Shown: positions 1 through 64,000 of the stretch, one piece after another
How positions within the stretch are numbered: the stretch's first letter is position 1
Layout: each line of letters starts with the position of its first letter
Assembly (NCBI GenBank): GCA_030426085.1
Contig: JAUHYW010000028.1
Span: 1-64,000 of the forward strand
Length of the DNA: 64,000 nucleotides
Direction: 5' to 3'
Origin: a bacterium
Lineage (GTDB): Bacteria > Myxococcota_A > Bradymonadia > UBA7976 > UBA1532
Position numbers and translations under genes: made by a program
Notes under the pieces: model-generated
The model's database searches: none
Told to the model about the DNA's origin: nothing
The model's input: the letters and a program-made list of their open reading frames with translations, nothing else

Positions 1-165
1 TCACTCTCCCGATCCGCTGGCCGCCAGCGAAACCGGCATCGCTCGCTCTCCCGATCCGCTGGCGGCCAGCGAAACGGGCGTCGCTCGCTCTCCCGATCCG
101 CTGTCGACAAGGCAACCCGGCGTCGCACACTCTCCCGGGACGCTGTCGACGGCGTATCCGTCGAC
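1..165. repeat. 42-bp tandem repeat array, cut by the window edge
   Basis: The octamer CTCTCCCG recurs at 4, 46, 88 and 130, exactly 42 bases apart, giving about four units. Units 1 and 2 are almost identical; units 3 and 4 decay toward the right. Units 1 and 2 each contain a perfect inverted repeat (GCTGGC, one base, GCCAGC), and the central base differs (C versus G) without breaking the symmetry. Forty-two is a multiple of three, so the array could be a 14-residue repeat at the end of a gene lying mostly outside the window. It lies beyond the 3' end of the DHH gene. I see no gene between 1 and 218. Confidence 0.8.
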
Positions 166-218
166 CACGGGAGCGCCGCGGGCAAGCTATCGTGGCTCGG
201 CGGCAGTGAGCGCCGCTG

Positions 219-1214
219 TCAGGCGCCGGCGTCGGGCGTATCGCCCTTCAGCGCGTCGGGCGCGTGCAGGGCCGCCCGCGCCGCCACCACCGTCGCCTGC
301 ACCGCCGCCTCCAGCGGACCGGCCAGGGTCGCCCCCGCCGCCCGGGCGTGCCCCCCGCCCTTGGGCGACAGGCCGCGGGCGAGCACGCTCACGTCCACCC
401 CGCCCCGGCTGCGCAGGCTGAGCTTGACGCGCCCCTCGCCCTTGTCGACGAGCAGCGCCCCGATCTCGACCCCCTCGATGAAGACCAGATCATCCACCAG
501 CCCGCCGGTCTCGGTGCCGGCGACCGTCTCGGCGTCGAGCGCGGCCCACGCCAGCCGGCCGTCGGCGCCGATGCGCATGCGGTTGATCATCACCCCCCGC
601 AGCGCGACCTTGGCCGCCGACTGCGAGAGCAGCACCTGCTCGACGATGCGCGCGTGGTCGATGCCCGTCTCGAGCAGCCGCGCCGCCGCCCGCAGCGTCG
701 CCGGCCGGGTGAGCCGATAACGGAAGACCGACGTGTCGAAGACCATGCCGGCCCAGATGGCCTCGGCGAGGGGCCGATCCAGCGGCACGCCCCAGTGATC
801 ACACAGCCGCAGCACCATCTCGGCGGTCGACGAGCAGCGGGGATCGAGGAAGGCGATGTCGACGTCGGCGTGCACGCTGCTCTTGTGGTGGTCGACCAGC
901 CCCCGCAGCCGCGCGCTGCGATACGCCTCACCGACCGCCTGCAACCGGCTGGGATCGCCATCGAGGACCAGCGCCAGATCGATCGGCGCGTCGGGCAGAT
1001 CGGGCGCCACCTGGAAGAGATCGGGATCGGCCAGGAAGGCATACCGCGTCGGCAGCGCCTCATCGGCGCCCACGATCACCCGCCGACCGGGCCAGCGGGT
1101 GGTGATGGCTCGGGCCAGCGCGACGATCGAGCCGACCGCGTCGCCGTCGATGTCGGGGGTGGTCAGCAGGATGACGCGGGCTGCGGCGATGGCCCGGGTG
1201 AGCGCGTGAGGCAT
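219..1214 (-). CDS. DHH/DHHA1-family phosphoesterase, NrnA-like
   Basis: About 331 residues. The N-terminal DHH domain has a DIDGDAVGS metal motif (family form DxDGxxxGS) and a VDHHKS motif; the C-terminal DHHA1 domain ends with GGGHARAAG. This is the NrnA architecture: Mn2+-dependent exonucleases that degrade nano-RNA, pAp and linear dinucleotides such as pApA in the cytoplasm. The start at 1214 is chosen because GGAGGG precedes it by about 4 bases and the DHH domain begins directly after it; an upstream in-frame ATG at 1268 adds a Ser/Arg-rich stretch without homology. The CD-NTase gene lies 105 bases upstream on the same strand, so the two may be co-transcribed. NrnA-type genes are usually housekeeping, so a role in cyclic-nucleotide turnover is inference only. 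Confidence 0.88.
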   Translation of the reverse strand: MPHALTRAIAAARVILLTTPDIDGDAVGSIVALARAITTRWPGRRVIVGADEALPTRYAFLADPDLFQVAPDLPDAPIDLALVLDGDPSRLQAVGEAYRSARLRGLVDHHKSSVHADVDIAFLDPRCSSTAEMVLRLCDHWGVPLDRPLAEAIWAGMVFDTSVFRYRLTRPATLRAAARLLETGIDHARIVEQVLLSQSAAKVALRGVMINRMRIGADGRLAWAALDAETVAGTETGGLVDDLVFIEGVEIGALLVDKGEGRVKLSLRSRGGVDVSVLARGLSPKGGGHARAAGATLAGPLEAAVQATVVAARAALHAPDALKGDTPDAGA

Positions 1215-1319
1215 GAAACCCTCCGCCGGGGTTGTCCGGCCGCGCGAGCGACCGCTTCGGCCGGACATCCTACCCCATGGCGACCCGGCTGGCTTCCTTC
1301 TCGGGGCGCCGCCGCGCGC

Positions 1320-2174
1320 TCATGCGGGCCAGGCCCCGCCGAAGAGATGCCGCCACTGCCCGTGGGCCTTCCCGAGCCGCCCCGCCTCGGCGTAGGCCAG
1401 CGCGCGGATCGCCGTGTCCCGGGCCGACGCCAGCCGCCGCTGGAAGTCCTGCCGCACCCCCAGCTCGAGGTGGATGGCCGGCCCCCGCCCCGAGGGATCG
1501 GGGATGCGCTGCATGACCCCATCGGTCAGGGCCGTCAGCAGGTCGCGGACGCCCACGTCGAAGCTGCGCGGCGGGGCGAGGCCGGCCCGGCAGGCCATCG
1601 CCTCGAGGTGGTACGAGCCCAGCTTGGGGCAATGCTTCTGCCGGGCGACCTTGGCCATGCGGATCAGCGGCCGCAGCTTGCTGCCCGCCGCGCGATCGGC
1701 CCCGTCGAGCCGCTGCTTGTGCCGCCGGGGGTTGCTGACGATCCACGCGTCCCGCTCCCGATCGGGGATGGCGTAGTCCCCGCCGTCCTCGGGGATGGCC
1801 GGCACCAGATCGAGCCGGATGTCGTGCCCGGCGAACGCGACGCCGATCGAGCGGGTCTGAAGTCGGCGCTCGGCGCTGCTCCCCAGCGCCGACTTCAACG
1901 CCTTCTGCAGCGTGCGCAGGGTCGCCTTGGGCGTCGTCGAGCGGCTGTGCACTCGAGGGTCGAGCACGACGAAGACGTCCACGTCGTCCAGCGGCCGAAC
2001 CGCGGTCGAGCGGGCCAGCGACCCGGTGATGAAGGTCTCCCGCAGCCCATCGAGGTGGTGCCCGAGCTGGCTGCGCAGGTGCCGCTGCACGTTGTCGGCC
2101 CGGGTGCGCCGGCCTCTCTCCGGCATGATGTCGCGCCCGAACCGATCGAACGCCTGGGCGATGGTCATGGTCAT
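1320..2174 (-). CDS. Orphan CD-NTase (SMODS/OAS-class nucleotidyltransferase)
   Basis: 284 residues. The Pol-beta-type active site is intact: Gly51-Ser52, then Asp64-Val-Asp66 followed by a hydrophobic strand, and a third acidic residue at Asp122 (IRLDLVPA). Downstream, the segment WIVSNPRRHKQ, a GSKLRPLIRMAK helix and SYHLEAMA match the conserved body of CBASS-type CD-NTases, which make cyclic di- or trinucleotide signals. CCA-adding and MNT-type enzymes do not share these blocks. GAGGG lies about 7 bases before the ATG. No CBASS effector, HORMA/TRIP13, E1/E2 or JAB gene is visible nearby; the neighbours are a DHH phosphoesterase (same strand, downstream) and a divergent secreted hydrolase. 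The product and role are unknown. An incomplete CBASS remnant or a housekeeping signalling enzyme are both possible. Confidence 0.85.
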   Translation of the reverse strand: MTMTIAQAFDRFGRDIMPERGRRTRADNVQRHLRSQLGHHLDGLRETFITGSLARSTAVRPLDDVDVFVVLDPRVHSRSTTPKATLRTLQKALKSALGSSAERRLQTRSIGVAFAGHDIRLDLVPAIPEDGGDYAIPDRERDAWIVSNPRRHKQRLDGADRAAGSKLRPLIRMAKVARQKHCPKLGSYHLEAMACRAGLAPPRSFDVGVRDLLTALTDGVMQRIPDPSGRGPAIHLELGVRQDFQRRLASARDTAIRALAYAEAGRLGKAHGQWRHLFGGAWPA

Positions 2175-2354
2175 GATGCGTCCCTCGGCGGCCCATGCGA
2201 CTCGGCGTCACAGCATCACGACGCGGCGCCGATCTCAAGCCCCGAGCGGCGTTCGTTATCGGCTGATATACCCGCGGTGGGTCGATGGCACGCCGCGCTG
2301 GCGTCGGCAGCGAGAACCGGCCACCATCCCCGCGGACTTCGAAGGAGCCGGCGC

Positions 2355-3581
2355 GTGACGATGGAGCGATGGCGCAGTCACCGGAGAGCGCGGCGGGCCT
2401 GGGTGTGGCTCGGTGTCATCGGGGCGCTCGCGTGCACCGACGACTCGGATGATCCGCCGGTCGACGCCACACCGGCCGAAGACGCGGCGCTGCCCGCGCC
2501 CGACCTGGCCCCCGATCCGGAGCCCGACGTCGGCCCCCCGCCGGACCCGTGCCGTATCGAGCCGCCTCCGCCGGTCGACGCCCCGCTGGCGGACGCGCTG
2601 AGCGCAGCCCTCGAAGACACCTACATCGACGCCTCCGCACCCGGCGTCGCGGCGGCGGTCACTCTGGCCGACGGGCGGGGATGGGTCGGCGCGGTCGGCC
2701 GGGAGGACGCCCGCGCCGACGACCCGCTGCGGCCCTGGGCCCGTTTCCGGGTGGCCAGCATCACCAAGACCTTCGTGGCGTCGGCCGTGATGCTGCGGGC
2801 CGAGCGGGGGCTGTGGAGCCTCGACGATCCGGTCGACGACTGGGTCCCCGGCTTCGATCTCGGACCCGGCGTCACCCTCGAGCGACTCCTGAACCACACC
2901 GCGGGCGTCTACAACTACAGCGACGACGCCTCGTTCATCCTCCGGCGCACCGAGCGCCTCACCCCGACCGAGGTGATCGAGTTCGCCCTGAGCCACGACA
3001 GCATGCTCGCGCCCGGCGAAGCCTACCTCTACAGCAACACCGGCTACTTCCTGCTCGGCATGGCGCTCGAAGCCCTCGACGACCGCCCGCTCGCCGCGAT
3101 CCTGCGAGACGACCTCATCGAGCCGGTGGGGCTGAGTCACACCTGGCTCGATCAGTTCGAGGCGCCGCCGAGCGGCTGCGACATCGCCCAGGGGCACATC
3201 GGATCGGACGCGGCCCTGACCGACGGCTACTCGGCCGGCTGGTCCTGGGCGGCCGGCGGCCTCGACGCCCCACCGACCGACCTCTGCCGCTGGGCCCGGG
3301 CGCTGCTGGGAGGCGCCGTGCTGCCCCCGCCCGTCGTCGACCGCATGTCCACCCCCAGCCCGCAGTCGCTCGCCGACCCCGACCGAGAGCCCTACGGCCT
3401 CGGCCTGCGCCACGCCGTGCGCGGAGGCCGGGCCGTGATCGGGCACACCGGCTCGACGATGGGCTTCCGCGGCGAGCTCTTCTTCGACCGGGCGACGGGG
3501 ACCTGCGTGGCGGTGCAGACCAACGACTTCTTCGGTCGCCAGATCCCCGTCGCCGAGGCGTTGTGGGCGGTCGCGCCCTGA
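2355..3581 (+). CDS. Beta-lactamase-fold serine hydrolase lipoprotein (class C/EstB-like)
   Basis: 408 residues. An N-terminal hydrophobic segment ends in a GALAC lipobox, followed by an Asp/Pro-rich tether and a serine beta-lactamase/D-alanyl-D-alanine carboxypeptidase fold. All three catalytic motifs are present: Ser135-Ile-Thr-Lys138, Tyr226-Ser-Asn228 and His364-Thr-Gly. Such enzymes are peptidases or esterases acting in the envelope. GTG at 2355 is preferred because AAGGAG ends 7 bases before it; the ATG at 2361 would give poor spacing. It is transcribed divergently from the CD-NTase gene across about 180 bases. Export makes it an unlikely cytosolic partner of a nucleotide second messenger. 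The substrate cannot be told from sequence. Confidence 0.88.
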   Translation: MTMERWRSHRRARRAWVWLGVIGALACTDDSDDPPVDATPAEDAALPAPDLAPDPEPDVGPPPDPCRIEPPPPVDAPLADALSAALEDTYIDASAPGVAAAVTLADGRGWVGAVGREDARADDPLRPWARFRVASITKTFVASAVMLRAERGLWSLDDPVDDWVPGFDLGPGVTLERLLNHTAGVYNYSDDASFILRRTERLTPTEVIEFALSHDSMLAPGEAYLYSNTGYFLLGMALEALDDRPLAAILRDDLIEPVGLSHTWLDQFEAPPSGCDIAQGHIGSDAALTDGYSAGWSWAAGGLDAPPTDLCRWARALLGGAVLPPPVVDRMSTPSPQSLADPDREPYGLGLRHAVRGGRAVIGHTGSTMGFRGELFFDRATGTCVAVQTNDFFGRQIPVAEALWAVAP

Positions 3582-3645
3582 GCACCGGCCTTCCATCGGC
3601 GCGGCAGAGGCGCTATCGAAGACGTCGACGCGCGAGGAGAACCCC

Positions 3646-4509
3646 GTGGCCCGCTCCCGATTCCGCCGCAGCCCCGACGCCCTGCCCCCGCTGCGCCTGA
3701 CCGCGCGGGACGACGCCATCCTCGCCGACATCGCCCGCATCGGGCCGTGCCTCGTCGACCACCTGCGGCGGCTGCATTTCCCCTCGTACAAGACCGCCGC
3801 CGAGCGGGCGATGAAGCTGTTCCACCACGGCTTCCTCGAGCGCCTGCCGCTGCCCGCCGACACCGGGCAGCCCGCCATGGCCCACGTCCTCGGGGATCGA
3901 GGCCGGCAGCACCTCGCCGACCGGGAGATCGCGCCCCCGCCCGCCGCGACCGCTCAGCACCCGCCGGCGGATCTGCGCCACGCGGTCGAACTCGCCGGGA
4001 TCCTGGCCGACTTCATCGTGGCCGCCCGTCACCCGGGCGTCGAGCTGCCGGTCGTCGACGCCGGCGCATCGGGGGCCGGCTTCGCGCCCCACGGGCTGGT
4101 GGTGCTCGACATGCCGGCCCGCCTGTTCCGCCGCACGCTCCTGCTCGACGTGGCGCCGCCCGCGGCCGGCGACGGCCCGGTCGACGGTGGGCGCCTCGCC
4201 GCGTGGAAGGCCTGGGCCAGCCGTCCTCCGAAGACGATCGAAGCCGAACTGCACCGGATGCTCGATGTCCGAGGGGTCGCCACCGCGAACCTGCGGGCCC
4301 GGGTCTCGATCGGGCTCGTCGTGCCCGACGTGCCGGCCCTCGACGCCGCCGCCCGCGCGGCGGTGCAGGCCGGCTGCGGGCCGCTGATCCACCTCGCGGT
4401 GATCGACGAGCTGCGGGAGACCGGCCCGCTCGGCCCGGTGTGGGTCCAGGCCCGCGCCCGGGCGAACGACGGCGCCGACGCGCGCCGGACGAGCGTCCTG
4501 GCCGGCTGA
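3646..4509 (+). CDS. Replication-relaxation family winged-helix protein
   Basis: 287 residues, GTG start with GAGGAG six bases upstream. The first 80 residues form the winged-helix typical of replication-relaxation proteins: LTARDDAILADIARIG, an LRRLHFPS turn, then a recognition helix and a wing leading into an LGDRGRQHLAD strand-helix. These proteins are usually found on plasmids and integrative elements, where they act in replication or transfer control. The C-terminal two thirds are Ala-rich and I do not recognise them. No rep, mob or integrase gene is visible here, so this may be a stranded remnant of a mobile element. It is convergent with the TPR gene at 4547. Confidence 0.75.
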   Translation: MARSRFRRSPDALPPLRLTARDDAILADIARIGPCLVDHLRRLHFPSYKTAAERAMKLFHHGFLERLPLPADTGQPAMAHVLGDRGRQHLADREIAPPPAATAQHPPADLRHAVELAGILADFIVAARHPGVELPVVDAGASGAGFAPHGLVVLDMPARLFRRTLLLDVAPPAAGDGPVDGGRLAAWKAWASRPPKTIEAELHRMLDVRGVATANLRARVSIGLVVPDVPALDAAARAAVQAGCGPLIHLAVIDELRETGPLGPVWVQARARANDGADARRTSVLAG

Positions 4510-4526
4510 AGCTCTTCATCTCGGGG

Positions 4527-4544
4527 GGCGGCGCTGCGGCCGCC
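4527..4544. terminator. Short GC hairpin between convergent genes
   Basis: GGCGGC and GCCGCC flank a 6-base loop in the 37-base gap between the replication-relaxation and TPR genes. It could terminate transcription in both directions. There is no T-run on either side. Confidence 0.4.
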
Positions 4545-4546
4545 GA

Positions 4547-5743
4547 TCAGTCTGCGAGCAGGCGCTTCAAGCTCGCCATGTGGTCTGCCGCCGACGCCCG
4601 CAGCGGCGCCACGTCACCCTCGGCGACCCGGGTCCACAGCTCGAGCGCCAGGGCCGGCTCGCCTTCGATCTCCGCGATCAGCGCGTCCCGCTGCCACCCC
4701 CACTCGGGCTGCACGAAGTACATGTTCAGCCGGGTCGCCCGGTTGGCGTCGCGCTCCCAGCCGTCGATCATCGCGTCGATGGCCTCGTCGTACCGCCCCA
4801 GCACGTCGAGCAGCGCCGCCCGGCCCATATAGGACCACGCGCCGCGGGGGAAGGCCTCGACCGCCTGATCGTAGAGATGACCCGCCGAGTCGTGGCGCGC
4901 GGCGAGCAGGTGCAGCTCAGCGAGGTTGCTCAGCGCGATGCTCTCGATGTACGGCGTGCGGGCCGGGCTGCCCAGGACGGCCTCGAACAGCCGATCGGCG
5001 GCCTTCAGATCCCCATCCATGTAGAGCGCCGTGCCCAGGTTGTTCAGCGCCGCCGGATCGTGCCCGTCGATGGACAACGCGTCGCGGAAGGCATCTGCCG
5101 CCGCGGCGTGCTCGCCCGCCTGCTGGAAGACGTGGCCCAGCGCCAGATAGCCGCCCACCGCCTCGGGCGCGCGCCGGATCAGGGCGCGGGCGGCCTCCTC
5201 GGCGGTCGTGAAGTCGCCCGCCATCGCCGCGACGTGGGCCAGCCGGTCGAGGTGCCACAGGTGGCTGTCGGCCAGCGACACCCGGCGCCCGCTCGACAGC
5301 TCCGTGCGCTCGGCCCCGGGCCGGGCCCCGGCCGCCGCCGCGAGCGCCTGCACCAGCCGTCGCTGGGCCGACGACGCCGCAGCCCAGTCGCCGCGGATGA
5401 TCTGAACCTGCGCCAGTCGATCGAGCACGTCGGGGTCGGCCGGCGACAGCGCCAGCGCCTCGCCCCACGCCTCGGCGGCCTCGGCCGGGCGCCGGGCCGA
5501 CGCCTTCATGTCCCCCACCATGGTCCACAGCGCCGGATCGGCCGCCTGCCGGGCGACCTTCGACCAGCGCTCGGCCGCCGCGAGGCGATCACCCGCGTGC
5601 CAGTCGGCCAGGGCCCGGGCGCGCAGCGTGGTCGCGTCGTCGGCGGGGGCCGCGGTGGCGGTCGCAGCGGCCCCGAAGAGGGCGAAGACCCCGGCGAGAA
5701 ATACCGGCAGGTGTCGGCGGCGCGGGCGGATCGAGGGACGCAT
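4547..5743 (-). CDS. Secreted TPR-repeat protein
   Basis: 398 residues. A basic N-terminus and a hydrophobic stretch (LAGVFALFGAAATATA) form a signal peptide, so the protein is probably periplasmic. The rest is tetratricopeptide-like: repeated A-W/Y-G-A-L and A-E-R/D-A-F patterns, clearest around AWGEALALSPADP and YLALGHVFQQAGEHAAAADAF. TPR arrays are protein-protein scaffolds, and no enzymatic domain is visible. The start at 5743 is set by AGGAGG just upstream; longer in-frame openings give non-homologous sequence. It is divergent from comM, with a strong palindrome in between. Confidence 0.8.
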   Translation of the reverse strand: MRPSIRPRRRHLPVFLAGVFALFGAAATATAAPADDATTLRARALADWHAGDRLAAAERWSKVARQAADPALWTMVGDMKASARRPAEAAEAWGEALALSPADPDVLDRLAQVQIIRGDWAAASSAQRRLVQALAAAAGARPGAERTELSSGRRVSLADSHLWHLDRLAHVAAMAGDFTTAEEAARALIRRAPEAVGGYLALGHVFQQAGEHAAAADAFRDALSIDGHDPAALNNLGTALYMDGDLKAADRLFEAVLGSPARTPYIESIALSNLAELHLLAARHDSAGHLYDQAVEAFPRGAWSYMGRAALLDVLGRYDEAIDAMIDGWERDANRATRLNMYFVQPEWGWQRDALIAEIEGEPALALELWTRVAEGDVAPLRASAADHMASLKRLLAD

Positions 5744-5842
5744 CGGACCTCCTGGGCGTCGGGCGGCTGCGATCCAGACTAGCGACCCGCCGGCCCGCGA
5801 TCCAGCCCCACGGCGTACCCGAACGCATCCGCCGAGCGCCCC

Positions 5843-5877
5843 TGTCCAGGTCGTCCAGATACTGGACGACCTGGACA
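5843..5877. promoter_or_regulatory. Perfect 16-bp-arm palindrome upstream of comM
   Basis: The arm TGTCCAGGTCGTCCAG (5843-5858) is followed by ATA and then its exact reverse complement (5862-5877). Each arm also contains GTCCAG twice in tandem, 9 bases apart, so the site could bind two dimers. It lies in the 250-base divergent gap, 100 bases from the TPR start and 117 bases from the comM start, in non-coding DNA. A repressor operator or a cruciform/hairpin are the obvious readings. I do not recognise it as a known LexA-type site. Confidence 0.75.
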
Positions 5878-5993
5878 CCCACCCGAGACGGCGGACCCCG
5901 TAAACCCCTGGAATACATAGAGGCCGATGATGGCACGGGGTTCGCTCCCACCCCGGGGCGAAACCGGAGACCCGAGCCATCGGAGCGATACCC

Positions 5994-7517
5994 ATGCTGG
6001 CCAACATCACATCGGGCGCCGTGCTCGGCATCGAGGCCTACCGGGTCGACGTCGAGGTCGATCTCGGCCGGGGCATGATGACGTTCTCGGTCGTCGGCCT
6101 GCCGGCGGGCGCGGTGTGCGAGTCCCGTACGCGGGTCAAGTCGGCCCTCGACAACTGCGGCTATGGCTTCCCCCAGCGGCGGGTCACGGTCAACCTCGCG
6201 CCGGGGCACATCCGCAAGCAGGGCACCGCCTTCGATCTGCCGATCGCCCTCGGCATCCTGGCCGCGGACGGCAAGATCCCGCCCGACGCGCTCGAAGATA
6301 CGCTCGTCGTGGGCGAGCTGAGCCTCGACGGCCGGGTGCGCGCGGTCCGGGGCGTGCTCCCGCTCGCGGCCCACGCGGCCCGACTCGGCGCGCGGCGGAT
6401 CCTGGTGCCGGCCGACAACGGCGGCGAGGCGGCTGTCGTCGAGGGGCTCGACGTGCGAGCGGTGGATCACCTCGTGGAGGCCGTCGAGGCGCTCGCCGAG
6501 GGGCAGTCCCTGCCGGTCGCGAGCCCGCCGCCCGACGAGCCCCCCGAGCTCGACTGCCCGCTCGACATGACCGACGTCCGGGGCCAGGGGCAGGCCCGTC
6601 GCGCGCTGGAGATCGCCGCTGCGGGCGGCCACAACCTGCTGTTCATCGGCCCGCCGGGCGCGGGCAAGACCATGCTCGCCCGCCGGCTGCCGACCATCGT
6701 GCCCCCGATGAACTTCGCCGAGCGCCTCGACTGCTCGACCATCGCCAGCATCTCGGGGCTGCTGCGCCCCGACGCGCCGCTCGTCTGTCATCGCCCGTTC
6801 CGCGCTCCACATCACAGCGTCTCCGACGCGGCGCTGATCGGCGGCGGCCCCCAGGCGCGCCCGGGTGAGGTCTCGCTGGCCCACCACGGGGTGCTCTTCC
6901 TCGACGAGCTTCCCGAGTTCCGGCGCAACGCGCTCGAGTCGCTGCGCCAGCCGCTCGAAGACGGCGAGGTGGTCGTCGCCCGAGCCCAGGCCACCCTGTG
7001 CTACCCCGCGCGGTTCATGCTCGTCGCGTCGATGAACCCTTGCCCCTGCGGCTACCACGGGCACCCGCGGCAGGCGTGCGAATGCCATCCCATCGCGGTC
7101 CGCACCTATCGCAATCGCATCAGCGGCCCCCTGCTCGATCGCTTCGATCTACACGTCGGCGTCGACCCGGTCGACCCCGCCGCCCTGCACTTCGCGCCAC
7201 CCGGCGAGGCGTCGTCCGTGATCCGCGACCGGGTCCTCCAGGCCCGCGCCCGGCAGCGGACCCGGCTCGAAGACACCGGCCTCGCCTGCAACGCGCACAT
7301 GCGCTCCCGCGAGATCGCGGCGCACTGCGCACTCGACGACACCTCGCGCCGCCTGCTGATGACCGCGATGGAGCGGCTCGCCTTGTCGGCCCGGGCCCAC
7401 GACCGGATCCTCAAGGTCGCCCGGACCATCGCCGATCTGGCCGACAGCCCTCGCATCACCACCGGGCACATCGCCGAGGCCATCCAGTATCGCCAGCTCG
7501 ATCGGGCCGAGCCATGA
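5994..7517 (+). CDS. comM: YifB/ComM family Mg-chelatase-like AAA+ protein
   Basis: 507 residues, the family's normal length. An N-terminal S5-fold domain ([20 protein letters not shown]) is followed by an AAA+ module with Walker A GPPGAGKT (about 219-226), a Walker B-type strand [11 protein letters not shown] and the family motifs [14 protein letters not shown] and [14 protein letters not shown]. ComM is a hexameric helicase that extends heteroduplex during natural transformation in Gram-negative bacteria. GGAG sits 8 bases before the ATG. It is followed directly by recA, so branch migration and strand exchange may be co-expressed. Confidence 0.95.
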
Positions 7518-7630
7518 CCCTGCTCGGCGCCCTCGCGCTCACTCTGCTCATCGCGGCCGCCAGCGCTCTGCTCGGCGATCGCTTCAACCCCCGGGGCGCG
7601 CTGCGCGCCGGGCTCTCCCGAGGAGGACTC

Positions 7631-8671
7631 ATGAAGGGCCAGAAGCCCGACGACCGTCAGAAGGCGCTCTCCGCCGCCGTCGCCGCCATCGAGAAGCAGT
7701 TCGGCCAGGGCGCGATCTGGACCCTGGACGGCAGCCGTCCCATGACCAGCGTGCCGGTGCACCCCACCGGCTGCCTGAGCATCGACCGGGCCCTGGGCAT
7801 CGGCGGCCTGCCCGCGGGGCGGGTGGTCGAGATCTACGGCCCCGAGTCGTCGGGCAAGACGACGCTCATGCTCGAGGTCATCGCCGGCGTGCAGCGGGGC
7901 GGCGGCGTGTGCGCGTTCGTCGACGCCGAGCACGCCCTCGACTTGCAGTACGCCCGCAAGCTGGGGGTCGACCCCGGCGAGCTGCTCATCAGCCAGCCGG
8001 ATCACGGGGAGCAGGCCCTCGAGATCACCGACGCGCTGGTGCGCTCGGGCGCGGTCGATCTGGTCGTCATCGACTCGGTCGCCGCGCTGGTCCCCCGGGC
8101 CGAGATCGAGGGCGAGATGGGCGACAGCCATGTCGGCTTGCAGGCCCGACTGATGTCCCAGGCCCTGCGCAAGCTGACGAGCACCGCCGGGCGCACCGGC
8201 ACCGGCGTCGTGTTCATCAACCAGCTCCGCCACAAGATCGGGGTGACCTTCGGCAGCCCCGAGGTCACCACCGGGGGCAACGCCCTCAAGTTCTACGCCA
8301 GCGTGCGCATCGACATCCGCCGGATCGGCGCGATCAAGAAGGGCGACGTGAGCGTGGGCAACCGCACCCGGGTGAAGATCGTCAAGAACAAGCTGGCGCC
8401 GCCCTTCCGCCAGGCCGAGTTCGACATCCTCTACGGCGAGGGCATCAACCGCTGCGGCGATCTGCTCGATCTGGCCGTCGAGCAGGACCTGGTGACCAAG
8501 GCGGGCTCCTGGTACAGCCTCGGGGACGAGCGGCTCGGCCAGGGGCGGGATCGGGCGATGGGCTGGCTGGACGAGAACGACGCGGCGCGGGCGGACCTGC
8601 ACCGCGAGCTGCGGGTGCGGCTGGGGCTCGAAGATCCACCTACCGAGGATCCGCAGACGGCCGCCGCCTGA
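7631..8671 (+). CDS. recA: RecA recombinase
   Basis: 346 residues. Walker [10 protein letters not shown] (about 70-78), the MAW-type DAEHALD segment, the catalytic strand [20 protein letters not shown], the L1/L2 region [10 protein letters not shown] through [14 protein letters not shown], and a short acidic tail are all present. RecA forms ATP-dependent filaments on single-stranded DNA for recombination and SOS induction. The start at 7631 is fixed by a perfect AGGAGG four bases upstream and by alignment to the family N-terminus. The Met/Leu-Asp stretch near residue 30 (GAIWTLDG) differs from the common GSIMRLGD form. An in-frame ATG at 7514, overlapping the comM stop, would add a 39-residue hydrophobic leader; I treat this as accidental. 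No LexA box is recognised upstream. Confidence 0.97.
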
Positions 8672-8708
8672 GGCCGGGGGGCAGTTCGCGGGGCGCCTCG
8701 CCGCGGGG

Positions 8709-8724
8709 GTGCAGATCTCTGCAC
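8709..8724. terminator. Small palindrome downstream of recA
   Basis: GTGCAG, four bases (ATCT), CTGCAC. It lies 38 bases after the recA stop and 38 bases before the next start. It could be a weak terminator or a dyad operator for the downstream gene. No T-run follows. Confidence 0.35.
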
Positions 8725-8748
8725 TGTGCGACTCCACGGTCGCGCCCG

Positions 8749-8754
8749 TAGTCT
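8749..8754 (+). promoter_or_regulatory. -10 box TAGTCT, putative leaderless promoter
   Basis: TAGTCT ends 7 bases before the ATG at 8762, so transcription would begin at or next to the start codon. No Shine-Dalgarno sequence precedes this gene. No convincing -35 box is seen. Confidence 0.45.
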
Positions 8755-8761
8755 GTAGAGC

Positions 8762-9346
8762 ATGAGACTCTGGCGCCTCATCGCCATCCCCGCGCTGACG
8801 CTTCTGCCGTTCGGCGTCTCGGGCCTGTTGGGCATCCGCCATGTGCCCAGCGCCCTGCCGACGTGCCTCGAAGCGGTGCCGGCGGTCGACTTCGCCCGCT
8901 CGCCCATCGACGGGATCTGGCTGCGGCAGGTCGAGATCACCAACTGCGGCGGGGCGCCGGTGATGCTCGACAAGATCAGCATCGACGCTGCGGGGGACGA
9001 CGCGGGCTTCGCGCTGCTCGGGCCCCAGCCGGTGCTGGTCCCGGTCGACGCTCCGCTGACGCTCACCATCGGCTTCAGCCCCGAGCGCCCCGGCCGTCAC
9101 GCGGGCGCCCTGCGGATCGCGGCCGACGGCACGCCGCCGGTCGAGGTCGGCCTGCTCGGCGAGGGGGTGGCGCCCCGGGAGTGGCTGTCCGGGCCGGAGC
9201 CCGAGACCGAGCGGTGCAAGGCCGCGCTGCCCGGGGGCTTCGTGACCCGCGGCGCGTGCGGCGAGGCGAGCGATGTTCGCCTGCGGCCCGCCCGATGGCC
9301 GGCCGGGTTCACGACGCCCCAGCCCGAGACGCCTCCCGCGATCTGA
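8762..9346 (+). CDS. Secreted ASH/choice-of-anchor-type domain protein
   Basis: 194 residues. An N-terminal membrane segment (ALTLLPFGVSGLLGI) without a lipobox is followed by an Ig-like ASH (ASPM-SPD2-Hydin) domain: VEITNCGGAPVMLDKISI, then LTIGFSPERPGRHAGALRI and VEVGLLGEG, the three strands that define the fold. Such domains are common in extracytoplasmic proteins of this phylum and have structural or binding roles. The C-terminus holds two Cys residues and is otherwise unremarkable. The gene stands alone between recA and a convergent lipoprotein gene and appears to have its own leaderless promoter. Confidence 0.75.
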   Translation: MRLWRLIAIPALTLLPFGVSGLLGIRHVPSALPTCLEAVPAVDFARSPIDGIWLRQVEITNCGGAPVMLDKISIDAAGDDAGFALLGPQPVLVPVDAPLTLTIGFSPERPGRHAGALRIAADGTPPVEVGLLGEGVAPREWLSGPEPETERCKAALPGGFVTRGACGEASDVRLRPARWPAGFTTPQPETPPAI

Positions 9347-9417
9347 CCGGCCGTCGGGCTCGGCCGGGTCGCCGGCGCGGGCCGCAGCCCCTCGAGGGCC
9401 CCGGCCCGTGGCCGGCG

Positions 9418-11610
9418 TCAGTTCTTGGTGAGGTTCAGCCCGCCGGTGAAGGCATAGCTGACGTAGTCATCGTAGGCATACACCACGATACCGAACGGCG
9501 CCCGCCCCTGGATGGTGTGGGCTCCCGGCTCGACCTCGACATGACTGAACACATACGCCCCACCCCCGACGGGCGCCGCCGCGGCGATGTCGATGGGATC
9601 ACCGTCGAGCAGCAGCTCGTTGCCCACCGGGGTGACGATGGTCACGTAGTCGCTGAAGTAGGTGGCCGGCGTGAGGAAGGTGTAGTCCCGCCGGAACTGC
9701 CGGTCGGGCGGCACCAGGAAGATGGCCGGATCGCCGGCGTGGGTCCCCTGCCCCCGCAGCCCGGTGGAGTCCTGCCCCGAGATGATGCCCATCACGCTGA
9801 TCGGCGCCGTCGCGTCGAGCTGCACCGCACGCCGGGTCCCGAACTCGCAGAACTCGCCCGGCCCCAGCGCGATGGTGTCGCCGCCTTGCAGCAGGGCGCG
9901 GCAGTCGGGCACGCCCATGAAGCCGGGGGGCTGTGCCTGGAGGTCGGCGTATGGCAGCCCGAAACGCACGGTCGATGCCTGATCGCCGGCCATGATCTTC
10001 CAATAGGTCTGCTCGTCGGGCCAGTTGCGCCCCCGCTGGCGGGTCGGCACGAGCTGGAAGTTGCGGCCCCAGGTGTCGGTCGGGAAGAGCTGCTCCTGCA
10101 GGTGGTCGCAGGCGGCCAGATCCTGGGGATAGTTGGTGCAGACGTGGCTGCTGAACACGGCGATCGGCCGGTCGGACTCGATGAGGCTGCCCGACATGTC
10201 CGTCGCCTCGCCGAAGCCGCCCTGCCGCGCGTGCACCAGCATGACCTCGTGGGCGCCGAGCACGGCGTCGATCCGCTGCCCCACCTGCCGCACCCGCCCG
10301 GCCTGATCGGCGAAGGCCTGAACCCCGAGGGGCAGGTTGACCGCCACCTGGGTCCCGTCCTCGGGCGCGACGATGGCCATCACCGAGTTGCGGGCCCCGG
10401 CCGGGTTGAGGGGGTTGGGCAGTGTCGGGACCCCGAGCCACCGGTAGCGGGTGTCGAGCGCGCTGGTCGGCACCAGCAGGCTGGCGTCATTGCTGAAGCT
10501 GTAGTTACAGCAATAGGGGCTGAACTGGTACGCCACCACCGGGGCGTCGGCGACGACGCGCACCGCGTTGGCCGTGACCGAGGAGGCCGTCATCGGGGCC
10601 ATCCGGCGTTGCAGCAGGAGCGTCGCCAGCCCGCCGGGCGGGATCGAGATCGAGTCGGCGTTGTTCATGGCCTGCTCGACGATCATGCCGTCGGCGTCCT
10701 CGACCTCGGATTGCACGCGCTGAGGCATGGCGAGACCGGCCACCGGCGGGGGCACGGCGACGACCGTGCTCGCGATGAGCGGCATGACCCGCCCCTGCTC
10801 GTCGAAGATGCTGACCTCGGTCGGCCCGGCGCTGCTGACGTTGGCCACGACGATGCCCCACGGCGCGCTGGGCGTGCCCTCCTGGCTGCCCGGCTCGTAG
10901 GTCAGGTTGGGCAGGTCGACCGCCAGATACTCGCAGCCCTGGTTGCTGCGGCGCTGGGCGGCCGCGGCGCACTGCGGGCTCTGACAGCGCCCGGCGCCAC
11001 AGACGAGCCCCTCGGGGCACGGTCCGTCCGAGACCCACTGCCCGGGCTGGCAGGTCGCCGCTTCTCCCGTGGGCAGGCAGATCCGCTCCCCCGGGGTGCA
11101 GAGCGCGGGGTCGGGCACGCAGTCGATGCCCAAGCAGACCTGATCGTCGTTGCACGGCTGGATGGCCCACTGTCCGTCGACATTGCAGTATTGGCGCACC
11201 GGCTCGCCCTCGCTGGGGCAGCGGGTCTCCCCCGGCCGGCACTCGGCGGGCACCTCGCCGCCGGACCCGCCGTCGCCGCCCGCGCCGCCGTCCCCGCCCA
11301 TGCCGCCGGCGCCGCCATCGCCCCCCTGCCCACCGTCGCCGCCGACGCCGCCCTGCCCGATGTCCGGTCCGCTGTCGGCCGGGTCGACGGGGATGACACC
11401 GCCCGCGCCGCCCTCACCGAGTACGCCGCCGCCGGATCCGCCGCTCCCCATGCGGATCCCGCTGTCGTCGTCCGGATCGCCACCGCTTTCCGGTACACAG
11501 CCCAGGGCAGACAGCGCCACCACGATGAGCCCCACGAGCGGGCGGCTGCGTGGCCCGCTGATCGCGGGTCTGCGCCGAGGCGACGGGGAGCAGGCAGGAG
11601 AAGCGACCAT
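9418..11610 (-). CDS. IgGFc-binding-domain surface lipoprotein with Gly-Gly linker
   Basis: 730 residues. A signal peptide ends in a lipobox (LSALGC). Then comes a low-complexity linker of GGxGG/DGG repeats (about 52-117), a Cys-rich region of paired CxPGE/C modules (about 121-215), and a large beta-rich region related to the IgGFc-binding N-terminal domain (YEPGSQEGTPSAPWGIVVAN onward; FSSHVCTNYP; LTPATYFSDYVTIVTPVG). In this phylum such proteins are large cell-surface lipoproteins of unknown ligand; the name comes from mucin homology, not from tested IgG binding. AAGGAGGT lies about 7 bases before the ATG. Convergent with the ASH-domain gene. Confidence 0.85.
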   Translation of the reverse strand: MVASPACSPSPRRRPAISGPRSRPLVGLIVVALSALGCVPESGGDPDDDSGIRMGSGGSGGGVLGEGGAGGVIPVDPADSGPDIGQGGVGGDGGQGGDGGAGGMGGDGGAGGDGGSGGEVPAECRPGETRCPSEGEPVRQYCNVDGQWAIQPCNDDQVCLGIDCVPDPALCTPGERICLPTGEAATCQPGQWVSDGPCPEGLVCGAGRCQSPQCAAAAQRRSNQGCEYLAVDLPNLTYEPGSQEGTPSAPWGIVVANVSSAGPTEVSIFDEQGRVMPLIASTVVAVPPPVAGLAMPQRVQSEVEDADGMIVEQAMNNADSISIPPGGLATLLLQRRMAPMTASSVTANAVRVVADAPVVAYQFSPYCCNYSFSNDASLLVPTSALDTRYRWLGVPTLPNPLNPAGARNSVMAIVAPEDGTQVAVNLPLGVQAFADQAGRVRQVGQRIDAVLGAHEVMLVHARQGGFGEATDMSGSLIESDRPIAVFSSHVCTNYPQDLAACDHLQEQLFPTDTWGRNFQLVPTRQRGRNWPDEQTYWKIMAGDQASTVRFGLPYADLQAQPPGFMGVPDCRALLQGGDTIALGPGEFCEFGTRRAVQLDATAPISVMGIISGQDSTGLRGQGTHAGDPAIFLVPPDRQFRRDYTFLTPATYFSDYVTIVTPVGNELLLDGDPIDIAAAAPVGGGAYVFSHVEVEPGAHTIQGRAPFGIVVYAYDDYVSYAFTGGLNLTKN

Positions 11611-11847
11611 CGATGGACCTCCTTGCGGGCATGGGTCGGGCGCGCCGCGCGATGGGCGGTCTATTACAGCGGTCGAGGCGATGGCAAAGGAAAAATCGAC
11701 CGCCGAGTCGGCGTCGTGTCCGACCGCCGCCCCTGCGCCCGCAACACATGTGATGGGGTGCCCCGATCGATGACGTCCGCCGACCGGCGTGCCCGCGCCC
11801 GGCCGAGCCGCCCGCTCCGCTCGCGCGGGCTCAGCGCCGAAGGCCCG
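11611..11847. other. Intergenic region, no gene seen
   Basis: 237 bases between two same-strand genes. It holds the ribosome binding site for the IgGFc-type lipoprotein, and presumably its promoter. No convincing ORF, repeat or RNA is visible. Confidence 0.6.
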
Positions 11848-13362
11848 TCACCGCCTGGCGAAGAAGACGCCGATGCCGACCCCGAGCGGCAGCCCGATCA
11901 GCGGCAGCCACCACGCCGCCGGGCCGGGCGCCCGCTGGGGCGCATCGGGCTCTGCCGCCGCGCTCTCCGACGCGGCGGTCTCGGGGCTGGCCGCGCGCGC
12001 GGGCCCGGCCGGGGGCGCCGCCTTCACCGGCTCCGGCGGGGTGGGGGCCGCCGCCGGTCGAGGGCGGGCTTCGGGCGCGTCCGTCGCCTCGCTCCCCTGC
12101 CCGCCAGCCGCCGCGCGGACCGGGATCATGGGCGCCGGCGCGGGCCCCTCACACGGCGCGCAGCCCAGGCCCTTCGCGTCGGCGCAGCGGTTGTCGACCC
12201 CCGCGAGCGGACGCGCGGACTTCACGTCGGTCTCGTTGTGGCACAGCGTGCTGCCCCGCAGCGCGGGGGCCGTGCACGGGCTCTCGCCGAAGTGGGCCGC
12301 CGCCATCGAGACGCAGCGGGCGGCGAAGGCGGCCACGTCGTCGGCGGTGCTCAGGCGGTGGTCGACCACCAGCCGGTCGTCGTCCCCTCGCCGCTTCACG
12401 ACGTCACCGCTCGCGACGCAGGCGTAGTTCGGCATGCACCCGGGGATCCCGATGGCGTCGGTGATCTCGGGCGCGCACCGGCGGACGTAGGCGTCGTATA
12501 CCGCGCTCGCGGCGGCGTTGCCCCGGCCGTATTCGCGCAGGTTGATGTCGTGCCCCTGCGCCCGGACGTCGGGCAGCAGGCCCTCGTGGAAGAGGCTGCC
12601 CGCGCAGCCGGAGCTGTAGAGCAGGGTCGTACCCGGCTTCATATCGGGCAGCGTCGGCGCGCACACACAGGGGTCGTACGGGCCCTCGCCTTTCGCCGAC
12701 GCCTCTGGGGTGGGGTCGCCCTGGACCCAGCCCGTCTGGTTGCCGGTGAGGCTGCTGTCGACGATGGCCGGCATGGCCTCGCAGGCGGCGACCGCCACGC
12801 CGGTCCCCGAGATGCTGACCTTCTGCAAGACGGCCCCCGGGCTGCGCAGCCGGGCGCCCGACTCGCACGTCGTCGACGGCACCTCGTCGAAGGCGACCCC
12901 GATCGCGACCCGCTCGATGACCGAGCGCACGATCCGCAGGTCGGGCGCCCCGTCGACCAGCACCCCGACCTTGCCCTCGGCGATCCGCGCGTCGAGCAGC
13001 GTGGCCCGCGCGCCGGTGACGTGCACGCCCCGCTCGCCGCCCGCGGCGCGCAGGTGGCGGACCACCACGTCGTCGGCCTCGACGGCGACCGCGGTCCCCG
13101 CCTCGATCGAGTGGCGCGATCCGTCGAAGGTCGCCCCTTCGCCGCGGATCGTGACGCAGACGCCGCCGGACTTCAGCGGGCCGCTCGACGCCACCTCGGC
13201 GCCCGGTCGGCTCAGCAGCTCGGTGCATTGCTCGCAGGTCGCGCACGGCTTGCCGCGGCCGGCCCACGCAGTCGCCGCCAGGGCCAGAACGCCGGCGGCG
13301 GTCAGCGCGCCGAGCGCCGCCCGCCTCCGGCTCTTCATTCGCGCGCAGAGCATCCCGCTCAT
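11848..13362 (-). CDS. Surface protein with right-handed beta-helix and C-terminal membrane anchor
   Basis: 504 residues. A signal peptide ends at TAWAG and is followed by a CxxC-xxC cluster (PCATCEQC). Residues about 70-210 look like parallel beta-helix rungs (short repeated V-x-V / D-x-x-I strands with N and G turns). A Cys-rich middle domain follows, then an Ala/Pro/Glu-rich linker and a last hydrophobic span (WWLPLIGLPLGVGIGVFF) ending in Ala-Arg-Arg. The tail resembles sorting/anchoring tails but lacks the Cys of MYXO-CTERM. It is probably a cell-wall or outer-surface adhesin or polysaccharide-binding protein; the function is unknown. GGAG is 8 bases before the ATG at 13362. Confidence 0.72.
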   Translation of the reverse strand: MSGMLCARMKSRRRAALGALTAAGVLALAATAWAGRGKPCATCEQCTELLSRPGAEVASSGPLKSGGVCVTIRGEGATFDGSRHSIEAGTAVAVEADDVVVRHLRAAGGERGVHVTGARATLLDARIAEGKVGVLVDGAPDLRIVRSVIERVAIGVAFDEVPSTTCESGARLRSPGAVLQKVSISGTGVAVAACEAMPAIVDSSLTGNQTGWVQGDPTPEASAKGEGPYDPCVCAPTLPDMKPGTTLLYSSGCAGSLFHEGLLPDVRAQGHDINLREYGRGNAAASAVYDAYVRRCAPEITDAIGIPGCMPNYACVASGDVVKRRGDDDRLVVDHRLSTADDVAAFAARCVSMAAAHFGESPCTAPALRGSTLCHNETDVKSARPLAGVDNRCADAKGLGCAPCEGPAPAPMIPVRAAAGGQGSEATDAPEARPRPAAAPTPPEPVKAAPPAGPARAASPETAASESAAAEPDAPQRAPGPAAWWLPLIGLPLGVGIGVFFARR

Positions 13363-13461
13363 TCTTCGTCTCCGCGATGTCGGGGGTCGATGGTCCGGCA
13401 GCCTACCATCATCGGCCGGGGCCGAGCGCCTCGTCGTCGCCGACGGCCCGACGAGCCGGGT

Positions 13462-14976
13462 TCAGACCCGCTCGTGGGGCATCTTCTCCCGCGGGGCGCG
13501 GAAGACCTGGTTGGGGCTGTAGGCCAGCAGGTTGCTGACCTTGCTGGTGTAGACGCAGGCGTAGTGCTGCACCTGCGCTCCGAGCTGGCTGCGCCCGTTC
13601 ATCTCGCGGAAGACCCGGCCCCAATACGGGTTGAAACGGGCGTCGACCTCCCGCTCGAGGGCCTCGAACTCACGCAGCACCCGGGCTTGCAGCTTGCGCT
13701 TCTGGTCCAGCTCGGCGCGGGCGCTCTCCCGCGCCCGATCGACGACCCGGCTCTCGGGCCCGGTCAGCCGCCCGAGGAGCTGACCCATGCGCCCGAGGCT
13801 CTTGATGAGGGTGAGCTGGTAGTTGATCGCGTCGTCCAGCCGACGGGCGGCCTCCTCCAGGTCGTGGATCCGGGCGAGATCGGCCTTGTGCTCGTGCGTC
13901 AGGCGGATGTTCTCCTCCATCTCCTGCACCACCAGCGCCGTGCGCCACACGCTCGCCTTCCGGCTGCGCACGATGTCGCTGTACATGTGGTCGCCGACGT
14001 AGAGCACCTGCGGCCCGCCGAGGCCGAAGCTCTCCTCGAGCACCCGGATGTTGCCCCCCGAATAGACCACACCCCGCTTGAGGCGCCGGGCTTCGCCGAC
14101 CGGGTTGCCCTCGCTGTCGAGCTCGATGAACGGCCGCTCCTCGTTGAAGAAGCGAGGCTTGGCCGCGCTGACCACCACCGCGTCGAAGTAGTCCTGCCAG
14201 ATCCGATAGAACGGCATCTCGCCGTCGAGCAGATACTTCATCACCGCGTCGGTGTAGTGCAGCTCGCTGTTGGTCGCGAGGAAGAGCCGCTTGCCGGCCG
14301 AGCGCAGCTTGTGCAGCGTCGGCGCGAGGTCGGGATCAGCGACGATGAACTTGGGCACATCGGCGATGATCTCGGCCTTGAGCGAGTTGTCGGCGTGGGC
14401 CTCGTCGATGCTTTGCCGCACGTCGTCGAAGAGCTGGCGATAGGTCCACGGCAGCTCGCGCTCCGAGCCCTCGAAGTGTTCGATGATGCCCGCCATCAGC
14501 GTCGCTTCGGGCAGCGCGAACAGCGTGTCGACCCAGTGGTAGCGCCCGGAGTTGAGCCGGATGGGGCGGGTGCCGTAGGTCTGGATGCGCTCCGCCTCAC
14601 CCATCTCGCGGTAGCCGTGGTAGCAGCGGCCGACGTGGCGGTGGGCGTCCATCTTGAAAATGTTGCCCGTCTCTTTGTCGATGACGAGGCCCCGGATGAT
14701 GAACGACTGGTCGAGCCGGGCTTCGCGGATCTCCTCGGGGTAGCCCCGCTTGGCGATGAGCTTGTCGATGGTCACCCGGATCGACAGCTCGTCCATCGCG
14801 GTCTGATGGTACTGCGCGAGGGTGTAGTCCATGTCGAAGCCGATGACCTCGACCCGCGACATGTCGAGGTTGCGGTTGGCGTAGATCCGGCGCGTCGGGT
14901 CGGTCTGGGGCTGCGCGTCGAGGATCGCGGAGAGATCCAGCGGGCTGGCCTCGGTGGGGGTCTTCAAGGTGTGCAT
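13462..14976 (-). CDS. HAD-IG family 5'-nucleotidase
   Basis: 504 residues. The first HAD motif is GFDMDYTLAQY (nucleophile in DxDxT), motif II lies in LFLATNSEL, and the late acidic motif is VLYVGDHMYSDI. Length and motif spacing match the HAD superfamily IG 5'-nucleotidases (cN-II-like), which dephosphorylate IMP/GMP-type mononucleotides in the cytoplasm. A charged helical C-terminal region (about 370-470) is a probable coiled coil. A possible GGGAG lies only one base from the ATG. A second HAD phosphatase gene lies 93 bases upstream on the same strand. Confidence 0.9.
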   Translation of the reverse strand: MHTLKTPTEASPLDLSAILDAQPQTDPTRRIYANRNLDMSRVEVIGFDMDYTLAQYHQTAMDELSIRVTIDKLIAKRGYPEEIREARLDQSFIIRGLVIDKETGNIFKMDAHRHVGRCYHGYREMGEAERIQTYGTRPIRLNSGRYHWVDTLFALPEATLMAGIIEHFEGSERELPWTYRQLFDDVRQSIDEAHADNSLKAEIIADVPKFIVADPDLAPTLHKLRSAGKRLFLATNSELHYTDAVMKYLLDGEMPFYRIWQDYFDAVVVSAAKPRFFNEERPFIELDSEGNPVGEARRLKRGVVYSGGNIRVLEESFGLGGPQVLYVGDHMYSDIVRSRKASVWRTALVVQEMEENIRLTHEHKADLARIHDLEEAARRLDDAINYQLTLIKSLGRMGQLLGRLTGPESRVVDRARESARAELDQKRKLQARVLREFEALEREVDARFNPYWGRVFREMNGRSQLGAQVQHYACVYTSKVSNLLAYSPNQVFRAPREKMPHERV

Positions 14977-15069
14977 GCTCCCAAGGCTGCCACCCGGCGG
15001 TGGCGAATCGGGCTCAGGATAGCATCGAACCGGTCGCGGCCCCGAATCCGGCTCCGCGGGGGGCCGTCC

Positions 15070-15732
15070 TCAGGCGGTCGGCACGCCCCAGTCGGGCACC
15101 GGCCACCCCCGCCGCCGGGCGACCTGCCGGAGGCGGGGATCGGGATCGACGACCACCGGCCGCCCGACCGCTTCGAGCATCGGCAGGTCGGTGTACGAGT
15201 CGCTGTAGAAGGCGCAGTCGCTCAGCGCCACCCCGGCGTCGGCCGCCCACTGCTCGGCGAGCCGGACCTTGTGCGCGCCGTAGCACAGCGCCAGCGGCTC
15301 GCCGGTCAGGCGCCCGTCGGCGTCGACCTCGAACCGCGAGCAGAGCCAGTCGTCGAGCCCCAGCCGGGCGCCGATCTGCTCCGAGAGGTAGTTCGAGGCC
15401 GTCGTCAGCAGCACCCGCTTCTCGCCCTGCGCGGCGTGGCGGGCGAGCGCCTCCCGCGCGCCCGGGCGCACTTGATGGACGACCTCACGCTCGCAGAAGC
15501 GCCGCGTCCGCGCCCGCAGCTCGGCCTCGGGGTGGCCGGCGTAGGCCGCGAGCGCCTCGCGCAGTACGCCCTCCATCTCGGCGATGCCCAGGTGATAGCG
15601 CAGGAGCCAGGCGGTCGCCCGCACCACCTGCCAGCGGGTGATGAAGCCGTCGTCATACTCCGACTTGACCCACTTGCTGCCCGAGTTGATGGCGAGGATG
15701 GTCCGATCGAGATCGAAGAAGGCGATGCTCAT
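15070..15732 (-). CDS. HAD-IB family phosphatase (SerB-like)
   Basis: 220 residues. Motif I is FFDLDRTI (Asp nucleophile), motif II LLTTASNYLS, motif III a Lys in GAHKVRLAEQW, and motif IV FYSDSYTDLPML. This is the HAD-IB layout seen in phosphoserine phosphatase and many broad-specificity phosphatases. The large helical cap between motifs I and II is present. The substrate cannot be named. The ATG at 15732 is the only start that keeps motif I near the N-terminus; no Shine-Dalgarno is evident. Divergent from the PfkB kinase gene. Confidence 0.9.
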   Translation of the reverse strand: MSIAFFDLDRTILAINSGSKWVKSEYDDGFITRWQVVRATAWLLRYHLGIAEMEGVLREALAAYAGHPEAELRARTRRFCEREVVHQVRPGAREALARHAAQGEKRVLLTTASNYLSEQIGARLGLDDWLCSRFEVDADGRLTGEPLALCYGAHKVRLAEQWAADAGVALSDCAFYSDSYTDLPMLEAVGRPVVVDPDPRLRQVARRRGWPVPDWGVPTA

Positions 15733-15831
15733 GGGGGCGATCTGCCACGGATGGCCGCAGCGGGTCCAGTCTCCGGGAGCGGACACGGCCCCTGCCCGCC
15801 GGACGCCATCGATTCTGGGGGTCGCTTGCCC

Positions 15832-15837
15832 TATCAT
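15832..15837 (+). promoter_or_regulatory. -10 box TATCAT, putative leaderless promoter
   Basis: TATCAT (5 of 6 to TATAAT) ends 6 bases before the ATG at 15844, placing the expected transcription start on the A of the start codon. No ribosome binding site is present. The best -35 at 17-bp spacing is TCGATT (3 of 6). Confidence 0.55.
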
Positions 15838-15843
15838 CCCGCC

Positions 15844-16794
15844 ATGACAGCATCTCCACTCGACGTCCTGGTGATCGGCGAGGCGATCGTCGACTTCGTG
15901 CCTCTGCACCGCGGCCCCCTGCGCGAGACGGAGGGCTTCGAATTGCACAGCGGCGGGGCGCCGGCCAACGTCGCGATCGGTGTCAGCCGCCTCGGCGGCC
16001 GGGCGGGGCTCGTCAGCGCGGTCGGGGACGACGAGTTCGGGGCCTTCCTGCTCGGGGCGCTCGCCCGGGAGGCGGTCGACACCCGCAGCGTGCATCGGGT
16101 CGAAGGCGCGCGCACCGCGCTGTGCTTCATCACCCTCGATCGGCACGGCGAGCGCAGCTTCCTGCACCGCGGCGGCGACCCCATCCTGCGGCTGGCCCCC
16201 GAGCACATCGACCCCGCGGCGGTCGCCGGCGCCCGGGTCGTCAAGTTCAGCGGGGGCCCTCTGCGCAGCGACTCCAGCGCGGCCGCCGTCGAGCGGCTGC
16301 TGGCGGGCTGCTCGGGCCTGATCGCGTGTGATCCGGGCGACTTCAAAGGCGCGTGGGCCGCCGCCGACGTGGTCGGCGGTCGGTTGGATCGAGCCCTGGG
16401 GCGGTGCCATGTCGTGAAGTGCTCGGCGCCCGAGGCGCTGGACCTCACCGGGGTCTCAGACCCGCTCGCCGCGGCCCGCCGGCTGGTCGAGCGCGGCGTG
16501 GAGCTGGCGGTGGTGACCCTGGGGCCGGAGGGCGCTGTCTACGCCCGGGCGCGGGACAGCGGGCACGTCCCGGCGCCGGCGGTCGAGGTGGTCGATACCA
16601 CCGGGGCCGGTGACGCGTTCATGGCGGCGCTGCTCCTATGCATCGCCCGCGACGAGATCCGCCCGGCGGCCATGGGCAACGAGCGGCTGCAATCCCACCT
16701 CGAGCGCGCGTGCGCGGTGGGCGCCGGGGCTGTGACTCGACGGGGCGCGATCGCCGGATTGCCACCGAGAGCAGGATACAGAGCGGGGACATGA
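15844..16794 (+). CDS. PfkB-family sugar kinase (fructokinase-like)
   Basis: 316 residues. PfkB signature 1 is GGAPANVAIGVSRLGG and signature 2 is DTTGAGDAFMAALL, whose Asp is the catalytic base. The opening VLVIGEAIVDFVP is typical of fructokinase/ribokinase members. It phosphorylates a sugar or nucleoside at a primary hydroxyl using ATP. The specificity (fructose is most likely from the FVP opening) is not certain. Its stop overlaps the next gene as ATGA, so it is translationally coupled to the YihY-type membrane protein. Confidence 0.9.
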   Translation: MTASPLDVLVIGEAIVDFVPLHRGPLRETEGFELHSGGAPANVAIGVSRLGGRAGLVSAVGDDEFGAFLLGALAREAVDTRSVHRVEGARTALCFITLDRHGERSFLHRGGDPILRLAPEHIDPAAVAGARVVKFSGGPLRSDSSAAAVERLLAGCSGLIACDPGDFKGAWAAADVVGGRLDRALGRCHVVKCSAPEALDLTGVSDPLAAARRLVERGVELAVVTLGPEGAVYARARDSGHVPAPAVEVVDTTGAGDAFMAALLLCIARDEIRPAAMGNERLQSHLERACAVGAGAVTRRGAIAGLPPRAGYRAGT

Positions 16795-17762
16795 GCGAAG
16801 AGCCGAGCAGCACACCGGACACCGAGCGGGGGCGAGGGGCAGAGGCACCGGGCGAGATCCCCAAGCAGGGGCTGCGCGACGTGCTGCTGCGGGTCAAGGA
16901 CGCCATCGACGCCGACAACCTGTCGCTCGCCGCCGCCGGGGTGGCGTTCTACGCGCTGCTGGCGCTCTTCCCCGGGCTGGCCGCGCTGGTCTCGATCTAC
17001 GGGCTGTTGGCGGATCCGGCCCAGATCGGGGCGGAGCTCGACGCGCTGGGCGGCGTCGTCCCGGCCGAGGTCAACGGCATCATCGCCGGCCAGCTCGGGG
17101 CCGTCGCCGGCTCCTCCGACACCGCTCTGGGGCTGGGTATGGCGTTCGGGCTGCTCATGTCGGTGTGGAGCGCCAACAAGGGCATGAAGGCGATGCTCTC
17201 GGCCCTCAACATCGTCTACGGCGAGCGCGAGGAGCGGGGGCTGATCAAGCTCAACGCGGTCTCGCTGGGCATGACCTTCGGGGCGACCATGACGGTGGTC
17301 GTCGCGCTGATGACGATCGTGGCGGTGCCCATCGCGCTCGAGTTCATCGGGCTCGGCGCCCTCGCGGACATGGCCGTGCGCCTGCTGCGGTGGCCGCTGA
17401 TCGCGGCGGTCGTCGTCTTCGGCCTGTCGGTGCTCTACCGCTTCGGCCCCGATCGCCGGTCGGCCCGCTGGCGCTGGCTGAGCTGGGGCTCGGTGGGGGC
17501 CACCGTGCTCTGGGCCGCCGGATCGGCCGGCTTCTCGTACTACGTGGCGCAATTCGGCAACTACAACGAGACCTACGGGTCGATGGGCGCCGTCATCATC
17601 CTGCTGATGTGGTTCTACATCACGGCCTACATCGCCTTGGTGGGCGCCGAATTGAACGCCGAGCTCGAGCATCAGACCCGACGGGACTCGACGATCGGCG
17701 ACGATCGACCGATGGGCGAGCGCGGGGCGCATGTGGCGGATACACTCGGCGCGCCGCAATGA
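16791..17762 (+). CDS. YihY/BrkB family inner-membrane protein
   Basis: 323 residues. After a soluble acidic N-terminus, about six membrane spans follow: LSLAAAGVAFYALLALFPGL (family signature), a span near GLGMAFGLLMSVWSANKGM, two near residues 160-220, and SYYVAQFGNYNETYGSMGA leading into IILLMWFYITAYIALVGAE, the conserved C-terminal motif. Formerly annotated as RNase BN, the family has no proven nuclease activity and its role is unknown. It overlaps the PfkB gene by four bases. Confidence 0.92.
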   Translation: MSEEPSSTPDTERGRGAEAPGEIPKQGLRDVLLRVKDAIDADNLSLAAAGVAFYALLALFPGLAALVSIYGLLADPAQIGAELDALGGVVPAEVNGIIAGQLGAVAGSSDTALGLGMAFGLLMSVWSANKGMKAMLSALNIVYGEREERGLIKLNAVSLGMTFGATMTVVVALMTIVAVPIALEFIGLGALADMAVRLLRWPLIAAVVVFGLSVLYRFGPDRRSARWRWLSWGSVGATVLWAAGSAGFSYYVAQFGNYNETYGSMGAVIILLMWFYITAYIALVGAELNAELEHQTRRDSTIGDDRPMGERGAHVADTLGAPQ

Positions 17763-17799
17763 ATCTCGGTGTGTCACGGGTGACGTGCCCGCCTAACAT

Positions 17800-17828
17800 T
17801 TGACACGAAGTCACAATTCAGGTGTGCT
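17800..17828 (+). promoter_or_regulatory. Sigma-70-type promoter upstream of the kinase pair
   Basis: A perfect -35 TTGACA (17800-17805) is followed after 17 bases by TGTGCT (17823-17828, 3 of 6 to TATAAT). It would drive the two hybrid kinases starting at 17860. A 12-bp dyad GTCACGGGTGAC lies about 20 bases upstream, a possible regulator site. Confidence 0.5.
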
Positions 17829-17859
17829 GGGGTGAGACGCTCGACGTGACGGGGGAGAG

Positions 17860-20607
17860 ATGTCCGGCTCCTTGCGCCCTGCCCGGGACCGATGGCTCGG
17901 CCCGCCGCACCCCCATCGAGAGTCGGCCGGGGCACCCCCGATAGAGGCGCCCGACCCCGTCGACCACGCCTTGGGCGTGGTGCGGGCGCTCGTCGACGGC
18001 GAGGGGCTGCTGGTCGACTGTGACGACGCCTTCGCGCAGATGTGTGGCGGGCCGCGGGCGTCCCTGGTCGGTCAGCCGGTCGGGCAGTGGCTCGAGGCGC
18101 TGGCCGGTCAGCGCTTCGGCGAGTTCTGGACGGCCCTCGCCCGCTCGGGGCGGCTGACGCTCGACAGCGCGGTCTCGGTGGGTGAGCCCCCTCCCCTGCT
18201 GACGTTGCAAGCGGCTCGGGTCGAGTGCTGCGAGGGGGCGACGTGCGCGGCGCTCCTCGGCACGAGCCACCCCACGGGCATGCGGGTCCACAACGTCGAT
18301 CGGACGCGGCTCGAGTTCCTGCTGCGCGAGACCGACGACGCGCTGTTCGATTGGGATCTGGTGAGCGACCGGCTGTGGGTGTCGGCCGGCGGGCAGCGCC
18401 TGTTCGACCTCGACGGGCCCGAGCACGAACTCGCCGGCGCGCGCTTCCGACAGTGGATCCACCCCGATGATCTCGCCACGGTGTGGAGCAGCCTGCGCGA
18501 GCTGCTGTCGGGGCGCACCTGGCAGATGCAGATCGAGCTGCGGGCGGTGCACGACAGCGGCCGCCAGACCTGGCTGCTCGTCCGCGCCCGCATCGCCGAT
18601 CGCGCGCCGGACGGGCGGGCGCGGCACCTGGTGGGCACGGCGGTCGACATCACGGCCCGGCGGCGCTTCGAAGGCAGCCTGCGGCGCGAGCGGGATCTGC
18701 TCGACGCGGTCATCGGCACCAGCGTGACCGCGCTGATCGTCCAGGATCCGACCGGGGCGCTGGTCTACGCCAACCCCGAGGCGGCCCGCATGCTGGGCTG
18801 CACGCGGGCCGAGCTGCTCGGGCGGCTGCGCCGGCCGCAAGGCTGGCCGATGCTCCACCTCGACGGTCGGCTGTGCAGCGCCGACGAGTACCCCCACGAG
18901 CGGGTTCTGGCGACCGGTGAGCCCCTGGTCGCCTGCCGCTACCGCATCGACACCGTCGACGGGCGGCAGATCTCGGTCTCGGTCAACAGCGCGCCCACCC
19001 GGGACGCCGAGGGCCGGGTCAACCGGGTGGTCTCGACCTTCGAGGACATCACCGAGCGGCTGGCGACGGAGAACGCCCTGCGATCGAGTGAGCGGGCGCT
19101 GCGCGAGGTGCTCGAGCGGCTGCCGGTCGCCGTGGGCGTCGTCGCGATGGACGGCCGGGTGCTGGCGTGCAATCAGGCGGTGGAGCGCCTGCTCGGGCTG
19201 GACAACGACGCGCTGATCGGCCGCCACATCTTCCAAGAGCAGTGGCCGATGAGCGACGAGTTCGGCGAGCGGGTGCGCTTCCCCGAGCACCCGTTCTTCA
19301 GGCCCTGGCGCGATGGGGCCGCGGTGCACGACCTCGTCCTGCGGATCAAGACGAGCGCCGCCTCGCCCCCCCGGTGGGCGCTGGCGAGCGCGGTGCCCCG
19401 CCGCGCCCCCGACGGGCGGGTGGTCGACGTGGTCTGTACGCTCACCGACATCACGCCCCGAAAGCAGATGGAGCGCTCGCTCATCCAGGCCCAGAAGATG
19501 GAGAGCATCGGCCGGCTGGCCGGGGGCATCGCTCACGACTTCAACAACCTGCTGACGGCGGTGCTCGGAGGCGCCGAGCTCGCATCGCTCGAGATCGACG
19601 AGGCGCACCCGGCCCAAGAGGACCTGCGGCGGGTGGTCGAGGCCGCCGAGCGGGGCGCCGCGCTGACCCACCAACTCCTGGGCTACGCCCGCAAGCAGCC
19701 GATTCAGCCGCGGGTCATCGACATGGCCGAGATGGTCTCCCGGGCCCTCGGCATGATCGAGCGGCTCATCGGCGAAGACGTCCGGCTGCACTTCGCGCCC
19801 CGGGCGGGCATCCGGACCCGCCTCGACCCGGGTCAGTTCGATCAGGTGCTGCTCAACCTCGCGGTCAACGCCCGCGACGCGATGCGCGGCGGCGGGGCGC
19901 TGCACATCGAGGTCGACGAGCGCGCCCTCCTGACGAGCGGCGAGCCGCTGCCCGACTCGCCGGCGGTGCTGCGGGTGCGGGACACCGGTGAGGGCATGTC
20001 GCCCGAGGTCCTGCCCCGCATCTTCGATCCCTTCTTCTCGACCAAGGCCATCGGCGAGGGCACCGGCCTCGGACTGGCGGTGTGCATCGGCATCACCAAG
20101 CAGAATGGGGGGGTCATCGCCGTCGAGAGCGAGCCCGGCCGGGGCACGACGTTCGAGGTGATCTTCCCCCGGGTCCGGGCCCGCGCCGATCCGACCCGGC
20201 GCGTGTCGCCGAGCCGCCCGGTGGACGGCTACGGCACGGTGCTGCTCGTCGAGGACGATGGCGCGGTCCGGGAGACGGCCCGCCGGGCCCTCACCCGAGC
20301 CGGCTTCTCGGTGATCACCGCCCGGGATGGCCGGGCGGCGCTGGGCATCATCGAGTCGGGGCCATCCCTGCACGGGGTGGTCACCGATGTGGTCATGCCC
20401 GATCTGAGCGGCCGGCCGTTGGCCGACGCCATCGCCGAGCACCGCCCGGGCGTGCCGATCCTGTTCACCTCGGGGCACGCCGACGATCTGCTCGGGGAGC
20501 ACGGGATCATCCGCCAGGGGGTCGACTTCCTGCCCAAGCCCTACACGTCGGACGTCCTCTGCCGGCGGGTGCGGCAGCTCATCTCGCGGCGAACGGACGA
20601 TCCGTGA
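17860..20607 (+). CDS. Soluble multi-PAS hybrid histidine kinase with C-terminal receiver
   Basis: 915 residues with no membrane span. About four PAS/PAC modules (roughly 35-145, 155-270, 275-405, 415-540) are followed by a HisKA domain with AGGIAHDFNNLL (His559), a HATPase domain with N-box NLAVNARDAM, G1 DTGEGM and G2 GTGLGLAV, and a receiver with acidic pair VEDD, phospho-acceptor Asp843 in VTDVVMPD, and Lys in LPKPY. The layout suggests a cytosolic sensor of redox, light or small ligands. GGGGGAGAG lies next to the ATG. The downstream paralogue overlaps by four bases (GTGA). No separate output regulator is adjacent. Confidence 0.93.
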   Translation: MSGSLRPARDRWLGPPHPHRESAGAPPIEAPDPVDHALGVVRALVDGEGLLVDCDDAFAQMCGGPRASLVGQPVGQWLEALAGQRFGEFWTALARSGRLTLDSAVSVGEPPPLLTLQAARVECCEGATCAALLGTSHPTGMRVHNVDRTRLEFLLRETDDALFDWDLVSDRLWVSAGGQRLFDLDGPEHELAGARFRQWIHPDDLATVWSSLRELLSGRTWQMQIELRAVHDSGRQTWLLVRARIADRAPDGRARHLVGTAVDITARRRFEGSLRRERDLLDAVIGTSVTALIVQDPTGALVYANPEAARMLGCTRAELLGRLRRPQGWPMLHLDGRLCSADEYPHERVLATGEPLVACRYRIDTVDGRQISVSVNSAPTRDAEGRVNRVVSTFEDITERLATENALRSSERALREVLERLPVAVGVVAMDGRVLACNQAVERLLGLDNDALIGRHIFQEQWPMSDEFGERVRFPEHPFFRPWRDGAAVHDLVLRIKTSAASPPRWALASAVPRRAPDGRVVDVVCTLTDITPRKQMERSLIQAQKMESIGRLAGGIAHDFNNLLTAVLGGAELASLEIDEAHPAQEDLRRVVEAAERGAALTHQLLGYARKQPIQPRVIDMAEMVSRALGMIERLIGEDVRLHFAPRAGIRTRLDPGQFDQVLLNLAVNARDAMRGGGALHIEVDERALLTSGEPLPDSPAVLRVRDTGEGMSPEVLPRIFDPFFSTKAIGEGTGLGLAVCIGITKQNGGVIAVESEPGRGTTFEVIFPRVRARADPTRRVSPSRPVDGYGTVLLVEDDGAVRETARRALTRAGFSVITARDGRAALGIIESGPSLHGVVTDVVMPDLSGRPLADAIAEHRPGVPILFTSGHADDLLGEHGIIRQGVDFLPKPYTSDVLCRRVRQLISRRTDDP

Positions 20608-22556
20608 CCACCGGCGGTGGGCGCGACCCGTCCGACGGGCAGGGACACGTGCGCGCCCAGCGGCTCCATCACATGCTGGAGTCGAGCGACGACGGGCTGT
20701 GGGACTGGCGGCTCGACACCGGCGAGATGTTCGTGTCGCGGGGCTGGCAGCGCATGCTGGGCTACGCCGCTTCGCCGGAGCTGGACGGTCGCGCCATCAT
20801 GCGCCTGCACGGACACCCGGATGACGACGCCCGGCTGCGGCCCCTCTTCGACGCGGTCTATCGCGGTGAGCGGGACGCGTATCAGGCCGAGCTGCGGCTG
20901 CGCACGCTCGCCGGCGACTGGCGGTGGATCCTGACCCGGGCTCGGGTCGTCGAGCGCGACGCCGACGGCCGGGCGCTGCGCCTGATCGGGGTCAACCACG
21001 ACGTCACCGACACCCGGCGCATCTCGCGGGCCCTGCGCACGAGCGAGAGCCGGCTGCGCGATACACTCGACGGGCTGCCCATCGCGGTGGCGCTGGTGGG
21101 GCCCGACGGGGCGAGCCTGCACCACAACCCGGCGTTCGGGCGCTTGTCGGGCCTCTCGGGCGACGCGCTGTACGCGCTCGACATCCGGGCGCTGCCCTGG
21201 CCGATCTTCGACGAGTCCGGCCGGCGGGTCACCTTCCCGGCGCACGGCGTCTTCGCCCCGTGGGTCGACGGCCGCGCGAGCCGAGGGGTGGTACTGGCCC
21301 ACTTCCCCGTCGGGGCCGACGAGCCGGTCTGGACGCTCAGCGACTTCGTGCCCCACTTCGGCCCCGACCACACGCTGCGCCACGTCGTGTGCAGCTTCGC
21401 CGACATCACGCTGCTGCGGCGCATCACCGCCGGGCTGATGCGCACCCAGCGCTTCGAGGGGCTGGCCCACCTCGCAGGCGCCGTGGCCCACGACTTCAAC
21501 AACCTGCTGGCCACCGTGCTCGGCAGCGCCGAGGTCGTCGGGATCGGCCTCGCCGCCGACTCGCCCTTCAGAGAGGACCTCGACCGCATCATCGCGGCGG
21601 CGCAGCAGGGCGCCGCGCTGACCCACCAGCTCATGGGCTACGCCCGCCGGCAGCCGGGGCTGCCCCGGGTCGTCGACCTCGGCGCCCGCCTCGAGTTGAT
21701 GCGCGAGACGCTCGCCCGTCTGCTCGGTCGGCGGGTGGCGCTGACCATCGAGCCCCCCCGAGAGCCGCTGCACGTCGTCATCGATCCCACGCAGTTCGAG
21801 CAGCTCGTCAGCAACCTGATCGTCAACGCGCGGGAGGCGATGCCCGATGGCGGCCAGGTGCGCATCGAGCTGGATGTCGCACCCCACCTGAGCAGCGCCG
21901 ACAACCGCCCGATGGTGGTGCTGCGCATCTCGGACGACGGCGAAGGCATCGCGAGCGACGTGCTGCCCCATATCTTCGATCCGATGTTCACCACCCGCCG
22001 CCTGGAGACCGGCGCCGGGCTGGGGCTGGCCACCTGCGAGGGCATCGCCCGCCAGAACGGGGGCCACATCGCGGTCGACAGCCGCATCGGCCGAGGGACG
22101 ACCTTCGAGGTCGCCCTGCCTCGGGCCCGCGGCGACGCCGGCGAGAGCGAAGACCGCCCCCCCGGCCCCCCGCAGACCGAGCGAGCCGTGGCCCTGGTCG
22201 TGGAGACCGACCCCCACCTCCGGGCGCTGGCCTGTACGGCGCTCGAGCGCCGCGGCCATCGGGTCCTCATGGCGCCTACGGCCAGGACGGCGGCGGCGGC
22301 GGCGACCCGGGTCGACGTCCTCAGCGTCTTGATCACCGCCGACACGCTGCCCGACGGCGACGGGCCGACCCTGGCCCGGGCCGTCGCCGAGCATCACCCG
22401 CGGGCCCGCGTCCTCTACGTGTCGAACCCGGCCCAGCACCCGACGTTGGATACCAGAGTGTGGGGCGACGCCTCGTTCATCTTCCGCCCGTTCGGCACCG
22501 CCGAGCTCTGCGCCCGGGTGGACGCCCTGCTCACGCGCGCGCTCAGCCGACGCTGA
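20604..22556 (+). CDS. PAS histidine kinase with degenerate receiver (paralogue of preceding gene)
   Basis: 650 residues, GTG start overlapping the previous stop. Two PAS modules (about 15-145 and 150-275) precede HisKA with AGAVAHDFNNLL (His296) and a full HATPase domain (NLIVNAREAM, DDGEGI, GAGLGLAT). The C-terminal receiver-like domain is broken: the position of the phospho-acceptor is Ala579 (ITADTLPD, where the paralogue has VTDVVMPD), the acidic pair reads VETD rather than VEDD, and the conserved Lys is Arg (FRPFG). It probably arose by tandem duplication of the upstream gene with loss of two PAS modules. The pseudo-receiver may bind or regulate rather than accept phosphate. Confidence 0.92.
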   Translation: MTTGGGRDPSDGQGHVRAQRLHHMLESSDDGLWDWRLDTGEMFVSRGWQRMLGYAASPELDGRAIMRLHGHPDDDARLRPLFDAVYRGERDAYQAELRLRTLAGDWRWILTRARVVERDADGRALRLIGVNHDVTDTRRISRALRTSESRLRDTLDGLPIAVALVGPDGASLHHNPAFGRLSGLSGDALYALDIRALPWPIFDESGRRVTFPAHGVFAPWVDGRASRGVVLAHFPVGADEPVWTLSDFVPHFGPDHTLRHVVCSFADITLLRRITAGLMRTQRFEGLAHLAGAVAHDFNNLLATVLGSAEVVGIGLAADSPFREDLDRIIAAAQQGAALTHQLMGYARRQPGLPRVVDLGARLELMRETLARLLGRRVALTIEPPREPLHVVIDPTQFEQLVSNLIVNAREAMPDGGQVRIELDVAPHLSSADNRPMVVLRISDDGEGIASDVLPHIFDPMFTTRRLETGAGLGLATCEGIARQNGGHIAVDSRIGRGTTFEVALPRARGDAGESEDRPPGPPQTERAVALVVETDPHLRALACTALERRGHRVLMAPTARTAAAAATRVDVLSVLITADTLPDGDGPTLARAVAEHHPRARVLYVSNPAQHPTLDTRVWGDASFIFRPFGTAELCARVDALLTRALSRR

Positions 22557-22562
22557 GCGCGC
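22537..22562. terminator. Perfect 11-bp hairpin at the end of the kinase operon
   Basis: GCGCGCTCAGC, loop CGAC, then its exact complement. The kinase stop codon (22554-22556) lies in the right arm, and the convergent xthA stop is just 7 bases beyond. It can terminate transcription from both sides. There is no T-run. Confidence 0.7.
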
Positions 22563-22568
22563 CGCCGC

Positions 22569-23351
22569 TCAATCCCAGTTGAAGTCGGCCCAGATGGGGG
22601 CGTGATCCGAGGCCTTGCTGCCCGGCCGATCCTGGCGCTCCTCGATGTCGATACCGGCCTCGACACACCGCTCGGCGAGCGGGGCGGTGGCGTAGATCTG
22701 GTCGATGCGCAGCCCGTCGTTGCCCCGCAGGCCGGGCGGGCGGTAGTCCCACCACGAGTAGTGTCCGCCGCCCGGGTGGTGCGTGCGGAAGGTGTCGACC
22801 AGCCCCCAGTCGACCACCCGGGCCAGCGCCTCGCGCCCGGGCAGCGCGCACATTGCGGTGTCGCGCCACTTGTCGGGCCGGTCGACGTCGAGATCGGTCG
22901 GCGCGATGTTGAAGTCTCCGCACAGCACGAGCGGCTGGGCCGGATCACAGCGCTGGTCGAGCCAGCGCACGAGCCGGTCGTACCAGCTCAGCTTGTAGCT
23001 CCACTTCTCGCTGCCGAGCTTGCCCCCGTTGGGCACGTAGAGGTCGACGATCCGCACCCCGTCGATGGTCGCCGCCACCATGCGGGCCTGGGGGTCATCG
23101 ACCCCGTCCCCGAAGCCCCGCACCACGTCCTTCGGCTCGTCGAAGGAGAGGATCGCCACCCCGTTGTAGGTCTTCTGGCCGTAGACCGTGCACGCGTAGC
23201 CCAACGAGCTGATGGCGTCGAACGGAAAGTCCGCCTCGACGCACTTCAACTCTTGCAGGCACACCACATCCGGCTCGTGGGCGTCCAGCCAGTTGAGCAC
23301 CCGGTCGTACCGGGCGCGGATGGAGTTGACGTTCCAGCTGACGACCTTCAT
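22569..23351 (-). CDS. xthA: Exodeoxyribonuclease III (AP endonuclease)
   Basis: 260 residues. The exonuclease-endonuclease-phosphatase fold shows all expected blocks: MKVVSWNVNSIRAR, CLQELK (metal-binding Glu), YVPNGG, LCGDFNIAP (catalytic Asp/Asn), and the final GSKASDHAPIWAD (Asp-His). It cleaves 5' to abasic sites and has 3' exonuclease activity in base excision repair. The start codon lies one base after the stop of the upstream glycosidase gene, so both are on one transcript. Confidence 0.96.
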   Translation of the reverse strand: MKVVSWNVNSIRARYDRVLNWLDAHEPDVVCLQELKCVEADFPFDAISSLGYACTVYGQKTYNGVAILSFDEPKDVVRGFGDGVDDPQARMVAATIDGVRIVDLYVPNGGKLGSEKWSYKLSWYDRLVRWLDQRCDPAQPLVLCGDFNIAPTDLDVDRPDKWRDTAMCALPGREALARVVDWGLVDTFRTHHPGGGHYSWWDYRPPGLRGNDGLRIDQIYATAPLAERCVEAGIDIEERQDRPGSKASDHAPIWADFNWD

Positions 23352-23352
23352 C

Positions 23353-24489
23353 TCACCTCTCGTCGCGCATCGGCGGCGGGGCCCCGTCCCGGCGGGAGCC
23401 GCCGTACCACCAGTCGATCACATGCATCGCCGGCTTACCTCGGGGGGTGTAGCCGGTGTCTTCCAGGCCGCCCATGCCGAACCAGTTCCAGACGTAGAGC
23501 CCGGCCAGCAACGGCTCGGCGTGCCACGCCCGGAACATCGCCCGATAGCAGCGGAGCTGCATCTGGGGGTCGGGGCGGCCGACCGTCTCGTGATCCCAGG
23601 GCCGGGCCGCGGCGAACGGCGTGCTGGGATAGCCGATCTCGGTCAGGATGAACCGCTTCCCGGTGATGCGCGCCCAATGCCTCACCCGCTGGACGAACGA
23701 TTGCCAGCCTTCGAGCAGCGCCGCCTCGTCTGTCGGCGGCGGCGGCTCGCCCGGCCGGGCCGCCTCGACCAGCTTGTGGTAGCCGTTCAGCCCGGCCACG
23801 TCCAGGGCGTCCCAGAACTGCACCGGCTCGAAGTGATCCCAGTTGGCCGAATAGGTCAGCCGCCCCGGGAACAGCGACCGCACCTCGCCGATGAGGGCCC
23901 GCCATCGATCGACGTGGCGCTCCATCGACACCAGCTCGCTGCCGACGGCGTACAGCCCGACCCCCTCGGTGGCGCCGAGCCGGGCGTAGTGGCGCACGAA
24001 GTGGCGGTAGGCGGCCCACCACCGCTCGGGCTCGGCGGGCGCCAGCGTGCCCCGCCACTCCTTCGGGCGGCGCTGACGCACGTGCACGATGGGCATCAGG
24101 AAGACCCGCAGCCCCCGCTTCCGGGCGGCGCCGATGACCCAGCGCAGCGTCTCGTCGTCGGTCTCGGGGCCGGGGGCCAGGGTCGAGGCCCGCACGTCGA
24201 CCTGCTGCCAGCGGGTGACGAGCTGCACGTCGGTGACTCCGGCGAACGGCATCTCGTCCAGGAAGGCGCCGTAGCTCGCGCGGCGGTACTCGGCGTCGGC
24301 GCCCTTGATGAAGAGCCCCAGCGACGCGCCCCGGCGGAAGCCGGCCCCCCGGGCGCGCGGCGTCGGCAGGCCGGCGGTGGGGGCCGCGGCCCACGTCGGG
24401 CGGGGCCACCCGGTGACCGCCAGACCGCCGAGGCCCGCCAGGGCGCCCAGCGCCCGGCGGCGCGTCAGCGCCATGCGGGGGTCGAACAC
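23353..24489 (-). CDS. Tat-exported GH113/clan-A-like glycoside hydrolase
   Basis: 378 residues with a GTG start. The N-terminus carries a twin-arginine-type signal (LTRRRALGALAGLGGLAVTG), so the protein is exported folded. The body is a TIM barrel with GSELVSME (candidate acid/base Glu at the end of strand 4) and FILTEIGYPS (candidate nucleophile Glu on strand 7), as in GH113-like members of clan A, which include beta-mannanases. Trp-rich loops (YVWNWFGM, WWYGG) suit a sugar-binding cleft. The exact family and substrate are not certain. It is translated just ahead of xthA and appears to have a leaderless promoter. Confidence 0.75.
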   Translation of the reverse strand: MFDPRMALTRRRALGALAGLGGLAVTGWPRPTWAAAPTAGLPTPRARGAGFRRGASLGLFIKGADAEYRRASYGAFLDEMPFAGVTDVQLVTRWQQVDVRASTLAPGPETDDETLRWVIGAARKRGLRVFLMPIVHVRQRRPKEWRGTLAPAEPERWWAAYRHFVRHYARLGATEGVGLYAVGSELVSMERHVDRWRALIGEVRSLFPGRLTYSANWDHFEPVQFWDALDVAGLNGYHKLVEAARPGEPPPPTDEAALLEGWQSFVQRVRHWARITGKRFILTEIGYPSTPFAAARPWDHETVGRPDPQMQLRCYRAMFRAWHAEPLLAGLYVWNWFGMGGLEDTGYTPRGKPAMHVIDWWYGGSRRDGAPPPMRDER

Positions 24490-24495
24490 CGCTGG

Positions 24496-24501
24496 ACGCT
24501 A
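24496..24501 (-). promoter_or_regulatory. -10 box TAGCGT, putative leaderless promoter
   Basis: On the minus strand TAGCGT ends 6 bases before the GTG at 24489. The same hexamer with the same 6-base spacing occurs before lhr. No Shine-Dalgarno is present. Confidence 0.5.
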
Positions 24502-24545
24502 ACACGAGCCGCGGCCCGCGCGCGACGGCTGCTGCCATCGGCGGC

Positions 24546-26018
24546 TCAGGGGGGCGTGCCGGGCGCGCAGAAGACCGGTGGCACGCCGGCGGCGGTGTCG
24601 CTCGTCAGCAGGAAGACGTGATCCCCGGCGGCGAAGACGACGTCGCCTCGGGGCGTGACGAGGCGCCCGTCGCGATAGATCGCCGCGATGACCATCGCCG
24701 GGGGCAGCTCGACGTCGGCCAGGCGCCGCCCCACGATCGGGGTGGTGGGGGTCAGGTACACGTCGAAGGCCCCGCTGCCGGGCGGGGCGGCGCCGGAGAA
24801 CTCGATGCCGATCGGCGGCTCGGGCGGCACCGGCTCGAGCAGGCGCAGCAGACGAGCGAGCGGGATGATCGTCAGCCCCTGGATCGTGGTGCCGACGATG
24901 ACCACCACGAAGACGATGTCGAAGACCAGCCGACCGCCGGGCACGCCGAGCTGCAGCGGCACCATCGCCAGGATGATGGGCACCGCGCCCTTGAGGCCGG
25001 CCCACGAGACGATGAGCTGCTCGGCGGTGTCGAAGCGGTGGCGCCCGGTCAGGCGGGCGAGCGGCTCGAGCACCAGGAAGACCGAGGCCGGGCGGGCGAT
25101 CAGGATGAGCGCCGCGGTGATCGCCAGCGCGGTGGGCAGGTTGTCCACCAGGCGCCCGGGCGTCGCCACCAGCCCCAGCAGCAGGAACATCGCGATCTGG
25201 CCCAGCCAGGCGGCCCCGTCCATGAATTGGCGGATGTCGGAGCGGTGCGAGAGCGGTCGGTTGCCGAGCACGAGGCCCGCCAGATAGATCGCGAGGAAGC
25301 CGTTGCCCCCGACGAGGTTGGCCCCGGCGTAGGCCGACAGGCCGCCGGCGAACGCCAGGATCGGGTACAGGCCGGCGGTCTCGACCCGCACCCGGTTGAT
25401 CAGGGCGCCCAGACCCCGGCCGGCGGCGAACCCCACGCCGGCCCCGAGGGCGAGCTGCACGATCACCCCGCCGATGAGGCTCCACCCGCTGAGCGTGCCG
25501 CCCACCGCGGAGGTCGCCAGGGCCATCGTGAGGTAGATGCTGATGGGATCGTTGGTGCCCGACTCGGTCTCGAGCACGCCCCGCAGGCGCTCGGGCAGAC
25601 CCTGCCCGGCGAGCACGCTGAAGACCGCCGCCGCGTCGGTGGGGGCGAGCACGGCGCCGAGCAGCAGCGCGGTGGGCCAATCCAGCGGGCTGACCAGGAC
25701 CGCGACCGCCGCGATGAGCAGCATCTTGACGATGACGCCGACCGTGGCCAGCAGCCCGCCGGGCACCAGCGAGGCCCGAAAGAGGCGGGCGTCGGTGTCG
25801 AGGCCGCCGGAGAACAGGATCGTGGCCAGCGCGAGCAGCCCGACGCCGTAGCCCAGATCGTAGTCGACGAAGCTGACGCCGCCCGGGCCACCGGGGCCGG
25901 CCAGCATGCCGATCCCGACGAACAGCACCAGCGCCGGCACCCCGAAGCGGCGGGCGAAGCGCGTGCTGAGCACCGCGGCGACGGTCAGCAGACCGCCGGT
26001 GAGCACGATGGTGTCCAT
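24546..26018 (-). CDS. nhaP2: K+/H+ antiporter of the CPA1 NhaP2/CvrA type
   Basis: 490 residues. About twelve membrane spans carry the NhaP2 landmarks LFVGIGMLAG, LGAVLAPTDAAAVFSVL, the ion-site motif ETESGTNDP, and SWAGLKGAVPIILA. A cytoplasmic TrkA-C/RCK-C domain follows (about 415-485, TTPIVGRRLADVELPPA). The enzyme exports K+ (and perhaps other cations) in exchange for protons and is normally controlled through the RCK-C domain. No Shine-Dalgarno is seen: the 40 bases before the ATG are pyrimidine-rich. A strong two-state hairpin element lies 67 bases upstream. Gene order places it downstream of an NtrC-type activator in an osmotic/envelope block. Confidence 0.9.
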   Translation of the reverse strand: MDTIVLTGGLLTVAAVLSTRFARRFGVPALVLFVGIGMLAGPGGPGGVSFVDYDLGYGVGLLALATILFSGGLDTDARLFRASLVPGGLLATVGVIVKMLLIAAVAVLVSPLDWPTALLLGAVLAPTDAAAVFSVLAGQGLPERLRGVLETESGTNDPISIYLTMALATSAVGGTLSGWSLIGGVIVQLALGAGVGFAAGRGLGALINRVRVETAGLYPILAFAGGLSAYAGANLVGGNGFLAIYLAGLVLGNRPLSHRSDIRQFMDGAAWLGQIAMFLLLGLVATPGRLVDNLPTALAITAALILIARPASVFLVLEPLARLTGRHRFDTAEQLIVSWAGLKGAVPIILAMVPLQLGVPGGRLVFDIVFVVVIVGTTIQGLTIIPLARLLRLLEPVPPEPPIGIEFSGAAPPGSGAFDVYLTPTTPIVGRRLADVELPPAMVIAAIYRDGRLVTPRGDVVFAAGDHVFLLTSDTAAGVPPVFCAPGTPP

Positions 26019-26084
26019 GGGAGGCGAGGAGAACCCCGGCGGCCGCCGAGGTCAAGGGGGTGGGCGAGGGGCGCGGTGCCTCTA

Positions 26085-26149
26085 GCAGAGACCGGGGAAA
26101 GTCGCGGTCTCTCGTTCGGCGCAGCAGGTGTACTTTCCCCGGGATCTGC
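26085..26149 (-). promoter_or_regulatory. Two-state hairpin/pseudoknot leader element
   Basis: Read on the minus strand, GCAGA and CCGGGGAAAGT pair with ACTTTCCCCGG and TCTGC (5 + 11 bp with a symmetric TC/TC internal loop). The terminal loop contains AGAGACCG, which is complementary to CGGTCTCT, a segment that overlaps the 3' half of the long stem. The two helices are therefore either mutually exclusive or form an A-B-A'-B' pseudoknot sharing three bases. The element lies between the ntrC-type stop (26157) and the antiporter start (26018). It could be an attenuator or riboswitch for the antiporter, or simply a strong terminator for the upstream gene. No T-run follows the stem. Confidence 0.6.
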
Positions 26150-26156
26150 CAGCCCT

Positions 26157-27556
<1,400 letters not shown>

Positions 27557-27560
<4 letters not shown>

Positions 27561-27976
27561 GCGGTCTCCCCGAGGCGGGCGTGTTCGTCGAGCATACGGA
27601 TGAGATCCTGGAAGTCGAAGGGCTTGTCCAGCATGCGCGCCCCCAGCCGCTGGGCGGTGGTGCGGGTGTGGCTGCTGGCGAACCCGGAGATGACGATGAC
27701 GGGCAGATCGGGCGCCAGTTTGCGGATGCGCTGTATCGCCGTCAATCCGTCCATCACCGGCATGCGCACGTCGCTGATCACGGCGTCGGGCAGCCCCTCC
27801 TCGGAATGGGAGAGGCGCTCGATGCACGCGCACAGCTCGGCGCCGTCGGACACGGTGATGACCTCGACCCCGTTGCGGCGGAGGTCGAGCGCCAGCAGAC
27901 GACGCATCTCGGGCTCGTCTTCGGCGACGACCACCCGGCTGATATCGATGGGCCGGGCCTGGGGTTGCTCTCTCAC
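27557..27976 (-). CDS. Single-domain response regulator
   Basis: 139 residues with a GTG start, chosen because GGAGGG lies 7 bases upstream and the receiver begins soon after; a longer opening upstream encodes Arg-rich non-homologous sequence. The receiver is complete: VVVAEDEPEMR acidic pair, phospho-acceptor Asp in VISDVRMPVMDG, switch Ser in VIVISGFASS, and Lys in MLDKPFDF. There is no output domain. It overlaps the NtrC-type gene (ATGA). It may act as a phosphate relay or sink between a kinase and the downstream activator. Confidence 0.88.
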
Positions 27977-28053
27977 GGCTCCACCCTCCGGAGCCGAGCT
28001 GTAACTCTCTCTCTCATGTCCCTTCGGGCTCGCGCCCGCCTCCTCTCGTCGGC

Positions 28054-28353
28054 TCAGCTCGCGTCGTCCGGCGCGGGCTCCTCGCTCTCGAGGGTCCGCA
28101 GCGCGGCCACGACGTCGGCCAAGCGGTTCGCGCGGCCGCCGGCCATGTTCTCTTCGGTCGACACCATCAGGCGGCGCTCGTCCAGCGCCCACCCGCGAAG
28201 GATGCGGCGGCGGGTCCGGTCGTCCAGCGCGGGGTCGTCGAGCACGTCCGTCGGCCGGTCGTAGACCCGCGCCGGATTGGCCAGGGCCGCCCGGCGTCGA
28301 TCGTCTGCTGCATTGGATATCGGATCACTGCGTGTCGTCGCGTCGATCATCAT
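28054..28353 (-). CDS. Conserved small protein with NPARVYDRPTDVL motif
   Basis: 99 residues. The core (about 25-70) reads NPARVYDRPTDVLDD, then RTRRRILRGWALDERRLMVS, EENM. It matches a widespread small-protein pattern with a partition of P-x-D-V, I-L-x-x-W and a terminal E/D-N-M. I know the pattern but not a function. No signal peptide or membrane span is seen, and the protein is charged and helical. GGAG lies 6 bases before the ATG, and the start overlaps the OmpA gene stop by four bases, so it is part of the OmpA operon. Seventy-seven bases separate it from the lone receiver gene. Confidence 0.75.
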   Translation of the reverse strand: MMIDATTRSDPISNAADDRRRAALANPARVYDRPTDVLDDPALDDRTRRRILRGWALDERRLMVSTEENMAGGRANRLADVVAALRTLESEEPAPDDAS

Positions 28354-29516
28354 CGGTTGCTCCTCGCGTCGCCGACGAGCTCCCGAACCAGCCGCACCTC
28401 GCGGGGCTCGAGGATCACGTCGATGCGTTCGTTGACGACATCACCCCGGGCGATGTCGATGACGTCTTCTTCGCCCTTGCCGATGCTGGTCAGGCGGTCG
28501 CGGTCGACGCCGTTGTCCTCCATGACCTGGCGGACGGCGAGCGCGCGGGCCTGGCTCAGCATGAGGTTGTCGGTCGGGTGCCCGGCGGCGTCGGTGTGCC
28601 CGACGACCTTGATCGAATACTCGGGGAAGTCGTCCAGGATGTCGGCCAGCGTCACCAGGGCCTGCCTCTGATCGGGCCGCACCGACTCGTCGTCCTCGGG
28701 GAAGTAGCCGATGAGCGACAGGCTGATGTCACCCTCCGAGATCACCGGTGTGCCGACCCGCAGCAGGCGGTTGAGCAGCTCGTCGCGCCGGGCCTGCAAG
28801 CGCTCTTCGAGCGCGTCGGCCCGATAGCGGGGCAGCGCCTCTTCGTACGCGTCGCGGGCCAGTCGGCTCGCCTCGGTGGCGCGGTCGACCGCCTGCTGAT
28901 AGCGGGCCTGGCCGTAGGACCGGGCCGCCTCGTCGTAGGCCAGGCTGGCCTTGGTGAACAGCAGCGGAGCCCGGGTCTCGGCCCCGACCTCGTCCGCGCG
29001 GCCCATGTCGACGACCGCGGTGTCCAGGGTGTACTCGGCCTTCTCCCGATCGTTGGTCGGCATCGGGCGCGCCCCGGCGGTCACCGCGTCACCGCGGGCG
29101 GCGACGATGGACGCCTGGAGCGCGTCGGCCCGGCCCTCGACATCGGCCAGCGTCTGCTCGCGCTCGGCGACCGCGGACCGGGCCTCGGCCAGAGCCTCGG
29201 CCTCCTCGGCGGCCTTGTGCCGGGCGACTGCGGTGCGCCAGTGGATGTCGGCCAGCCGCAGGTTGTGGGCCCGGGCGACGGTGTCGCCCTCTTCGTGAGC
29301 CCTCTGGGCCCGCTCGTAGGCCGCGTCGGCCTTGGAGACCGGGCCGGGCTGGCCGTCGGCGACGGCCTCACCCATCGGCGATGCCCGATGGTCATTCCAT
29401 CGGGTCATGGCGTCGGTGGGCGGCGGCGCGCTGGCGCAGGCGGCCAGGAACAGGGCCGAGGCGGCCAGCAGAGGGGCGACGGAGAGGCGGCGGAAGATGG
29501 AGGTGTGGTTCGACAT
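28350..29516 (-). CDS. OmpA-family lipoprotein with DUF4398-like helical region
   Basis: 388 residues. The lipobox is LAAC; the mature protein has a long helical region (about 60-235, rich in Ala/Glu/Arg heptads, with a DUF4398-like block LLFTKASLAYDEAARSYGQARYQQAVDRA) and a C-terminal OmpA/Pal domain (KVVGHTDAAGHPTDNLMLSQARA and NERIDVIL) that binds peptidoglycan. It would link the outer membrane to the cell wall. Its start codon overlaps the upstream stop as TAATG. Confidence 0.9.
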   Translation of the reverse strand: MSNHTSIFRRLSVAPLLAASALFLAACASAPPPTDAMTRWNDHRASPMGEAVADGQPGPVSKADAAYERAQRAHEEGDTVARAHNLRLADIHWRTAVARHKAAEEAEALAEARSAVAEREQTLADVEGRADALQASIVAARGDAVTAGARPMPTNDREKAEYTLDTAVVDMGRADEVGAETRAPLLFTKASLAYDEAARSYGQARYQQAVDRATEASRLARDAYEEALPRYRADALEERLQARRDELLNRLLRVGTPVISEGDISLSLIGYFPEDDESVRPDQRQALVTLADILDDFPEYSIKVVGHTDAAGHPTDNLMLSQARALAVRQVMEDNGVDRDRLTSIGKGEEDVIDIARGDVVNERIDVILEPREVRLVRELVGDARSNR

Positions 29517-29977
29517 TACTGGCCTCGCTGTTGGGTGCGTGCGTTGTGGCGTTCGAGCAGGGTGACGTTGGTGCGGGCGTCGGCGATCTGCCGATCGAGG
29601 GCGCGCGCGGTGTTGCGCGCTTCATCGGTCTCGTGGCGGACGCGGGCGAGCGCCAGGCGGGCCTCGATGAGGCCTCGCTGGGCGTCGAGCCGGGCCCGCA
29701 GCCGGTCGACGGCGTCGTCCTGGCCGTAGCTCGCGTGGCTCGTCGCCGCGCGCAGCCACGCCTCGAACGAGGCCAGCTCGCCGGTCACATGTCGGGCATG
29801 GGGGTCGGCGCGCAGGCGCTCGGCCGCGTCGCGGTAGGCGTCGAGGTCACCGGGCGCCGCCGGGGCGTGCGCCGGGATCAGGATCGTGCCCACGCCGGCG
29901 GCGAGCGTCAGGATCAGGGCGGCCGGCCGGAGCGCGTGGGAGAAGAGCGGGCGTTGCCTGCGCGTTCGTGTCTGCAT
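29516..29977 (-). CDS. Secreted coiled-coil protein, DUF4398-like
   Basis: 153 residues. A signal peptide (ALILTLAAGVGTILIPAHAPA) precedes a helical coiled-coil domain of about 110 residues rich in Ala, Arg, Asp and Leu heptads. It resembles the helical region of its OmpA neighbour. No catalytic motif is seen. A strong AAGGAGG lies 5 bases before the ATG. It is first in the operon with OmpA, the 99-aa protein and the two response regulators, and a sigma-54-like promoter lies 66 bases upstream. Confidence 0.7.
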   Translation of the reverse strand: MQTRTRRQRPLFSHALRPAALILTLAAGVGTILIPAHAPAAPGDLDAYRDAAERLRADPHARHVTGELASFEAWLRAATSHASYGQDDAVDRLRARLDAQRGLIEARLALARVRHETDEARNTARALDRQIADARTNVTLLERHNARTQQRGQ

Positions 29978-30042
29978 GGGTCCTCCTTCGATGGGGATGC
30001 GCGGCGAGACAGCGTCTCGGGTCACTGACGCACTCATGGGTT

Positions 30043-30058
30043 TGCAGGAGCCATGCCG
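30043..30058 (-). promoter_or_regulatory. Sigma-54-like promoter toward the DUF4398/OmpA operon
   Basis: Minus-strand CGGCATGGCTCCTGCA: GG and GC separated by exactly 10 bases, with CTGCA at -12 (consensus TTGCA). It is 66 bases from the first start codon of an operon that ends with an NtrC-type activator. Confidence 0.45.
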
Positions 30059-30128
30059 GGCCCCGAGCCAAGGCATTCCGAGGCCGATCCGGCGGTCTGT
30101 GCCCACTCAGCGGGCCACCCCGTGAGGC

Positions 30129-30159
30129 AAAACGCCCCGCGCCGGGTCAGGGAGGGGCG
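30129..30159 (-). terminator. Minus-strand hairpin with T-run in the divergent region
   Basis: On the minus strand CGCCCC, a 15-base loop and GGGGCG are followed by TTTT, one of the few T-runs in this window. It would stop a minus-strand transcript that began between here and mscS, where no protein gene is seen. Confidence 0.45.
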
Positions 30160-30220
30160 ATAGTCGGCGGGCAGGGCGGCCGCGCCCGGCGGTGCGGCGG
30201 GGATTGGCGGCTCCGAGCGG

Positions 30221-30236
30221 CGGCCCGCCATTTGCA
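30221..30236 (+). promoter_or_regulatory. Sigma-54-like promoter upstream of mscS
   Basis: CGGCCCGCCATTTGCA against consensus TGGCACGNNNNTTGCW: 10 of 12 defined positions match, including the invariant GG and GC with 10-base spacing. It lies 94 bases before the mscS ATG. Confidence 0.55.
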
Positions 30237-30329
30237 CTGTCTGCGTCGCGACATCAACCCGACCGGCGGATCGCGCGCGTCACGCGCCGCGGGCCCGTCG
30301 GCGCAGACTCTATCGGAGCACCACGACAC

Positions 30330-31388
30330 ATGGAGAATCGCTTCACCGACGCGGCAGGCATGCTGCTGGACGAGATGCAGAGCTGGTACGAAGGCCTGAT
30401 CACGATGCTGCCCAACCTCGCGATCGCGCTCATCGTGACCGTCGCCGGCTGGTTCGTGGCCAAGGGGCTGGGGCGGCTGGCCGATCGGGGCCTCAAACGG
30501 GTGCTCAAGCATCGCGAGATCGCGAGCCTCCTCGGCCTCGTGGTCCGGGTGGCCGTGCTCGCCGGGGCGCTCTTCGTGGCGCTCGGGGTGCTCGAGCTCG
30601 ACAAGACGGTCACCTCGCTGCTGGCCGGGGTCGGGATCCTCGGCTTCGCGTTGTCCTTCGCCTTCCGCGACATGGCGGCCAACTTCATGTCCGGGGTGGT
30701 GATGGCGGTCCGCCGCCCGTTCGAGGTGGACGACGTCGTCGAGACCAACGGCGTCTTCGGCGTGGTTCAGAACGTCAGCCTGCGGGAGGTCCTCATCCGG
30801 CAGTTCGACGGGCGGGAGGTCATGATCCCCAACCGGCTGGTCTTCGAGGATCCCATCATCAATTACACCCGCACGCCCGACCGGCGGGTCGACATCGAGG
30901 TGGGGGTCGCCTACGGGGATGATCTCGACGAGGCCCTCGAAGCGGTCTCGGGCGCGCTGCAGGACGTGAAGCATCGCCACACCGACAAGCCGGTGCAGGT
31001 GCTGCTCACCGGGTTCGGCGGCAGCTCGATCGACATGGTGGGTCGCTTCTGGATCAAGAACAGCAAGGCGGACAACTTCACCTTCCTCGAGGCGCGCTCG
31101 GACGCGATCCGCCGGGTCAAGCGCGCGCTGGACGACGCCGGCCTGACCATCCCCTTCCCCATCCGCACGCTCGACTTCGGCGTCGTGGGCGGCGAACGGC
31201 TGGACGAGGTCCTGCCCTCGCGGTTCTACGCCGGGGCCGACGGCCGCCCGAGCGGCGACGAGGACGGCGCGAACGGCACCAACGGCGCCAAGGGCCCGAA
31301 CGGCAGCAACGGACACGGGTCGTGGTCCGAGCGGGGAGACGACGATGACGGGCGCCGGCACATCGGCCCGCCGCCGTTGACCCACTGA
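30330..31388 (+). CDS. MscS-family mechanosensitive channel with collagen-like tail
   Basis: 352 residues. Three membrane spans (IALIVTVAGWFVAKGL; VVRVAVLAGALFVALGVL; the pore helix LLAGVGILGFALSFAFRDMAANFMSG) are followed by the MscS beta domain (VVETNGVFGVVQNV, the IPNRLVFEDPIINY motif) and the alpha/beta C-terminal domain. The pore helix has the expected Gly/Ala packing. After about residue 300 an extra tail of Gly-x-Asn triplets (DGANGTNGAKGPNGSNG) and acidic residues is added. It releases solutes on hypo-osmotic shock. GGAG is 11 bases from the ATG, rather far. A sigma-54-like promoter lies upstream. Confidence 0.92.
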   Translation: MENRFTDAAGMLLDEMQSWYEGLITMLPNLAIALIVTVAGWFVAKGLGRLADRGLKRVLKHREIASLLGLVVRVAVLAGALFVALGVLELDKTVTSLLAGVGILGFALSFAFRDMAANFMSGVVMAVRRPFEVDDVVETNGVFGVVQNVSLREVLIRQFDGREVMIPNRLVFEDPIINYTRTPDRRVDIEVGVAYGDDLDEALEAVSGALQDVKHRHTDKPVQVLLTGFGGSSIDMVGRFWIKNSKADNFTFLEARSDAIRRVKRALDDAGLTIPFPIRTLDFGVVGGERLDEVLPSRFYAGADGRPSGDEDGANGTNGAKGPNGSNGHGSWSERGDDDDGRRHIGPPPLTH

Positions 31389-31508
31389 GCCCGGCGCGTC
31401 CGGGCCGGGGCCGGGGCCGGGCAGCGCCCTCCCCCTCGACGCCGACCCCCCGTCATGTCAGATTCTGCCCGCTTGTATTCGAGTACCGCCTCTGGGAGCG
31501 AGAAACGC

Positions 31509-32282
31509 ATGTCAGACACCAAACCGCCCACCCATCCTCCAGATGGCTCTCCGCGCGAGCTCGATCAGCGGCTGCGGTACGTCGCCCGTCTGGAGACGGT
31601 GGGTCAGCTCGCCGCCGGCTTCGCCCACGAGCTCGGCACGCCGCTCAACGTCGTCCTGGGGCGGGCCCGGATGATCAGCCGGCGGCAGGTCGAGGGCGAC
31701 GCGGCGGTGGAGTGCGCCGACATCATCATCGAGCAGGCCCGACGCATGACCGAGCTGGTGCGGGCCCTGCTGACCTTCGCCCGCTCGCGGCCCTCTCCCA
31801 CCGACCAGCTCGATCTCGATGGCGTGGTGGAGCGGGCCTGCCGCCTGCTGACCCCCATCGCCCACAAGCGGCGGATCGACTTCGTGATCGAGCCCGACGA
31901 CGAGACGCGCCGGGTCCGGGGCGACAGCGGGGCGCTGCAACAGGTGCTGGCCAACATCGTCATGAACAGCCTCGACGCCATGCCACAGGGCGGTGAGGTG
32001 CACGTGAGCACGGTGACCGGGCATCGGGCGCACCCCGACAGCGGCGCCGAGCAGGCGTGGCATGGCATCCGGGTCGTCGATCGAGGCCCCGGCGTGCCGC
32101 CCGAGCTGCGGGAGCGGGTGTTCGAGCCCTTCTTCACCACCAAGGACGTCGGCGCCGGCACCGGCCTGGGGCTGAGCGTGGCCTATGGCATCGTGCGGGA
32201 CCACGCCGGCTGGATCGCCATCGACGACGCCGACCCCGGGCCGGGCGCGGCGGTCACGATCTGGCTGCCGCCCTCCACCTGA
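31509..32282 (+). CDS. Sensor-less soluble histidine kinase (NtrB-like)
   Basis: 257 residues. It begins almost directly with HisKA: GQLAAGFAHELGTPLNVVLG (His40), followed by an X-region and a complete HATPase (IVMNSLDAM, DRGPGVP, FTTKDVGAGTGLGLSV). There is no PAS, GAF or membrane domain, so its input must come from a partner protein. The start at 31509 is preferred over an in-frame ATG at 31455 because GGGAGCGAG precedes it and the longer form adds only a Ser-rich stretch. The nearest candidates for partners are the NtrC-type activator and the lone receiver of the same block; mscS lies directly upstream. Confidence 0.88.
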   Translation: MSDTKPPTHPPDGSPRELDQRLRYVARLETVGQLAAGFAHELGTPLNVVLGRARMISRRQVEGDAAVECADIIIEQARRMTELVRALLTFARSRPSPTDQLDLDGVVERACRLLTPIAHKRRIDFVIEPDDETRRVRGDSGALQQVLANIVMNSLDAMPQGGEVHVSTVTGHRAHPDSGAEQAWHGIRVVDRGPGVPPELRERVFEPFFTTKDVGAGTGLGLSVAYGIVRDHAGWIAIDDADPGPGAAVTIWLPPST

Positions 32283-32298
32283 GCCACCCGGGCCACAC

Positions 32299-34584
32299 TC
32301 AGCCACCCCCCGCGACCACCGGACACGCCCCGAGCTGCTCGGCGACCGCCGCGCCGATCCGGGTGAAGACCGCCGGCTGCCCGATCGGCGCCGGCACCGT
32401 ATGCTGCCCCGCGTCGAAGCGCTCGCCGCTCCACAGATGCTGCCAGCCGTCGTCGGGCAGGACCACCGGCACCGCGTCGGCCCCCGGCTCGAGCACCGGG
32501 GCGACGATGACATCCCGCCCGACCATGAACTGACGATCCAGCGCCCGGGCCCCCGGCAGCGTCGGATGATGCAGCCACATGTGCCGCACGACGGGCCAGC
32601 CCCGGGCCTCGGCCTCGGCCATGAGCCCGGCGCGATAGGGCATCCAGCAGCGGTGCAGGCGGGCCATCGCGGCGAAGTGATCGATCACCTCCGGGTGATG
32701 AAACTGCGCGTTCATGTCGGGCCGATTGCCCTCGTGGGTCCGGTAGACGACAGTGAACGCCGCCATCTCGGCCCACCGCTGATGCAGCTCGACCGAGCGA
32801 TGGTAGTCCCGGATCGGGTGGGTGATGGTGGTGTAGCCGCCGATGTCGGCGTGGTTGAGCGACAGGCCCGACATGCCGCCCGACAGCAGCCCGATCAGCG
32901 CGCTGTGCAGGCCGTCCCGGCGATCCCAGCTCACGAGCTGATCCCCCAGCCAGAACAGCGTCGAGTGCGTCGGCGAGGTGCGATAGCCGGCCCGGGTGAA
33001 GAAGACCGCGTCCCCTTCCCGGCCGGCGCGGCGGATGGCCTCCCGGTTCAGCGCAGCCCACTCTGCCGGGTAGGCGTTGTGGAACGCGGCCGGGTCGACC
33101 TGCGGGTCGTGCAGCACCCCGTCGAACGGCAGCCCCTCGCCGAAGTCGGCCATCCAGCCCGAGGCGCCCGCGGCCAGCACCTCGTCCGCCAGCACGTCGA
33201 GGAACCACGCCCGGCCCTCGGGGTGGGTCAGGTCGAGCAGGCCGGCCGAGAAGCTGGTGTTGGTGATCATGTAGGGGCCGCCGTCGGCGTCGCGGACGAG
33301 GTAGCCCGCGTCGCGGGCCTCGCCGAAGAGATCCCGGGCGCCGTCGCCCCGCCCGGCCGCGTCGACCAGGAACGGGTTGACGTAGGTCATGACCCGGGCG
33401 CCCTCGGCGGCGAGGTCGCTCACCAGCCCCTCCCAGCCGGGGTAGTGGCTGCGATCGAGGGTCCACGACCACCAGAGCTGCTTGCCGAAGCTGGTCTTGC
33501 GCTGGCCGACCCAGTCCTGGAGCCAGAATGCGGCCACCGGGGTGTCCGCCGCCTTCAACGCCGACCCGATCGCGCGCACCCGCTCGGTGCCGCCCTGCAT
33601 GCCGATGACCGCGCCCCGGTGGATCCACTCGGGCAACGCCTTCATGCGCCCGGCGACCGCGGTGTAGGCCTCGATCAGCGCCAGCGGGGTGGCGCCCCGG
33701 TAGAACGAACCCCGCATGCGGGGGGCGAGCAGCGAGACCACCGCCGCGTCGGGCCGGCGCAGATCGAAGCGGCTGACGACGTCCTCTTCGAGCGCGAAGC
33801 CCTGCATCGTGCTCGTCAGGTACCAGGGCATCGCGACGTAGGTCGTCGCCCACGAACCCCCGGCGCCGTCGGCGGTCAGATCGGCGCCCAGCGTCAGCGG
33901 CTGCAAGCCGCGGCCGATGCCTTGCTCCGAGACGACGATCGGCAGATCGCGCCCCTTGAGATCGAGGTGGGTGAAGCTCTCCCCGAAGCCGAAGAAGCCC
34001 TCGTCAGGCGCGCTCTGCTTGACGAGCACCACCCGGTTGGGCGCGCGATCGTCCCCGATGGCCAGGGCGATGTCGAACGTCAGCCGCCGGTCGCCGCGGG
34101 CGGCGAGCACCACCCGATAGGGCCAGGGGGTGCCCCCGCAGTCCAGCGTACCTTCGATGATGCCCGGCCGATCGGCGCGCAGCGGCGCGACGCGATCGAC
34201 CCGCTGATCGACGCAGCGCCCGTCGATGTCGTCGTCGACCGAGGCCATGCCCCGGGCGTCGTGCAGCTCGGCGACGCCCCGCGCCGCGGCGACGAAGGCC
34301 CGCCCGGGCACGCTGGACCAGATGAGCTGTGGCCCGTGGGTGATGCGGAGCTGGGGGCCGTCGTCGGTGTCGGCGATGACCGCCTCGAAGCCCTCGCCGA
34401 GCTCGACGGCCCGACCGAGTACGCCGTCGGCCAGCGCCAGCGATCCGTAGGGATCGGCCTCGAGCCAGTGAGCGTCGCGCAGGCCGAGCCAGAGCGTCAG
34501 GGCGAGGGCGCCGACGACCAGGATCAGCGAGCCGATGAGGGCGACCCGAACGAGGACGCGGCGGGCGCGGCGCAGAGCGGACAT
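32299..34584 (-). CDS. GH31 glycosidase, sulfoquinovosidase (YihQ)-like, membrane anchored
   Basis: 761 residues. An N-terminal membrane anchor (LIGSLILVVGALALTLWLGL) precedes a GH31 beta-sandwich and TIM barrel. Sulfoquinovosidase features are strong: FGFGESFTHLDLKGRDLP, VSEQGIGRG, GMQGGTE, QDWVGQRKTSFGKQLWW, the nucleophile Asp480 in GWMADFGE and the acid/base Asp548 in WLGDQ, then NHADIGGYTT and RTHEGNRP. In E. coli YihQ the sulfonate is held by Gln288, Arg301, Trp304 and Tyr508; by alignment from memory the Gln, Trp and Tyr are kept but Arg301 is Gln here. The substrate could be sulfoquinovosyl glycerol, or a different acidic or neutral alpha-glycoside. No sulfoglycolysis genes are nearby. 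Confidence 0.88.
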   Translation of the reverse strand: MSALRRARRVLVRVALIGSLILVVGALALTLWLGLRDAHWLEADPYGSLALADGVLGRAVELGEGFEAVIADTDDGPQLRITHGPQLIWSSVPGRAFVAAARGVAELHDARGMASVDDDIDGRCVDQRVDRVAPLRADRPGIIEGTLDCGGTPWPYRVVLAARGDRRLTFDIALAIGDDRAPNRVVLVKQSAPDEGFFGFGESFTHLDLKGRDLPIVVSEQGIGRGLQPLTLGADLTADGAGGSWATTYVAMPWYLTSTMQGFALEEDVVSRFDLRRPDAAVVSLLAPRMRGSFYRGATPLALIEAYTAVAGRMKALPEWIHRGAVIGMQGGTERVRAIGSALKAADTPVAAFWLQDWVGQRKTSFGKQLWWSWTLDRSHYPGWEGLVSDLAAEGARVMTYVNPFLVDAAGRGDGARDLFGEARDAGYLVRDADGGPYMITNTSFSAGLLDLTHPEGRAWFLDVLADEVLAAGASGWMADFGEGLPFDGVLHDPQVDPAAFHNAYPAEWAALNREAIRRAGREGDAVFFTRAGYRTSPTHSTLFWLGDQLVSWDRRDGLHSALIGLLSGGMSGLSLNHADIGGYTTITHPIRDYHRSVELHQRWAEMAAFTVVYRTHEGNRPDMNAQFHHPEVIDHFAAMARLHRCWMPYRAGLMAEAEARGWPVVRHMWLHHPTLPGARALDRQFMVGRDVIVAPVLEPGADAVPVVLPDDGWQHLWSGERFDAGQHTVPAPIGQPAVFTRIGAAVAEQLGACPVVAGGG

Positions 34585-34643
34585 CGGGCCTCCGGGGGGC
34601 GAGCGGCCGCCAGTCTACACCGGCCGCGCGCCGGATGGGCGGC

Positions 34644-36014
34644 TCAGGCGGGCCAGCGGGCGACCGCGACCTCTCCGAAGCGGCGGCCGAGGGCCGCGCG
34701 CAGCGCCGGGTCGTTCGCATGCGCCCGCAGCAGCTCCCGGGCGGCCGCGGCGGGCGGCGCCTCGACCGTCGCCAGCAGCGCCCCCAGCGCCGCGTCCTGC
34801 AAGCGCACGTCGCCGCTGCGCAAGCCGAGATCCAGGGCCCGTTCGAGGTGCCCCCGCGCCGCGTCGGGGCGACCCTCGGCGTGCAGCGAGCGCCCCAGCT
34901 CGCAGGCCGCCCGACCCACGATGGCCGGCGGCACGGCCCCGGGCACGTCACTCTGCGCCAGCGTCGACCGGAAGAGCGCGCGGGCGCGGGCGCGCTCGCC
35001 GAGGTGCTCGAAGAGCTGCCCCGCCATCAGCCGGCTCTGGGCCAGCACCGGGCCGCCGACCGCCTCGGCCGCATCCAGCGCTTGACCGGCCAGCCGGCGG
35101 GCGTCGTCGGCGCCGGACGGCTCGCGGGCTGCGGCCAGCGCCTGCTCGAGCCGGGCGATGACCCCCACCTCGGTCGCCCCGGTGCGGTGGGCCAGCGCGG
35201 CGATGTCGTGCGCGATCCGGCCCGCCCGGCGGTGCTCGCCCTGGCCCAGCGCGTCGGCCTGGACCCGGCGCCCGGCCTCCAGCGCGACCTCGAGATCGTC
35301 GGCGTCGACCGCCCGGTCGAAGGTCTGCTGCCACGCGGCGCGCGACCCGTCGGCCGGATCCAGCGCCGCGCGCAGGCGGGCGGTGGCCAGCGCGAGCGGG
35401 CCTCGCAGGCCGTGTTCGACGGCCTCGGCCTGCGCCCGGGCCCGCTCGAGCAGGGTCAGGACCTCGCCCAGCCGGTCGGGCGCCGTGCGCAGCTCGGCGT
35501 CCACCGCCACCAGCTCGGCGTGGCGTCGGATCAGGGTCTCGGGGTGCACCTCTCGGGGGGGATCGGCGAGGCAGGCCGACAGCGCCTCGATCAGCGCGGT
35601 GGCGGCGCCCTGGGTGCGCCGGGCCGCCTCCCACGGGGCGTCGTCCGCCAGCCGGCCCTCGGCCTCGCTCAGCAGAGTGAACAGCCGCTCGTGATCGGCG
35701 GCGCCCTCGACGAAAGGCCGCAGCATCGCGCGGAGCTGGGTTCGAAGGCTCTCGTCGGCCCGCAGCCGCCGCTCGCTCTCGACGAGGCTCTGGCTCAGCA
35801 GATCGACCGAAGCGGCGGCCCGCTCGAGGGCCGGCGCGAGGCGCCGCGCGAGGGCCAGCGGATCGACGAGGCCGTCACCGGCCGTGGACTGCGCGAGCGC
35901 GTCGGCCAGGCCCTCGAAGATCGCCCGGTGGTGCGGCAGATGTCCGGCGAGCCGACGCAGCGCTTCGGGCTCGATCGCTTCGAGCGCGTGCAGGAGTCGA
36001 TCGATGACGTCCAT
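34644..36014 (-). CDS. Cytosolic TPR/helical-repeat protein
   Basis: 456 residues with no signal peptide or membrane span. It is Ala/Arg/Leu-rich and almost entirely helical. The C-terminal half (about 210-440) shows TPR-like units (LFEHLGERARARALFRSTL, ELGRSLHAEGRPDAARGHLERAL); the N-terminal half is an unassigned helical bundle. It is probably a scaffold. It follows the GDYXXLXY gene by 42 bases on the same strand, so it may belong to the DUF2157/DUF4401 operon. No function can be given. Confidence 0.72.
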   Translation of the reverse strand: MDVIDRLLHALEAIEPEALRRLAGHLPHHRAIFEGLADALAQSTAGDGLVDPLALARRLAPALERAAASVDLLSQSLVESERRLRADESLRTQLRAMLRPFVEGAADHERLFTLLSEAEGRLADDAPWEAARRTQGAATALIEALSACLADPPREVHPETLIRRHAELVAVDAELRTAPDRLGEVLTLLERARAQAEAVEHGLRGPLALATARLRAALDPADGSRAAWQQTFDRAVDADDLEVALEAGRRVQADALGQGEHRRAGRIAHDIAALAHRTGATEVGVIARLEQALAAAREPSGADDARRLAGQALDAAEAVGGPVLAQSRLMAGQLFEHLGERARARALFRSTLAQSDVPGAVPPAIVGRAACELGRSLHAEGRPDAARGHLERALDLGLRSGDVRLQDAALGALLATVEAPPAAAARELLRAHANDPALRAALGRRFGEVAVARWPA

Positions 36015-36056
36015 GGCTCGGGTCGGTCTCCGTCGGCGGCGTCACCCCGGACAAGC

Positions 36057-36569
36057 TCAAGGGACGGACGTCGCAGCGCCGGCCCTGGTTTCACCCAGCG
36101 GGCGGCGGTCGCGGCCGAAGAGCCCCACCAGGACGCTGTCGCCGTCGGGGGCCACCCGCAGGCCGCCGTAGCGGGCGTCGACGTAGAGCTCGGCGCTGCC
36201 CTCCTCGAAGAAGTAGGACTCCGCGCCCAGCCGGGTCCGCCGGGCGCGCACCCGGTAGCGCAGCCGGACCTCGTCGTCGGCCAGCGGCCGGCCGTCGTCC
36301 AGCCGGCGCAGCGCGCCGACGCCGTCGGGGGCCACCCCGAGCACCACGCGCCCGTCGTCGGGCCACGGCGGATCCTGGAAGTCGATGCGATCGGTGATGG
36401 CGTAGCGCAAGATCATGTAGTCGCCCTGCATCAACGACCGGGGATCGACCGGCGCCAGCTCGAGCAGGACCAGCCGCCCATCGACCAAGGTCGCCTCCTT
36501 GGCCGCGATCAGCCAGCCGACGAGCCCCAGGACGAGGGCCAGCCCCAGCGCGATCAGCGGGCGGTTCAT
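36057..36569 (-). CDS. GDYXXLXY-domain protein
   Basis: 170 residues. One N-terminal membrane span (IALGLALVLGLVGWLIA) precedes an extracytoplasmic beta domain with the name-giving motif QGDYMILRYAI, then ESYFFEEGSAELYVDARYGGLRV. The family nearly always accompanies DUF4401 and DUF2157 membrane proteins, as here. The three probably form an inner-membrane complex of unknown function. The ATG overlaps the DUF4401 stop (ATGA). Confidence 0.9.
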   Translation of the reverse strand: MNRPLIALGLALVLGLVGWLIAAKEATLVDGRLVLLELAPVDPRSLMQGDYMILRYAITDRIDFQDPPWPDDGRVVLGVAPDGVGALRRLDDGRPLADDEVRLRYRVRARRTRLGAESYFFEEGSAELYVDARYGGLRVAPDGDSVLVGLFGRDRRPLGETRAGAATSVP

Positions 36570-37621
36570 CGCGCCCCCCGCCGGCGCAGGAGCAAGCGCG
36601 CGAGCAGGACGAGGGCGCCGGCGCCGGCCAGCGCGCCGGCCTTGGCGAAGAGGGTCAACTCCATCTGGTAGTACCAGGCGCCGAGGAAGCCGGCGAAGAA
36701 GAAGACCGCCCCGCCGAACAGGACCGGGTGCCCCCGGTGGACCGCGACGAGGACCGCCAGCGCGGCGGCGGCGACCCCGGGTGTCGAGCGGGCGATCACG
36801 ACGGCGGCCGCCAGCAGCGCGAAGGCGGCCACGAGGCGCCCCGCGCTCTCCGGCCGGGGCCGGATCAGGCCGTGGTCGGCGGCGATGGCGGCGATGGCCA
36901 CGGCCAGCGGCAGGACGACGCCCGCGCCCCCGGCGGTCACGAAGTCGTCGGCCAACCAGGGCAGCGACAGCGTGGCCAGCGTCGCGGCGAGCCCGAAGCC
37001 CAGCGGCAGGTGCAGATCGGCCCAGCGGCTCGCCTGGATGCGGGTCTCGAAGCGGAAGACCGCCCACAGGCCGCCGCCGACGGCGGTCAGCGCCGCCGCG
37101 ACGGCCCACGGCGAGCGCCCCGAGATCTCGAAGGCGAGCGCGGCGAGCCCCAGGGCGCCGATCAGGGTGCTCAGGAAGCGGTGCACCGGGTCGGGCATCG
37201 CGACGAGCAGCGCGCCGCCGAGCGCCGCGGCGGCGAAGCCACCGGTCACGACGCCCTCCTGTTCGGCGGCGAAGCCGATGACCAGGGCGTGCCCGGCGAC
37301 GCTCACGCTGAGCGCGAACTGGGTGCGGAAGACGCTGCCCGGCCCCGCGGTGCGGCGAAGCGCGACGCCGACGCCGATCGCGACGAGGCCGGTGAAGACG
37401 CCCATGCTGCCGTTGGCCAGATCGAGCAGGATCGCCAGCACGAGCAGGATGATCGCGCACAGCCACGCCCCGAAGCCGACCAGCGCCCGGATGGCCCACG
37501 GGGACTCGCCGCCCTCGTCGTCATGCGCGTTCAGCGCGGCGCGGGCCGCCTCGGGGTCGATCCCCGCCTCGCGCAGCAGCGCGCCCACCGTCGGGCGGCG
37601 GATGACGGGCCCGTCCACCAT
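36566..37621 (-). CDS. DUF4401 multi-span membrane protein
   Basis: 351 residues. After a soluble 45-residue N-terminus (helical, ending SPWAIRALVG) there are about ten membrane helices, several very Ala/Gly-rich, and a basic C-terminus. The pattern W-x-x-R-x-L-x-G-x-G-A-W at the start of span 1 is typical of DUF4401. It sits between the DUF2157 and GDYXXLXY genes and overlaps both (TGATG and ATGA), implying obligate co-translation. Confidence 0.88.
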   Translation of the reverse strand: MVDGPVIRRPTVGALLREAGIDPEAARAALNAHDDEGGESPWAIRALVGFGAWLCAIILLVLAILLDLANGSMGVFTGLVAIGVGVALRRTAGPGSVFRTQFALSVSVAGHALVIGFAAEQEGVVTGGFAAAALGGALLVAMPDPVHRFLSTLIGALGLAALAFEISGRSPWAVAAALTAVGGGLWAVFRFETRIQASRWADLHLPLGFGLAATLATLSLPWLADDFVTAGGAGVVLPLAVAIAAIAADHGLIRPRPESAGRLVAAFALLAAAVVIARSTPGVAAAALAVLVAVHRGHPVLFGGAVFFFAGFLGAWYYQMELTLFAKAGALAGAGALVLLARLLLRRRGAR

Positions 37622-38691
37622 CAGCGGGCCCCCGCGCGCCACATGCGGCGCAGCCAGGTCGCCGCGCCGCCGACCTGCCCCACGACGGCGAACGCGAGCA
37701 GCAGCAGGCCGCCCTGCTCGAGATCCCAGGCCTCGAAGACGACCCGGGCGAGGGCCACGGTCACCAGCACGATCGCCGACGTCAGCGCCGCGGTCGCCAG
37801 GACCAGATCGATCGGCCGGCGGCGCCCGACGCCCAGGCTCCACCCGCCGCCCACCAGCGCGACCGCGACGCCGAGCAACGCGGCCCACGACTGCTCGCCG
37901 CCGCCGTCGAGGATCGCGACGAGCCCGGCCACGGTCAGCGCGGCGTAGCACCCGACGCCGAACACCCGCACCAGCCAGCGGGCCGGCCGGCGGGCTTCGG
38001 GCAGCGCCTCGGCCACGGCCCAGGCCAGCGCGGGCGGTCCGGCCACCATCACCCACTGCGCGATCTCGCCCGGCCGCCCGTCGGCCCCGGCGCTCACCGC
38101 GCCCTGCTCGATGGCCAGCCACAGCGCCAGATCGCCGACGAGTACCCACAGCGCGATCAGCGGTTCGAAGCGCGAGGCGAGCACCCACGGGACGAGCAGC
38201 CCGGCCCACGCCGCGAAGAGCGTCCAGGCGTCGGCGCCGGTCTGATAGACCTGCCCGTAGACCGCCAGCAGCGCCCCGGTCAGCCCGCCGGCGGCGGTCA
38301 GCGCGACCCGGCCCGAGCGGCGGTCGGGGGCCCACAGCGCCCAGCCCCCGGCGGCGAGGACCGCCGCGATGGCCGATCCCAGCTTCTCGGCGGCGCCCAG
38401 CGCGGCCCAGTTCCCGGCGAAGAAGTAGATGACCGCCGCCACGCACAGCCCCGCGCCGAGCGCCAGCAGGAGGCGGTCGAGCACGAGCGCCCAGCCGGCC
38501 GCGTCGGGCCCGGCGCTGGCCCGGGCGAGCAGCGCGTCGAGCGTGGAGGCGTCGATCACCCCCCGCCGGTGCAACGCCCGGATCCGGGCGCCGGTCGCGG
38601 CCTCGTCGAGCGGGTCGTGGCCCTCGCTCACGCCGCCCTCGCGCGTCGCGCGGTCCGCCGTCAGCGAGCCATGGGCAGCGTCTCCGGTCAT
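37621..38691 (-). CDS. DUF2157 multi-span membrane protein
   Basis: 356 residues. The N-terminal cytosolic segment has the DUF2157 signature (IRALHRRGVIDASTLDALLA), followed by about ten helices beginning LLLALGAGLCVAAVIYFFAGNWAALG and including GGLTGALLAVYGQVYQTGADAWTLFAAWA, both family landmarks. It is first in the operon; the start codon at 38691 has no obvious Shine-Dalgarno, and GTG codons a little downstream are possible alternatives. Function is unknown. Divergent from the STAND regulator gene. Confidence 0.88.
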   Translation of the reverse strand: MTGDAAHGSLTADRATREGGVSEGHDPLDEAATGARIRALHRRGVIDASTLDALLARASAGPDAAGWALVLDRLLLALGAGLCVAAVIYFFAGNWAALGAAEKLGSAIAAVLAAGGWALWAPDRRSGRVALTAAGGLTGALLAVYGQVYQTGADAWTLFAAWAGLLVPWVLASRFEPLIALWVLVGDLALWLAIEQGAVSAGADGRPGEIAQWVMVAGPPALAWAVAEALPEARRPARWLVRVFGVGCYAALTVAGLVAILDGGGEQSWAALLGVAVALVGGGWSLGVGRRRPIDLVLATAALTSAIVLVTVALARVVFEAWDLEQGGLLLLAFAVVGQVGGAATWLRRMWRAGAR

Positions 38692-38760
38692 CGGTTCGAC
38701 GATGCACGAACCGGAGGCGGGCGTCCATGGGACGGGTGTTGAATCCGGGAGAGCGCGCCT

Positions 38761-38766
38761 CATACT
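38761..38766 (+). promoter_or_regulatory. -10-like CATACT, possible leaderless promoter
   Basis: CATACT (4 of 6 to TATAAT, with A2 and T6 kept) ends 6 bases before the ATG at 38773. No Shine-Dalgarno with usable spacing is present. It is weaker than the TAnnnT cases. Confidence 0.3.
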
Positions 38767-38772
38767 GAGGCG

Positions 38773-41361
38773 ATGCAGCCCCCTCCCCCGCGCGACCCGG
38801 GCGACGAGATCCGACGCTGGCTGGACGGCGACGGCCGCTGGCTGACCGTGGTCGGGCCGCCGGGCATCGGCAAGAGCCGGCTCGTGCAGCGGATCGTCGC
38901 CGAATCCAAGGCCGCCGTGACGGTCCTCGACCCCCCGCCCGAGCCCGAGTCGGTGACCGCGGTCGAGCAGCGGACCATCGCCGTGAGCTGCCTGCGTCAC
39001 CGGCACCCCGACGAGGCGGTGATCGAGGTCGGCCCGCTGCCCGGCGAGCGAGCGGCGCGGCTCTTCGTCGAGCGGGCCCGCCGGTTGGGGATCACGGCCG
39101 CCTTGCCCGACGCGGCGGTCGGCGCGCTGGTCGACCGCGTCGAGGGCCACCCCCAGGCGCTCGACCTGCTCGCGGGGCGGCTGACCGTGCTGACCCTCGA
39201 CGCGCTGCTCGACCGCCTCGACCAGCCGCCCGAAGCCGGCGTCGATCCGCTGATGCACGCCGCGCGCGCCCCGTGGGACGGCCTGCGGCGGCGCCTCGAT
39301 GTGGCTTGGAGCGCCCTCGATCCCCCGGCGCGGGACACCCTGCGTCACTGCGCGCTGTTCGCCGGCCCCTTCACCGCCGACGACGTCGCCCGGATCGGCG
39401 GCGGCGATCGGCTCGACGCGCTCCAGACGCTGCGCGATCACAGCCTGCTCACGCCGGGCCCCGCGCTGCCCGCGGTCATCCGGCGCTACGTCGCCGCCTG
39501 CCACGGGGCGCCCGATCCCGCGGCCCGCGCGCGTCATCGGCGCTGGGTCGCGCAGCGGGCCGCCGATCTGGCCGGTCGGGCGATCGAGCCGGACGCCATC
39601 CCGGCGATCGCCGCGTTCGAACCCGAGCTGCGGCGCGCTATCGATGCCATCGAGGCCCCTCCCTGGGATGGCTCGACTGGCATCCCGCCCGATGACATGA
39701 AGGGCTCCGCTGGCATCCCCCTCGATCGGGTAGCCGCCTGCGACGGGGCCCGAGCCCTCGCGGCGCTGTACGAGCACCGGGGCGACCCGCGGGCGGCCGA
39801 GACCGCGGCGCTCGCCGCCCGCCTCGCGCCGGGTGACGATCGGGCGCGGTGGGTGGCCGGTCACATCTGCGCCGCCCGGGCTGCGCGCCTCGCCGGCGAC
39901 ATCGACGGATCACGAGCCTGGCTCGCGGCGACCGCGGCCGACGTCGAGGGGCCCGATCCCCCGGTCGGCCCGCGCCTCGCCTCGCGCCACGCCTCGGAGC
40001 AGGCCGCGATCGAGATGCTGGCCGGCGATCTCGCGCGCGCGGCCGAGCTGGGGGAGTCCGCGCTGGCCCTCGCCCGCTGCTCGCGGGATCCCCTGCTCGA
40101 AGCCCGGGCGCTGGTGAACCTGGGCGGCACCCGGCACTGGCAGAATCGCCTCGACGACGCCGTCGCGGCCTACGCCGCCGCCCGCGCGATCAGCCGCCGC
40201 CTGGGCGCGACCCGGCTGGTCTGCATCAGCGCGGCCAACCTGTGCCTCGTCGACATCGTGCGGGGGCACCTGCCCGACGCCCGGGCCTCCGGCGAAGAGG
40301 CGCTGACGGCCTTCGTGGCCCTCGGGGACCGCCGGGGCGAGGGCACGGCCCGCAACAACCTGGGCATGATCGCGCTCGAGACCGATCGGCTCGACGAGGC
40401 GGCCGCGCACTTCGAAGCGGCCGCCCGCTGCCACGACGCCGTCGGCTTCCGCCAGCATGCGGCCTATGCCCGGCTGAACCTGGCCGAGATCGCCCTCGAG
40501 CGGGGCGACCGGACGCGGCACGACCGGCTGGTCGAGCGGCTGACGGTGCTCAACCACGGGCACCCCGGGGCCCGGGTGCCGATCCCCGGCGAGGGTCCGC
40601 TCAACGACCGGGCGCTGGCGCTGCATCTGCATCGCTCCCGGGCGCGCTCGGCGCTGGTGCGGGGCGAGCCCGACGCAGCCGAGGCCGCCTTGGAGCGGGG
40701 CCGGGCGGCGTCGAGCGGCGGCGGCCCGGCGCCGGAGCGGGCCGAGTTCGAGGCGCTGGCGGTCCGGGTCGCGCTGGCCCGGGGGGACGTGGACGCGGCC
40801 CGCGCCGCCTGGCGCCGGGCGCGGGACGCCGCCGAGGGCCACACCGCCGACCGTCTCGCTGCGCGGGTCGCGGTGCTGGGGGTGGCCGTGGGCGCGCGGA
40901 GCGGCGAGGACGCGGCGGTGATCCTCGCCGACGCGCTCGCCGCGATGCCGAGCTCGCTGGCCCTCCGTCGGACGCTGCGCGCCGTCTGGCCCCGCCTGCC
41001 CCGCGCCGCCCGCCGCGAAGCCCGGGCCCGCGGGGTGCCCCCGCCGTCGCTGTGCCTCGACCCGATGACCCACGAGGTCCGCACGCCCGACGGGCGCTGG
41101 ATCTCGCTGGACCGCCGGCGCCTGCTGTGGACGCTGCTCGGGGTGCTGTTCGATGCCGACGGGCCGCTGGATCCCGAGGCGGTCATCGCCGCGGTCTGGC
41201 CCGGCGAGCAGATCCAGCCGGACGCGGCCAGCAACCGCCTCTACAACGCGATCGCCCTGCTGCGAAGGGCGGGCCTCGGCGTGCGCCTGGAGCGGGTCGA
41301 CGCCGGCTATCGCCTCGACCCGGCGCTGCGCCGGGCCCGGCTCGATCTCGACGCGCCATAG
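38773..41361 (+). CDS. STAND-type ATPase/TPR regulator with C-terminal winged helix
   Basis: 862 residues. An N-terminal NTPase has Walker A GPPGIGKS (28-35), a Walker B-like acidic strand and a GHPQALDLLAGRL motif typical of NB-ARC/MalT-like STAND enzymes. A helical linker and TPR-like superhelix follow (about 300-760). The last 100 residues (EVRTPDGRWISLDRRRLLWTLL onward) form an OmpR-type winged helix (AAVWPGE, NRLYNAIALLRRAGL). The domain order is the reverse of SARP/AfsR regulators, which carry the winged helix first. It probably senses a ligand through the TPR region and binds DNA. A 33-base duplicated stretch (39670-39734) adds an imperfect GSTGIP/GSAGIP repeat. Divergent from the DUF2157 operon. 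Confidence 0.82.
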   Translation: MQPPPPRDPGDEIRRWLDGDGRWLTVVGPPGIGKSRLVQRIVAESKAAVTVLDPPPEPESVTAVEQRTIAVSCLRHRHPDEAVIEVGPLPGERAARLFVERARRLGITAALPDAAVGALVDRVEGHPQALDLLAGRLTVLTLDALLDRLDQPPEAGVDPLMHAARAPWDGLRRRLDVAWSALDPPARDTLRHCALFAGPFTADDVARIGGGDRLDALQTLRDHSLLTPGPALPAVIRRYVAACHGAPDPAARARHRRWVAQRAADLAGRAIEPDAIPAIAAFEPELRRAIDAIEAPPWDGSTGIPPDDMKGSAGIPLDRVAACDGARALAALYEHRGDPRAAETAALAARLAPGDDRARWVAGHICAARAARLAGDIDGSRAWLAATAADVEGPDPPVGPRLASRHASEQAAIEMLAGDLARAAELGESALALARCSRDPLLEARALVNLGGTRHWQNRLDDAVAAYAAARAISRRLGATRLVCISAANLCLVDIVRGHLPDARASGEEALTAFVALGDRRGEGTARNNLGMIALETDRLDEAAAHFEAAARCHDAVGFRQHAAYARLNLAEIALERGDRTRHDRLVERLTVLNHGHPGARVPIPGEGPLNDRALALHLHRSRARSALVRGEPDAAEAALERGRAASSGGGPAPERAEFEALAVRVALARGDVDAARAAWRRARDAAEGHTADRLAARVAVLGVAVGARSGEDAAVILADALAAMPSSLALRRTLRAVWPRLPRAARREARARGVPPPSLCLDPMTHEVRTPDGRWISLDRRRLLWTLLGVLFDADGPLDPEAVIAAVWPGEQIQPDAASNRLYNAIALLRRAGLGVRLERVDAGYRLDPALRRARLDLDAP

Positions 41362-41389
41362 GCGCTACGGGGCGTCGAGGTCGAGCCGG
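41337..41389. terminator. Bidirectional hairpin spanning both stop codons of a convergent pair
   Basis: Arms 41337-41357 and 41369-41389 pair over 21 positions with one mismatch (41355:41371) and one G-U pair, around an 11-base loop. Both TAG stops (41359-41361 plus, 41365-41367 minus) lie in the loop. Because the arms are the 3' coding ends, the two unrelated proteins end in the same residues, RLDLDAP. Confidence 0.85.
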
Positions 41390-42030
41390 AGCGCGTGCAC
41401 GATGACGCTGTGATCGGCCGCGTACCACCGCAGGTTGCGCGCCGGGCAGCCCAGCTCGGCGAGCAGCTCGCACAGCGCGCCGAGGTCGTGGGCCGCCAGA
41501 TCGGGCAGGTCGTTCAGCTCGGCCGGCGGCACCCGGCTGCGGTCGTTGACGTAGAGCACCAGCCCGGTCCGGGCCAGCCGCACCAGTCGGGTCAGCGCCC
41601 GGCGATCGCAGGCGGCCTGATCCGGCTGGCGCACCGCGAGCGAGCCCAGCGACATGACCCAGTCGAAGCCGGTGTGCCCCAGGTCGAGGGCGTCGAAGTC
41701 GGCGCAGACGAAGGTCGCGTCCGGATCGTCGCCATAGCGCCGGATCGCGGCCCGGTGGGGGCCTTCGAGCAGCTCCACGCCGACGTAGGCCCCCCGGAAG
41801 CCGCGGGCCCGCAGCTCGCCGAGCAGGTGCCCCTCCCCCGAGCCGACGTCGAGCACGCTGCGGGCGGCGGTCCAGTCGGTCAGCGGATCGGCGCAGGCGG
41901 CGGCCCAGGTCTGCCGGGCGGCGTGCAGGTCGGGCCAGCCGAGGGTGTTGCCCATGCGGTCGTGGTAGTCGGCGTAGAATGCGCGCACCCGCGCGGCGTG
42001 CGCCTCGGCAGAGTCGGCGGGATCGACCAT
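41365..42030 (-). CDS. Class I SAM-dependent methyltransferase
   Basis: 221 residues. Motif I is SVLDVGSGEGHLLGEL, motif II GVELLEG (acidic end of strand 2), then FVCADFDAL (strand 3) and FDWVMSLGSL (motif IV). This is a Rossmann-type methyltransferase; the substrate is unknown. Its last seven residues are identical to those of the convergent STAND protein because a terminator palindrome spans both 3' ends. A TAnnnT box 6 bases before the ATG suggests leaderless transcription. Confidence 0.85.
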   Translation of the reverse strand: MVDPADSAEAHAARVRAFYADYHDRMGNTLGWPDLHAARQTWAAACADPLTDWTAARSVLDVGSGEGHLLGELRARGFRGAYVGVELLEGPHRAAIRRYGDDPDATFVCADFDALDLGHTGFDWVMSLGSLAVRQPDQAACDRRALTRLVRLARTGLVLYVNDRSRVPPAELNDLPDLAAHDLGALCELLAELGCPARNLRWYAADHSVIVHALRLDLDAP

Positions 42031-42036
42031 GCCGGG

Positions 42037-42042
42037 ACCGTA
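42037..42042 (-). promoter_or_regulatory. -10 box TACGGT, putative leaderless promoter
   Basis: Minus-strand TACGGT, preceded by TGA, ends 6 bases before the ATG at 42030. No Shine-Dalgarno is present. A weak -35 (TTCAAG, 3 of 6) lies 18 bases upstream. Confidence 0.5.
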
Positions 42043-42136
42043 TCAGATCGCCCGCGGCGCCTTGAATCGCCGGTCGCCGCTGATGCATCGTATCGCCCGC
42101 CCGGGCGCCGGCCCGGTCCGACCGAGGAGGCCGCCG

Positions 42137-43504
42137 ATGGAGCGCTGGGCCGAACAGGAACTGCACGGGTGGGGCCGCCACCCCCGGCTGCCGGCCGAGG
42201 TGGCCCGCCCCGAGCGGCGGCGCGAGGTCCGGGCGGCCCTCGCCGATCGGGGCGGCAAGCCGCTGCTGGCCCACGGCCTCGGGCGCAGCTACGGCGACGC
42301 GGCCCTGATCGACGGGGGGCGGGTGGTCCTGACCCGGCGGCTGGACAAGATGCTCGACTTCGACCCGATCACCGGCTGGGTCCGGGTCGAGGCCGGGGTC
42401 ACGCTCAAAGCCCTCATCGAGACCTTCCTGCCCCGCGGCTTCTGGCCCCCGGTCGTCGCCGGCACCTGGTTCGTGACCGTCGGCGGGGCCATCGCCAGCG
42501 ACATCCACGGCAAGAACCACCACGCCGACGGCACGTTCGCCGACCACGTCCGCCGGGTCGAGATCCTGACCGCGAGCGGCGAGATCGTCACCTGCGACGC
42601 CGAGACCGAGCCCGAGCTGTTCTGGGCCACCGTCGGCGGCATGGGCCTGACCGGGGTCATCCTGGCGGCCGACGTCAAGCTGCGGCCGGTGCACAACGCC
42701 TACTTCGAGGTCGAGAGCCTGCGGGTCGCGAACCTGGATCACTTCTTCGAAGTCAGCGCCGACAGCGCCCACTTCACCCACACCGTCACCTGGCTCGACT
42801 CGCTGGCCACCGGCGATGCCATGGGCCGGGGCATCTTCATGCGCGGGCGCCACGCCGAGCCGGGGGCCGAGCCCACCGGCGGGGCCCTGGCGAAGCTGGC
42901 CGCGAAGCTCTCGCCGCTGCTCGACGTGCCGCTCGATCTGCCCGACTGGCTGATGAACAGCTTCACCATGCGGCTGTTCAACGAGGGCTTCTATCACAAG
43001 CACCCCAAGGGCGTGGTCCGCGGGGTGCAGCACTTCGCGCCGTACTTCTTCCCGCTGGACTTCATCCGCAACTGGAACCGGGGCTACGGATCGCGGGGGC
43101 TCTTGCAGTATCAACTCGTGGTGCCCCGGGATCCGGAGCATCGGGTCATCCGCGAGATCCTCGGCGCGGTCAGCGGGGCGGGCATGCCCTCGTTCCTGAC
43201 CGTCTTCAAGGAGTTCGGCGACTCGACCCACCCCTGGCTCTCGTTCCCCCGCCCGGGGGTGACCCTGGCGCTGGACTTCCCCAACATGGGATCGGGCGTG
43301 CATCACTTGTTCGATCGGCTCGACGGGCTCGTCGCCGACGCCGGCGGGCGGGTCTATCTGACCAAGGACGCCCGCCTGCCTCGGGAGACCTTCCGCCGGA
43401 TGTACCCCGACTGGACCGAGTGGCGGGCGGCGCGCGATCGCTGGGATCCGGACCACGTCTTCCAGTCGGCGCTCGGTCAGCGGCTCGGCCTGTCGGGAGA
43501 TTGA
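42137..43504 (+). CDS. dprE1: DprE1-like FAD-dependent decaprenylphosphoryl-ribose 2'-oxidase
   Basis: 455 residues. A vanillyl-alcohol-oxidase-type FAD domain carries AHGLGRSYGDAAL and the DprE1 hallmark TVGGAIASDIHGKNHHADG; later blocks FWATVGGMGLTGVI, WNRGYGSRGLLQYQ, FLTVFKEFG and VYLTKDARLPRETF also track the mycobacterial enzyme (catalytic-site Lys kept). It oxidises the 2'-OH of polyprenyl-phosphoryl ribose as the first step to the arabinose donor. The residue matching Cys387, the benzothiazinone target of M. tuberculosis, reads Ala here (LALDFPN against ICVDFPI). The start at 42137 is set by GAGGAGG six bases upstream. DprE2 follows after one base. Confidence 0.9.
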   Translation: MERWAEQELHGWGRHPRLPAEVARPERRREVRAALADRGGKPLLAHGLGRSYGDAALIDGGRVVLTRRLDKMLDFDPITGWVRVEAGVTLKALIETFLPRGFWPPVVAGTWFVTVGGAIASDIHGKNHHADGTFADHVRRVEILTASGEIVTCDAETEPELFWATVGGMGLTGVILAADVKLRPVHNAYFEVESLRVANLDHFFEVSADSAHFTHTVTWLDSLATGDAMGRGIFMRGRHAEPGAEPTGGALAKLAAKLSPLLDVPLDLPDWLMNSFTMRLFNEGFYHKHPKGVVRGVQHFAPYFFPLDFIRNWNRGYGSRGLLQYQLVVPRDPEHRVIREILGAVSGAGMPSFLTVFKEFGDSTHPWLSFPRPGVTLALDFPNMGSGVHHLFDRLDGLVADAGGRVYLTKDARLPRETFRRMYPDWTEWRAARDRWDPDHVFQSALGQRLGLSGD

Positions 43505-43505
43505 A

Positions 43506-44240
43506 TTGAGCGTATTGATCCTGGGCGCGACCTCCCGGGTCGCCCGTGAGGTCGCGCAGCGCTACGCCGAGGCGGGGCACGCGGTCGCCATCGCCGCCCG
43601 CGACGAGGACGAGGCGAAGCGCATCGCCGCCGACGTCGAGGTCCGCCGCGAGGTGCCGACCCGCGCGCTGCGGTTCGACGCGACCGACTTCGAAAGCCAC
43701 CCCGCGCTGGTGGCCGAGGTCGAGGCCGCGCTCGGCCCGGTCGAGGTCACCGTCGTGGCCTTCGGCGACATGGGCGATCAAGAGGCCGCCGAACAGGACT
43801 TCGCCGCCGCGAAGCGGGTCATCGACGTCAACTACACCGGCGCGGCGAGCGCCTGTGAGGCGGCGGCGGCGGTCATGCAGCCCCGGGGGCGCGGGGCCAT
43901 CATCGGCATCACCTCGGTGGCCGGCGATCGGGGTCGGCAGAGCAACTACTTCTATGGCAGCGCCAAGGGCGCCTTCACGCTGTATCTGCAAGGGCTGCGC
44001 AACCGGTTGCACCCGGACGGCGTGCGGGTGCTGACCGTGCGGCTGGGCTTCGTCGACACCCGCATGACCTATGGCATGGAGACCGGCATCCCCATCGCCG
44101 ATCCGGCCGCGATCAGCCGCCAGATCGTCGACGCGGTCGAGCGCGGGGCCGACGATGTCTACCTGCCTCGATTCTGGCGCGGCATCATGGGTGTCATCCG
44201 GGCCATCCCCGAAGGGGTCTTCAAGCGCCTGAAGCTGTGA
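43506..44240 (+). CDS. dprE2: DprE2-like short-chain dehydrogenase (keto-arabinose reductase)
   Basis: 244 residues. It starts with TTG, supported by GGGAG 6 bases upstream and lack of any nearby ATG/GTG. The Rossmann motif is LGATSRVARE; catalytic residues are Ser in GITSVAGDRGRQ and Tyr-x-x-x-Lys in YGSAK. DprE2 landmarks VVAFGDMGD, NYTGAAS and the C-terminal VIRAIPEGVFKRLKL match the mycobacterial protein. It would reduce the 2'-keto intermediate to polyprenyl-phosphoryl arabinose. It is co-transcribed with dprE1. No arabinosyltransferase gene is seen in the window. Confidence 0.88.
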   Translation: MSVLILGATSRVAREVAQRYAEAGHAVAIAARDEDEAKRIAADVEVRREVPTRALRFDATDFESHPALVAEVEAALGPVEVTVVAFGDMGDQEAAEQDFAAAKRVIDVNYTGAASACEAAAAVMQPRGRGAIIGITSVAGDRGRQSNYFYGSAKGAFTLYLQGLRNRLHPDGVRVLTVRLGFVDTRMTYGMETGIPIADPAAISRQIVDAVERGADDVYLPRFWRGIMGVIRAIPEGVFKRLKL

Positions 44241-44266
44241 GCCGGGGGCGCCCTACCGGTCCCGGC
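44241..44266. terminator. GC hairpin between convergent dprE2 and transglutaminase-like genes
   Basis: GCCGGG and CCCGGC flank a 14-base loop that itself contains GGCGCC. It begins directly after the dprE2 stop and runs into the 3' end of the convergent gene. Confidence 0.5.
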
Positions 44267-46244
44267 GCAGCCGGATGCGGGCCTGACGGGCGTCGTACGA
44301 GCGGGACAGCGCGGCCCGGCGCGGCCCGTAGCCCTCGGGGGTGTAGCGCCCGCGGCGGCGGCTGTCGATGGCCTCCACCTTCACCCGCCCCGGCTCGGCG
44401 GTCAGCGTCAGGCGGGTGACGAAGGCGTCGCTCTCGGCGGTGAAGGTCTGCGGCCCCTCGGCGAAGGTGTAGCCCTCGGGCAGAGTCAGCTCCAGCGTCT
44501 CGTGGAAGACATCGTTGGTCGGCAGCACCATCTCCCGGGTCCGCTTCCCGCGCTTGGGCACGCTGTAGCGCCCCGACCCGTGCATCAGCGTGAGCGGCAC
44601 GATCAGCTCGTCCCCGTCGACGGTGGCGTAGCCCGGCACCACGAAGCGCAGCGTGCGGGTGCAGCGCCCCGCCGCCCGATCGCAGGTCGGCGTCGGCGCC
44701 TCGAGCAGCCGCGCCCGCCGGTCGATCCGGGCCAGCCGATCCTCGGGCGCCTTCTCCGCCTCGTCCCCCGACCACCGGCGGATCTCGCGCGCGAACCACG
44801 CCGCCCGCATGCCTTCGTAGGTCTCTTCGAGCGTCACCGTGGCCGCCCCGTCGGCGTCGAGCTGCACCGCGAGGCGGTTGTGGATGCGATCGGGCGTCGC
44901 CGACTTGCCCCGGGCCACCACCCGCTTCGCCTTCACCTCGGGCCGGTCGAGCATCGCGTCGGTGTACTCGATGACGAACATCTGCGCGCCGTTGCTGTAG
45001 TCGGACAGCTCGCCCGGCGCGCAGTGCTCGCAGCCCGGATCGAGCCACATCGGCCCCGCGAGGCCCGGCTGATCGGGCAGGTAGAGCAGCATGTGATTCA
45101 GCGGCCAGGCGTCGGGGTAGTCGGGGTTGATCCGCCCGGTGGCCGGCCGCACCCCGAAGGCGTATTGCACCTCGAGCCCCGCGTCGCGCAGCAGCCGCCC
45201 CACGAGCACCGCCTTCTCGTACTGGTTGGCCGCCTGCTCGGCGAGCACCCGGGACAGCGGCTCGACCGCGCCGAAGAAGCTGCTGGTGAGCCCGTCGAAG
45301 GCCGCCTTCTCCCGGGCGACCGACAGGGCGGCCTTCACCCGACACATCGTCTGCATGATGCCTTCGGGGCAGTCGGGCAGCGGGGGCGGGTCGTAGCCTT
45401 CGTAGAGCGTGTTCGGGTCGCCGTAGAGCCGCCGGGCCCGCCAGTAGAGGATGTCGCCCCAGGTGCGGCTGACCGAGCGGCGCCACGACTTGAACACGTA
45501 GGCCTTGACCTTGAAGAGCAGCCGGGGCCAGGCATCGTCATTCGGGGCCCACTTCTCGTCGGGCGGCGGCCCGATGTCGGACGACGTCCACGTCAGGTGG
45601 CGCAGCGCCCCGTCCTCGACCTTGCGCACCTTGTCCCGGGTGTTGGTGATCCGCACCGAGTAGCGCACGATCGAGTTGACCGTGATCCGCATCCGGGCCT
45701 CGACGATGGGCAGGCCGGGCATGGCGGTCAGCCGGCGATAGTCATCCGAGAACCAGTCGATGGGATAGTCCGACTCGATGGACCAGGTGTACTCGATGGC
45801 CCCGCCCACCTCGGCCCCGGGGATCGAGGCGACGAAGACCCGGGCCACGTCCTCCTCGTCCTCCTTGACCGCCGCGCTCTTCAGCGCCGACGCGTCGATG
45901 CTGCGCACGACCCCGTCGGGCGAGATGCTGCGGGCCTTGAAGTCCCCGATCTCCCGGTTCTTGCCCAGGGTGATGCGCAGATCGGCCAGATCGAGCGCGT
46001 CGGGGCTGCGCAGGCGGATGATGCGGTGCACCCGCCACTCGGCGTACGAGGTGTCGTGGCTCGAGATGTCGATCAGCTCGGTGTCGGCGAGCACGATGAC
46101 CGCCTTGGCGTCGGGCCAGCGGTCGTCGTCGGCGGGGGTGGCCGTCGCCGGCCCCCAGCGGACCTCGACGTGCGGGCGGCAGCCGAGCGCCGCCCCGGCG
46201 AGCGCGAAGCCGAGTAGCAGCATGCGGGCGGCCGCGCGGCTCAT
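44253..46244 (-). CDS. DUF3857-type lipoprotein with inactive transglutaminase core
   Basis: 663 residues. Signal peptide with lipobox ALGC. A DUF3857-like N-terminal beta domain is followed by a transglutaminase-like core and a C-terminal beta domain. In the core the block that should read G-D-C-K-D-x-A is ANQYEKAVLVGRLLRDAGLEV: the catalytic Cys is replaced by Gln. The His (PLNHMLLYL) and Asp (MWLDPG) remain. It is therefore probably a binding protein or pseudo-enzyme. The start overlaps the stop of the active paralogue gene (ATGA), so the two are made together. Confidence 0.82.
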   Translation of the reverse strand: MSRAAARMLLLGFALAGAALGCRPHVEVRWGPATATPADDDRWPDAKAVIVLADTELIDISSHDTSYAEWRVHRIIRLRSPDALDLADLRITLGKNREIGDFKARSISPDGVVRSIDASALKSAAVKEDEEDVARVFVASIPGAEVGGAIEYTWSIESDYPIDWFSDDYRRLTAMPGLPIVEARMRITVNSIVRYSVRITNTRDKVRKVEDGALRHLTWTSSDIGPPPDEKWAPNDDAWPRLLFKVKAYVFKSWRRSVSRTWGDILYWRARRLYGDPNTLYEGYDPPPLPDCPEGIMQTMCRVKAALSVAREKAAFDGLTSSFFGAVEPLSRVLAEQAANQYEKAVLVGRLLRDAGLEVQYAFGVRPATGRINPDYPDAWPLNHMLLYLPDQPGLAGPMWLDPGCEHCAPGELSDYSNGAQMFVIEYTDAMLDRPEVKAKRVVARGKSATPDRIHNRLAVQLDADGAATVTLEETYEGMRAAWFAREIRRWSGDEAEKAPEDRLARIDRRARLLEAPTPTCDRAAGRCTRTLRFVVPGYATVDGDELIVPLTLMHGSGRYSVPKRGKRTREMVLPTNDVFHETLELTLPEGYTFAEGPQTFTAESDAFVTRLTLTAEPGRVKVEAIDSRRRGRYTPEGYGPRRAALSRSYDARQARIRLRRDR

Positions 46245-48286
46245 CGGTCGCCCTCCAGACGCGCCGTCGGCCGACCGACCGGAGCCTTCGGCGTCGGACT
46301 CCGAGGCGCCGCCGGCGGGGGTTCGGCCGGGCTCTCGGGCACCCCCGGCGTCACCGGCCGCAGGACCACCGCCCGGGCGTCGGCCCGCAGGATCGCGTCC
46401 GCGAAGGCCCGGTAGGCCTCGACCTGATCGGCGCCGATCCACGGCTGGGTCCAGGTGAGCTGCCGGTCGAGCTCGACGCCGCCCTCGGCCTGCCGCCAGA
46501 CGAGCCGATAAGTGGCGAACGGCGCCTCGATCTCGACCGGCGCTGGCAGCTCGCCCGGGCGGCGCTCGGGCGGCAGGGCCAGCGCGACCCGGTGGTGCCG
46601 CACCCGGGGCACGCCGAGCAGGATCGGCCGGGTGCGCGGCCCGGCCTCGATGCGGCGCACGCCGGGCGAGAAGAAGGTGTCGGGGGTCAGGCTCCACACC
46701 TGCCCCGCCGGCCCGAAGCGCTCGTCGCGGCGCACGGCGACCCGGGCTTCGAGCGGGACCCCGGCCGTCGTCGGCACGACGCCCGCCGTGCGCTCGATGG
46801 CGTTGACGATGATGTCGTGCACCCCGAGGCGATCGTCGAACTTCTTCCTTCGCTCTTTGCCCCGCTCGTTGAGCAGGTGGTGGCGCAGGGGGTGGGCCTT
46901 CGCCCCGACCGCGCTGACGTCGATGGCGCCCTTCGCCCAGCCGTCGGCGCCGACCGCGAGCCGCAGCGTGACCTCGAGCCGGTTCGCCTCGGGCGGGTCG
47001 ACCGGGACGCGCTCCACCGGATCGCCGTCGGCGCTCAGCGGCAGCACGTCGGCCCCCTGGAGCGCGAACGGGACCTCGCCGAAGGCGGTGCCGGTGTGCG
47101 TCGGATCGGCGAGCACCGAGCGATCGGGCAGATCGACGAAGACCACCTGATGGTTGGCGTTGCCGGCGATGGTGGGCAGGCCGTAGGGCCAGGGCCAGCC
47201 GCCGTGGGCCCAGACCGTCACCTGCCGGCTGGGGATGCCGGCGACGGCGAGCATCGTGCCCAGCAGCGACGCTTGATCTTTGCAGTCGCCGAAGCCCACA
47301 TCGAGGACCTCTTGCGAGGCGTGGGGGATCCAGCCGCCCATGCCGAGCTGCACCGACACGTAGCGCACCCGATCCCGCACATGCGCATACAGCCGGGCGG
47401 CGCGCGCGGCGGGATCGGCCTCCACATCGGCCAGGATCGCGTCGACCCGGGCCCGGATGGCGTCATCGGGCACCAGCCGGGGGGCCTGCATCGCGTGCAG
47501 GCGGGCCGAGATGGCGGCCGGCTCGGCGGGGCCGTCGGTCGTCTGACCCCCGATGATCCACCGGGTGAGCTGCACCGCGACCATCGGCGCCATCTGGAAC
47601 GGAGCCGGCGCGTGGCGCTCGCGGACCAGCGCGGGGGTCCCTTCGCGGCGCCACACCAGCGTCCGGGCCCCGGTGGGCGCGGCCTCGAGCGCAGGCGCCC
47701 ACTCGATGTCGCGCCCCGCCTCGCGGGCCAGATGGCGGACGTCCCAGCCCGGCGGCAGGTGCACCGTCAGGCGGCCCTCGACCAGCGGGTGCCAGCCGGC
47801 GAAGACCTGCCGCGGGCTCCACAGCCGCATGTCGCGGTAGCGCACGGTCGAGACCGTCTCGACGACGGCGCCCGGCGAGAGCTGGGGGCGGTGGGCGAGG
47901 TAGCGCGAGTCGGAGAAGAGGGTGATGCCGCCGAAGGCCGGCAGATCGAGGGCGTCGCCCCGGTCGAAGGTCGACTCTTCGCCGTCGGGTGCGATGACCC
48001 GGCCTCGGAAGTCCACCAGATCGCGCAGCCCGGCCTGATAGCCGACGCCGACCTGCACGTCCTCGATGCCGCGCGGCGTGCGATACCAGATCCGACGGCG
48101 CTCGGTCACCTCGGCGACGGGCTCATCGGCGACCGCGGTGAAGCGCACGGTCACGTCGTCGAGCAGGACGACCCGGTCGGCGCCGCCCCACTCGCCTTCG
48201 GGCAGCGAGTCGCGATCGAACGCGGGCCACGACGCGCCGCAGCCCGCTGCCAGCCCGGCCAGCAATACGGAGAGGAGGTGTCTCAT
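46241..48286 (-). CDS. DUF3857 transglutaminase-like lipoprotein, active-site intact
   Basis: 681 residues. Lipobox AAGC, DUF3857 beta domain (about 30-250), then a transglutaminase core with Cys335 in VGFGDCKDQASLL, His in NANHQVVFVDL and Asp in LADPTHTG, and a C-terminal DUF3858-like region. Enzymes of this fold act as peptidases or cross-linkers in the periplasm; the substrate is unknown. The C-terminus is Pro-rich. No Shine-Dalgarno is seen and a TAnnnT box lies 6 bases upstream of the ATG. The downstream overlapping gene is a Cys-less paralogue. Confidence 0.88.
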   Translation of the reverse strand: MRHLLSVLLAGLAAGCGASWPAFDRDSLPEGEWGGADRVVLLDDVTVRFTAVADEPVAEVTERRRIWYRTPRGIEDVQVGVGYQAGLRDLVDFRGRVIAPDGEESTFDRGDALDLPAFGGITLFSDSRYLAHRPQLSPGAVVETVSTVRYRDMRLWSPRQVFAGWHPLVEGRLTVHLPPGWDVRHLAREAGRDIEWAPALEAAPTGARTLVWRREGTPALVRERHAPAPFQMAPMVAVQLTRWIIGGQTTDGPAEPAAISARLHAMQAPRLVPDDAIRARVDAILADVEADPAARAARLYAHVRDRVRYVSVQLGMGGWIPHASQEVLDVGFGDCKDQASLLGTMLAVAGIPSRQVTVWAHGGWPWPYGLPTIAGNANHQVVFVDLPDRSVLADPTHTGTAFGEVPFALQGADVLPLSADGDPVERVPVDPPEANRLEVTLRLAVGADGWAKGAIDVSAVGAKAHPLRHHLLNERGKERRKKFDDRLGVHDIIVNAIERTAGVVPTTAGVPLEARVAVRRDERFGPAGQVWSLTPDTFFSPGVRRIEAGPRTRPILLGVPRVRHHRVALALPPERRPGELPAPVEIEAPFATYRLVWRQAEGGVELDRQLTWTQPWIGADQVEAYRAFADAILRADARAVVLRPVTPGVPESPAEPPPAAPRSPTPKAPVGRPTARLEGDR

Positions 48287-48292
48287 ACAGAC

Positions 48293-48321
48293 AGCGTATA
48301 GCGTCGGGACGCGGCGGCCAA
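48293..48321 (-). promoter_or_regulatory. Putative leaderless promoter TTGGCC-17-TACGCT
   Basis: Minus strand: TTGGCC (48321-48316), a 17-base spacer, then TACGCT (48298-48293), ending 6 bases before the ATG at 48286. No ribosome binding site precedes the gene. Confidence 0.5.
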
Positions 48322-48480
48322 CCGCAATCTGATCCCTGCCCGGGAGCGTCTGTCACATGCTTCGGTATTCGCTATGCGATGCCACCCGGACGATGGCGTG
48401 AAGCCGATCGGGGGCGGGCGCCGATCGGCGCGCCCACCCCCGCTGGGCGCAGGCCTTCAGGGCGCGTCGGTGGAGCGGCC

Positions 48481-49725
48481 TCAGCGGCAGGTGATGCCGT
48501 CGAAGGCGGGGGCCGCCTTGCGATCGAGGATCTGCCCCAGGCGGCGGGCGACGGCCTGATCGGCCATGGCCCAGTTGGGGCCGCCGCCGTGGGCGATCTC
48601 GGGCATGCCGCTGAACTGGAAGACCGGCTTGCCGTGCAGGGCGTCGACCAGCTCGAGGTCGAAGCCCACGTAGCGCCACAGGACGCCGACCTCCTGGTGA
48701 TCGCGGCTGTTGATGGTGAGGTGGGCGTCGACGATCGGCCCGCTCGCGGGGCCCATCGACGGCACCGTCGGATCCCACTCGACGAAGCCGCAGCCCCGGG
48801 CGGCGAGCAGCCGGCCGACCTCGCCGACGACCGCCTTGCGCAGCGCGGGGCTGGCCCGGCCTTTCACCGCGAGGCGGATGACCATGTCGCTGCGGGCGGC
48901 GGTCGCCCGGCGGGCCAGATCGAGGGTCTCCGGATCGGGGCGGACGTCGACCGGCCGATCCAGCACCCGCAGGATGCCCGCCTTGCGCTGCATCTCGGCC
49001 AGGATGTGCACCGGCGAGAAGCGGGTCTGCATCAGGACGGCGGCGTCCCGCATCGCGATGGCCCGGTCGATGGTCGGGGCGAGGGTGTCGAGCGTGCGCC
49101 GATCGGCGGCGAGCTCGTCGGCGTAGACCGCCGCCGCCTTCCGCTTGTCGAGAGCGGCCCGGGCGGTGAAGCCCCCCTCGCCCCGCACGACACCCACCGT
49201 CTCGATCAGCTCGGCGTGATCGAACGCGCTGGTCGTCTTGATGCGGATGCTGGCTTCGCTCTCGTTGCGCCCGTCGCCGTACTGCGCCTCGAACGAGCGG
49301 GTCTCGGACTCGAGCCGGGCCGAGATCTGCTCGCTGACGACCCGCTGCGCGTTGCGCACCGCCTCGTGCTGGGTCGACCCGAAGGCGTCGCCCCAGACGG
49401 CGTCGCCCGGGGGCGGGGGCAGCGCGGTCTCTTCGGTGAAGGCGGCTTCGGCCCGGCGGACCGGCGGGGGTCCGGGCATCTCGGCCGGGCGGCGGGCCGG
49501 CGGGGGGGCGGACGTCGGCTGGTCGATCTCGCGGTCGGCCCGGTCGGTGCGGGCCCGGAGGTCGTCGGCGCTGCGGCGGTCGAGGGTGTCGGGGGCGGCG
49601 CCGCAGGCGGCGAGCAGCGCGGCGGCGAGGGCCGGCGCCAGGACCCGGGACAAGGCGCGGGAGAGGGTGAAGAGCGGGCGCGGCTGGCCCGCGGGCGGGG
49701 GGCTTCCGGGTTTCGGGGTGTTCAT
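48481..49725 (-). CDS. LPP20-like lipoprotein
   Basis: 414 residues. Signal peptide with lipobox LLAAC, a Pro-rich tether to about residue 100, then an LPP20-type domain (WGDAFGSTQHEAVRNAQRVV, EQISARLESETRSF) with the expected alternation of an amphipathic helix and strands, and a second alpha/beta domain (about 280-410) I do not recognise. LPP20-type proteins are outer-membrane lipoproteins of largely unknown function. No clear Shine-Dalgarno is seen at the ATG. It follows the M3 peptidase gene by 66 bases on the same strand and ends 194 bases before the transglutaminase pair; that gap holds nothing else I can identify apart from the promoter. Confidence 0.7.
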   Translation of the reverse strand: MNTPKPGSPPPAGQPRPLFTLSRALSRVLAPALAAALLAACGAAPDTLDRRSADDLRARTDRADREIDQPTSAPPPARRPAEMPGPPPVRRAEAAFTEETALPPPPGDAVWGDAFGSTQHEAVRNAQRVVSEQISARLESETRSFEAQYGDGRNESEASIRIKTTSAFDHAELIETVGVVRGEGGFTARAALDKRKAAAVYADELAADRRTLDTLAPTIDRAIAMRDAAVLMQTRFSPVHILAEMQRKAGILRVLDRPVDVRPDPETLDLARRATAARSDMVIRLAVKGRASPALRKAVVGEVGRLLAARGCGFVEWDPTVPSMGPASGPIVDAHLTINSRDHQEVGVLWRYVGFDLELVDALHGKPVFQFSGMPEIAHGGGPNWAMADQAVARRLGQILDRKAAPAFDGITCR

Positions 49726-49791
49726 GGCGGCTCGCGACGCAAGGGGCGGGGCGAAATTCTGCCCGATCGTGAATATCCGCGAAAGGGCGGC

Positions 49792-51570
49792 TCAGCCGGC
49801 GACCAGCCCCTCGAACGCCTTCAGATCGGCCTCGGCGCCGGTCAGCGCGTCGCGCCAGAAGCGGCGCTGGTGCAGATCGACCCCCAGCGCGTCGGCGGCG
49901 ACGGCCTCGGCGGTGCCGCTGCCGGTGGCCCGCAGCAGCTCGACATAGGTCGGGTGGAACGCCTGGGGGCCGACCGCCCGGGACCGGGCCAGCACGCCCT
50001 GCCCGAACAGATAACCGAAGGTATACGGGAAGTTGTAGAACCGACGACCGGCGATGTAGAAGTGCAGCTTCTCGGCCCAGAACCAGGGGTGGGTCGCGGC
50101 CGGGTCGAGGGCGTCACCGAAGATCTCGAGCTGCGTCTCGCGCATCAGCGCGCACAGCCGCTCCACCGAGACCTCGCCTCGGGCCCGCTCGGCGTAGAAC
50201 GCCCGCTCGAAAGCCAGCCGCACCGGGATGTCGAGCAGGTAGACCACCACCTGGCCCAGCCGGGCGTCGAGCACCCGCAGCCGCTGGTCGCGGTCGGCGT
50301 CGGGATCGGCGAGCTGGGCGTCGCTGACCAGCGTCTCGGCGACGATGGAGGCCGTCTCGGCCAGGGTCATCGGGTACTGCCGGGTCCAGACCCGCATGCC
50401 GCGCATGACGTGGTTGTGAAAGGCGTGCCCCAGCTCGTGGGCCAGGGTGCGGATGTCGGCCGCGGCCCCGGTGAAGCTCATGAAGACCCGCGAGCCGCCT
50501 TCGAGGTAGGAGCGGGTGCAGAAGGCGCCGGGGCGCTTGCCGACGCGGGGCTCGGCCTCGATGCGGCCGGCGTCGAACATCATGCGGGCGAACGCGGCCA
50601 GATCGGGGTGGTGCCGCTCGAACGCGCCGACGACCAGATCGCGGGCCTCGGGCCAGGGCACCGGCTCGGCGGCGCCGAGGGGCGATCGCAGGTCGGACCA
50701 GCCGAGGCGCTCGCGGCCGAGCAGCTTCGCCTTGAGCCGCAGGAAGCGGCGGGCGATCCCGGCCTTCTCGGCGACGACGGCCATCATCGCGTCGAGGGTC
50801 TCGCGGTCGATCGCCGCGCCGAACAGCGCCTCGTCCAGCGGATCGTCCAGCCCCCGAGCGGCGTCGAGCGTCAGCCGGGCCCCGGCGATGCCGTTGAGCG
50901 CCGCGGCGAAGGTCGGCCCGCGGGAGGCCAACGCCGCGCTCGCGTTGCCCAGGGCCGCCGCCCGGGTCGCCGGGTCGGGATCCTGCAACCGGCCCCGCAG
51001 CCACGCCAGCGGGATCGGCTCGCCGCTCAACTCGAAGCGCAGCCCGCCGGTCACCCGGCTGTACAGCCGGGACCACGCCGAGATCCCGTCGACGCTCAGC
51101 GCGGCCGCCAGCCGCTCCTGGGCCGGCGTCATCGAGCGCCGGGCCCGCTGCCGCCAGCGGCTCAGGTGGTGGCGGGCGTCGGCCAGCTCGGGGCGGGCGC
51201 ACAGCGCTTCGAAGTCGGCCGCGGGCGCGGCGCCGAGGGCGTCGATGATCCGGGCCTCGGTCCCCTCCCCCGCCGCCGCGATGCGCTCGATGCGGGCCTG
51301 GGCCGCGCTGGCCCGGGCGTCGTCGGTGTCGGTCGCGGCCCGGGCCCCGGCGTAGACCCGGGCGTGCTGCAACCGCAGCAGCGTGGCCTCGAGGTCGGTC
51401 AGCGCCGCGCTCCACCCATCGAGCCGGTCGGCGGTCAGCGGGCCGATGTCGGCGAAGCGCGCGTCGAGCGCGTCCAGCCGCTCGGCGCAGTCGTCGAGCC
51501 AGGCGTCGAAGGTGGATCCGAAGTCATCGAACCACTGCGTCAGATCCCATCGGGGGGGCGTGGGCGCCAT
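49792..51570 (-). CDS. M3B oligoendopeptidase F-like metallopeptidase
   Basis: 592 residues, the family length. The zinc motif HELGH (His378) is followed by AFHNH, and the downstream Glu lies in MTLAETASIVAETL, as in M3 peptidases. The substrate-binding Tyr/His block is WAEKLHFYIAGRRFYNFPYTFGYLFG. No signal peptide: a cytosolic enzyme degrading oligopeptides. GGAG is 6 bases before the ATG. It follows the FliG-C-like gene by 62 bases and may be the end of the M16-GNAT-FliG-C operon. Confidence 0.93.
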   Translation of the reverse strand: MAPTPPRWDLTQWFDDFGSTFDAWLDDCAERLDALDARFADIGPLTADRLDGWSAALTDLEATLLRLQHARVYAGARAATDTDDARASAAQARIERIAAAGEGTEARIIDALGAAPAADFEALCARPELADARHHLSRWRQRARRSMTPAQERLAAALSVDGISAWSRLYSRVTGGLRFELSGEPIPLAWLRGRLQDPDPATRAAALGNASAALASRGPTFAAALNGIAGARLTLDAARGLDDPLDEALFGAAIDRETLDAMMAVVAEKAGIARRFLRLKAKLLGRERLGWSDLRSPLGAAEPVPWPEARDLVVGAFERHHPDLAAFARMMFDAGRIEAEPRVGKRPGAFCTRSYLEGGSRVFMSFTGAAADIRTLAHELGHAFHNHVMRGMRVWTRQYPMTLAETASIVAETLVSDAQLADPDADRDQRLRVLDARLGQVVVYLLDIPVRLAFERAFYAERARGEVSVERLCALMRETQLEIFGDALDPAATHPWFWAEKLHFYIAGRRFYNFPYTFGYLFGQGVLARSRAVGPQAFHPTYVELLRATGSGTAEAVAADALGVDLHQRRFWRDALTGAEADLKAFEGLVAG

Positions 51571-51632
51571 GTATGTCTCCGTGCGGTGCGTGGATGGGTT
51601 CTGATGCAGGGGCGGGATCGGCGGTCGCGGGG

Positions 51633-52034
51633 TCAGTCACCCAGGGACAGCCGGCCCGCGTCCCGCAGGGCGATGGCCGCCCGGACGACGGCGCGCCGGG
51701 CCAGCTCGACGTCGCTGCGCCGCTGGGGGCCGAGCGCCGCCACGTCTTCGACGAGCCGCTGGCCGGCCCGCAGCGACAGGTTGGCCACGAAGCGCGCCAG
51801 GACGTCGTCGGCGCCGCGCAGCGCGAGCAGGGCCACCCGGCGGTCGACGGCGGCGATCAGGGCCCGCATGCCGCCGTCGTCGGCCCGGGCCAGATCGTCG
51901 AAGCCGAAGTGACGCTCGGCGATGCGCCGGGCGAGCTGGGGATCGCGCTGCTTCAGCCGGGCGATGAGCGCGTCCTGCTGGCTGGGGGTCATGCCGTCGA
52001 GCATCGTGATGAGCTGGGTGATCCGATCGGGCAT
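51633..52034 (-). CDS. Stand-alone FliG C-terminal-domain-like protein
   Basis: 133 residues. From about residue 43 the sequence follows the FliG C-terminal (rotor/torque) domain: HFGFDDLARADDGGMRALIA, LALRGADDVLARFVANLSLRA, LVEDVAALGPQRRSDVELAR, and a final helix ending in a short strand. In FliG these are the ARM-C/C-terminal helices that touch the stator; the Asp-Asp pair is kept but several charged positions are Gly or Ala. The N-terminal 40 residues are a short helical stretch rather than the FliG N and middle domains. No flagellar gene is seen. GGAGG lies 5 bases before the ATG. The function is unknown; a reused protein-protein module is likely. Confidence 0.75.
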   Translation of the reverse strand: MPDRITQLITMLDGMTPSQQDALIARLKQRDPQLARRIAERHFGFDDLARADDGGMRALIAAVDRRVALLALRGADDVLARFVANLSLRAGQRLVEDVAALGPQRRSDVELARRAVVRAAIALRDAGRLSLGD

Positions 52035-52055
52035 GGGGCCTCCGGGGCAGACGGG

Positions 52056-52580
52056 TCAGGCGCCGACGGTGAGGGTGTAGCGCAGCTCGCCGTCCTCGGC
52101 CGGGTCGGGGCCCTCGCCGGTGAAGCCCAGCCGGTCGAGCACCGCCGCCGAGCGGGGGTTGGCCGGCGCGACCCAGGCCACGATGCGCCGCGCGCCGAGC
52201 GATTCGATGGCATATGCGATGGCGCCCCGGGCGGCCTCGGTGGCGTAGCCCCGGCCCCAGAAGCGGGGGTCGAAGTGATAGCCCAGCTCCAGGCCGTCGG
52301 GGCGATGGTGGAAGCCACAGTCGCCGATGACGCCGCGCCCCGGCAGCTCGACGGCCCACAGGCAGACCCCATGGGCCGCCTGGGCCGCCAGCCCGGCCCG
52401 CAGCGCAGCCGGGATCCGCTCGACCGGGGTGGCGCCGGCGTAGCGCATGGTCTCGGCGTCGCTCCACACCCGGGCGATGGGCGCGACGTCGGCCGCGGTC
52501 CAGGTGCGCAGCACGAGGCGCGGGGTGCGGGTGATGATCCGGGCGTCGGTCGGCAGCCCGGGGTCGGGCGCCGGGGTCAC
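52056..52580 (-). CDS. GNAT-family N-acetyltransferase (RimJ/RimL-like)
   Basis: 174 residues with a GTG start that overlaps the M16 stop as GTGA. The fold begins TPRLVLRTWTAADVAPIARVW, with GDCGFHHRP, the acetyl-CoA loop RGYATEAARGAIAYA and the final strand-helix NPRSAAVLDRLGFTGEG. This is the Acetyltransf_3 (RimJ/L) pattern; substrate unknown. It is translationally coupled to the M16 peptidase and lies 21 bases upstream of the FliG-C-like gene. Confidence 0.9.
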   Translation of the reverse strand: MTPAPDPGLPTDARIITRTPRLVLRTWTAADVAPIARVWSDAETMRYAGATPVERIPAALRAGLAAQAAHGVCLWAVELPGRGVIGDCGFHHRPDGLELGYHFDPRFWGRGYATEAARGAIAYAIESLGARRIVAWVAPANPRSAAVLDRLGFTGEGPDPAEDGELRYTLTVGA

Positions 52581-55363
52581 TGCGCGGCGTCGAGGACCTG
52601 CACGGCCCCGACGTCGGCGAGCGCCTCGGCCAGCGAGGGCGGCCCGACGACGCCGATGACCTCGTGCCCGGCGCACGGCTCGAGCACCTCGCCGATGGAC
52701 GCCGGGTCGACCGCGGCGAGCGCCTGGGGGTAGGCCCGCAGCGCGTCGAGGTCGAGGCCGTCGCGCAGCATGCGGGCCAGCATCGAGGTCAGCTCGCCCG
52801 GGGTGCGCCCCTGCAAGCGCGTCCGGCGGGCGACGGACCACTGCGCTTTGCGCAGCGCGGCCGCCTTCAGCTCTCCCCGGCCGAGCGCGCCGAGGCGGTC
52901 GAGGATGGCCGAGAGCGCCCGGATCGCCTGATCGGTCTGCACCGTGGCCCGGATGTAGAGCCCGGCGTTGCCGTTGGCCGCGGTGTCGGTGTAGGCCGAC
53001 GGCGAGTAGCTGCTGCCGGTGTTCTCCCGCAGGCTGTACCACAGGTCGTCCCGCAGGGCGCTGCTCAGTACGGCGCGGGTCGCGCTGCGCTCGGGGGCCC
53101 CGTCGACCAGACAGGACAGCGTCAGCGCGACCTGGGTCGCCTCGGGCCGGGCCCTGAAGATCACCGTCCGCTGCTCGGGCGGCTTCGGGGCCGGCGGCAG
53201 CCCGACGACCCGCTGGCCCGGCGCCTCGGCCCGCCAGCTCCCGAAGCGGGCCTCGACCGCCGCGCGGGCCTCGGCGAGATCGATGTCTCCGATGACCATG
53301 AGGGTGGCGTTGGCCGGGGCGAGGTGGGCCTCGAGGTGCCGCTGGAAGTCGGCCTGGGTCAGCGCCTCGATCGCCGGGCCGTCGAGGGTCACCCGCCCCA
53401 GCGGGTGCTCGCGGTAGAGCGCCCGGGTCGCGGCCTCTTGCACCGCGTAGGCCGGATCCCGCTCGCGGCGGCGGGCCTCGATCGCCTTTTCGAAGGCGAT
53501 GGCCCGCCCCCGCCGCAGCCCGGGATCCAGCGCCCGCCGGGTGCGCACGCCGATGTCCATGACCGCCAGCGCGTCGGGCAGGTTGGGCGACGGGGCCTCG
53601 ATGAACTCGATCGCGTAGCCCTCGGCCGACCACCGCGACCGGCGCCCGGTGAACCGGGTCGCCTCGGGCGCGTCGTCCCGGCTGCGCATCCACCAGACGA
53701 GCCCCATCGGATCGGTGGACTGATAGCCCCCATGGGTCATCAGCGACACCCGGACGAGCGGCGCGCCGGGGTGGCGCACGATGATGACCGGCAGGCCGTT
53801 GGGCAGCTCGAAGCGCTCGATGTCGTCGCCGAGCGGGCTGACCGCCGCCCGGGCGATGTCGGCCGGCTGCATCCGGGCGTAGATCGCGTCGAGCCGGGTG
53901 TCGCCCTCGAAGACCGCGCCCGACCAGGTGGCGTCGGCGTCGAACGCGGGCCCCTGCCCGGCCTTCTTCTCCTCGGGCTCGACGATGAGCGCCGCCATGC
54001 GGTCCCGGGTGAGGTGCTCGTAGGCGAAGTCCCGCTGGTCCTCGACGTCGAGCTGCTCCAGATCCTCGAAGGCGGCCCGGTAGGCGTCGACCCGGCCCAG
54101 GTAGTGGGTGTGCAGGGCGACCCGCTCGACCCGCTGCTCGTAGGCCAGCTCGCTCAGCGTGCGCCCGACCAGGGCCGCCCGGGCCCGGTCGAACTCGGCC
54201 CGGCTGTCGCCCCACTGCCACATCAGCGCCGGCGCCGAGCGGGCCTTGTCGAGCATGTCGTCGAGGTCGATGTCGCCGGGAGCGATGCCGATGACACAGT
54301 AGAAGAGCGACGCGTCGATGCCCGGGTCGACGCCGCAGCCGACCCCGGTGGTCAGGCTCTGCACGTCGCCGGTGCGCGGGCGCAGGGTGTAGCCCAGGTA
54401 GCCGCCGAGGAAGAGCGCGGCGGTCTCCATCACGGTGCCCTTGCCCCGCCAGGCGCTGGGCACCAGCCAGCCGACGACGATGGTCGGCTCTTCGACCGGG
54501 CCGGTGATGCGGCGCAGCGCCTCGGTCGGCTCGGGCACCGCCGGCTGATCCCCCACGACGCGGGGCTTCGGCTGGGTCAGCTCGAGCTTCTTCCCCGGCG
54601 GCAGCGGCTGGCCGTCGGCGGTCATCAGCGCCGGCGGGAACGCCTGCTGGAGCAGCAGCCCCGCCTGCTGGCGGTCGAAGTCGCCGCTGATCACGATGGT
54701 GGTCTTCGCCGGGCGGTAGTGGGCCTCGGTGAAGGCCCGCACGTCGTCCATGCCGATCGACGACAGCGTCTCGTGGGTGCCGATGCCGGTCCGATGGCGG
54801 GGGTGATCGGCGGGGTACAGCAGCGACTCCAGCTCTTGGAAGATGCGGTTGCCGATGTTGGTCTCGGTGCGCACCCGCAGCTCGTTGCGCACGACCTCCC
54901 GCTCGATGTCGAGGATGCGATCCTCGATGTTGGCCACCGGGTCGAGCATGCGCAGCGCCTCGATGCGCAGCAGGCCGGCGAGCGCGTCTTTGGGGGCGGT
55001 GGTGATGTACACCGTGCGCTCGGCGGCGGTGTAGGCGTTGAACGCCCCGCCGATGCCCTTGATGACATCCATGACCTGGGTCTTGCCGTCGTGCCGGGCC
55101 CGGAAGCACATGTGCTCGACGAGGTGGGCGATGCCCTCCTTGCCCTGGGGGTCGCCCTGGCTGCCCACGTCGACCACCGAGACGACGGTGACCGTCGGCC
55201 GGGTGTGATCCTCCTGGAAGACGACCCGCAGGCCGCTGGGCAGCGCGAAGTCGGTCGAGTCGATGGTGAACGGCGCGAACTTCGCCTTGTAGCTCGGGCC
55301 GCCGCCGCAGCCGACGGTGAGGGCCGCGAGGGCGAGCAGCAGCGCGGGACGCAGGGGGCGCAT
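52577..55363 (-). CDS. M16-family zinc peptidase lipoprotein (two-lobed)
   Basis: 928 residues. The signal peptide ends in a TVGC lipobox. The first M16 lobe has the inverted zinc motif HLVEH (His80, Glu83, His84) and a downstream Glu in IEREVVRNELR; the second lobe (from about 480) has lost the zinc motif, as in pitrilysin-type full-length enzymes, but keeps AVMDIGVRTRRALDPGLRRG and the M16C beta strands. It is probably a periplasmic or outer-membrane-facing peptidase. The start at 55363 is preferred because GGAG is 6 bases upstream; an ATG at 55369 abuts GGAG. Divergent from the P450 gene. Confidence 0.92.
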   Translation of the reverse strand: MRPLRPALLLALAALTVGCGGGPSYKAKFAPFTIDSTDFALPSGLRVVFQEDHTRPTVTVVSVVDVGSQGDPQGKEGIAHLVEHMCFRARHDGKTQVMDVIKGIGGAFNAYTAAERTVYITTAPKDALAGLLRIEALRMLDPVANIEDRILDIEREVVRNELRVRTETNIGNRIFQELESLLYPADHPRHRTGIGTHETLSSIGMDDVRAFTEAHYRPAKTTIVISGDFDRQQAGLLLQQAFPPALMTADGQPLPPGKKLELTQPKPRVVGDQPAVPEPTEALRRITGPVEEPTIVVGWLVPSAWRGKGTVMETAALFLGGYLGYTLRPRTGDVQSLTTGVGCGVDPGIDASLFYCVIGIAPGDIDLDDMLDKARSAPALMWQWGDSRAEFDRARAALVGRTLSELAYEQRVERVALHTHYLGRVDAYRAAFEDLEQLDVEDQRDFAYEHLTRDRMAALIVEPEEKKAGQGPAFDADATWSGAVFEGDTRLDAIYARMQPADIARAAVSPLGDDIERFELPNGLPVIIVRHPGAPLVRVSLMTHGGYQSTDPMGLVWWMRSRDDAPEATRFTGRRSRWSAEGYAIEFIEAPSPNLPDALAVMDIGVRTRRALDPGLRRGRAIAFEKAIEARRRERDPAYAVQEAATRALYREHPLGRVTLDGPAIEALTQADFQRHLEAHLAPANATLMVIGDIDLAEARAAVEARFGSWRAEAPGQRVVGLPPAPKPPEQRTVIFRARPEATQVALTLSCLVDGAPERSATRAVLSSALRDDLWYSLRENTGSSYSPSAYTDTAANGNAGLYIRATVQTDQAIRALSAILDRLGALGRGELKAAALRKAQWSVARRTRLQGRTPGELTSMLARMLRDGLDLDALRAYPQALAAVDPASIGEVLEPCAGHEVIGVVGPPSLAEALADVGAVQVLDAAQ

Positions 55364-55482
55364 GGGCATCTCCGGTGGGTGGACGGGGGAACTTATCACG
55401 GCGGCATCATCGGAGCATCCCGCTTGCGGCGGCGCGGCCGATGGTGTGCATTCGTCGAAGCCATCCACCGCGGAGCGCGCCC

Positions 55483-56799
55483 ATGCCGATCGATCTGCCC
55501 GTCACCGGAGGCCGCCTGCGCACGACCTACGACCTCCTGCGGACCCCGTACGCGGCCTACGATCGCTGGCGCTCGACCCTGGGCGACACCTTCGTGGTCC
55601 GGGCGATGAACGGCGACGTCGTGGCGAGCTGCGACCCCGACTTCGTCGCCGACTTCCTGCGGCTCACCGACGACGAGCACACCCCGTTCGCCTCGACGGC
55701 GCTGGTCGGGCTGCTCGGCGGGGGCACGATGATCGTGACCCCCGGCGACGCTCACAAGCGCAAGCGGCGGCTGGTCGGGCCCCACTTTCGCGGCGAGCGC
55801 ATGCGGGCCTACGCCGGCATCGTCGATCGCATCGCCCGCGAGCGGGTGGCCCGGTGGTCGGGCGAGCTGCGGGTGATGGACGAGACGTTGCCCATCTCGC
55901 TGGATGTGATCATCCGGGCGGTGTTCGGCGCCGACGACGAGGCCGATGTCGAGCGCTACCGCGGCGAGATCACCGACCTCGTCGGGCGGATGTCGCCGCT
56001 CTTCGTGTTCAGCCGCCAGACCCAGCGGCGCGTCTTCGGGCTGGGCCCGTGGGCCCGCTACAGCGACGCCCGCGACCGGCTCATCGACCACCTGAAGGCC
56101 GATCTGGCGGCCCGCCGGGCGGCGCCCGACGAGGCGCGGCCCGACATCCTCACCTGCATGGCCGAAGCCCGGGACGAGGCCGGCGAGCCGATGCCGCTCG
56201 ACGAGGCGGCCGAGGAGCTGGTGGGGCTGCTCTTCGCCGGGCACGAGACGACCCAGATCGCGCTGGCGTGGGCGGTGTACTGGCTGCATCGGCACCCCGA
56301 GACGCTGGCTGCGCTGCGGGCCGAGCTGGACGAGGCGCCGGCCGATCCCGCGGCCCGGGTGAAGCTGCCCTACCTCGAGGCGGTGGTGCACGAGACGCTG
56401 CGGCTCTACCCCATCGTGCCCGACGTGCTGCGCACGCTGACGGTGCCCAAGACCCTCGGCGGCGTCGAGCTGCCGATCGGGACGAACGTGGCGGTCGCCG
56501 CCGCGATGACCCATATGCGGGACGATCTCTACCCCGATCCGGCGCGCTTCGATCCTCAGCGGTTCGTGGGGGTGAAGCCCAAGCCGCAGGCGTACCTGCC
56601 GTTCGGGGCCGGCGTCCGGCGGTGCATCGGGGCCGCGCTGGCCATCTTCGAGATGAAGGTCGTGCTCGCCGAGATCATCGCCGGCGTCGAGCTGGAGTTG
56701 CTGGGCGAGGAGACCCCCATCCGGCGCAACGTCGCCACCGCGCCCCGGCACGGGGTCCGAGTGCGGGTCGTGGGGCGGCGCGACGCCTCGGCCGGCTGA
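55483..56799 (+). CDS. Cytochrome P450
   Basis: 438 residues, soluble. I-helix motif FAGHETTQIA (acidic-alcohol pair and oxygen groove), K-helix HETLRLYP (Glu-x-x-Arg), and the heme loop PFGAGVRRCIGAALA with Cys381 as the thiolate ligand. It uses an external redox partner, and none is encoded nearby. The substrate is unknown; the sequence resembles fatty-acid or xenobiotic CYP102/CYP4-like bacterial P450s in its EXXR-to-PERF spacing, but this is not decisive. GGAG is 7 bases before the ATG. Confidence 0.95.
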   Translation: MPIDLPVTGGRLRTTYDLLRTPYAAYDRWRSTLGDTFVVRAMNGDVVASCDPDFVADFLRLTDDEHTPFASTALVGLLGGGTMIVTPGDAHKRKRRLVGPHFRGERMRAYAGIVDRIARERVARWSGELRVMDETLPISLDVIIRAVFGADDEADVERYRGEITDLVGRMSPLFVFSRQTQRRVFGLGPWARYSDARDRLIDHLKADLAARRAAPDEARPDILTCMAEARDEAGEPMPLDEAAEELVGLLFAGHETTQIALAWAVYWLHRHPETLAALRAELDEAPADPAARVKLPYLEAVVHETLRLYPIVPDVLRTLTVPKTLGGVELPIGTNVAVAAAMTHMRDDLYPDPARFDPQRFVGVKPKPQAYLPFGAGVRRCIGAALAIFEMKVVLAEIIAGVELELLGEETPIRRNVATAPRHGVRVRVVGRRDASAG

Positions 56800-56815
56800 G
56801 TCGGGGGCTCACCGG
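56792..56815. terminator. Hairpin spanning both stop codons of the P450/caspase pair
   Basis: CCGG-C-TGAG and CTCACCGG pair over 8 bp with one bulged C around a 7-base loop. The P450 TGA is in the left arm and the complement of the caspase gene's TGA is in the right arm. Confidence 0.55.
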
Positions 56816-58671
56816 GCGGTGACGATCTCCAGGGATCGGGTGGTCCAGCGCTCCGCGCCCGCTCCCCGCGCCCGGGCGCCCGCGGATGGCCACAGCGCGC
56901 CGAGCCCATCGAGCGGCCCGAGACCCCGGGCGCCCCCGGCGAGCGCCGCCGGGCCCTGCTGCAAGACGCGGAAGTCGGCCGGAGCGGTGGTGGCGATCAG
57001 CATGAGCCGATCGACCGTGCGCTCGACGCCCACCGGCAGCGCGGCCTCGACCCGCTGCTGCCAGCGGCCGAACGCCTGCACGAAGGCCCGCGATCCGGGC
57101 AACGGGTAGACCACCGAGACGGCGCCGTCGGGGGCCAGCGCGAGCACGGTCAGGTACAGGTCGACCGGGCCGGTGTTGGCGACGGTCAGCGTCAGCTCAC
57201 GGCCCGGGGCGACTTCCACCGCGCCCCGGTGGTCGGCGCCGTCGACGGTCGCCGTGAGGTCGACGGTGAGGGTGTCGTCGCCGCTCGACAGGCCGGCGAT
57301 GGCATGCCATCGGACCCATGCCATGATGCGTGAAGTCATGCCGGCCGCGATGGTATCGATGCCATCGGCTGACGTGTGCCAGGCGTCGATCGGCCGCCCG
57401 TCGGGGGCCTCGATCGACGCGCGGCCGGCTCGATGCCGCACGGTGAGCCGGCCCGCGCTGGGCTCGGTCACGACGCGGACCCCGGGCTGCGTCAGCCGCG
57501 CGCGCAAGGCGTCGTCGAGGGGATCGTCGGTGGCGAGGTGGATCGGGATCGCCTCGGCCGGCGCTGCCGGCTTCACCAGGAAGGCGCGGGACGCCGGGGC
57601 GACCGTCGCGCCCGGCGGCAGGGCGAGGCGGGCGGTTGTGGCGTCGACCGCGGTGACCGTGGCCCGGAAGGCGGCGTCCGCGGCGCGGCGGGCCCCGGGC
57701 GCCGCGATGGCGTACACCGCGCCGGGCCGCACCCCGTGGGCCTCGCCCGCGCCGAGGATCGCCCCGCCTTCGCCCGGCTCGACCGGGGTGTACGTCGGCG
57801 GCGGGCGAAGGCGGGCGCCGAAGGGGGTCCGATCGGCGCCCGGCCCTTCGAGCTGGGGATCCTGTCGCCGATCGCGGGCCTGCACCGCGGCCCGCATCGG
57901 CTCGAACACATCCCGCAAGCTGGCGCCGGGCGGCGCGGTCCGCAGGGCCTCGATCAGCATCCAGGTGAGCAACCCCCGCCGGGCGCCCCCGGGCCCCAGC
58001 GGCTTCTCGAACGCGAGCTGGTCCTCCCGGGCGGCGGCGATCAGCGTCCAGCCGTCGGGGCCGTCGTCCAGCGCGATGCCCGCCGCCTGCGGACGGGCGG
58101 TGATCAGCCGGGGGCGCGCGTCCCGGGGCGCGACCCGGGCCAGCGGGTCGCGGGCGCCGGTGCCCGCGTGGCAGCTGTCGTAGATGAAGGTCGTCGCCGC
58201 GCTGCGCAGGCTCAGCCCGCGCAGCACCGCGTGCAGCTCGTCGTCGAGCAGATCGAGGTTGGGGCGCCCGCTCCGGCCGCTGTCGTGGGGCACCAGCCCC
58301 TCGTCCCAGCCGTCGGGTTCGTCACCCGACGCGTCGAAGACCCGCGCCCCGTGGCCCGAGAAGTAGAAGACCGCCGGCTCGTCCCGGCCGACCCGCCACG
58401 CCATCTCGGCCAGCGCCCGCAAGATGGCCTCCCGGGTGGCCTGCCCGTCGACGAGCAGCGTGATCTGCGCCGGGGGGAAGCCGAAGCGGTCGATCAGCAG
58501 CGCCCGCATGGCGCGCGCGTCGTGCGGCGGGCCTTCGAGGTCGGGCAGCTCGGGATCGGCGTACTGCCCGACGCCCACGATGACCGCCCGGCCGCCGGGC
58601 GCGGCGCCGCTGATGCCGGAGGTCGCGGCGAGCGCCAGCCAGGCGAGCGCCACGACCCGGGCCCGGCTCAC
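56809..58671 (-). CDS. Secreted caspase-family (C14) protease with C-terminal DUF4384-like domain
   Basis: 620 residues, GTG start overlapping the upstream stop. A signal peptide precedes a caspase fold: RAVIVGVGQYADPELPDLEG, catalytic His107 in FYFSGHGARV and Cys167 in FIYDSCHAGTG, so the dyad is intact. The C-terminal half has a beta-rich module (about 300-400) and a DUF4384-like domain (LTVANTGPVDLYLTVLALAPDG, VVYPLPGSRAF). It is probably a periplasmic Arg/Lys-type metacaspase-like peptidase. It is co-translated with a 170-aa lipoprotein and follows hemF. Targets are unknown. Confidence 0.9.
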   Translation of the reverse strand: MSRARVVALAWLALAATSGISGAAPGGRAVIVGVGQYADPELPDLEGPPHDARAMRALLIDRFGFPPAQITLLVDGQATREAILRALAEMAWRVGRDEPAVFYFSGHGARVFDASGDEPDGWDEGLVPHDSGRSGRPNLDLLDDELHAVLRGLSLRSAATTFIYDSCHAGTGARDPLARVAPRDARPRLITARPQAAGIALDDGPDGWTLIAAAREDQLAFEKPLGPGGARRGLLTWMLIEALRTAPPGASLRDVFEPMRAAVQARDRRQDPQLEGPGADRTPFGARLRPPPTYTPVEPGEGGAILGAGEAHGVRPGAVYAIAAPGARRAADAAFRATVTAVDATTARLALPPGATVAPASRAFLVKPAAPAEAIPIHLATDDPLDDALRARLTQPGVRVVTEPSAGRLTVRHRAGRASIEAPDGRPIDAWHTSADGIDTIAAGMTSRIMAWVRWHAIAGLSSGDDTLTVDLTATVDGADHRGAVEVAPGRELTLTVANTGPVDLYLTVLALAPDGAVSVVYPLPGSRAFVQAFGRWQQRVEAALPVGVERTVDRLMLIATTAPADFRVLQQGPAALAGGARGLGPLDGLGALWPSAGARARGAGAERWTTRSLEIVTAR

Positions 58672-59180
58672 GGGCAGGGGCCGACCTCGACGTCCAGCGG
58701 GAGCTGCTGCCCGTCGGGCCCCTTCGGGCCGTCCCAGTACAGCATCAGCGCGCCGCTCGCGCCCTTGAAGTCGGCCGGCTGCGAGAGGGCGCCGAGCTTC
58801 TCGGCGTCGATCCGCTGGACCGTGCGGGCCCCGATCTCGAGCTTGGCCGGGTCGAGCTGGAAGACCTGCCCCCCGCCGGTGGCCGGCCCGATGCGGACCA
58901 GCGCCCGGTCGTAGCGCAGACCTCGCAGATCGGTGGACAGCTTCAGCTCGATCCACAGGCCGGCGACCGCGCCGCCCGCGTCGCAGGCCCGCACCGCGCA
59001 CGAGCCGCAGCCGTGCTCACCGGGCTTCGCGTCGTCGAACGCCGCCGGGGGCCGGTCTTCGGCGGGCACCGGCTCGGGCTGGGGCGCGGCGCCGCAGCCG
59101 AGCGCGGCCCAGGTGACGAGCAGGGCCGCGGCGAGGGCGGGCAGCGGCAGGGGTCGCGCGCGATCAGGCATGTCGCTCAT
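58668..59180 (-). CDS. Lipoprotein of unknown family, partner of the caspase gene
   Basis: 170 residues. Lipobox ALGC after a clear signal peptide; then a short Cys-rich stretch (HGCGSCAVRAC) and an Ig- or lipocalin-like beta domain (VAGLWIELKLSTDLRGLRYDRALVRIG to the end). I do not recognise the family. GGAG is 7 bases before the ATG. Its stop overlaps the caspase start (GTGA), and hemF ends 29 bases upstream, so the caspase should be made with this protein. It may anchor or inhibit the caspase; this is inference. Confidence 0.75.
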   Translation of the reverse strand: MSDMPDRARPLPLPALAAALLVTWAALGCGAAPQPEPVPAEDRPPAAFDDAKPGEHGCGSCAVRACDAGGAVAGLWIELKLSTDLRGLRYDRALVRIGPATGGGQVFQLDPAKLEIGARTVQRIDAEKLGALSQPADFKGASGALMLYWDGPKGPDGQQLPLDVEVGPCP

Positions 59181-59209
59181 GGCGGGTCTCCGAAGATGGG
59201 GCGGTGGGT

Positions 59210-60262
<1,053 letters not shown>

Positions 60263-60269
60263 GGCGCAC

Positions 60270-60275
60270 AATCTA
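60270..60275 (-). promoter_or_regulatory. -10 box TAGATT, putative leaderless promoter
   Basis: Minus-strand TAGATT (4 of 6 to TATAAT) ends 7 bases before the ATG at 60262. No Shine-Dalgarno is present. Confidence 0.45.
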
Positions 60276-60355
60276 GCGCAGGACGGCCGGCGACGCGACG
60301 GGCTCGAATCCGACACCCGTTGAGTTCCGGTCGCCCGATCGGGCATGACAGTGCC

Positions 60356-61855
60356 ATGACCTCCGACGACGAGCAGCGCGTGCAGCTCGCCCTGCGGTTG
60401 ATCCACAGCGCAGAGCAGAGCCTCGATCGGCCCGATCCCGAGGCGCCCCTGCCCCGGGCGCTGGTCCTCGGCGTGCAAGCGGTGGCGAAGTGTCGGGCGC
60501 TCGATCCGGCGGTGCCGGCCCACACCCGCATGCTGATCCGCGCCCTGGGGGCGCAGGCCGAGGCCGCGTTCGAGGCTCAGCGCGCCGATCTGGCCCGGTC
60601 AGCGCTCTTCGAGGCGGCGGCGCTGCTCGGCGCGCCGGTCGGTGAGCCGCCGGGCCCGGCCGCGCCCCATCCCCTCGCCCGCCACATCGGCGATCTGCTC
60701 GAGACCCTGGCCGACGAGCACCTCGCCCGCGATCGCCGCCCGCTGCCCGCCGGCCCCGGCCCGCTGGCGGTCCTCCGCGCGGCGGTGCACCTGCTGCGCC
60801 CCGAGCCCGACGGCCCCCCCGCCGCGCGGCAGGCCTACGCCTTCGCCGCGTGGCGGCTGGCCGATCTGGTCGACGAGCGCCACGGCCCGCAGGCGGCGGT
60901 CCCGGCCACGATCGCGGCGGTGGGCGCCCTGCGGGGTATGCCCGACGCCGGGCTGAACGCCCAGCCGCTGGCCGAGGCGCTGATCGAGCTGGCCATCCGC
61001 TGCGAGCACGATCCGCCCCGGGCGGTGGACGCCGCCGACGAGGCGGTGGCGCTCTACCGGGCGGCCTTCGGCGCCGAGCCCGAGGGCTACCGCTTCGATC
61101 TGGCGCGGGCGCTGTTCGTGGCGAGCGTCTATCACGGGGGCCTCGGCCGGCGGCCGGTGGCCCTCGGCACGATCGAGGAGGCGGTCGAGCTGCTGCGGGG
61201 GGCGCCGCCCGACGATCGCCACGCGGCCCGGCCGCTGCTGGCCCACTGCCTGCACAACCTGGGGCTGTGGACCCAGCCCATCCGCCCCCGGGCGGCCGAG
61301 CCGGCGCTGCGGGAGGCGGTGGCGCTCTACCGGGCCCTCGACGCCGAGCAGCCGGGCAGCCACGCCGACGACATCGCCACCAGCCTCGCCAGCCTGGCCA
61401 GCTTGCTCGCGGTGCACCGCCACCCCGAAGAGGCCGCCCGGCTCAACGACGAGGCGCTCGATCGTCTGCGGACGCTGGCCGAGGCCGGGGTCGATCACAT
61501 GGACGGGGCGCTGGCCGACGCGCTGGTCATATCGGGCAGCCTGGCCCACGCCCGGGGCGAGCCGGAGATCGCGGCCGCGCTGTGGGACGAGGGCATCGAG
61601 CGCTTGTGGCCGGCCTACGAGGCGGCGCCGGAAGAGAGGGGCTACACCACGGCCCTCCTGCTCGCCTGCCGCCTGCGCCTCGCCCGCCGCGAGCCGCGGC
61701 TCGGGCGCGATCTGAGCCCGCTGATCGAGCAGTTCAACCGCCTGCAATGGCCCGACGGCCCGGGGCTGGTGCGCCGGGGACGGTGGACGCTGGACGGCCC
61801 GAGCGACGCCCCGGCGGCCGAGAGCCCGCTTGCGACGCACACTGAACACGCGTAG
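60356..61855 (+). CDS. TPR-repeat protein, cytosolic
   Basis: 499 residues with no signal peptide. It is built from Ala/Leu-rich helical pairs of TPR type (for example ALRGMPDAGLNAQPLAEALIELA, SLASLASLLAVHRHPEEAARLNDEALDRLRTL). No catalytic motif is seen. The end lacks homology beyond the repeats. Its TAG stop codon (61853-61855) forms part of the -10 hexamer of the downstream lhr promoter, so the two are adjacent but probably separately transcribed. The function is unknown. Confidence 0.75.
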   Translation: MTSDDEQRVQLALRLIHSAEQSLDRPDPEAPLPRALVLGVQAVAKCRALDPAVPAHTRMLIRALGAQAEAAFEAQRADLARSALFEAAALLGAPVGEPPGPAAPHPLARHIGDLLETLADEHLARDRRPLPAGPGPLAVLRAAVHLLRPEPDGPPAARQAYAFAAWRLADLVDERHGPQAAVPATIAAVGALRGMPDAGLNAQPLAEALIELAIRCEHDPPRAVDAADEAVALYRAAFGAEPEGYRFDLARALFVASVYHGGLGRRPVALGTIEEAVELLRGAPPDDRHAARPLLAHCLHNLGLWTQPIRPRAAEPALREAVALYRALDAEQPGSHADDIATSLASLASLLAVHRHPEEAARLNDEALDRLRTLAEAGVDHMDGALADALVISGSLAHARGEPEIAAALWDEGIERLWPAYEAAPEERGYTTALLLACRLRLARREPRLGRDLSPLIEQFNRLQWPDGPGLVRRGRWTLDGPSDAPAAESPLATHTEHA

Positions 61856-61858
61856 CGT
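61830..61858 (+). promoter_or_regulatory. Putative leaderless promoter TTGCGA-17-TAGCGT upstream of lhr
   Basis: TTGCGA (61830-61835, 4 of 6 to TTGACA), a 17-base spacer and TAGCGT (61853-61858), with six bases before the ATG at 61865. It is inside the end of the TPR gene. No Shine-Dalgarno is present. Confidence 0.55.
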
Positions 61859-61864
61859 ATCCCC

Positions 61865-64000
61865 ATGAGCCCGGCCCGCTTTCACCCGGTCGTCGCCCGG
61901 TGGTTCGCCGACCGCTTCCCCTCGCCCACCCCGGCGCAGCAGCGCGGCTGGCCGGCCATCGCTGCGGGTCGGGACACCCTGATCGCCGCCCCGACCGGCT
62001 CGGGCAAGACGCTGGCCGCCTTCCTGTGGTGCCTCGACCGCCTCGCCCGGCGGGCCTTCGCCGACGATCTGTCGCCGCAGCTCGATACCCTCTACCTCTC
62101 GCCGCTCAAGGCGCTGGGCAACGACATCGAGCGCAACCTGCGCGCCCCGCTCGACGGCATCCGCGAGGGGGCCCGCGCCGTCGGCCTGCCGCCGCCCGAC
62201 ATCCGGGTGGCCGTGCGCTCGGGCGATACGCCGTCGTCGGCCCGGGCCCGCATGGTGCGGACCCCGCCGCACATCCTGATCACCACCCCCGAGTCGCTCT
62301 ACATCCTGCTGACGAGCCGCGGCGGCCGGCGCATGCTCTCGACGGTGCGCACGGTCATCGTCGACGAGATCCACGCCGTGGCGGCCAACAAGCGGGGCAG
62401 CCACCTGGCCTTGAGCCTCGAGCGCCTCGACGCGCTGTGCGCCCACGGCCCGGGCGACGCCGACGACGACGACGACGCCGCGCCATGGGTCCCCCGCCCG
62501 GCCCCGGTCCGCGTCGGGCTGTCGGCGACCCAGAAGCCCATCGAGCGCCTCGCCCGGTTGCTGGTCGGGACCCGCCGCCCGCGGCCGACCATCGTCGACG
62601 CCGGCCACAGCCGCCCGCTCGACATCGCGATCGACGCGCCCGAGGACGAGCTGTGCGCGGTGGCCTCCAGGGCGCAGATGGCCCAGGTCTACGACCGCAT
62701 GGCCGCGCTGGTGACCGCCCACCGCACCACGCTGGTCTTCACCAACACCCGGCGCATGGCCGAGCGGGTGGCGCATCAGCTCGAGCTGCGCATCGGATCG
62801 GGCGCGGTCGCGGCCCATCACGGCAGCGTCGCCCGCGACAAGCGCCTCGACGCCGAGCGGCGGCTCCAGGCGGCCGAGCTGAAGTGCGTCGTGGCGACGG
62901 CTTCGCTCGAGCTGGGCATCGACGTGGGTGACGTGGAGCTGGTGATCCAGCTCGGCTCGCCCCGGTGCATCGCGACGTTCCTCCAGCGGGTCGGCCGGGC
63001 GGGGCACTGGGTCGGCGGCACGCCCAAGGGCCGGCTGTTCGCCGTCACCCGCGATCAGGCCGTCGAGTGCGCGGCGCTGATCCGGGCCGTGCGATCGGGC
63101 GAGCTGGATGCGATCGAGCTGATCGACGCCCCGCTGGACATCCTGGCCCAGCAGATCGTCGCCGAGGTGGCCGGCCGGGCGCAGGGCGAGGACGCGCTGT
63201 TCGAGATGGTGCGCGGCGCCCTGCCCTACGCCGATCTGCCCCGGGCCACGTTCGACGGGGTCGTCGAGATGCTCGCCGAGGGCGTGGCGACCCGCCGGGG
63301 GCGCAGCACGGCCCACCTGCACCGGGATCGGGTCAACCGGCGCCTCGCCGCTCGCCGCGGGGCCCGGCTGGCGGCGATCACCGGCGGGGGCGCCATCCCC
63401 GATCGGGCGGATTACACCGTCATCGCCGAGCCGGACGAGGCGGTCGTCGGGACCGTGGACGAGGACTTCGCCATCGAGAGCCCGCCGGGCAGCGTCTTCT
63501 TGCTGGGCAATACCCCGTGGCGCATCCGGCGGGTCGAGTCGAGCACGGTGCGGGTCGAGGCGGCCCCCGGCGCGACGCCGAACATCCCGTTCTGGTTCGG
63601 CGAGGCCCCCGCCCGCACCCGGGAGCTGTCGGCGGCGGTGGGCCGCCTGCGGGACGACGTCGATCGTCGCCTCGCCGCCGGCCGGGGGGTCGAGGCCATC
63701 GCCCGCTGGCTCGGCGCCGAGACCGGCCTGCCCCCCCGCGCGGCGACCCTGGTGACGCAGTACCTCGCCGCGAGCCGGGTCGCCCTGGGCACCCTGCCCA
63801 CCCACCGGCGGCTGGTCGCCGAGCGCTTCTTCGACGAGGGCGGGGGCATGCAGCTCGTGGTGCACGCCCCGCTCGGCGGCCGCATCAACCGGGCGTGGGG
63901 CCTGGCGCTGCGCAAGCGGTTCTGCGTGTCGTTCGACTTCGAATTGCAGGCGGCGGCCACCGACGACGGGCTCGTCATCTCGCTCGGCCCCCAGCACAGC
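61865..64000 (+). CDS. lhr: Lhr-type DEAD/DEAH helicase, 3' end beyond window
   Basis: 712 codons visible, still open at the window edge. The N-terminal motif is [15 protein letters not shown] with Q-type DNA-entry, Walker [10 protein letters not shown], motif Ib/[12 protein letters not shown] and VIVDEIHAV (DEIH box), motif III LSATQ, and the second RecA lobe with [30 protein letters not shown] and QRVGRAG (motif VI). The winged-helix and Lhr-specific core domains follow from about residue 440. Lhr is a 3'-to-5' DNA repair translocase. The C-terminal part is not seen. The start follows the TPR gene by 9 bases. Confidence 0.93.

What the first reader, a model, noticed from the sequence alone, without database searches (positions are those of the whole stretch)
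8749..61864. Leaderless-promoter signature before many SD-less genes
Seven genes without a ribosome binding site have TAnnnT ending 6-7 bases before the start codon: 8762 (TAGTCT), 15844 (TATCAT), 24489 (TAGCGT, GTG start), 42030 (TACGGT), 48286 (TACGCT), 60262 (TAGATT) and 61865 (TAGCGT). An eighth at 38773 has CATACT. With roughly 30% A+T, TAnnnT at a fixed position has about a 0.3% chance, so seven in under 50 genes is far more than expected. Leaderless mRNAs of this layout are well known in Actinobacteria and Deinococcus; I am not aware of it as a described feature of Myxococcota.
Basis: partly seen in the sequence, partly recalled or inferred. Interest (0 to 1): 0.75.

Follow-up and report, generated by a model that had tools for sequence, protein, structure and literature searches.

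The report
Leaderless-gene promoters in a probable myxobacterium
Several genes in this window have the promoter's last element sitting six or seven bases before the start codon, so their messenger RNAs very probably begin at the start codon itself, an arrangement already known in many bacteria and used here by about one gene in twenty.

Summary
In detail: all seven TAnnnT sites and the CATACT site are where stated. In 823 motif-blind starts from 1.2 Mb of the same genome, TAnnnT lies 6, 7, 8 or 9 bases before the start in 19, 7, 4 and 4 genes, against 11 in all at gaps 0-5 and 10-19. The T-A-T triplet is specific, and a TTG -35 element, not used for selection, appears 17 bp upstream. In a same-genus genome 16 of 23 orthologues examined keep the motif at a start, against 0 of 20 Shine-Dalgarno controls; four window genes tested apart all keep it. 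Best reading: sigma-70-type promoters making leaderless mRNAs, in about 4-5% of genes; the window is locally rich in them. Of 282 genomes of the phylum, 161 show the excess and none the reverse, but only 2 of 41 in the rest of the own class. The kind is well known, and Zheng et al. 2011 already list leaderless genes in 8 of 33 delta-Proteobacteria, so the claimed novelty is weak. No transcription start has been mapped.

The parts
8749..8754 (+). -10 element TAGTCT, 7 bases before ATG 8762 (gene 8762-9346, no Pfam match)
   Evidence: orthologue in G207 (L215) has TAGTCT-N6-ATG
15832..15837 (+). -10 element TATCAT, 6 bases before ATG 15844 (PfkB sugar kinase, 15844-16794)
   Evidence: G207 TATCAT-N6-ATG and G259 TATCGT-N6-ATG
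24496..24501 (-). -10 element TAGCGT, 6 bases before GTG 24489 (GH113, 23353-24489)
   Evidence: no orthologue passed the cut-offs
38761..38766 (+). CATACT, 6 bases before ATG 38773 (AAA/TPR protein, 38773-41361); weaker candidate, orthologues not examined
   Evidence: TTGAAT 16 bp upstream at 38739-38744; CANNNT shows only a small genome-wide excess of 3.8 genes
42037..42042 (-). -10 element TACGGT, 6 bases before ATG 42030 (methyltransferase, 41365-42030)
   Evidence: orthologue in G207 (L226) shows no TAnnnT at a start (a miss)
48293..48298 (-). -10 element TACGCT, 6 bases before ATG 48286 (DUF3857/transglutaminase, 46241-48286)
   Evidence: G207 orthologue TAGACT-N6-ATG; not seen in G103, G037, G062
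48316..48321 (-). -35-like TTGGCC, 17 bp before the -10 element of 48286
   Evidence: read; TTG at spacer 17 is the genome-wide pattern
60270..60275 (-). -10 element TAGATT, 7 bases before ATG 60262 (HemF, 59210-60262)
   Evidence: TAnnnT at gap 6-7 also in G207, G240 and G037, not in G259 or G062
61853..61858 (+). -10 element TAGCGT, 6 bases before ATG 61865 (Lhr-type helicase, runs past 64000)
   Evidence: G207 TATCGT-N6-ATG; not in G103
61830..61835 (+). -35-like TTGCGA, 17 bp before the -10 element of 61865, inside the end of the upstream gene
   Evidence: read

Best explanation
The TAnnnT boxes are the -10 elements of ordinary sigma-70/sigma-A-type promoters (TTGnnn, 17 bp, TAnnnT) placed so that transcription starts on the first base of the start codon. 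The mRNAs have no 5' leader and no Shine-Dalgarno sequence, and are probably translated by ribosomes that bind directly at the 5' AUG or GUG. In the same genome more than half of the genes carry a Shine-Dalgarno 4-mer; leaderless genes are a minority of about 4-5%. Shown: motif, position, specificity, -35 element, conservation. Inferred: the transcription start site and the mode of ribosome binding.
For: (1) Gap profile: 19, 7, 4, 4 genes at gaps 6-9; 3 in all at gaps 0-5 and 8 in all at gaps 10-19, of 823 genes. (2) Of eight A/T triplets in the frame XYnnnZ, TAnnnT has 26 genes at gaps 6-7; the next highest have 8. (3) TTG at spacer 17 in 7 of 36 sites, expected 0.17; spacer 16-18, 8 of 36, P 4e-8. 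(4) A Shine-Dalgarno 4-mer is in 2 of 34 genes with TAnnnT at gaps 6-9, 34 of 42 at gaps 25-33, 19 of 37 at 34-45 and 18 of 28 at 46-59, with only 11 genes at the twelve gaps 10-21 (all genes 452 of 823): the box sits either at the start codon or far enough upstream for a leader with a ribosome site. (5) Orthologues in G207: TAnnnT at gap 6-9 of a start within 12 codons in 16 of 23, against 0 of 20 Shine-Dalgarno controls, of which 20 of 20 keep a Shine-Dalgarno 4-mer; four window genes tested apart, 4 of 4. (6) Sites avoid tight same-strand junctions: 30 of 556 genes with free upstream space, 4 of 262 without, P 0.008. (7) ATG in 31 of 34 against 551 of 789, P 0.006. (8) Whole genome: TAnnnT-N6-ATG 236, N15 control 96.
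Against: No transcript data. The lack of Shine-Dalgarno at these genes is partly forced, because a T at that position displaces it: the other triplets ending in T at the same gaps have it in 1 of 17 genes. An unsupervised motif search on genes without Shine-Dalgarno did not return TAnnnT. Seven of 23 orthologues do not show it (two of these have gap 10), and 4 of the 23 have a Shine-Dalgarno 4-mer at a nearby start. In more distant members of the family several orthologues of the four window genes lack it. The -35 signal is not significant in small samples of three other sets, and in G085 14 of 28 sites precede GTG.
Confidence: 0.9

Rival explanations
1. The boxes are -10 elements, but transcription starts a few bases upstream or downstream, giving very short leaders rather than truly leaderless mRNAs, or the assumed start codon is not the one used.
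For: Gaps 8 and 9 occur (8 of 34); two orthologues have gap 10. Start choice is uncertain: 12 of 339 genes without either signal at the called start have one at a nearby alternative start, against 4, 0, 1 and 2 at four control gap sets.
Against: The peak is at gap 6, the spacing from a -10 box to the start base known from E. coli (recalled), and gaps 10-21 hold only 11 genes.
Confidence: 0.08
2. An A+T-rich, unstructured patch before the start codon that aids ribosome or S1 binding, not a promoter.
For: The box itself brings A+T into a G+C-rich upstream region.
Against: Only T-A-T in the exact TAnnnT frame is strongly enriched, not its permutations; a -35 element lies 17 bp upstream.
Confidence: 0.01
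3. Chance, through selective reading of one window.
For: The window is the richest of 14 tiles.
Against: The rest of the sample shows the same signal, 21 of 775 at gaps 6-7, and orthologues keep it.
Confidence: 0.01

Closest known systems
TA-led (leaderless) genes of Zheng et al. 2011 (PMC3160421; outline with abstract, passages and section 7 seen)
   Same: TAnnnT about 10 bp upstream of the start in high-GC genomes, genes not Shine-Dalgarno-led; delta-Proteobacteria included, 8 of 33 genomes, 5.7-20.6% of genes.
   Different: A search of its main text found no 'myxoc', 'Sorangium' or 'Anaeromyxobacter'; here gene-level position, the -35 element, conservation in a same-genus genome and the distribution over 282 genomes of the phylum are added.
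-10 motif adjacent to ORFs in Deinococcus-Thermus (PMC12340547; passages and section 11 seen)
   Same: TANNNT directly before the ORF acting as a promoter for leaderless mRNA, shown there by experiment.
   Different: About 30% of ORFs there, about 4-5% here; no experiment exists here.
Leaderless mRNAs of Mycobacterium and Streptomyces (only titles and abstract openings of PMC4633059, PMC3898074, PMC8780764 seen, in the listings)
   Same: High-GC bacteria mixing Shine-Dalgarno and leaderless genes (recalled).
   Different: Different phylum; start sites mapped there, not here.

Membership tests
Bacterial leaderless genes with a -10 box at the start codon | TAnnnT-type -10 element at a fixed gap of about 6-9 bases before the start codon | tested here: met
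Bacterial leaderless genes with a -10 box at the start codon | No Shine-Dalgarno sequence | tested here: met
   2 of 34 have a 4-mer, others 450 of 789; partly forced by the motif's position
Bacterial leaderless genes with a -10 box at the start codon | Gene is first in its transcription unit | tested here: inconclusive
   A tendency: 30 of 556 with free upstream space against 4 of 262 tight same-strand, P 0.008; 4 exceptions, one of them the window's 61865. Transcription units themselves were not determined.
Bacterial leaderless genes with a -10 box at the start codon | Mapped transcription start at the start codon | not testable with these tools
   no transcript data
Bacterial leaderless genes with a -10 box at the start codon | Translation of the leaderless mRNA | not testable with these tools
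   needs ribosome profiling or a reporter
Sigma-70/sigma-A promoters | -35 TTG element about 17 bp from the -10 box | tested here: met
   7 of 36 at spacer 17, expected 0.17; at spacer 16-18 in three other sets 1 of 14, 2 of 28 and 0 of 13, not significant

The most novel reading that the evidence does not exclude
Leaderless expression is widespread across this phylum, nearly absent from most of one class (2 of 41 genomes outside the window's order), and present again in those genera of a single family within that class (the window's own) whose background of chance matches is low, so that close relatives differ sharply in how genes start.
Probability: 0.5. Interest if true: 0.5.

Novelty: new member of a known kind. 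Interest (0 to 1): 0.33.

Why it matters
If true, about one gene in twenty in this genome, and 9-19% in three of the four other sampled sets that show the peak, may be given a wrong start or score by gene finders that expect a Shine-Dalgarno sequence. Promoters of such genes could be read straight from the start codon, and the group offers close relatives with and without the mode for studying how leaderless initiation is gained or lost.

Tried and rejected
Gene calling: the first version of the caller missed the PfkB gene; it was revised, without use of the motif. The two versions agree on the peak (18, 7, 3, 4 of 816; 19, 7, 4, 4 of 823).

Unsupervised motif search (ZOOPS): on all genes it found Shine-Dalgarno; on genes without it, it returned a CGATCG-like word with the fraction at its upper limit, not TAnnnT. 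Degenerate -10 boxes: no excess for GANNNT, TCNNNT, TGNNNT, TTNNNT, AANNNT, TANNNC, and 0.5 gene for TANNNG; small for CANNNT (3.8 genes) and TANNNA (4.2), so the count was not widened.

Shine-Dalgarno exclusion as independent proof: dropped, because it is partly mechanical. Functional bias: lipobox in 9 of 34 against 96 of 789, P 0.03, and P 0.07 against Shine-Dalgarno genes alone; not claimed. ATG preference as a general mark: holds here, not in G085.

Selection of rows: the ortholog test used 31 of 34 motif genes; two (60262, 61865) were tested apart, and one was dropped by the script's filter for genes of at least 300 bases. It examined 23 of 31 motif genes and 20 of 31 controls; the others gave no hit passing the identity, length and position filters. 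Of the places found, only the best 30 became loci: 30 of 34 and 30 of 104. The controls were drawn at random from 297 Shine-Dalgarno genes with free upstream space; those examined are on the whole better conserved than the motif genes. In one search the sets of named loci were my choice: L065-L070 (L081 and L144, also named Deltaproteobacteria and Myxococcales, were left out), 18 loci of Acidobacteria and 12 of Pseudomonadota; Nitrospirae and others were not used. The forward and reverse counts were added by hand.

Papers: three were fetched and seen in parts only. Searches for a description in Myxococcota. No listed title or abstract opening treats leaderless genes of Myxococcota, but several listings were capped (15 of 47, 25 of 175, 15 of 733 and 15 of 95 papers), and subscription papers are mostly not held.

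Full report
What is in the sequence. The genes behind them match, by Pfam, a sugar kinase (15844), GH113 hydrolase (24489), methyltransferase (42030), transglutaminase/DUF3857 protein (48286), coproporphyrinogen III oxidase HemF (60262), Lhr-type helicase (61865) and an AAA/TPR protein (38773); 8762 has no match.

Is it more than chance? I fetched 1.2 Mb of the 10.1-Mb genome and called genes by codon usage, with no motif used in choosing starts. TAnnnT lies at gap 6-9 before 34 of 823 starts (19, 7, 4, 4), against 3 in all at gaps 0-5 and 8 in all at gaps 10-19. The composition expectation is 0.24% per gap, the measured rate at gaps 10-24 is 0.15%, and 26 of 823 at gaps 6-7 has P about 1e-13 by composition. 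Among the eight A/T triplets T-A-T has 26 genes at gaps 6-7, the others at most 8. Of 339 genes with neither signal at the called start, 12 have the motif at a nearby alternative start, against 4, 0, 1 and 2 at four control gap sets. The excess of 29 genes at called starts plus about 10 of these makes the genome-wide share about 4-5%. In the whole genome TAnnnT-N6-ATG occurs 236 times and the N15-spaced control 96 times. The window is the richest of 14 tiles.

Is it a promoter? Aligning 36 sites (34 called plus 15844 and 48286) on TAnnnT shows T, T, G at the three positions expected for a -35 element 17 bp upstream, although nothing there was selected for: TTG at spacer 17 in 7 of 36, expected 0.17. 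TAnnnT boxes fall in two groups: at gaps 6-9 (Shine-Dalgarno 4-mer in 2 of 34 genes) and from gap 25 up (34 of 42 at gaps 25-33, 19 of 37 at 34-45, 18 of 28 at 46-59), with 11 genes at the twelve gaps 10-21. This is what promoters would give if they make either no leader or one long enough to hold a ribosome site. The Shine-Dalgarno lack at gap 6-9 is itself partly forced, since T at that place displaces it.

Is it kept by selection? In the same-genus genome G207 the orthologues of four window genes (HemF, Lhr, PfkB, DUF3857) all carry TAnnnT 6 or 7 bases before a start, with changed middle bases in three of the four. Further off in the family HemF keeps it in G240 and G037 but not in G259 or G062, PfkB in G259 but not in G222 or G103, and Lhr (G103) and DUF3857 (G103, G037, G062) do not show it. 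Of 31 further motif genes, 23 orthologues in G207 were examined and 16 keep TAnnnT at gap 6-9 of a start within 12 codons; two of the seven misses have gap 10, and 4 of the 23 have a Shine-Dalgarno 4-mer nearby. Of 31 Shine-Dalgarno controls, 20 were examined under the same rule; 0 have TAnnnT there and 20 keep Shine-Dalgarno. In the window, 8762 keeps it, 42030 does not, 24489 gave no usable orthologue, and 38773 was not examined.

How it most likely works. Sigma-70-type RNA polymerase binds TTGnnn-17-TAnnnT and starts on the first base of the start codon; the leaderless mRNA is taken up by the ribosome at its 5' codon. The promoter is strongly supported; the start base and the translation are inferred.

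How far does it reach? In 282 genomes of the phylum the gap-6 pattern exceeds the gap-15 control at one-sided P<1e-3 in 161, and the reverse holds in none. By kinship: own genome and same genus 2 of 2; other members of the own family 6 of 11; own order outside the family 0 of 3; own class outside the order 2 of 41; phylum outside the class 151 of 225. Within the own family the four members with many chance matches show none (G072, G150, G222, G264). The median excess per Mb is about 16 in the three bins with fewest chance matches, 11 in the next and 3.5 in the last; the density of chance matches stands in for A+T content, so base composition and lineage are not fully separated. Gene-level samples, genes with TAnnnT at gap 6-9 and the number expected from other gaps: G085 28 of 148 (2.6), G149 14 of 161 (1.1), G003 4 of 70 (0.0), G086 from the own class 1 of 198 (3.4), six named loci L065-L070, four of them with myxococcal names, 13 of 85 (2.0). 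Acidobacteriota loci (22 of 221, 8.0) and Pseudomonadota loci (7 of 90, 1.7) also show a peak, so the feature is not special to this phylum. Against the reversed-pattern control, the genomes with myxococcal names give 331/239 (L065), 431/276 (L067), 409/177 (L068), 389/139 (L070) and 80/67 (L144); most of the other named ones lie near 1, with exceptions such as L066 (480/174), L069 (431/159), L081 (1192/916), L095 (120/84), L101 (1410/1162) and L107 (141/88).

What is known. Zheng et al. 2011 (PMC3160421) classify genes as SD-led or TA-led over 953 bacterial genomes, give TAnnnT as the form in high-GC groups, and list delta-Proteobacteria with 8 of 33 genomes, mean 15.8%, range 5.7-20.6%. That these eight are mainly myxobacteria is my guess; I saw no species list. 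PMC12340547 shows by experiment that the same motif is a promoter in Deinococcus-Thermus and scans other phyla in supplementary figures I did not see. PMC5397173 discusses such signals by phylum (passages only). In my searches no listed title or abstract opening treats leaderless genes of Myxococcota; several listings were capped.

Verdict. Real, well explained, and of a known kind: a new, well-supported member with an uneven distribution among close relatives. Not shown: any transcription start, any translation, and the organism's name.

Noticed in passing
L068 and L070, just upstream of the Lhr helicase gene: A dyad TACTG-N10-CAGTA (L068) or TACTG-N10-CAGTG (L070), like a LexA/SOS box, before the Lhr-type helicase; own genome and G207 share ACACTGAACA upstream of the same gene. 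The SOS link is recalled, not tested.
   Followed up: no
L148 (G259 HemF orthologue): TAGACT lies 27 bases before a GTG with GACGGAG between, an apparent switch from leaderless to leadered in one gene.
   Followed up: no
G000:C5:205290-205351 and G000:C11:116240-116349: Divergent gene pairs 60 and 108 bp apart with a leaderless-type box on both sides, so two promoters share a very short gap.
   Followed up: no
window 8005-8550 and G000:C37:49563-50108: A stretch 82% identical to this one lies elsewhere in the genome.
   Followed up: no
G000:C2:2818-4291 and G000:C37:54274-54343: Five near-identical TACCTTC...AGATG matches look like internal repeats and may add a few false counts to the whole-genome pattern.
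   Followed up: no
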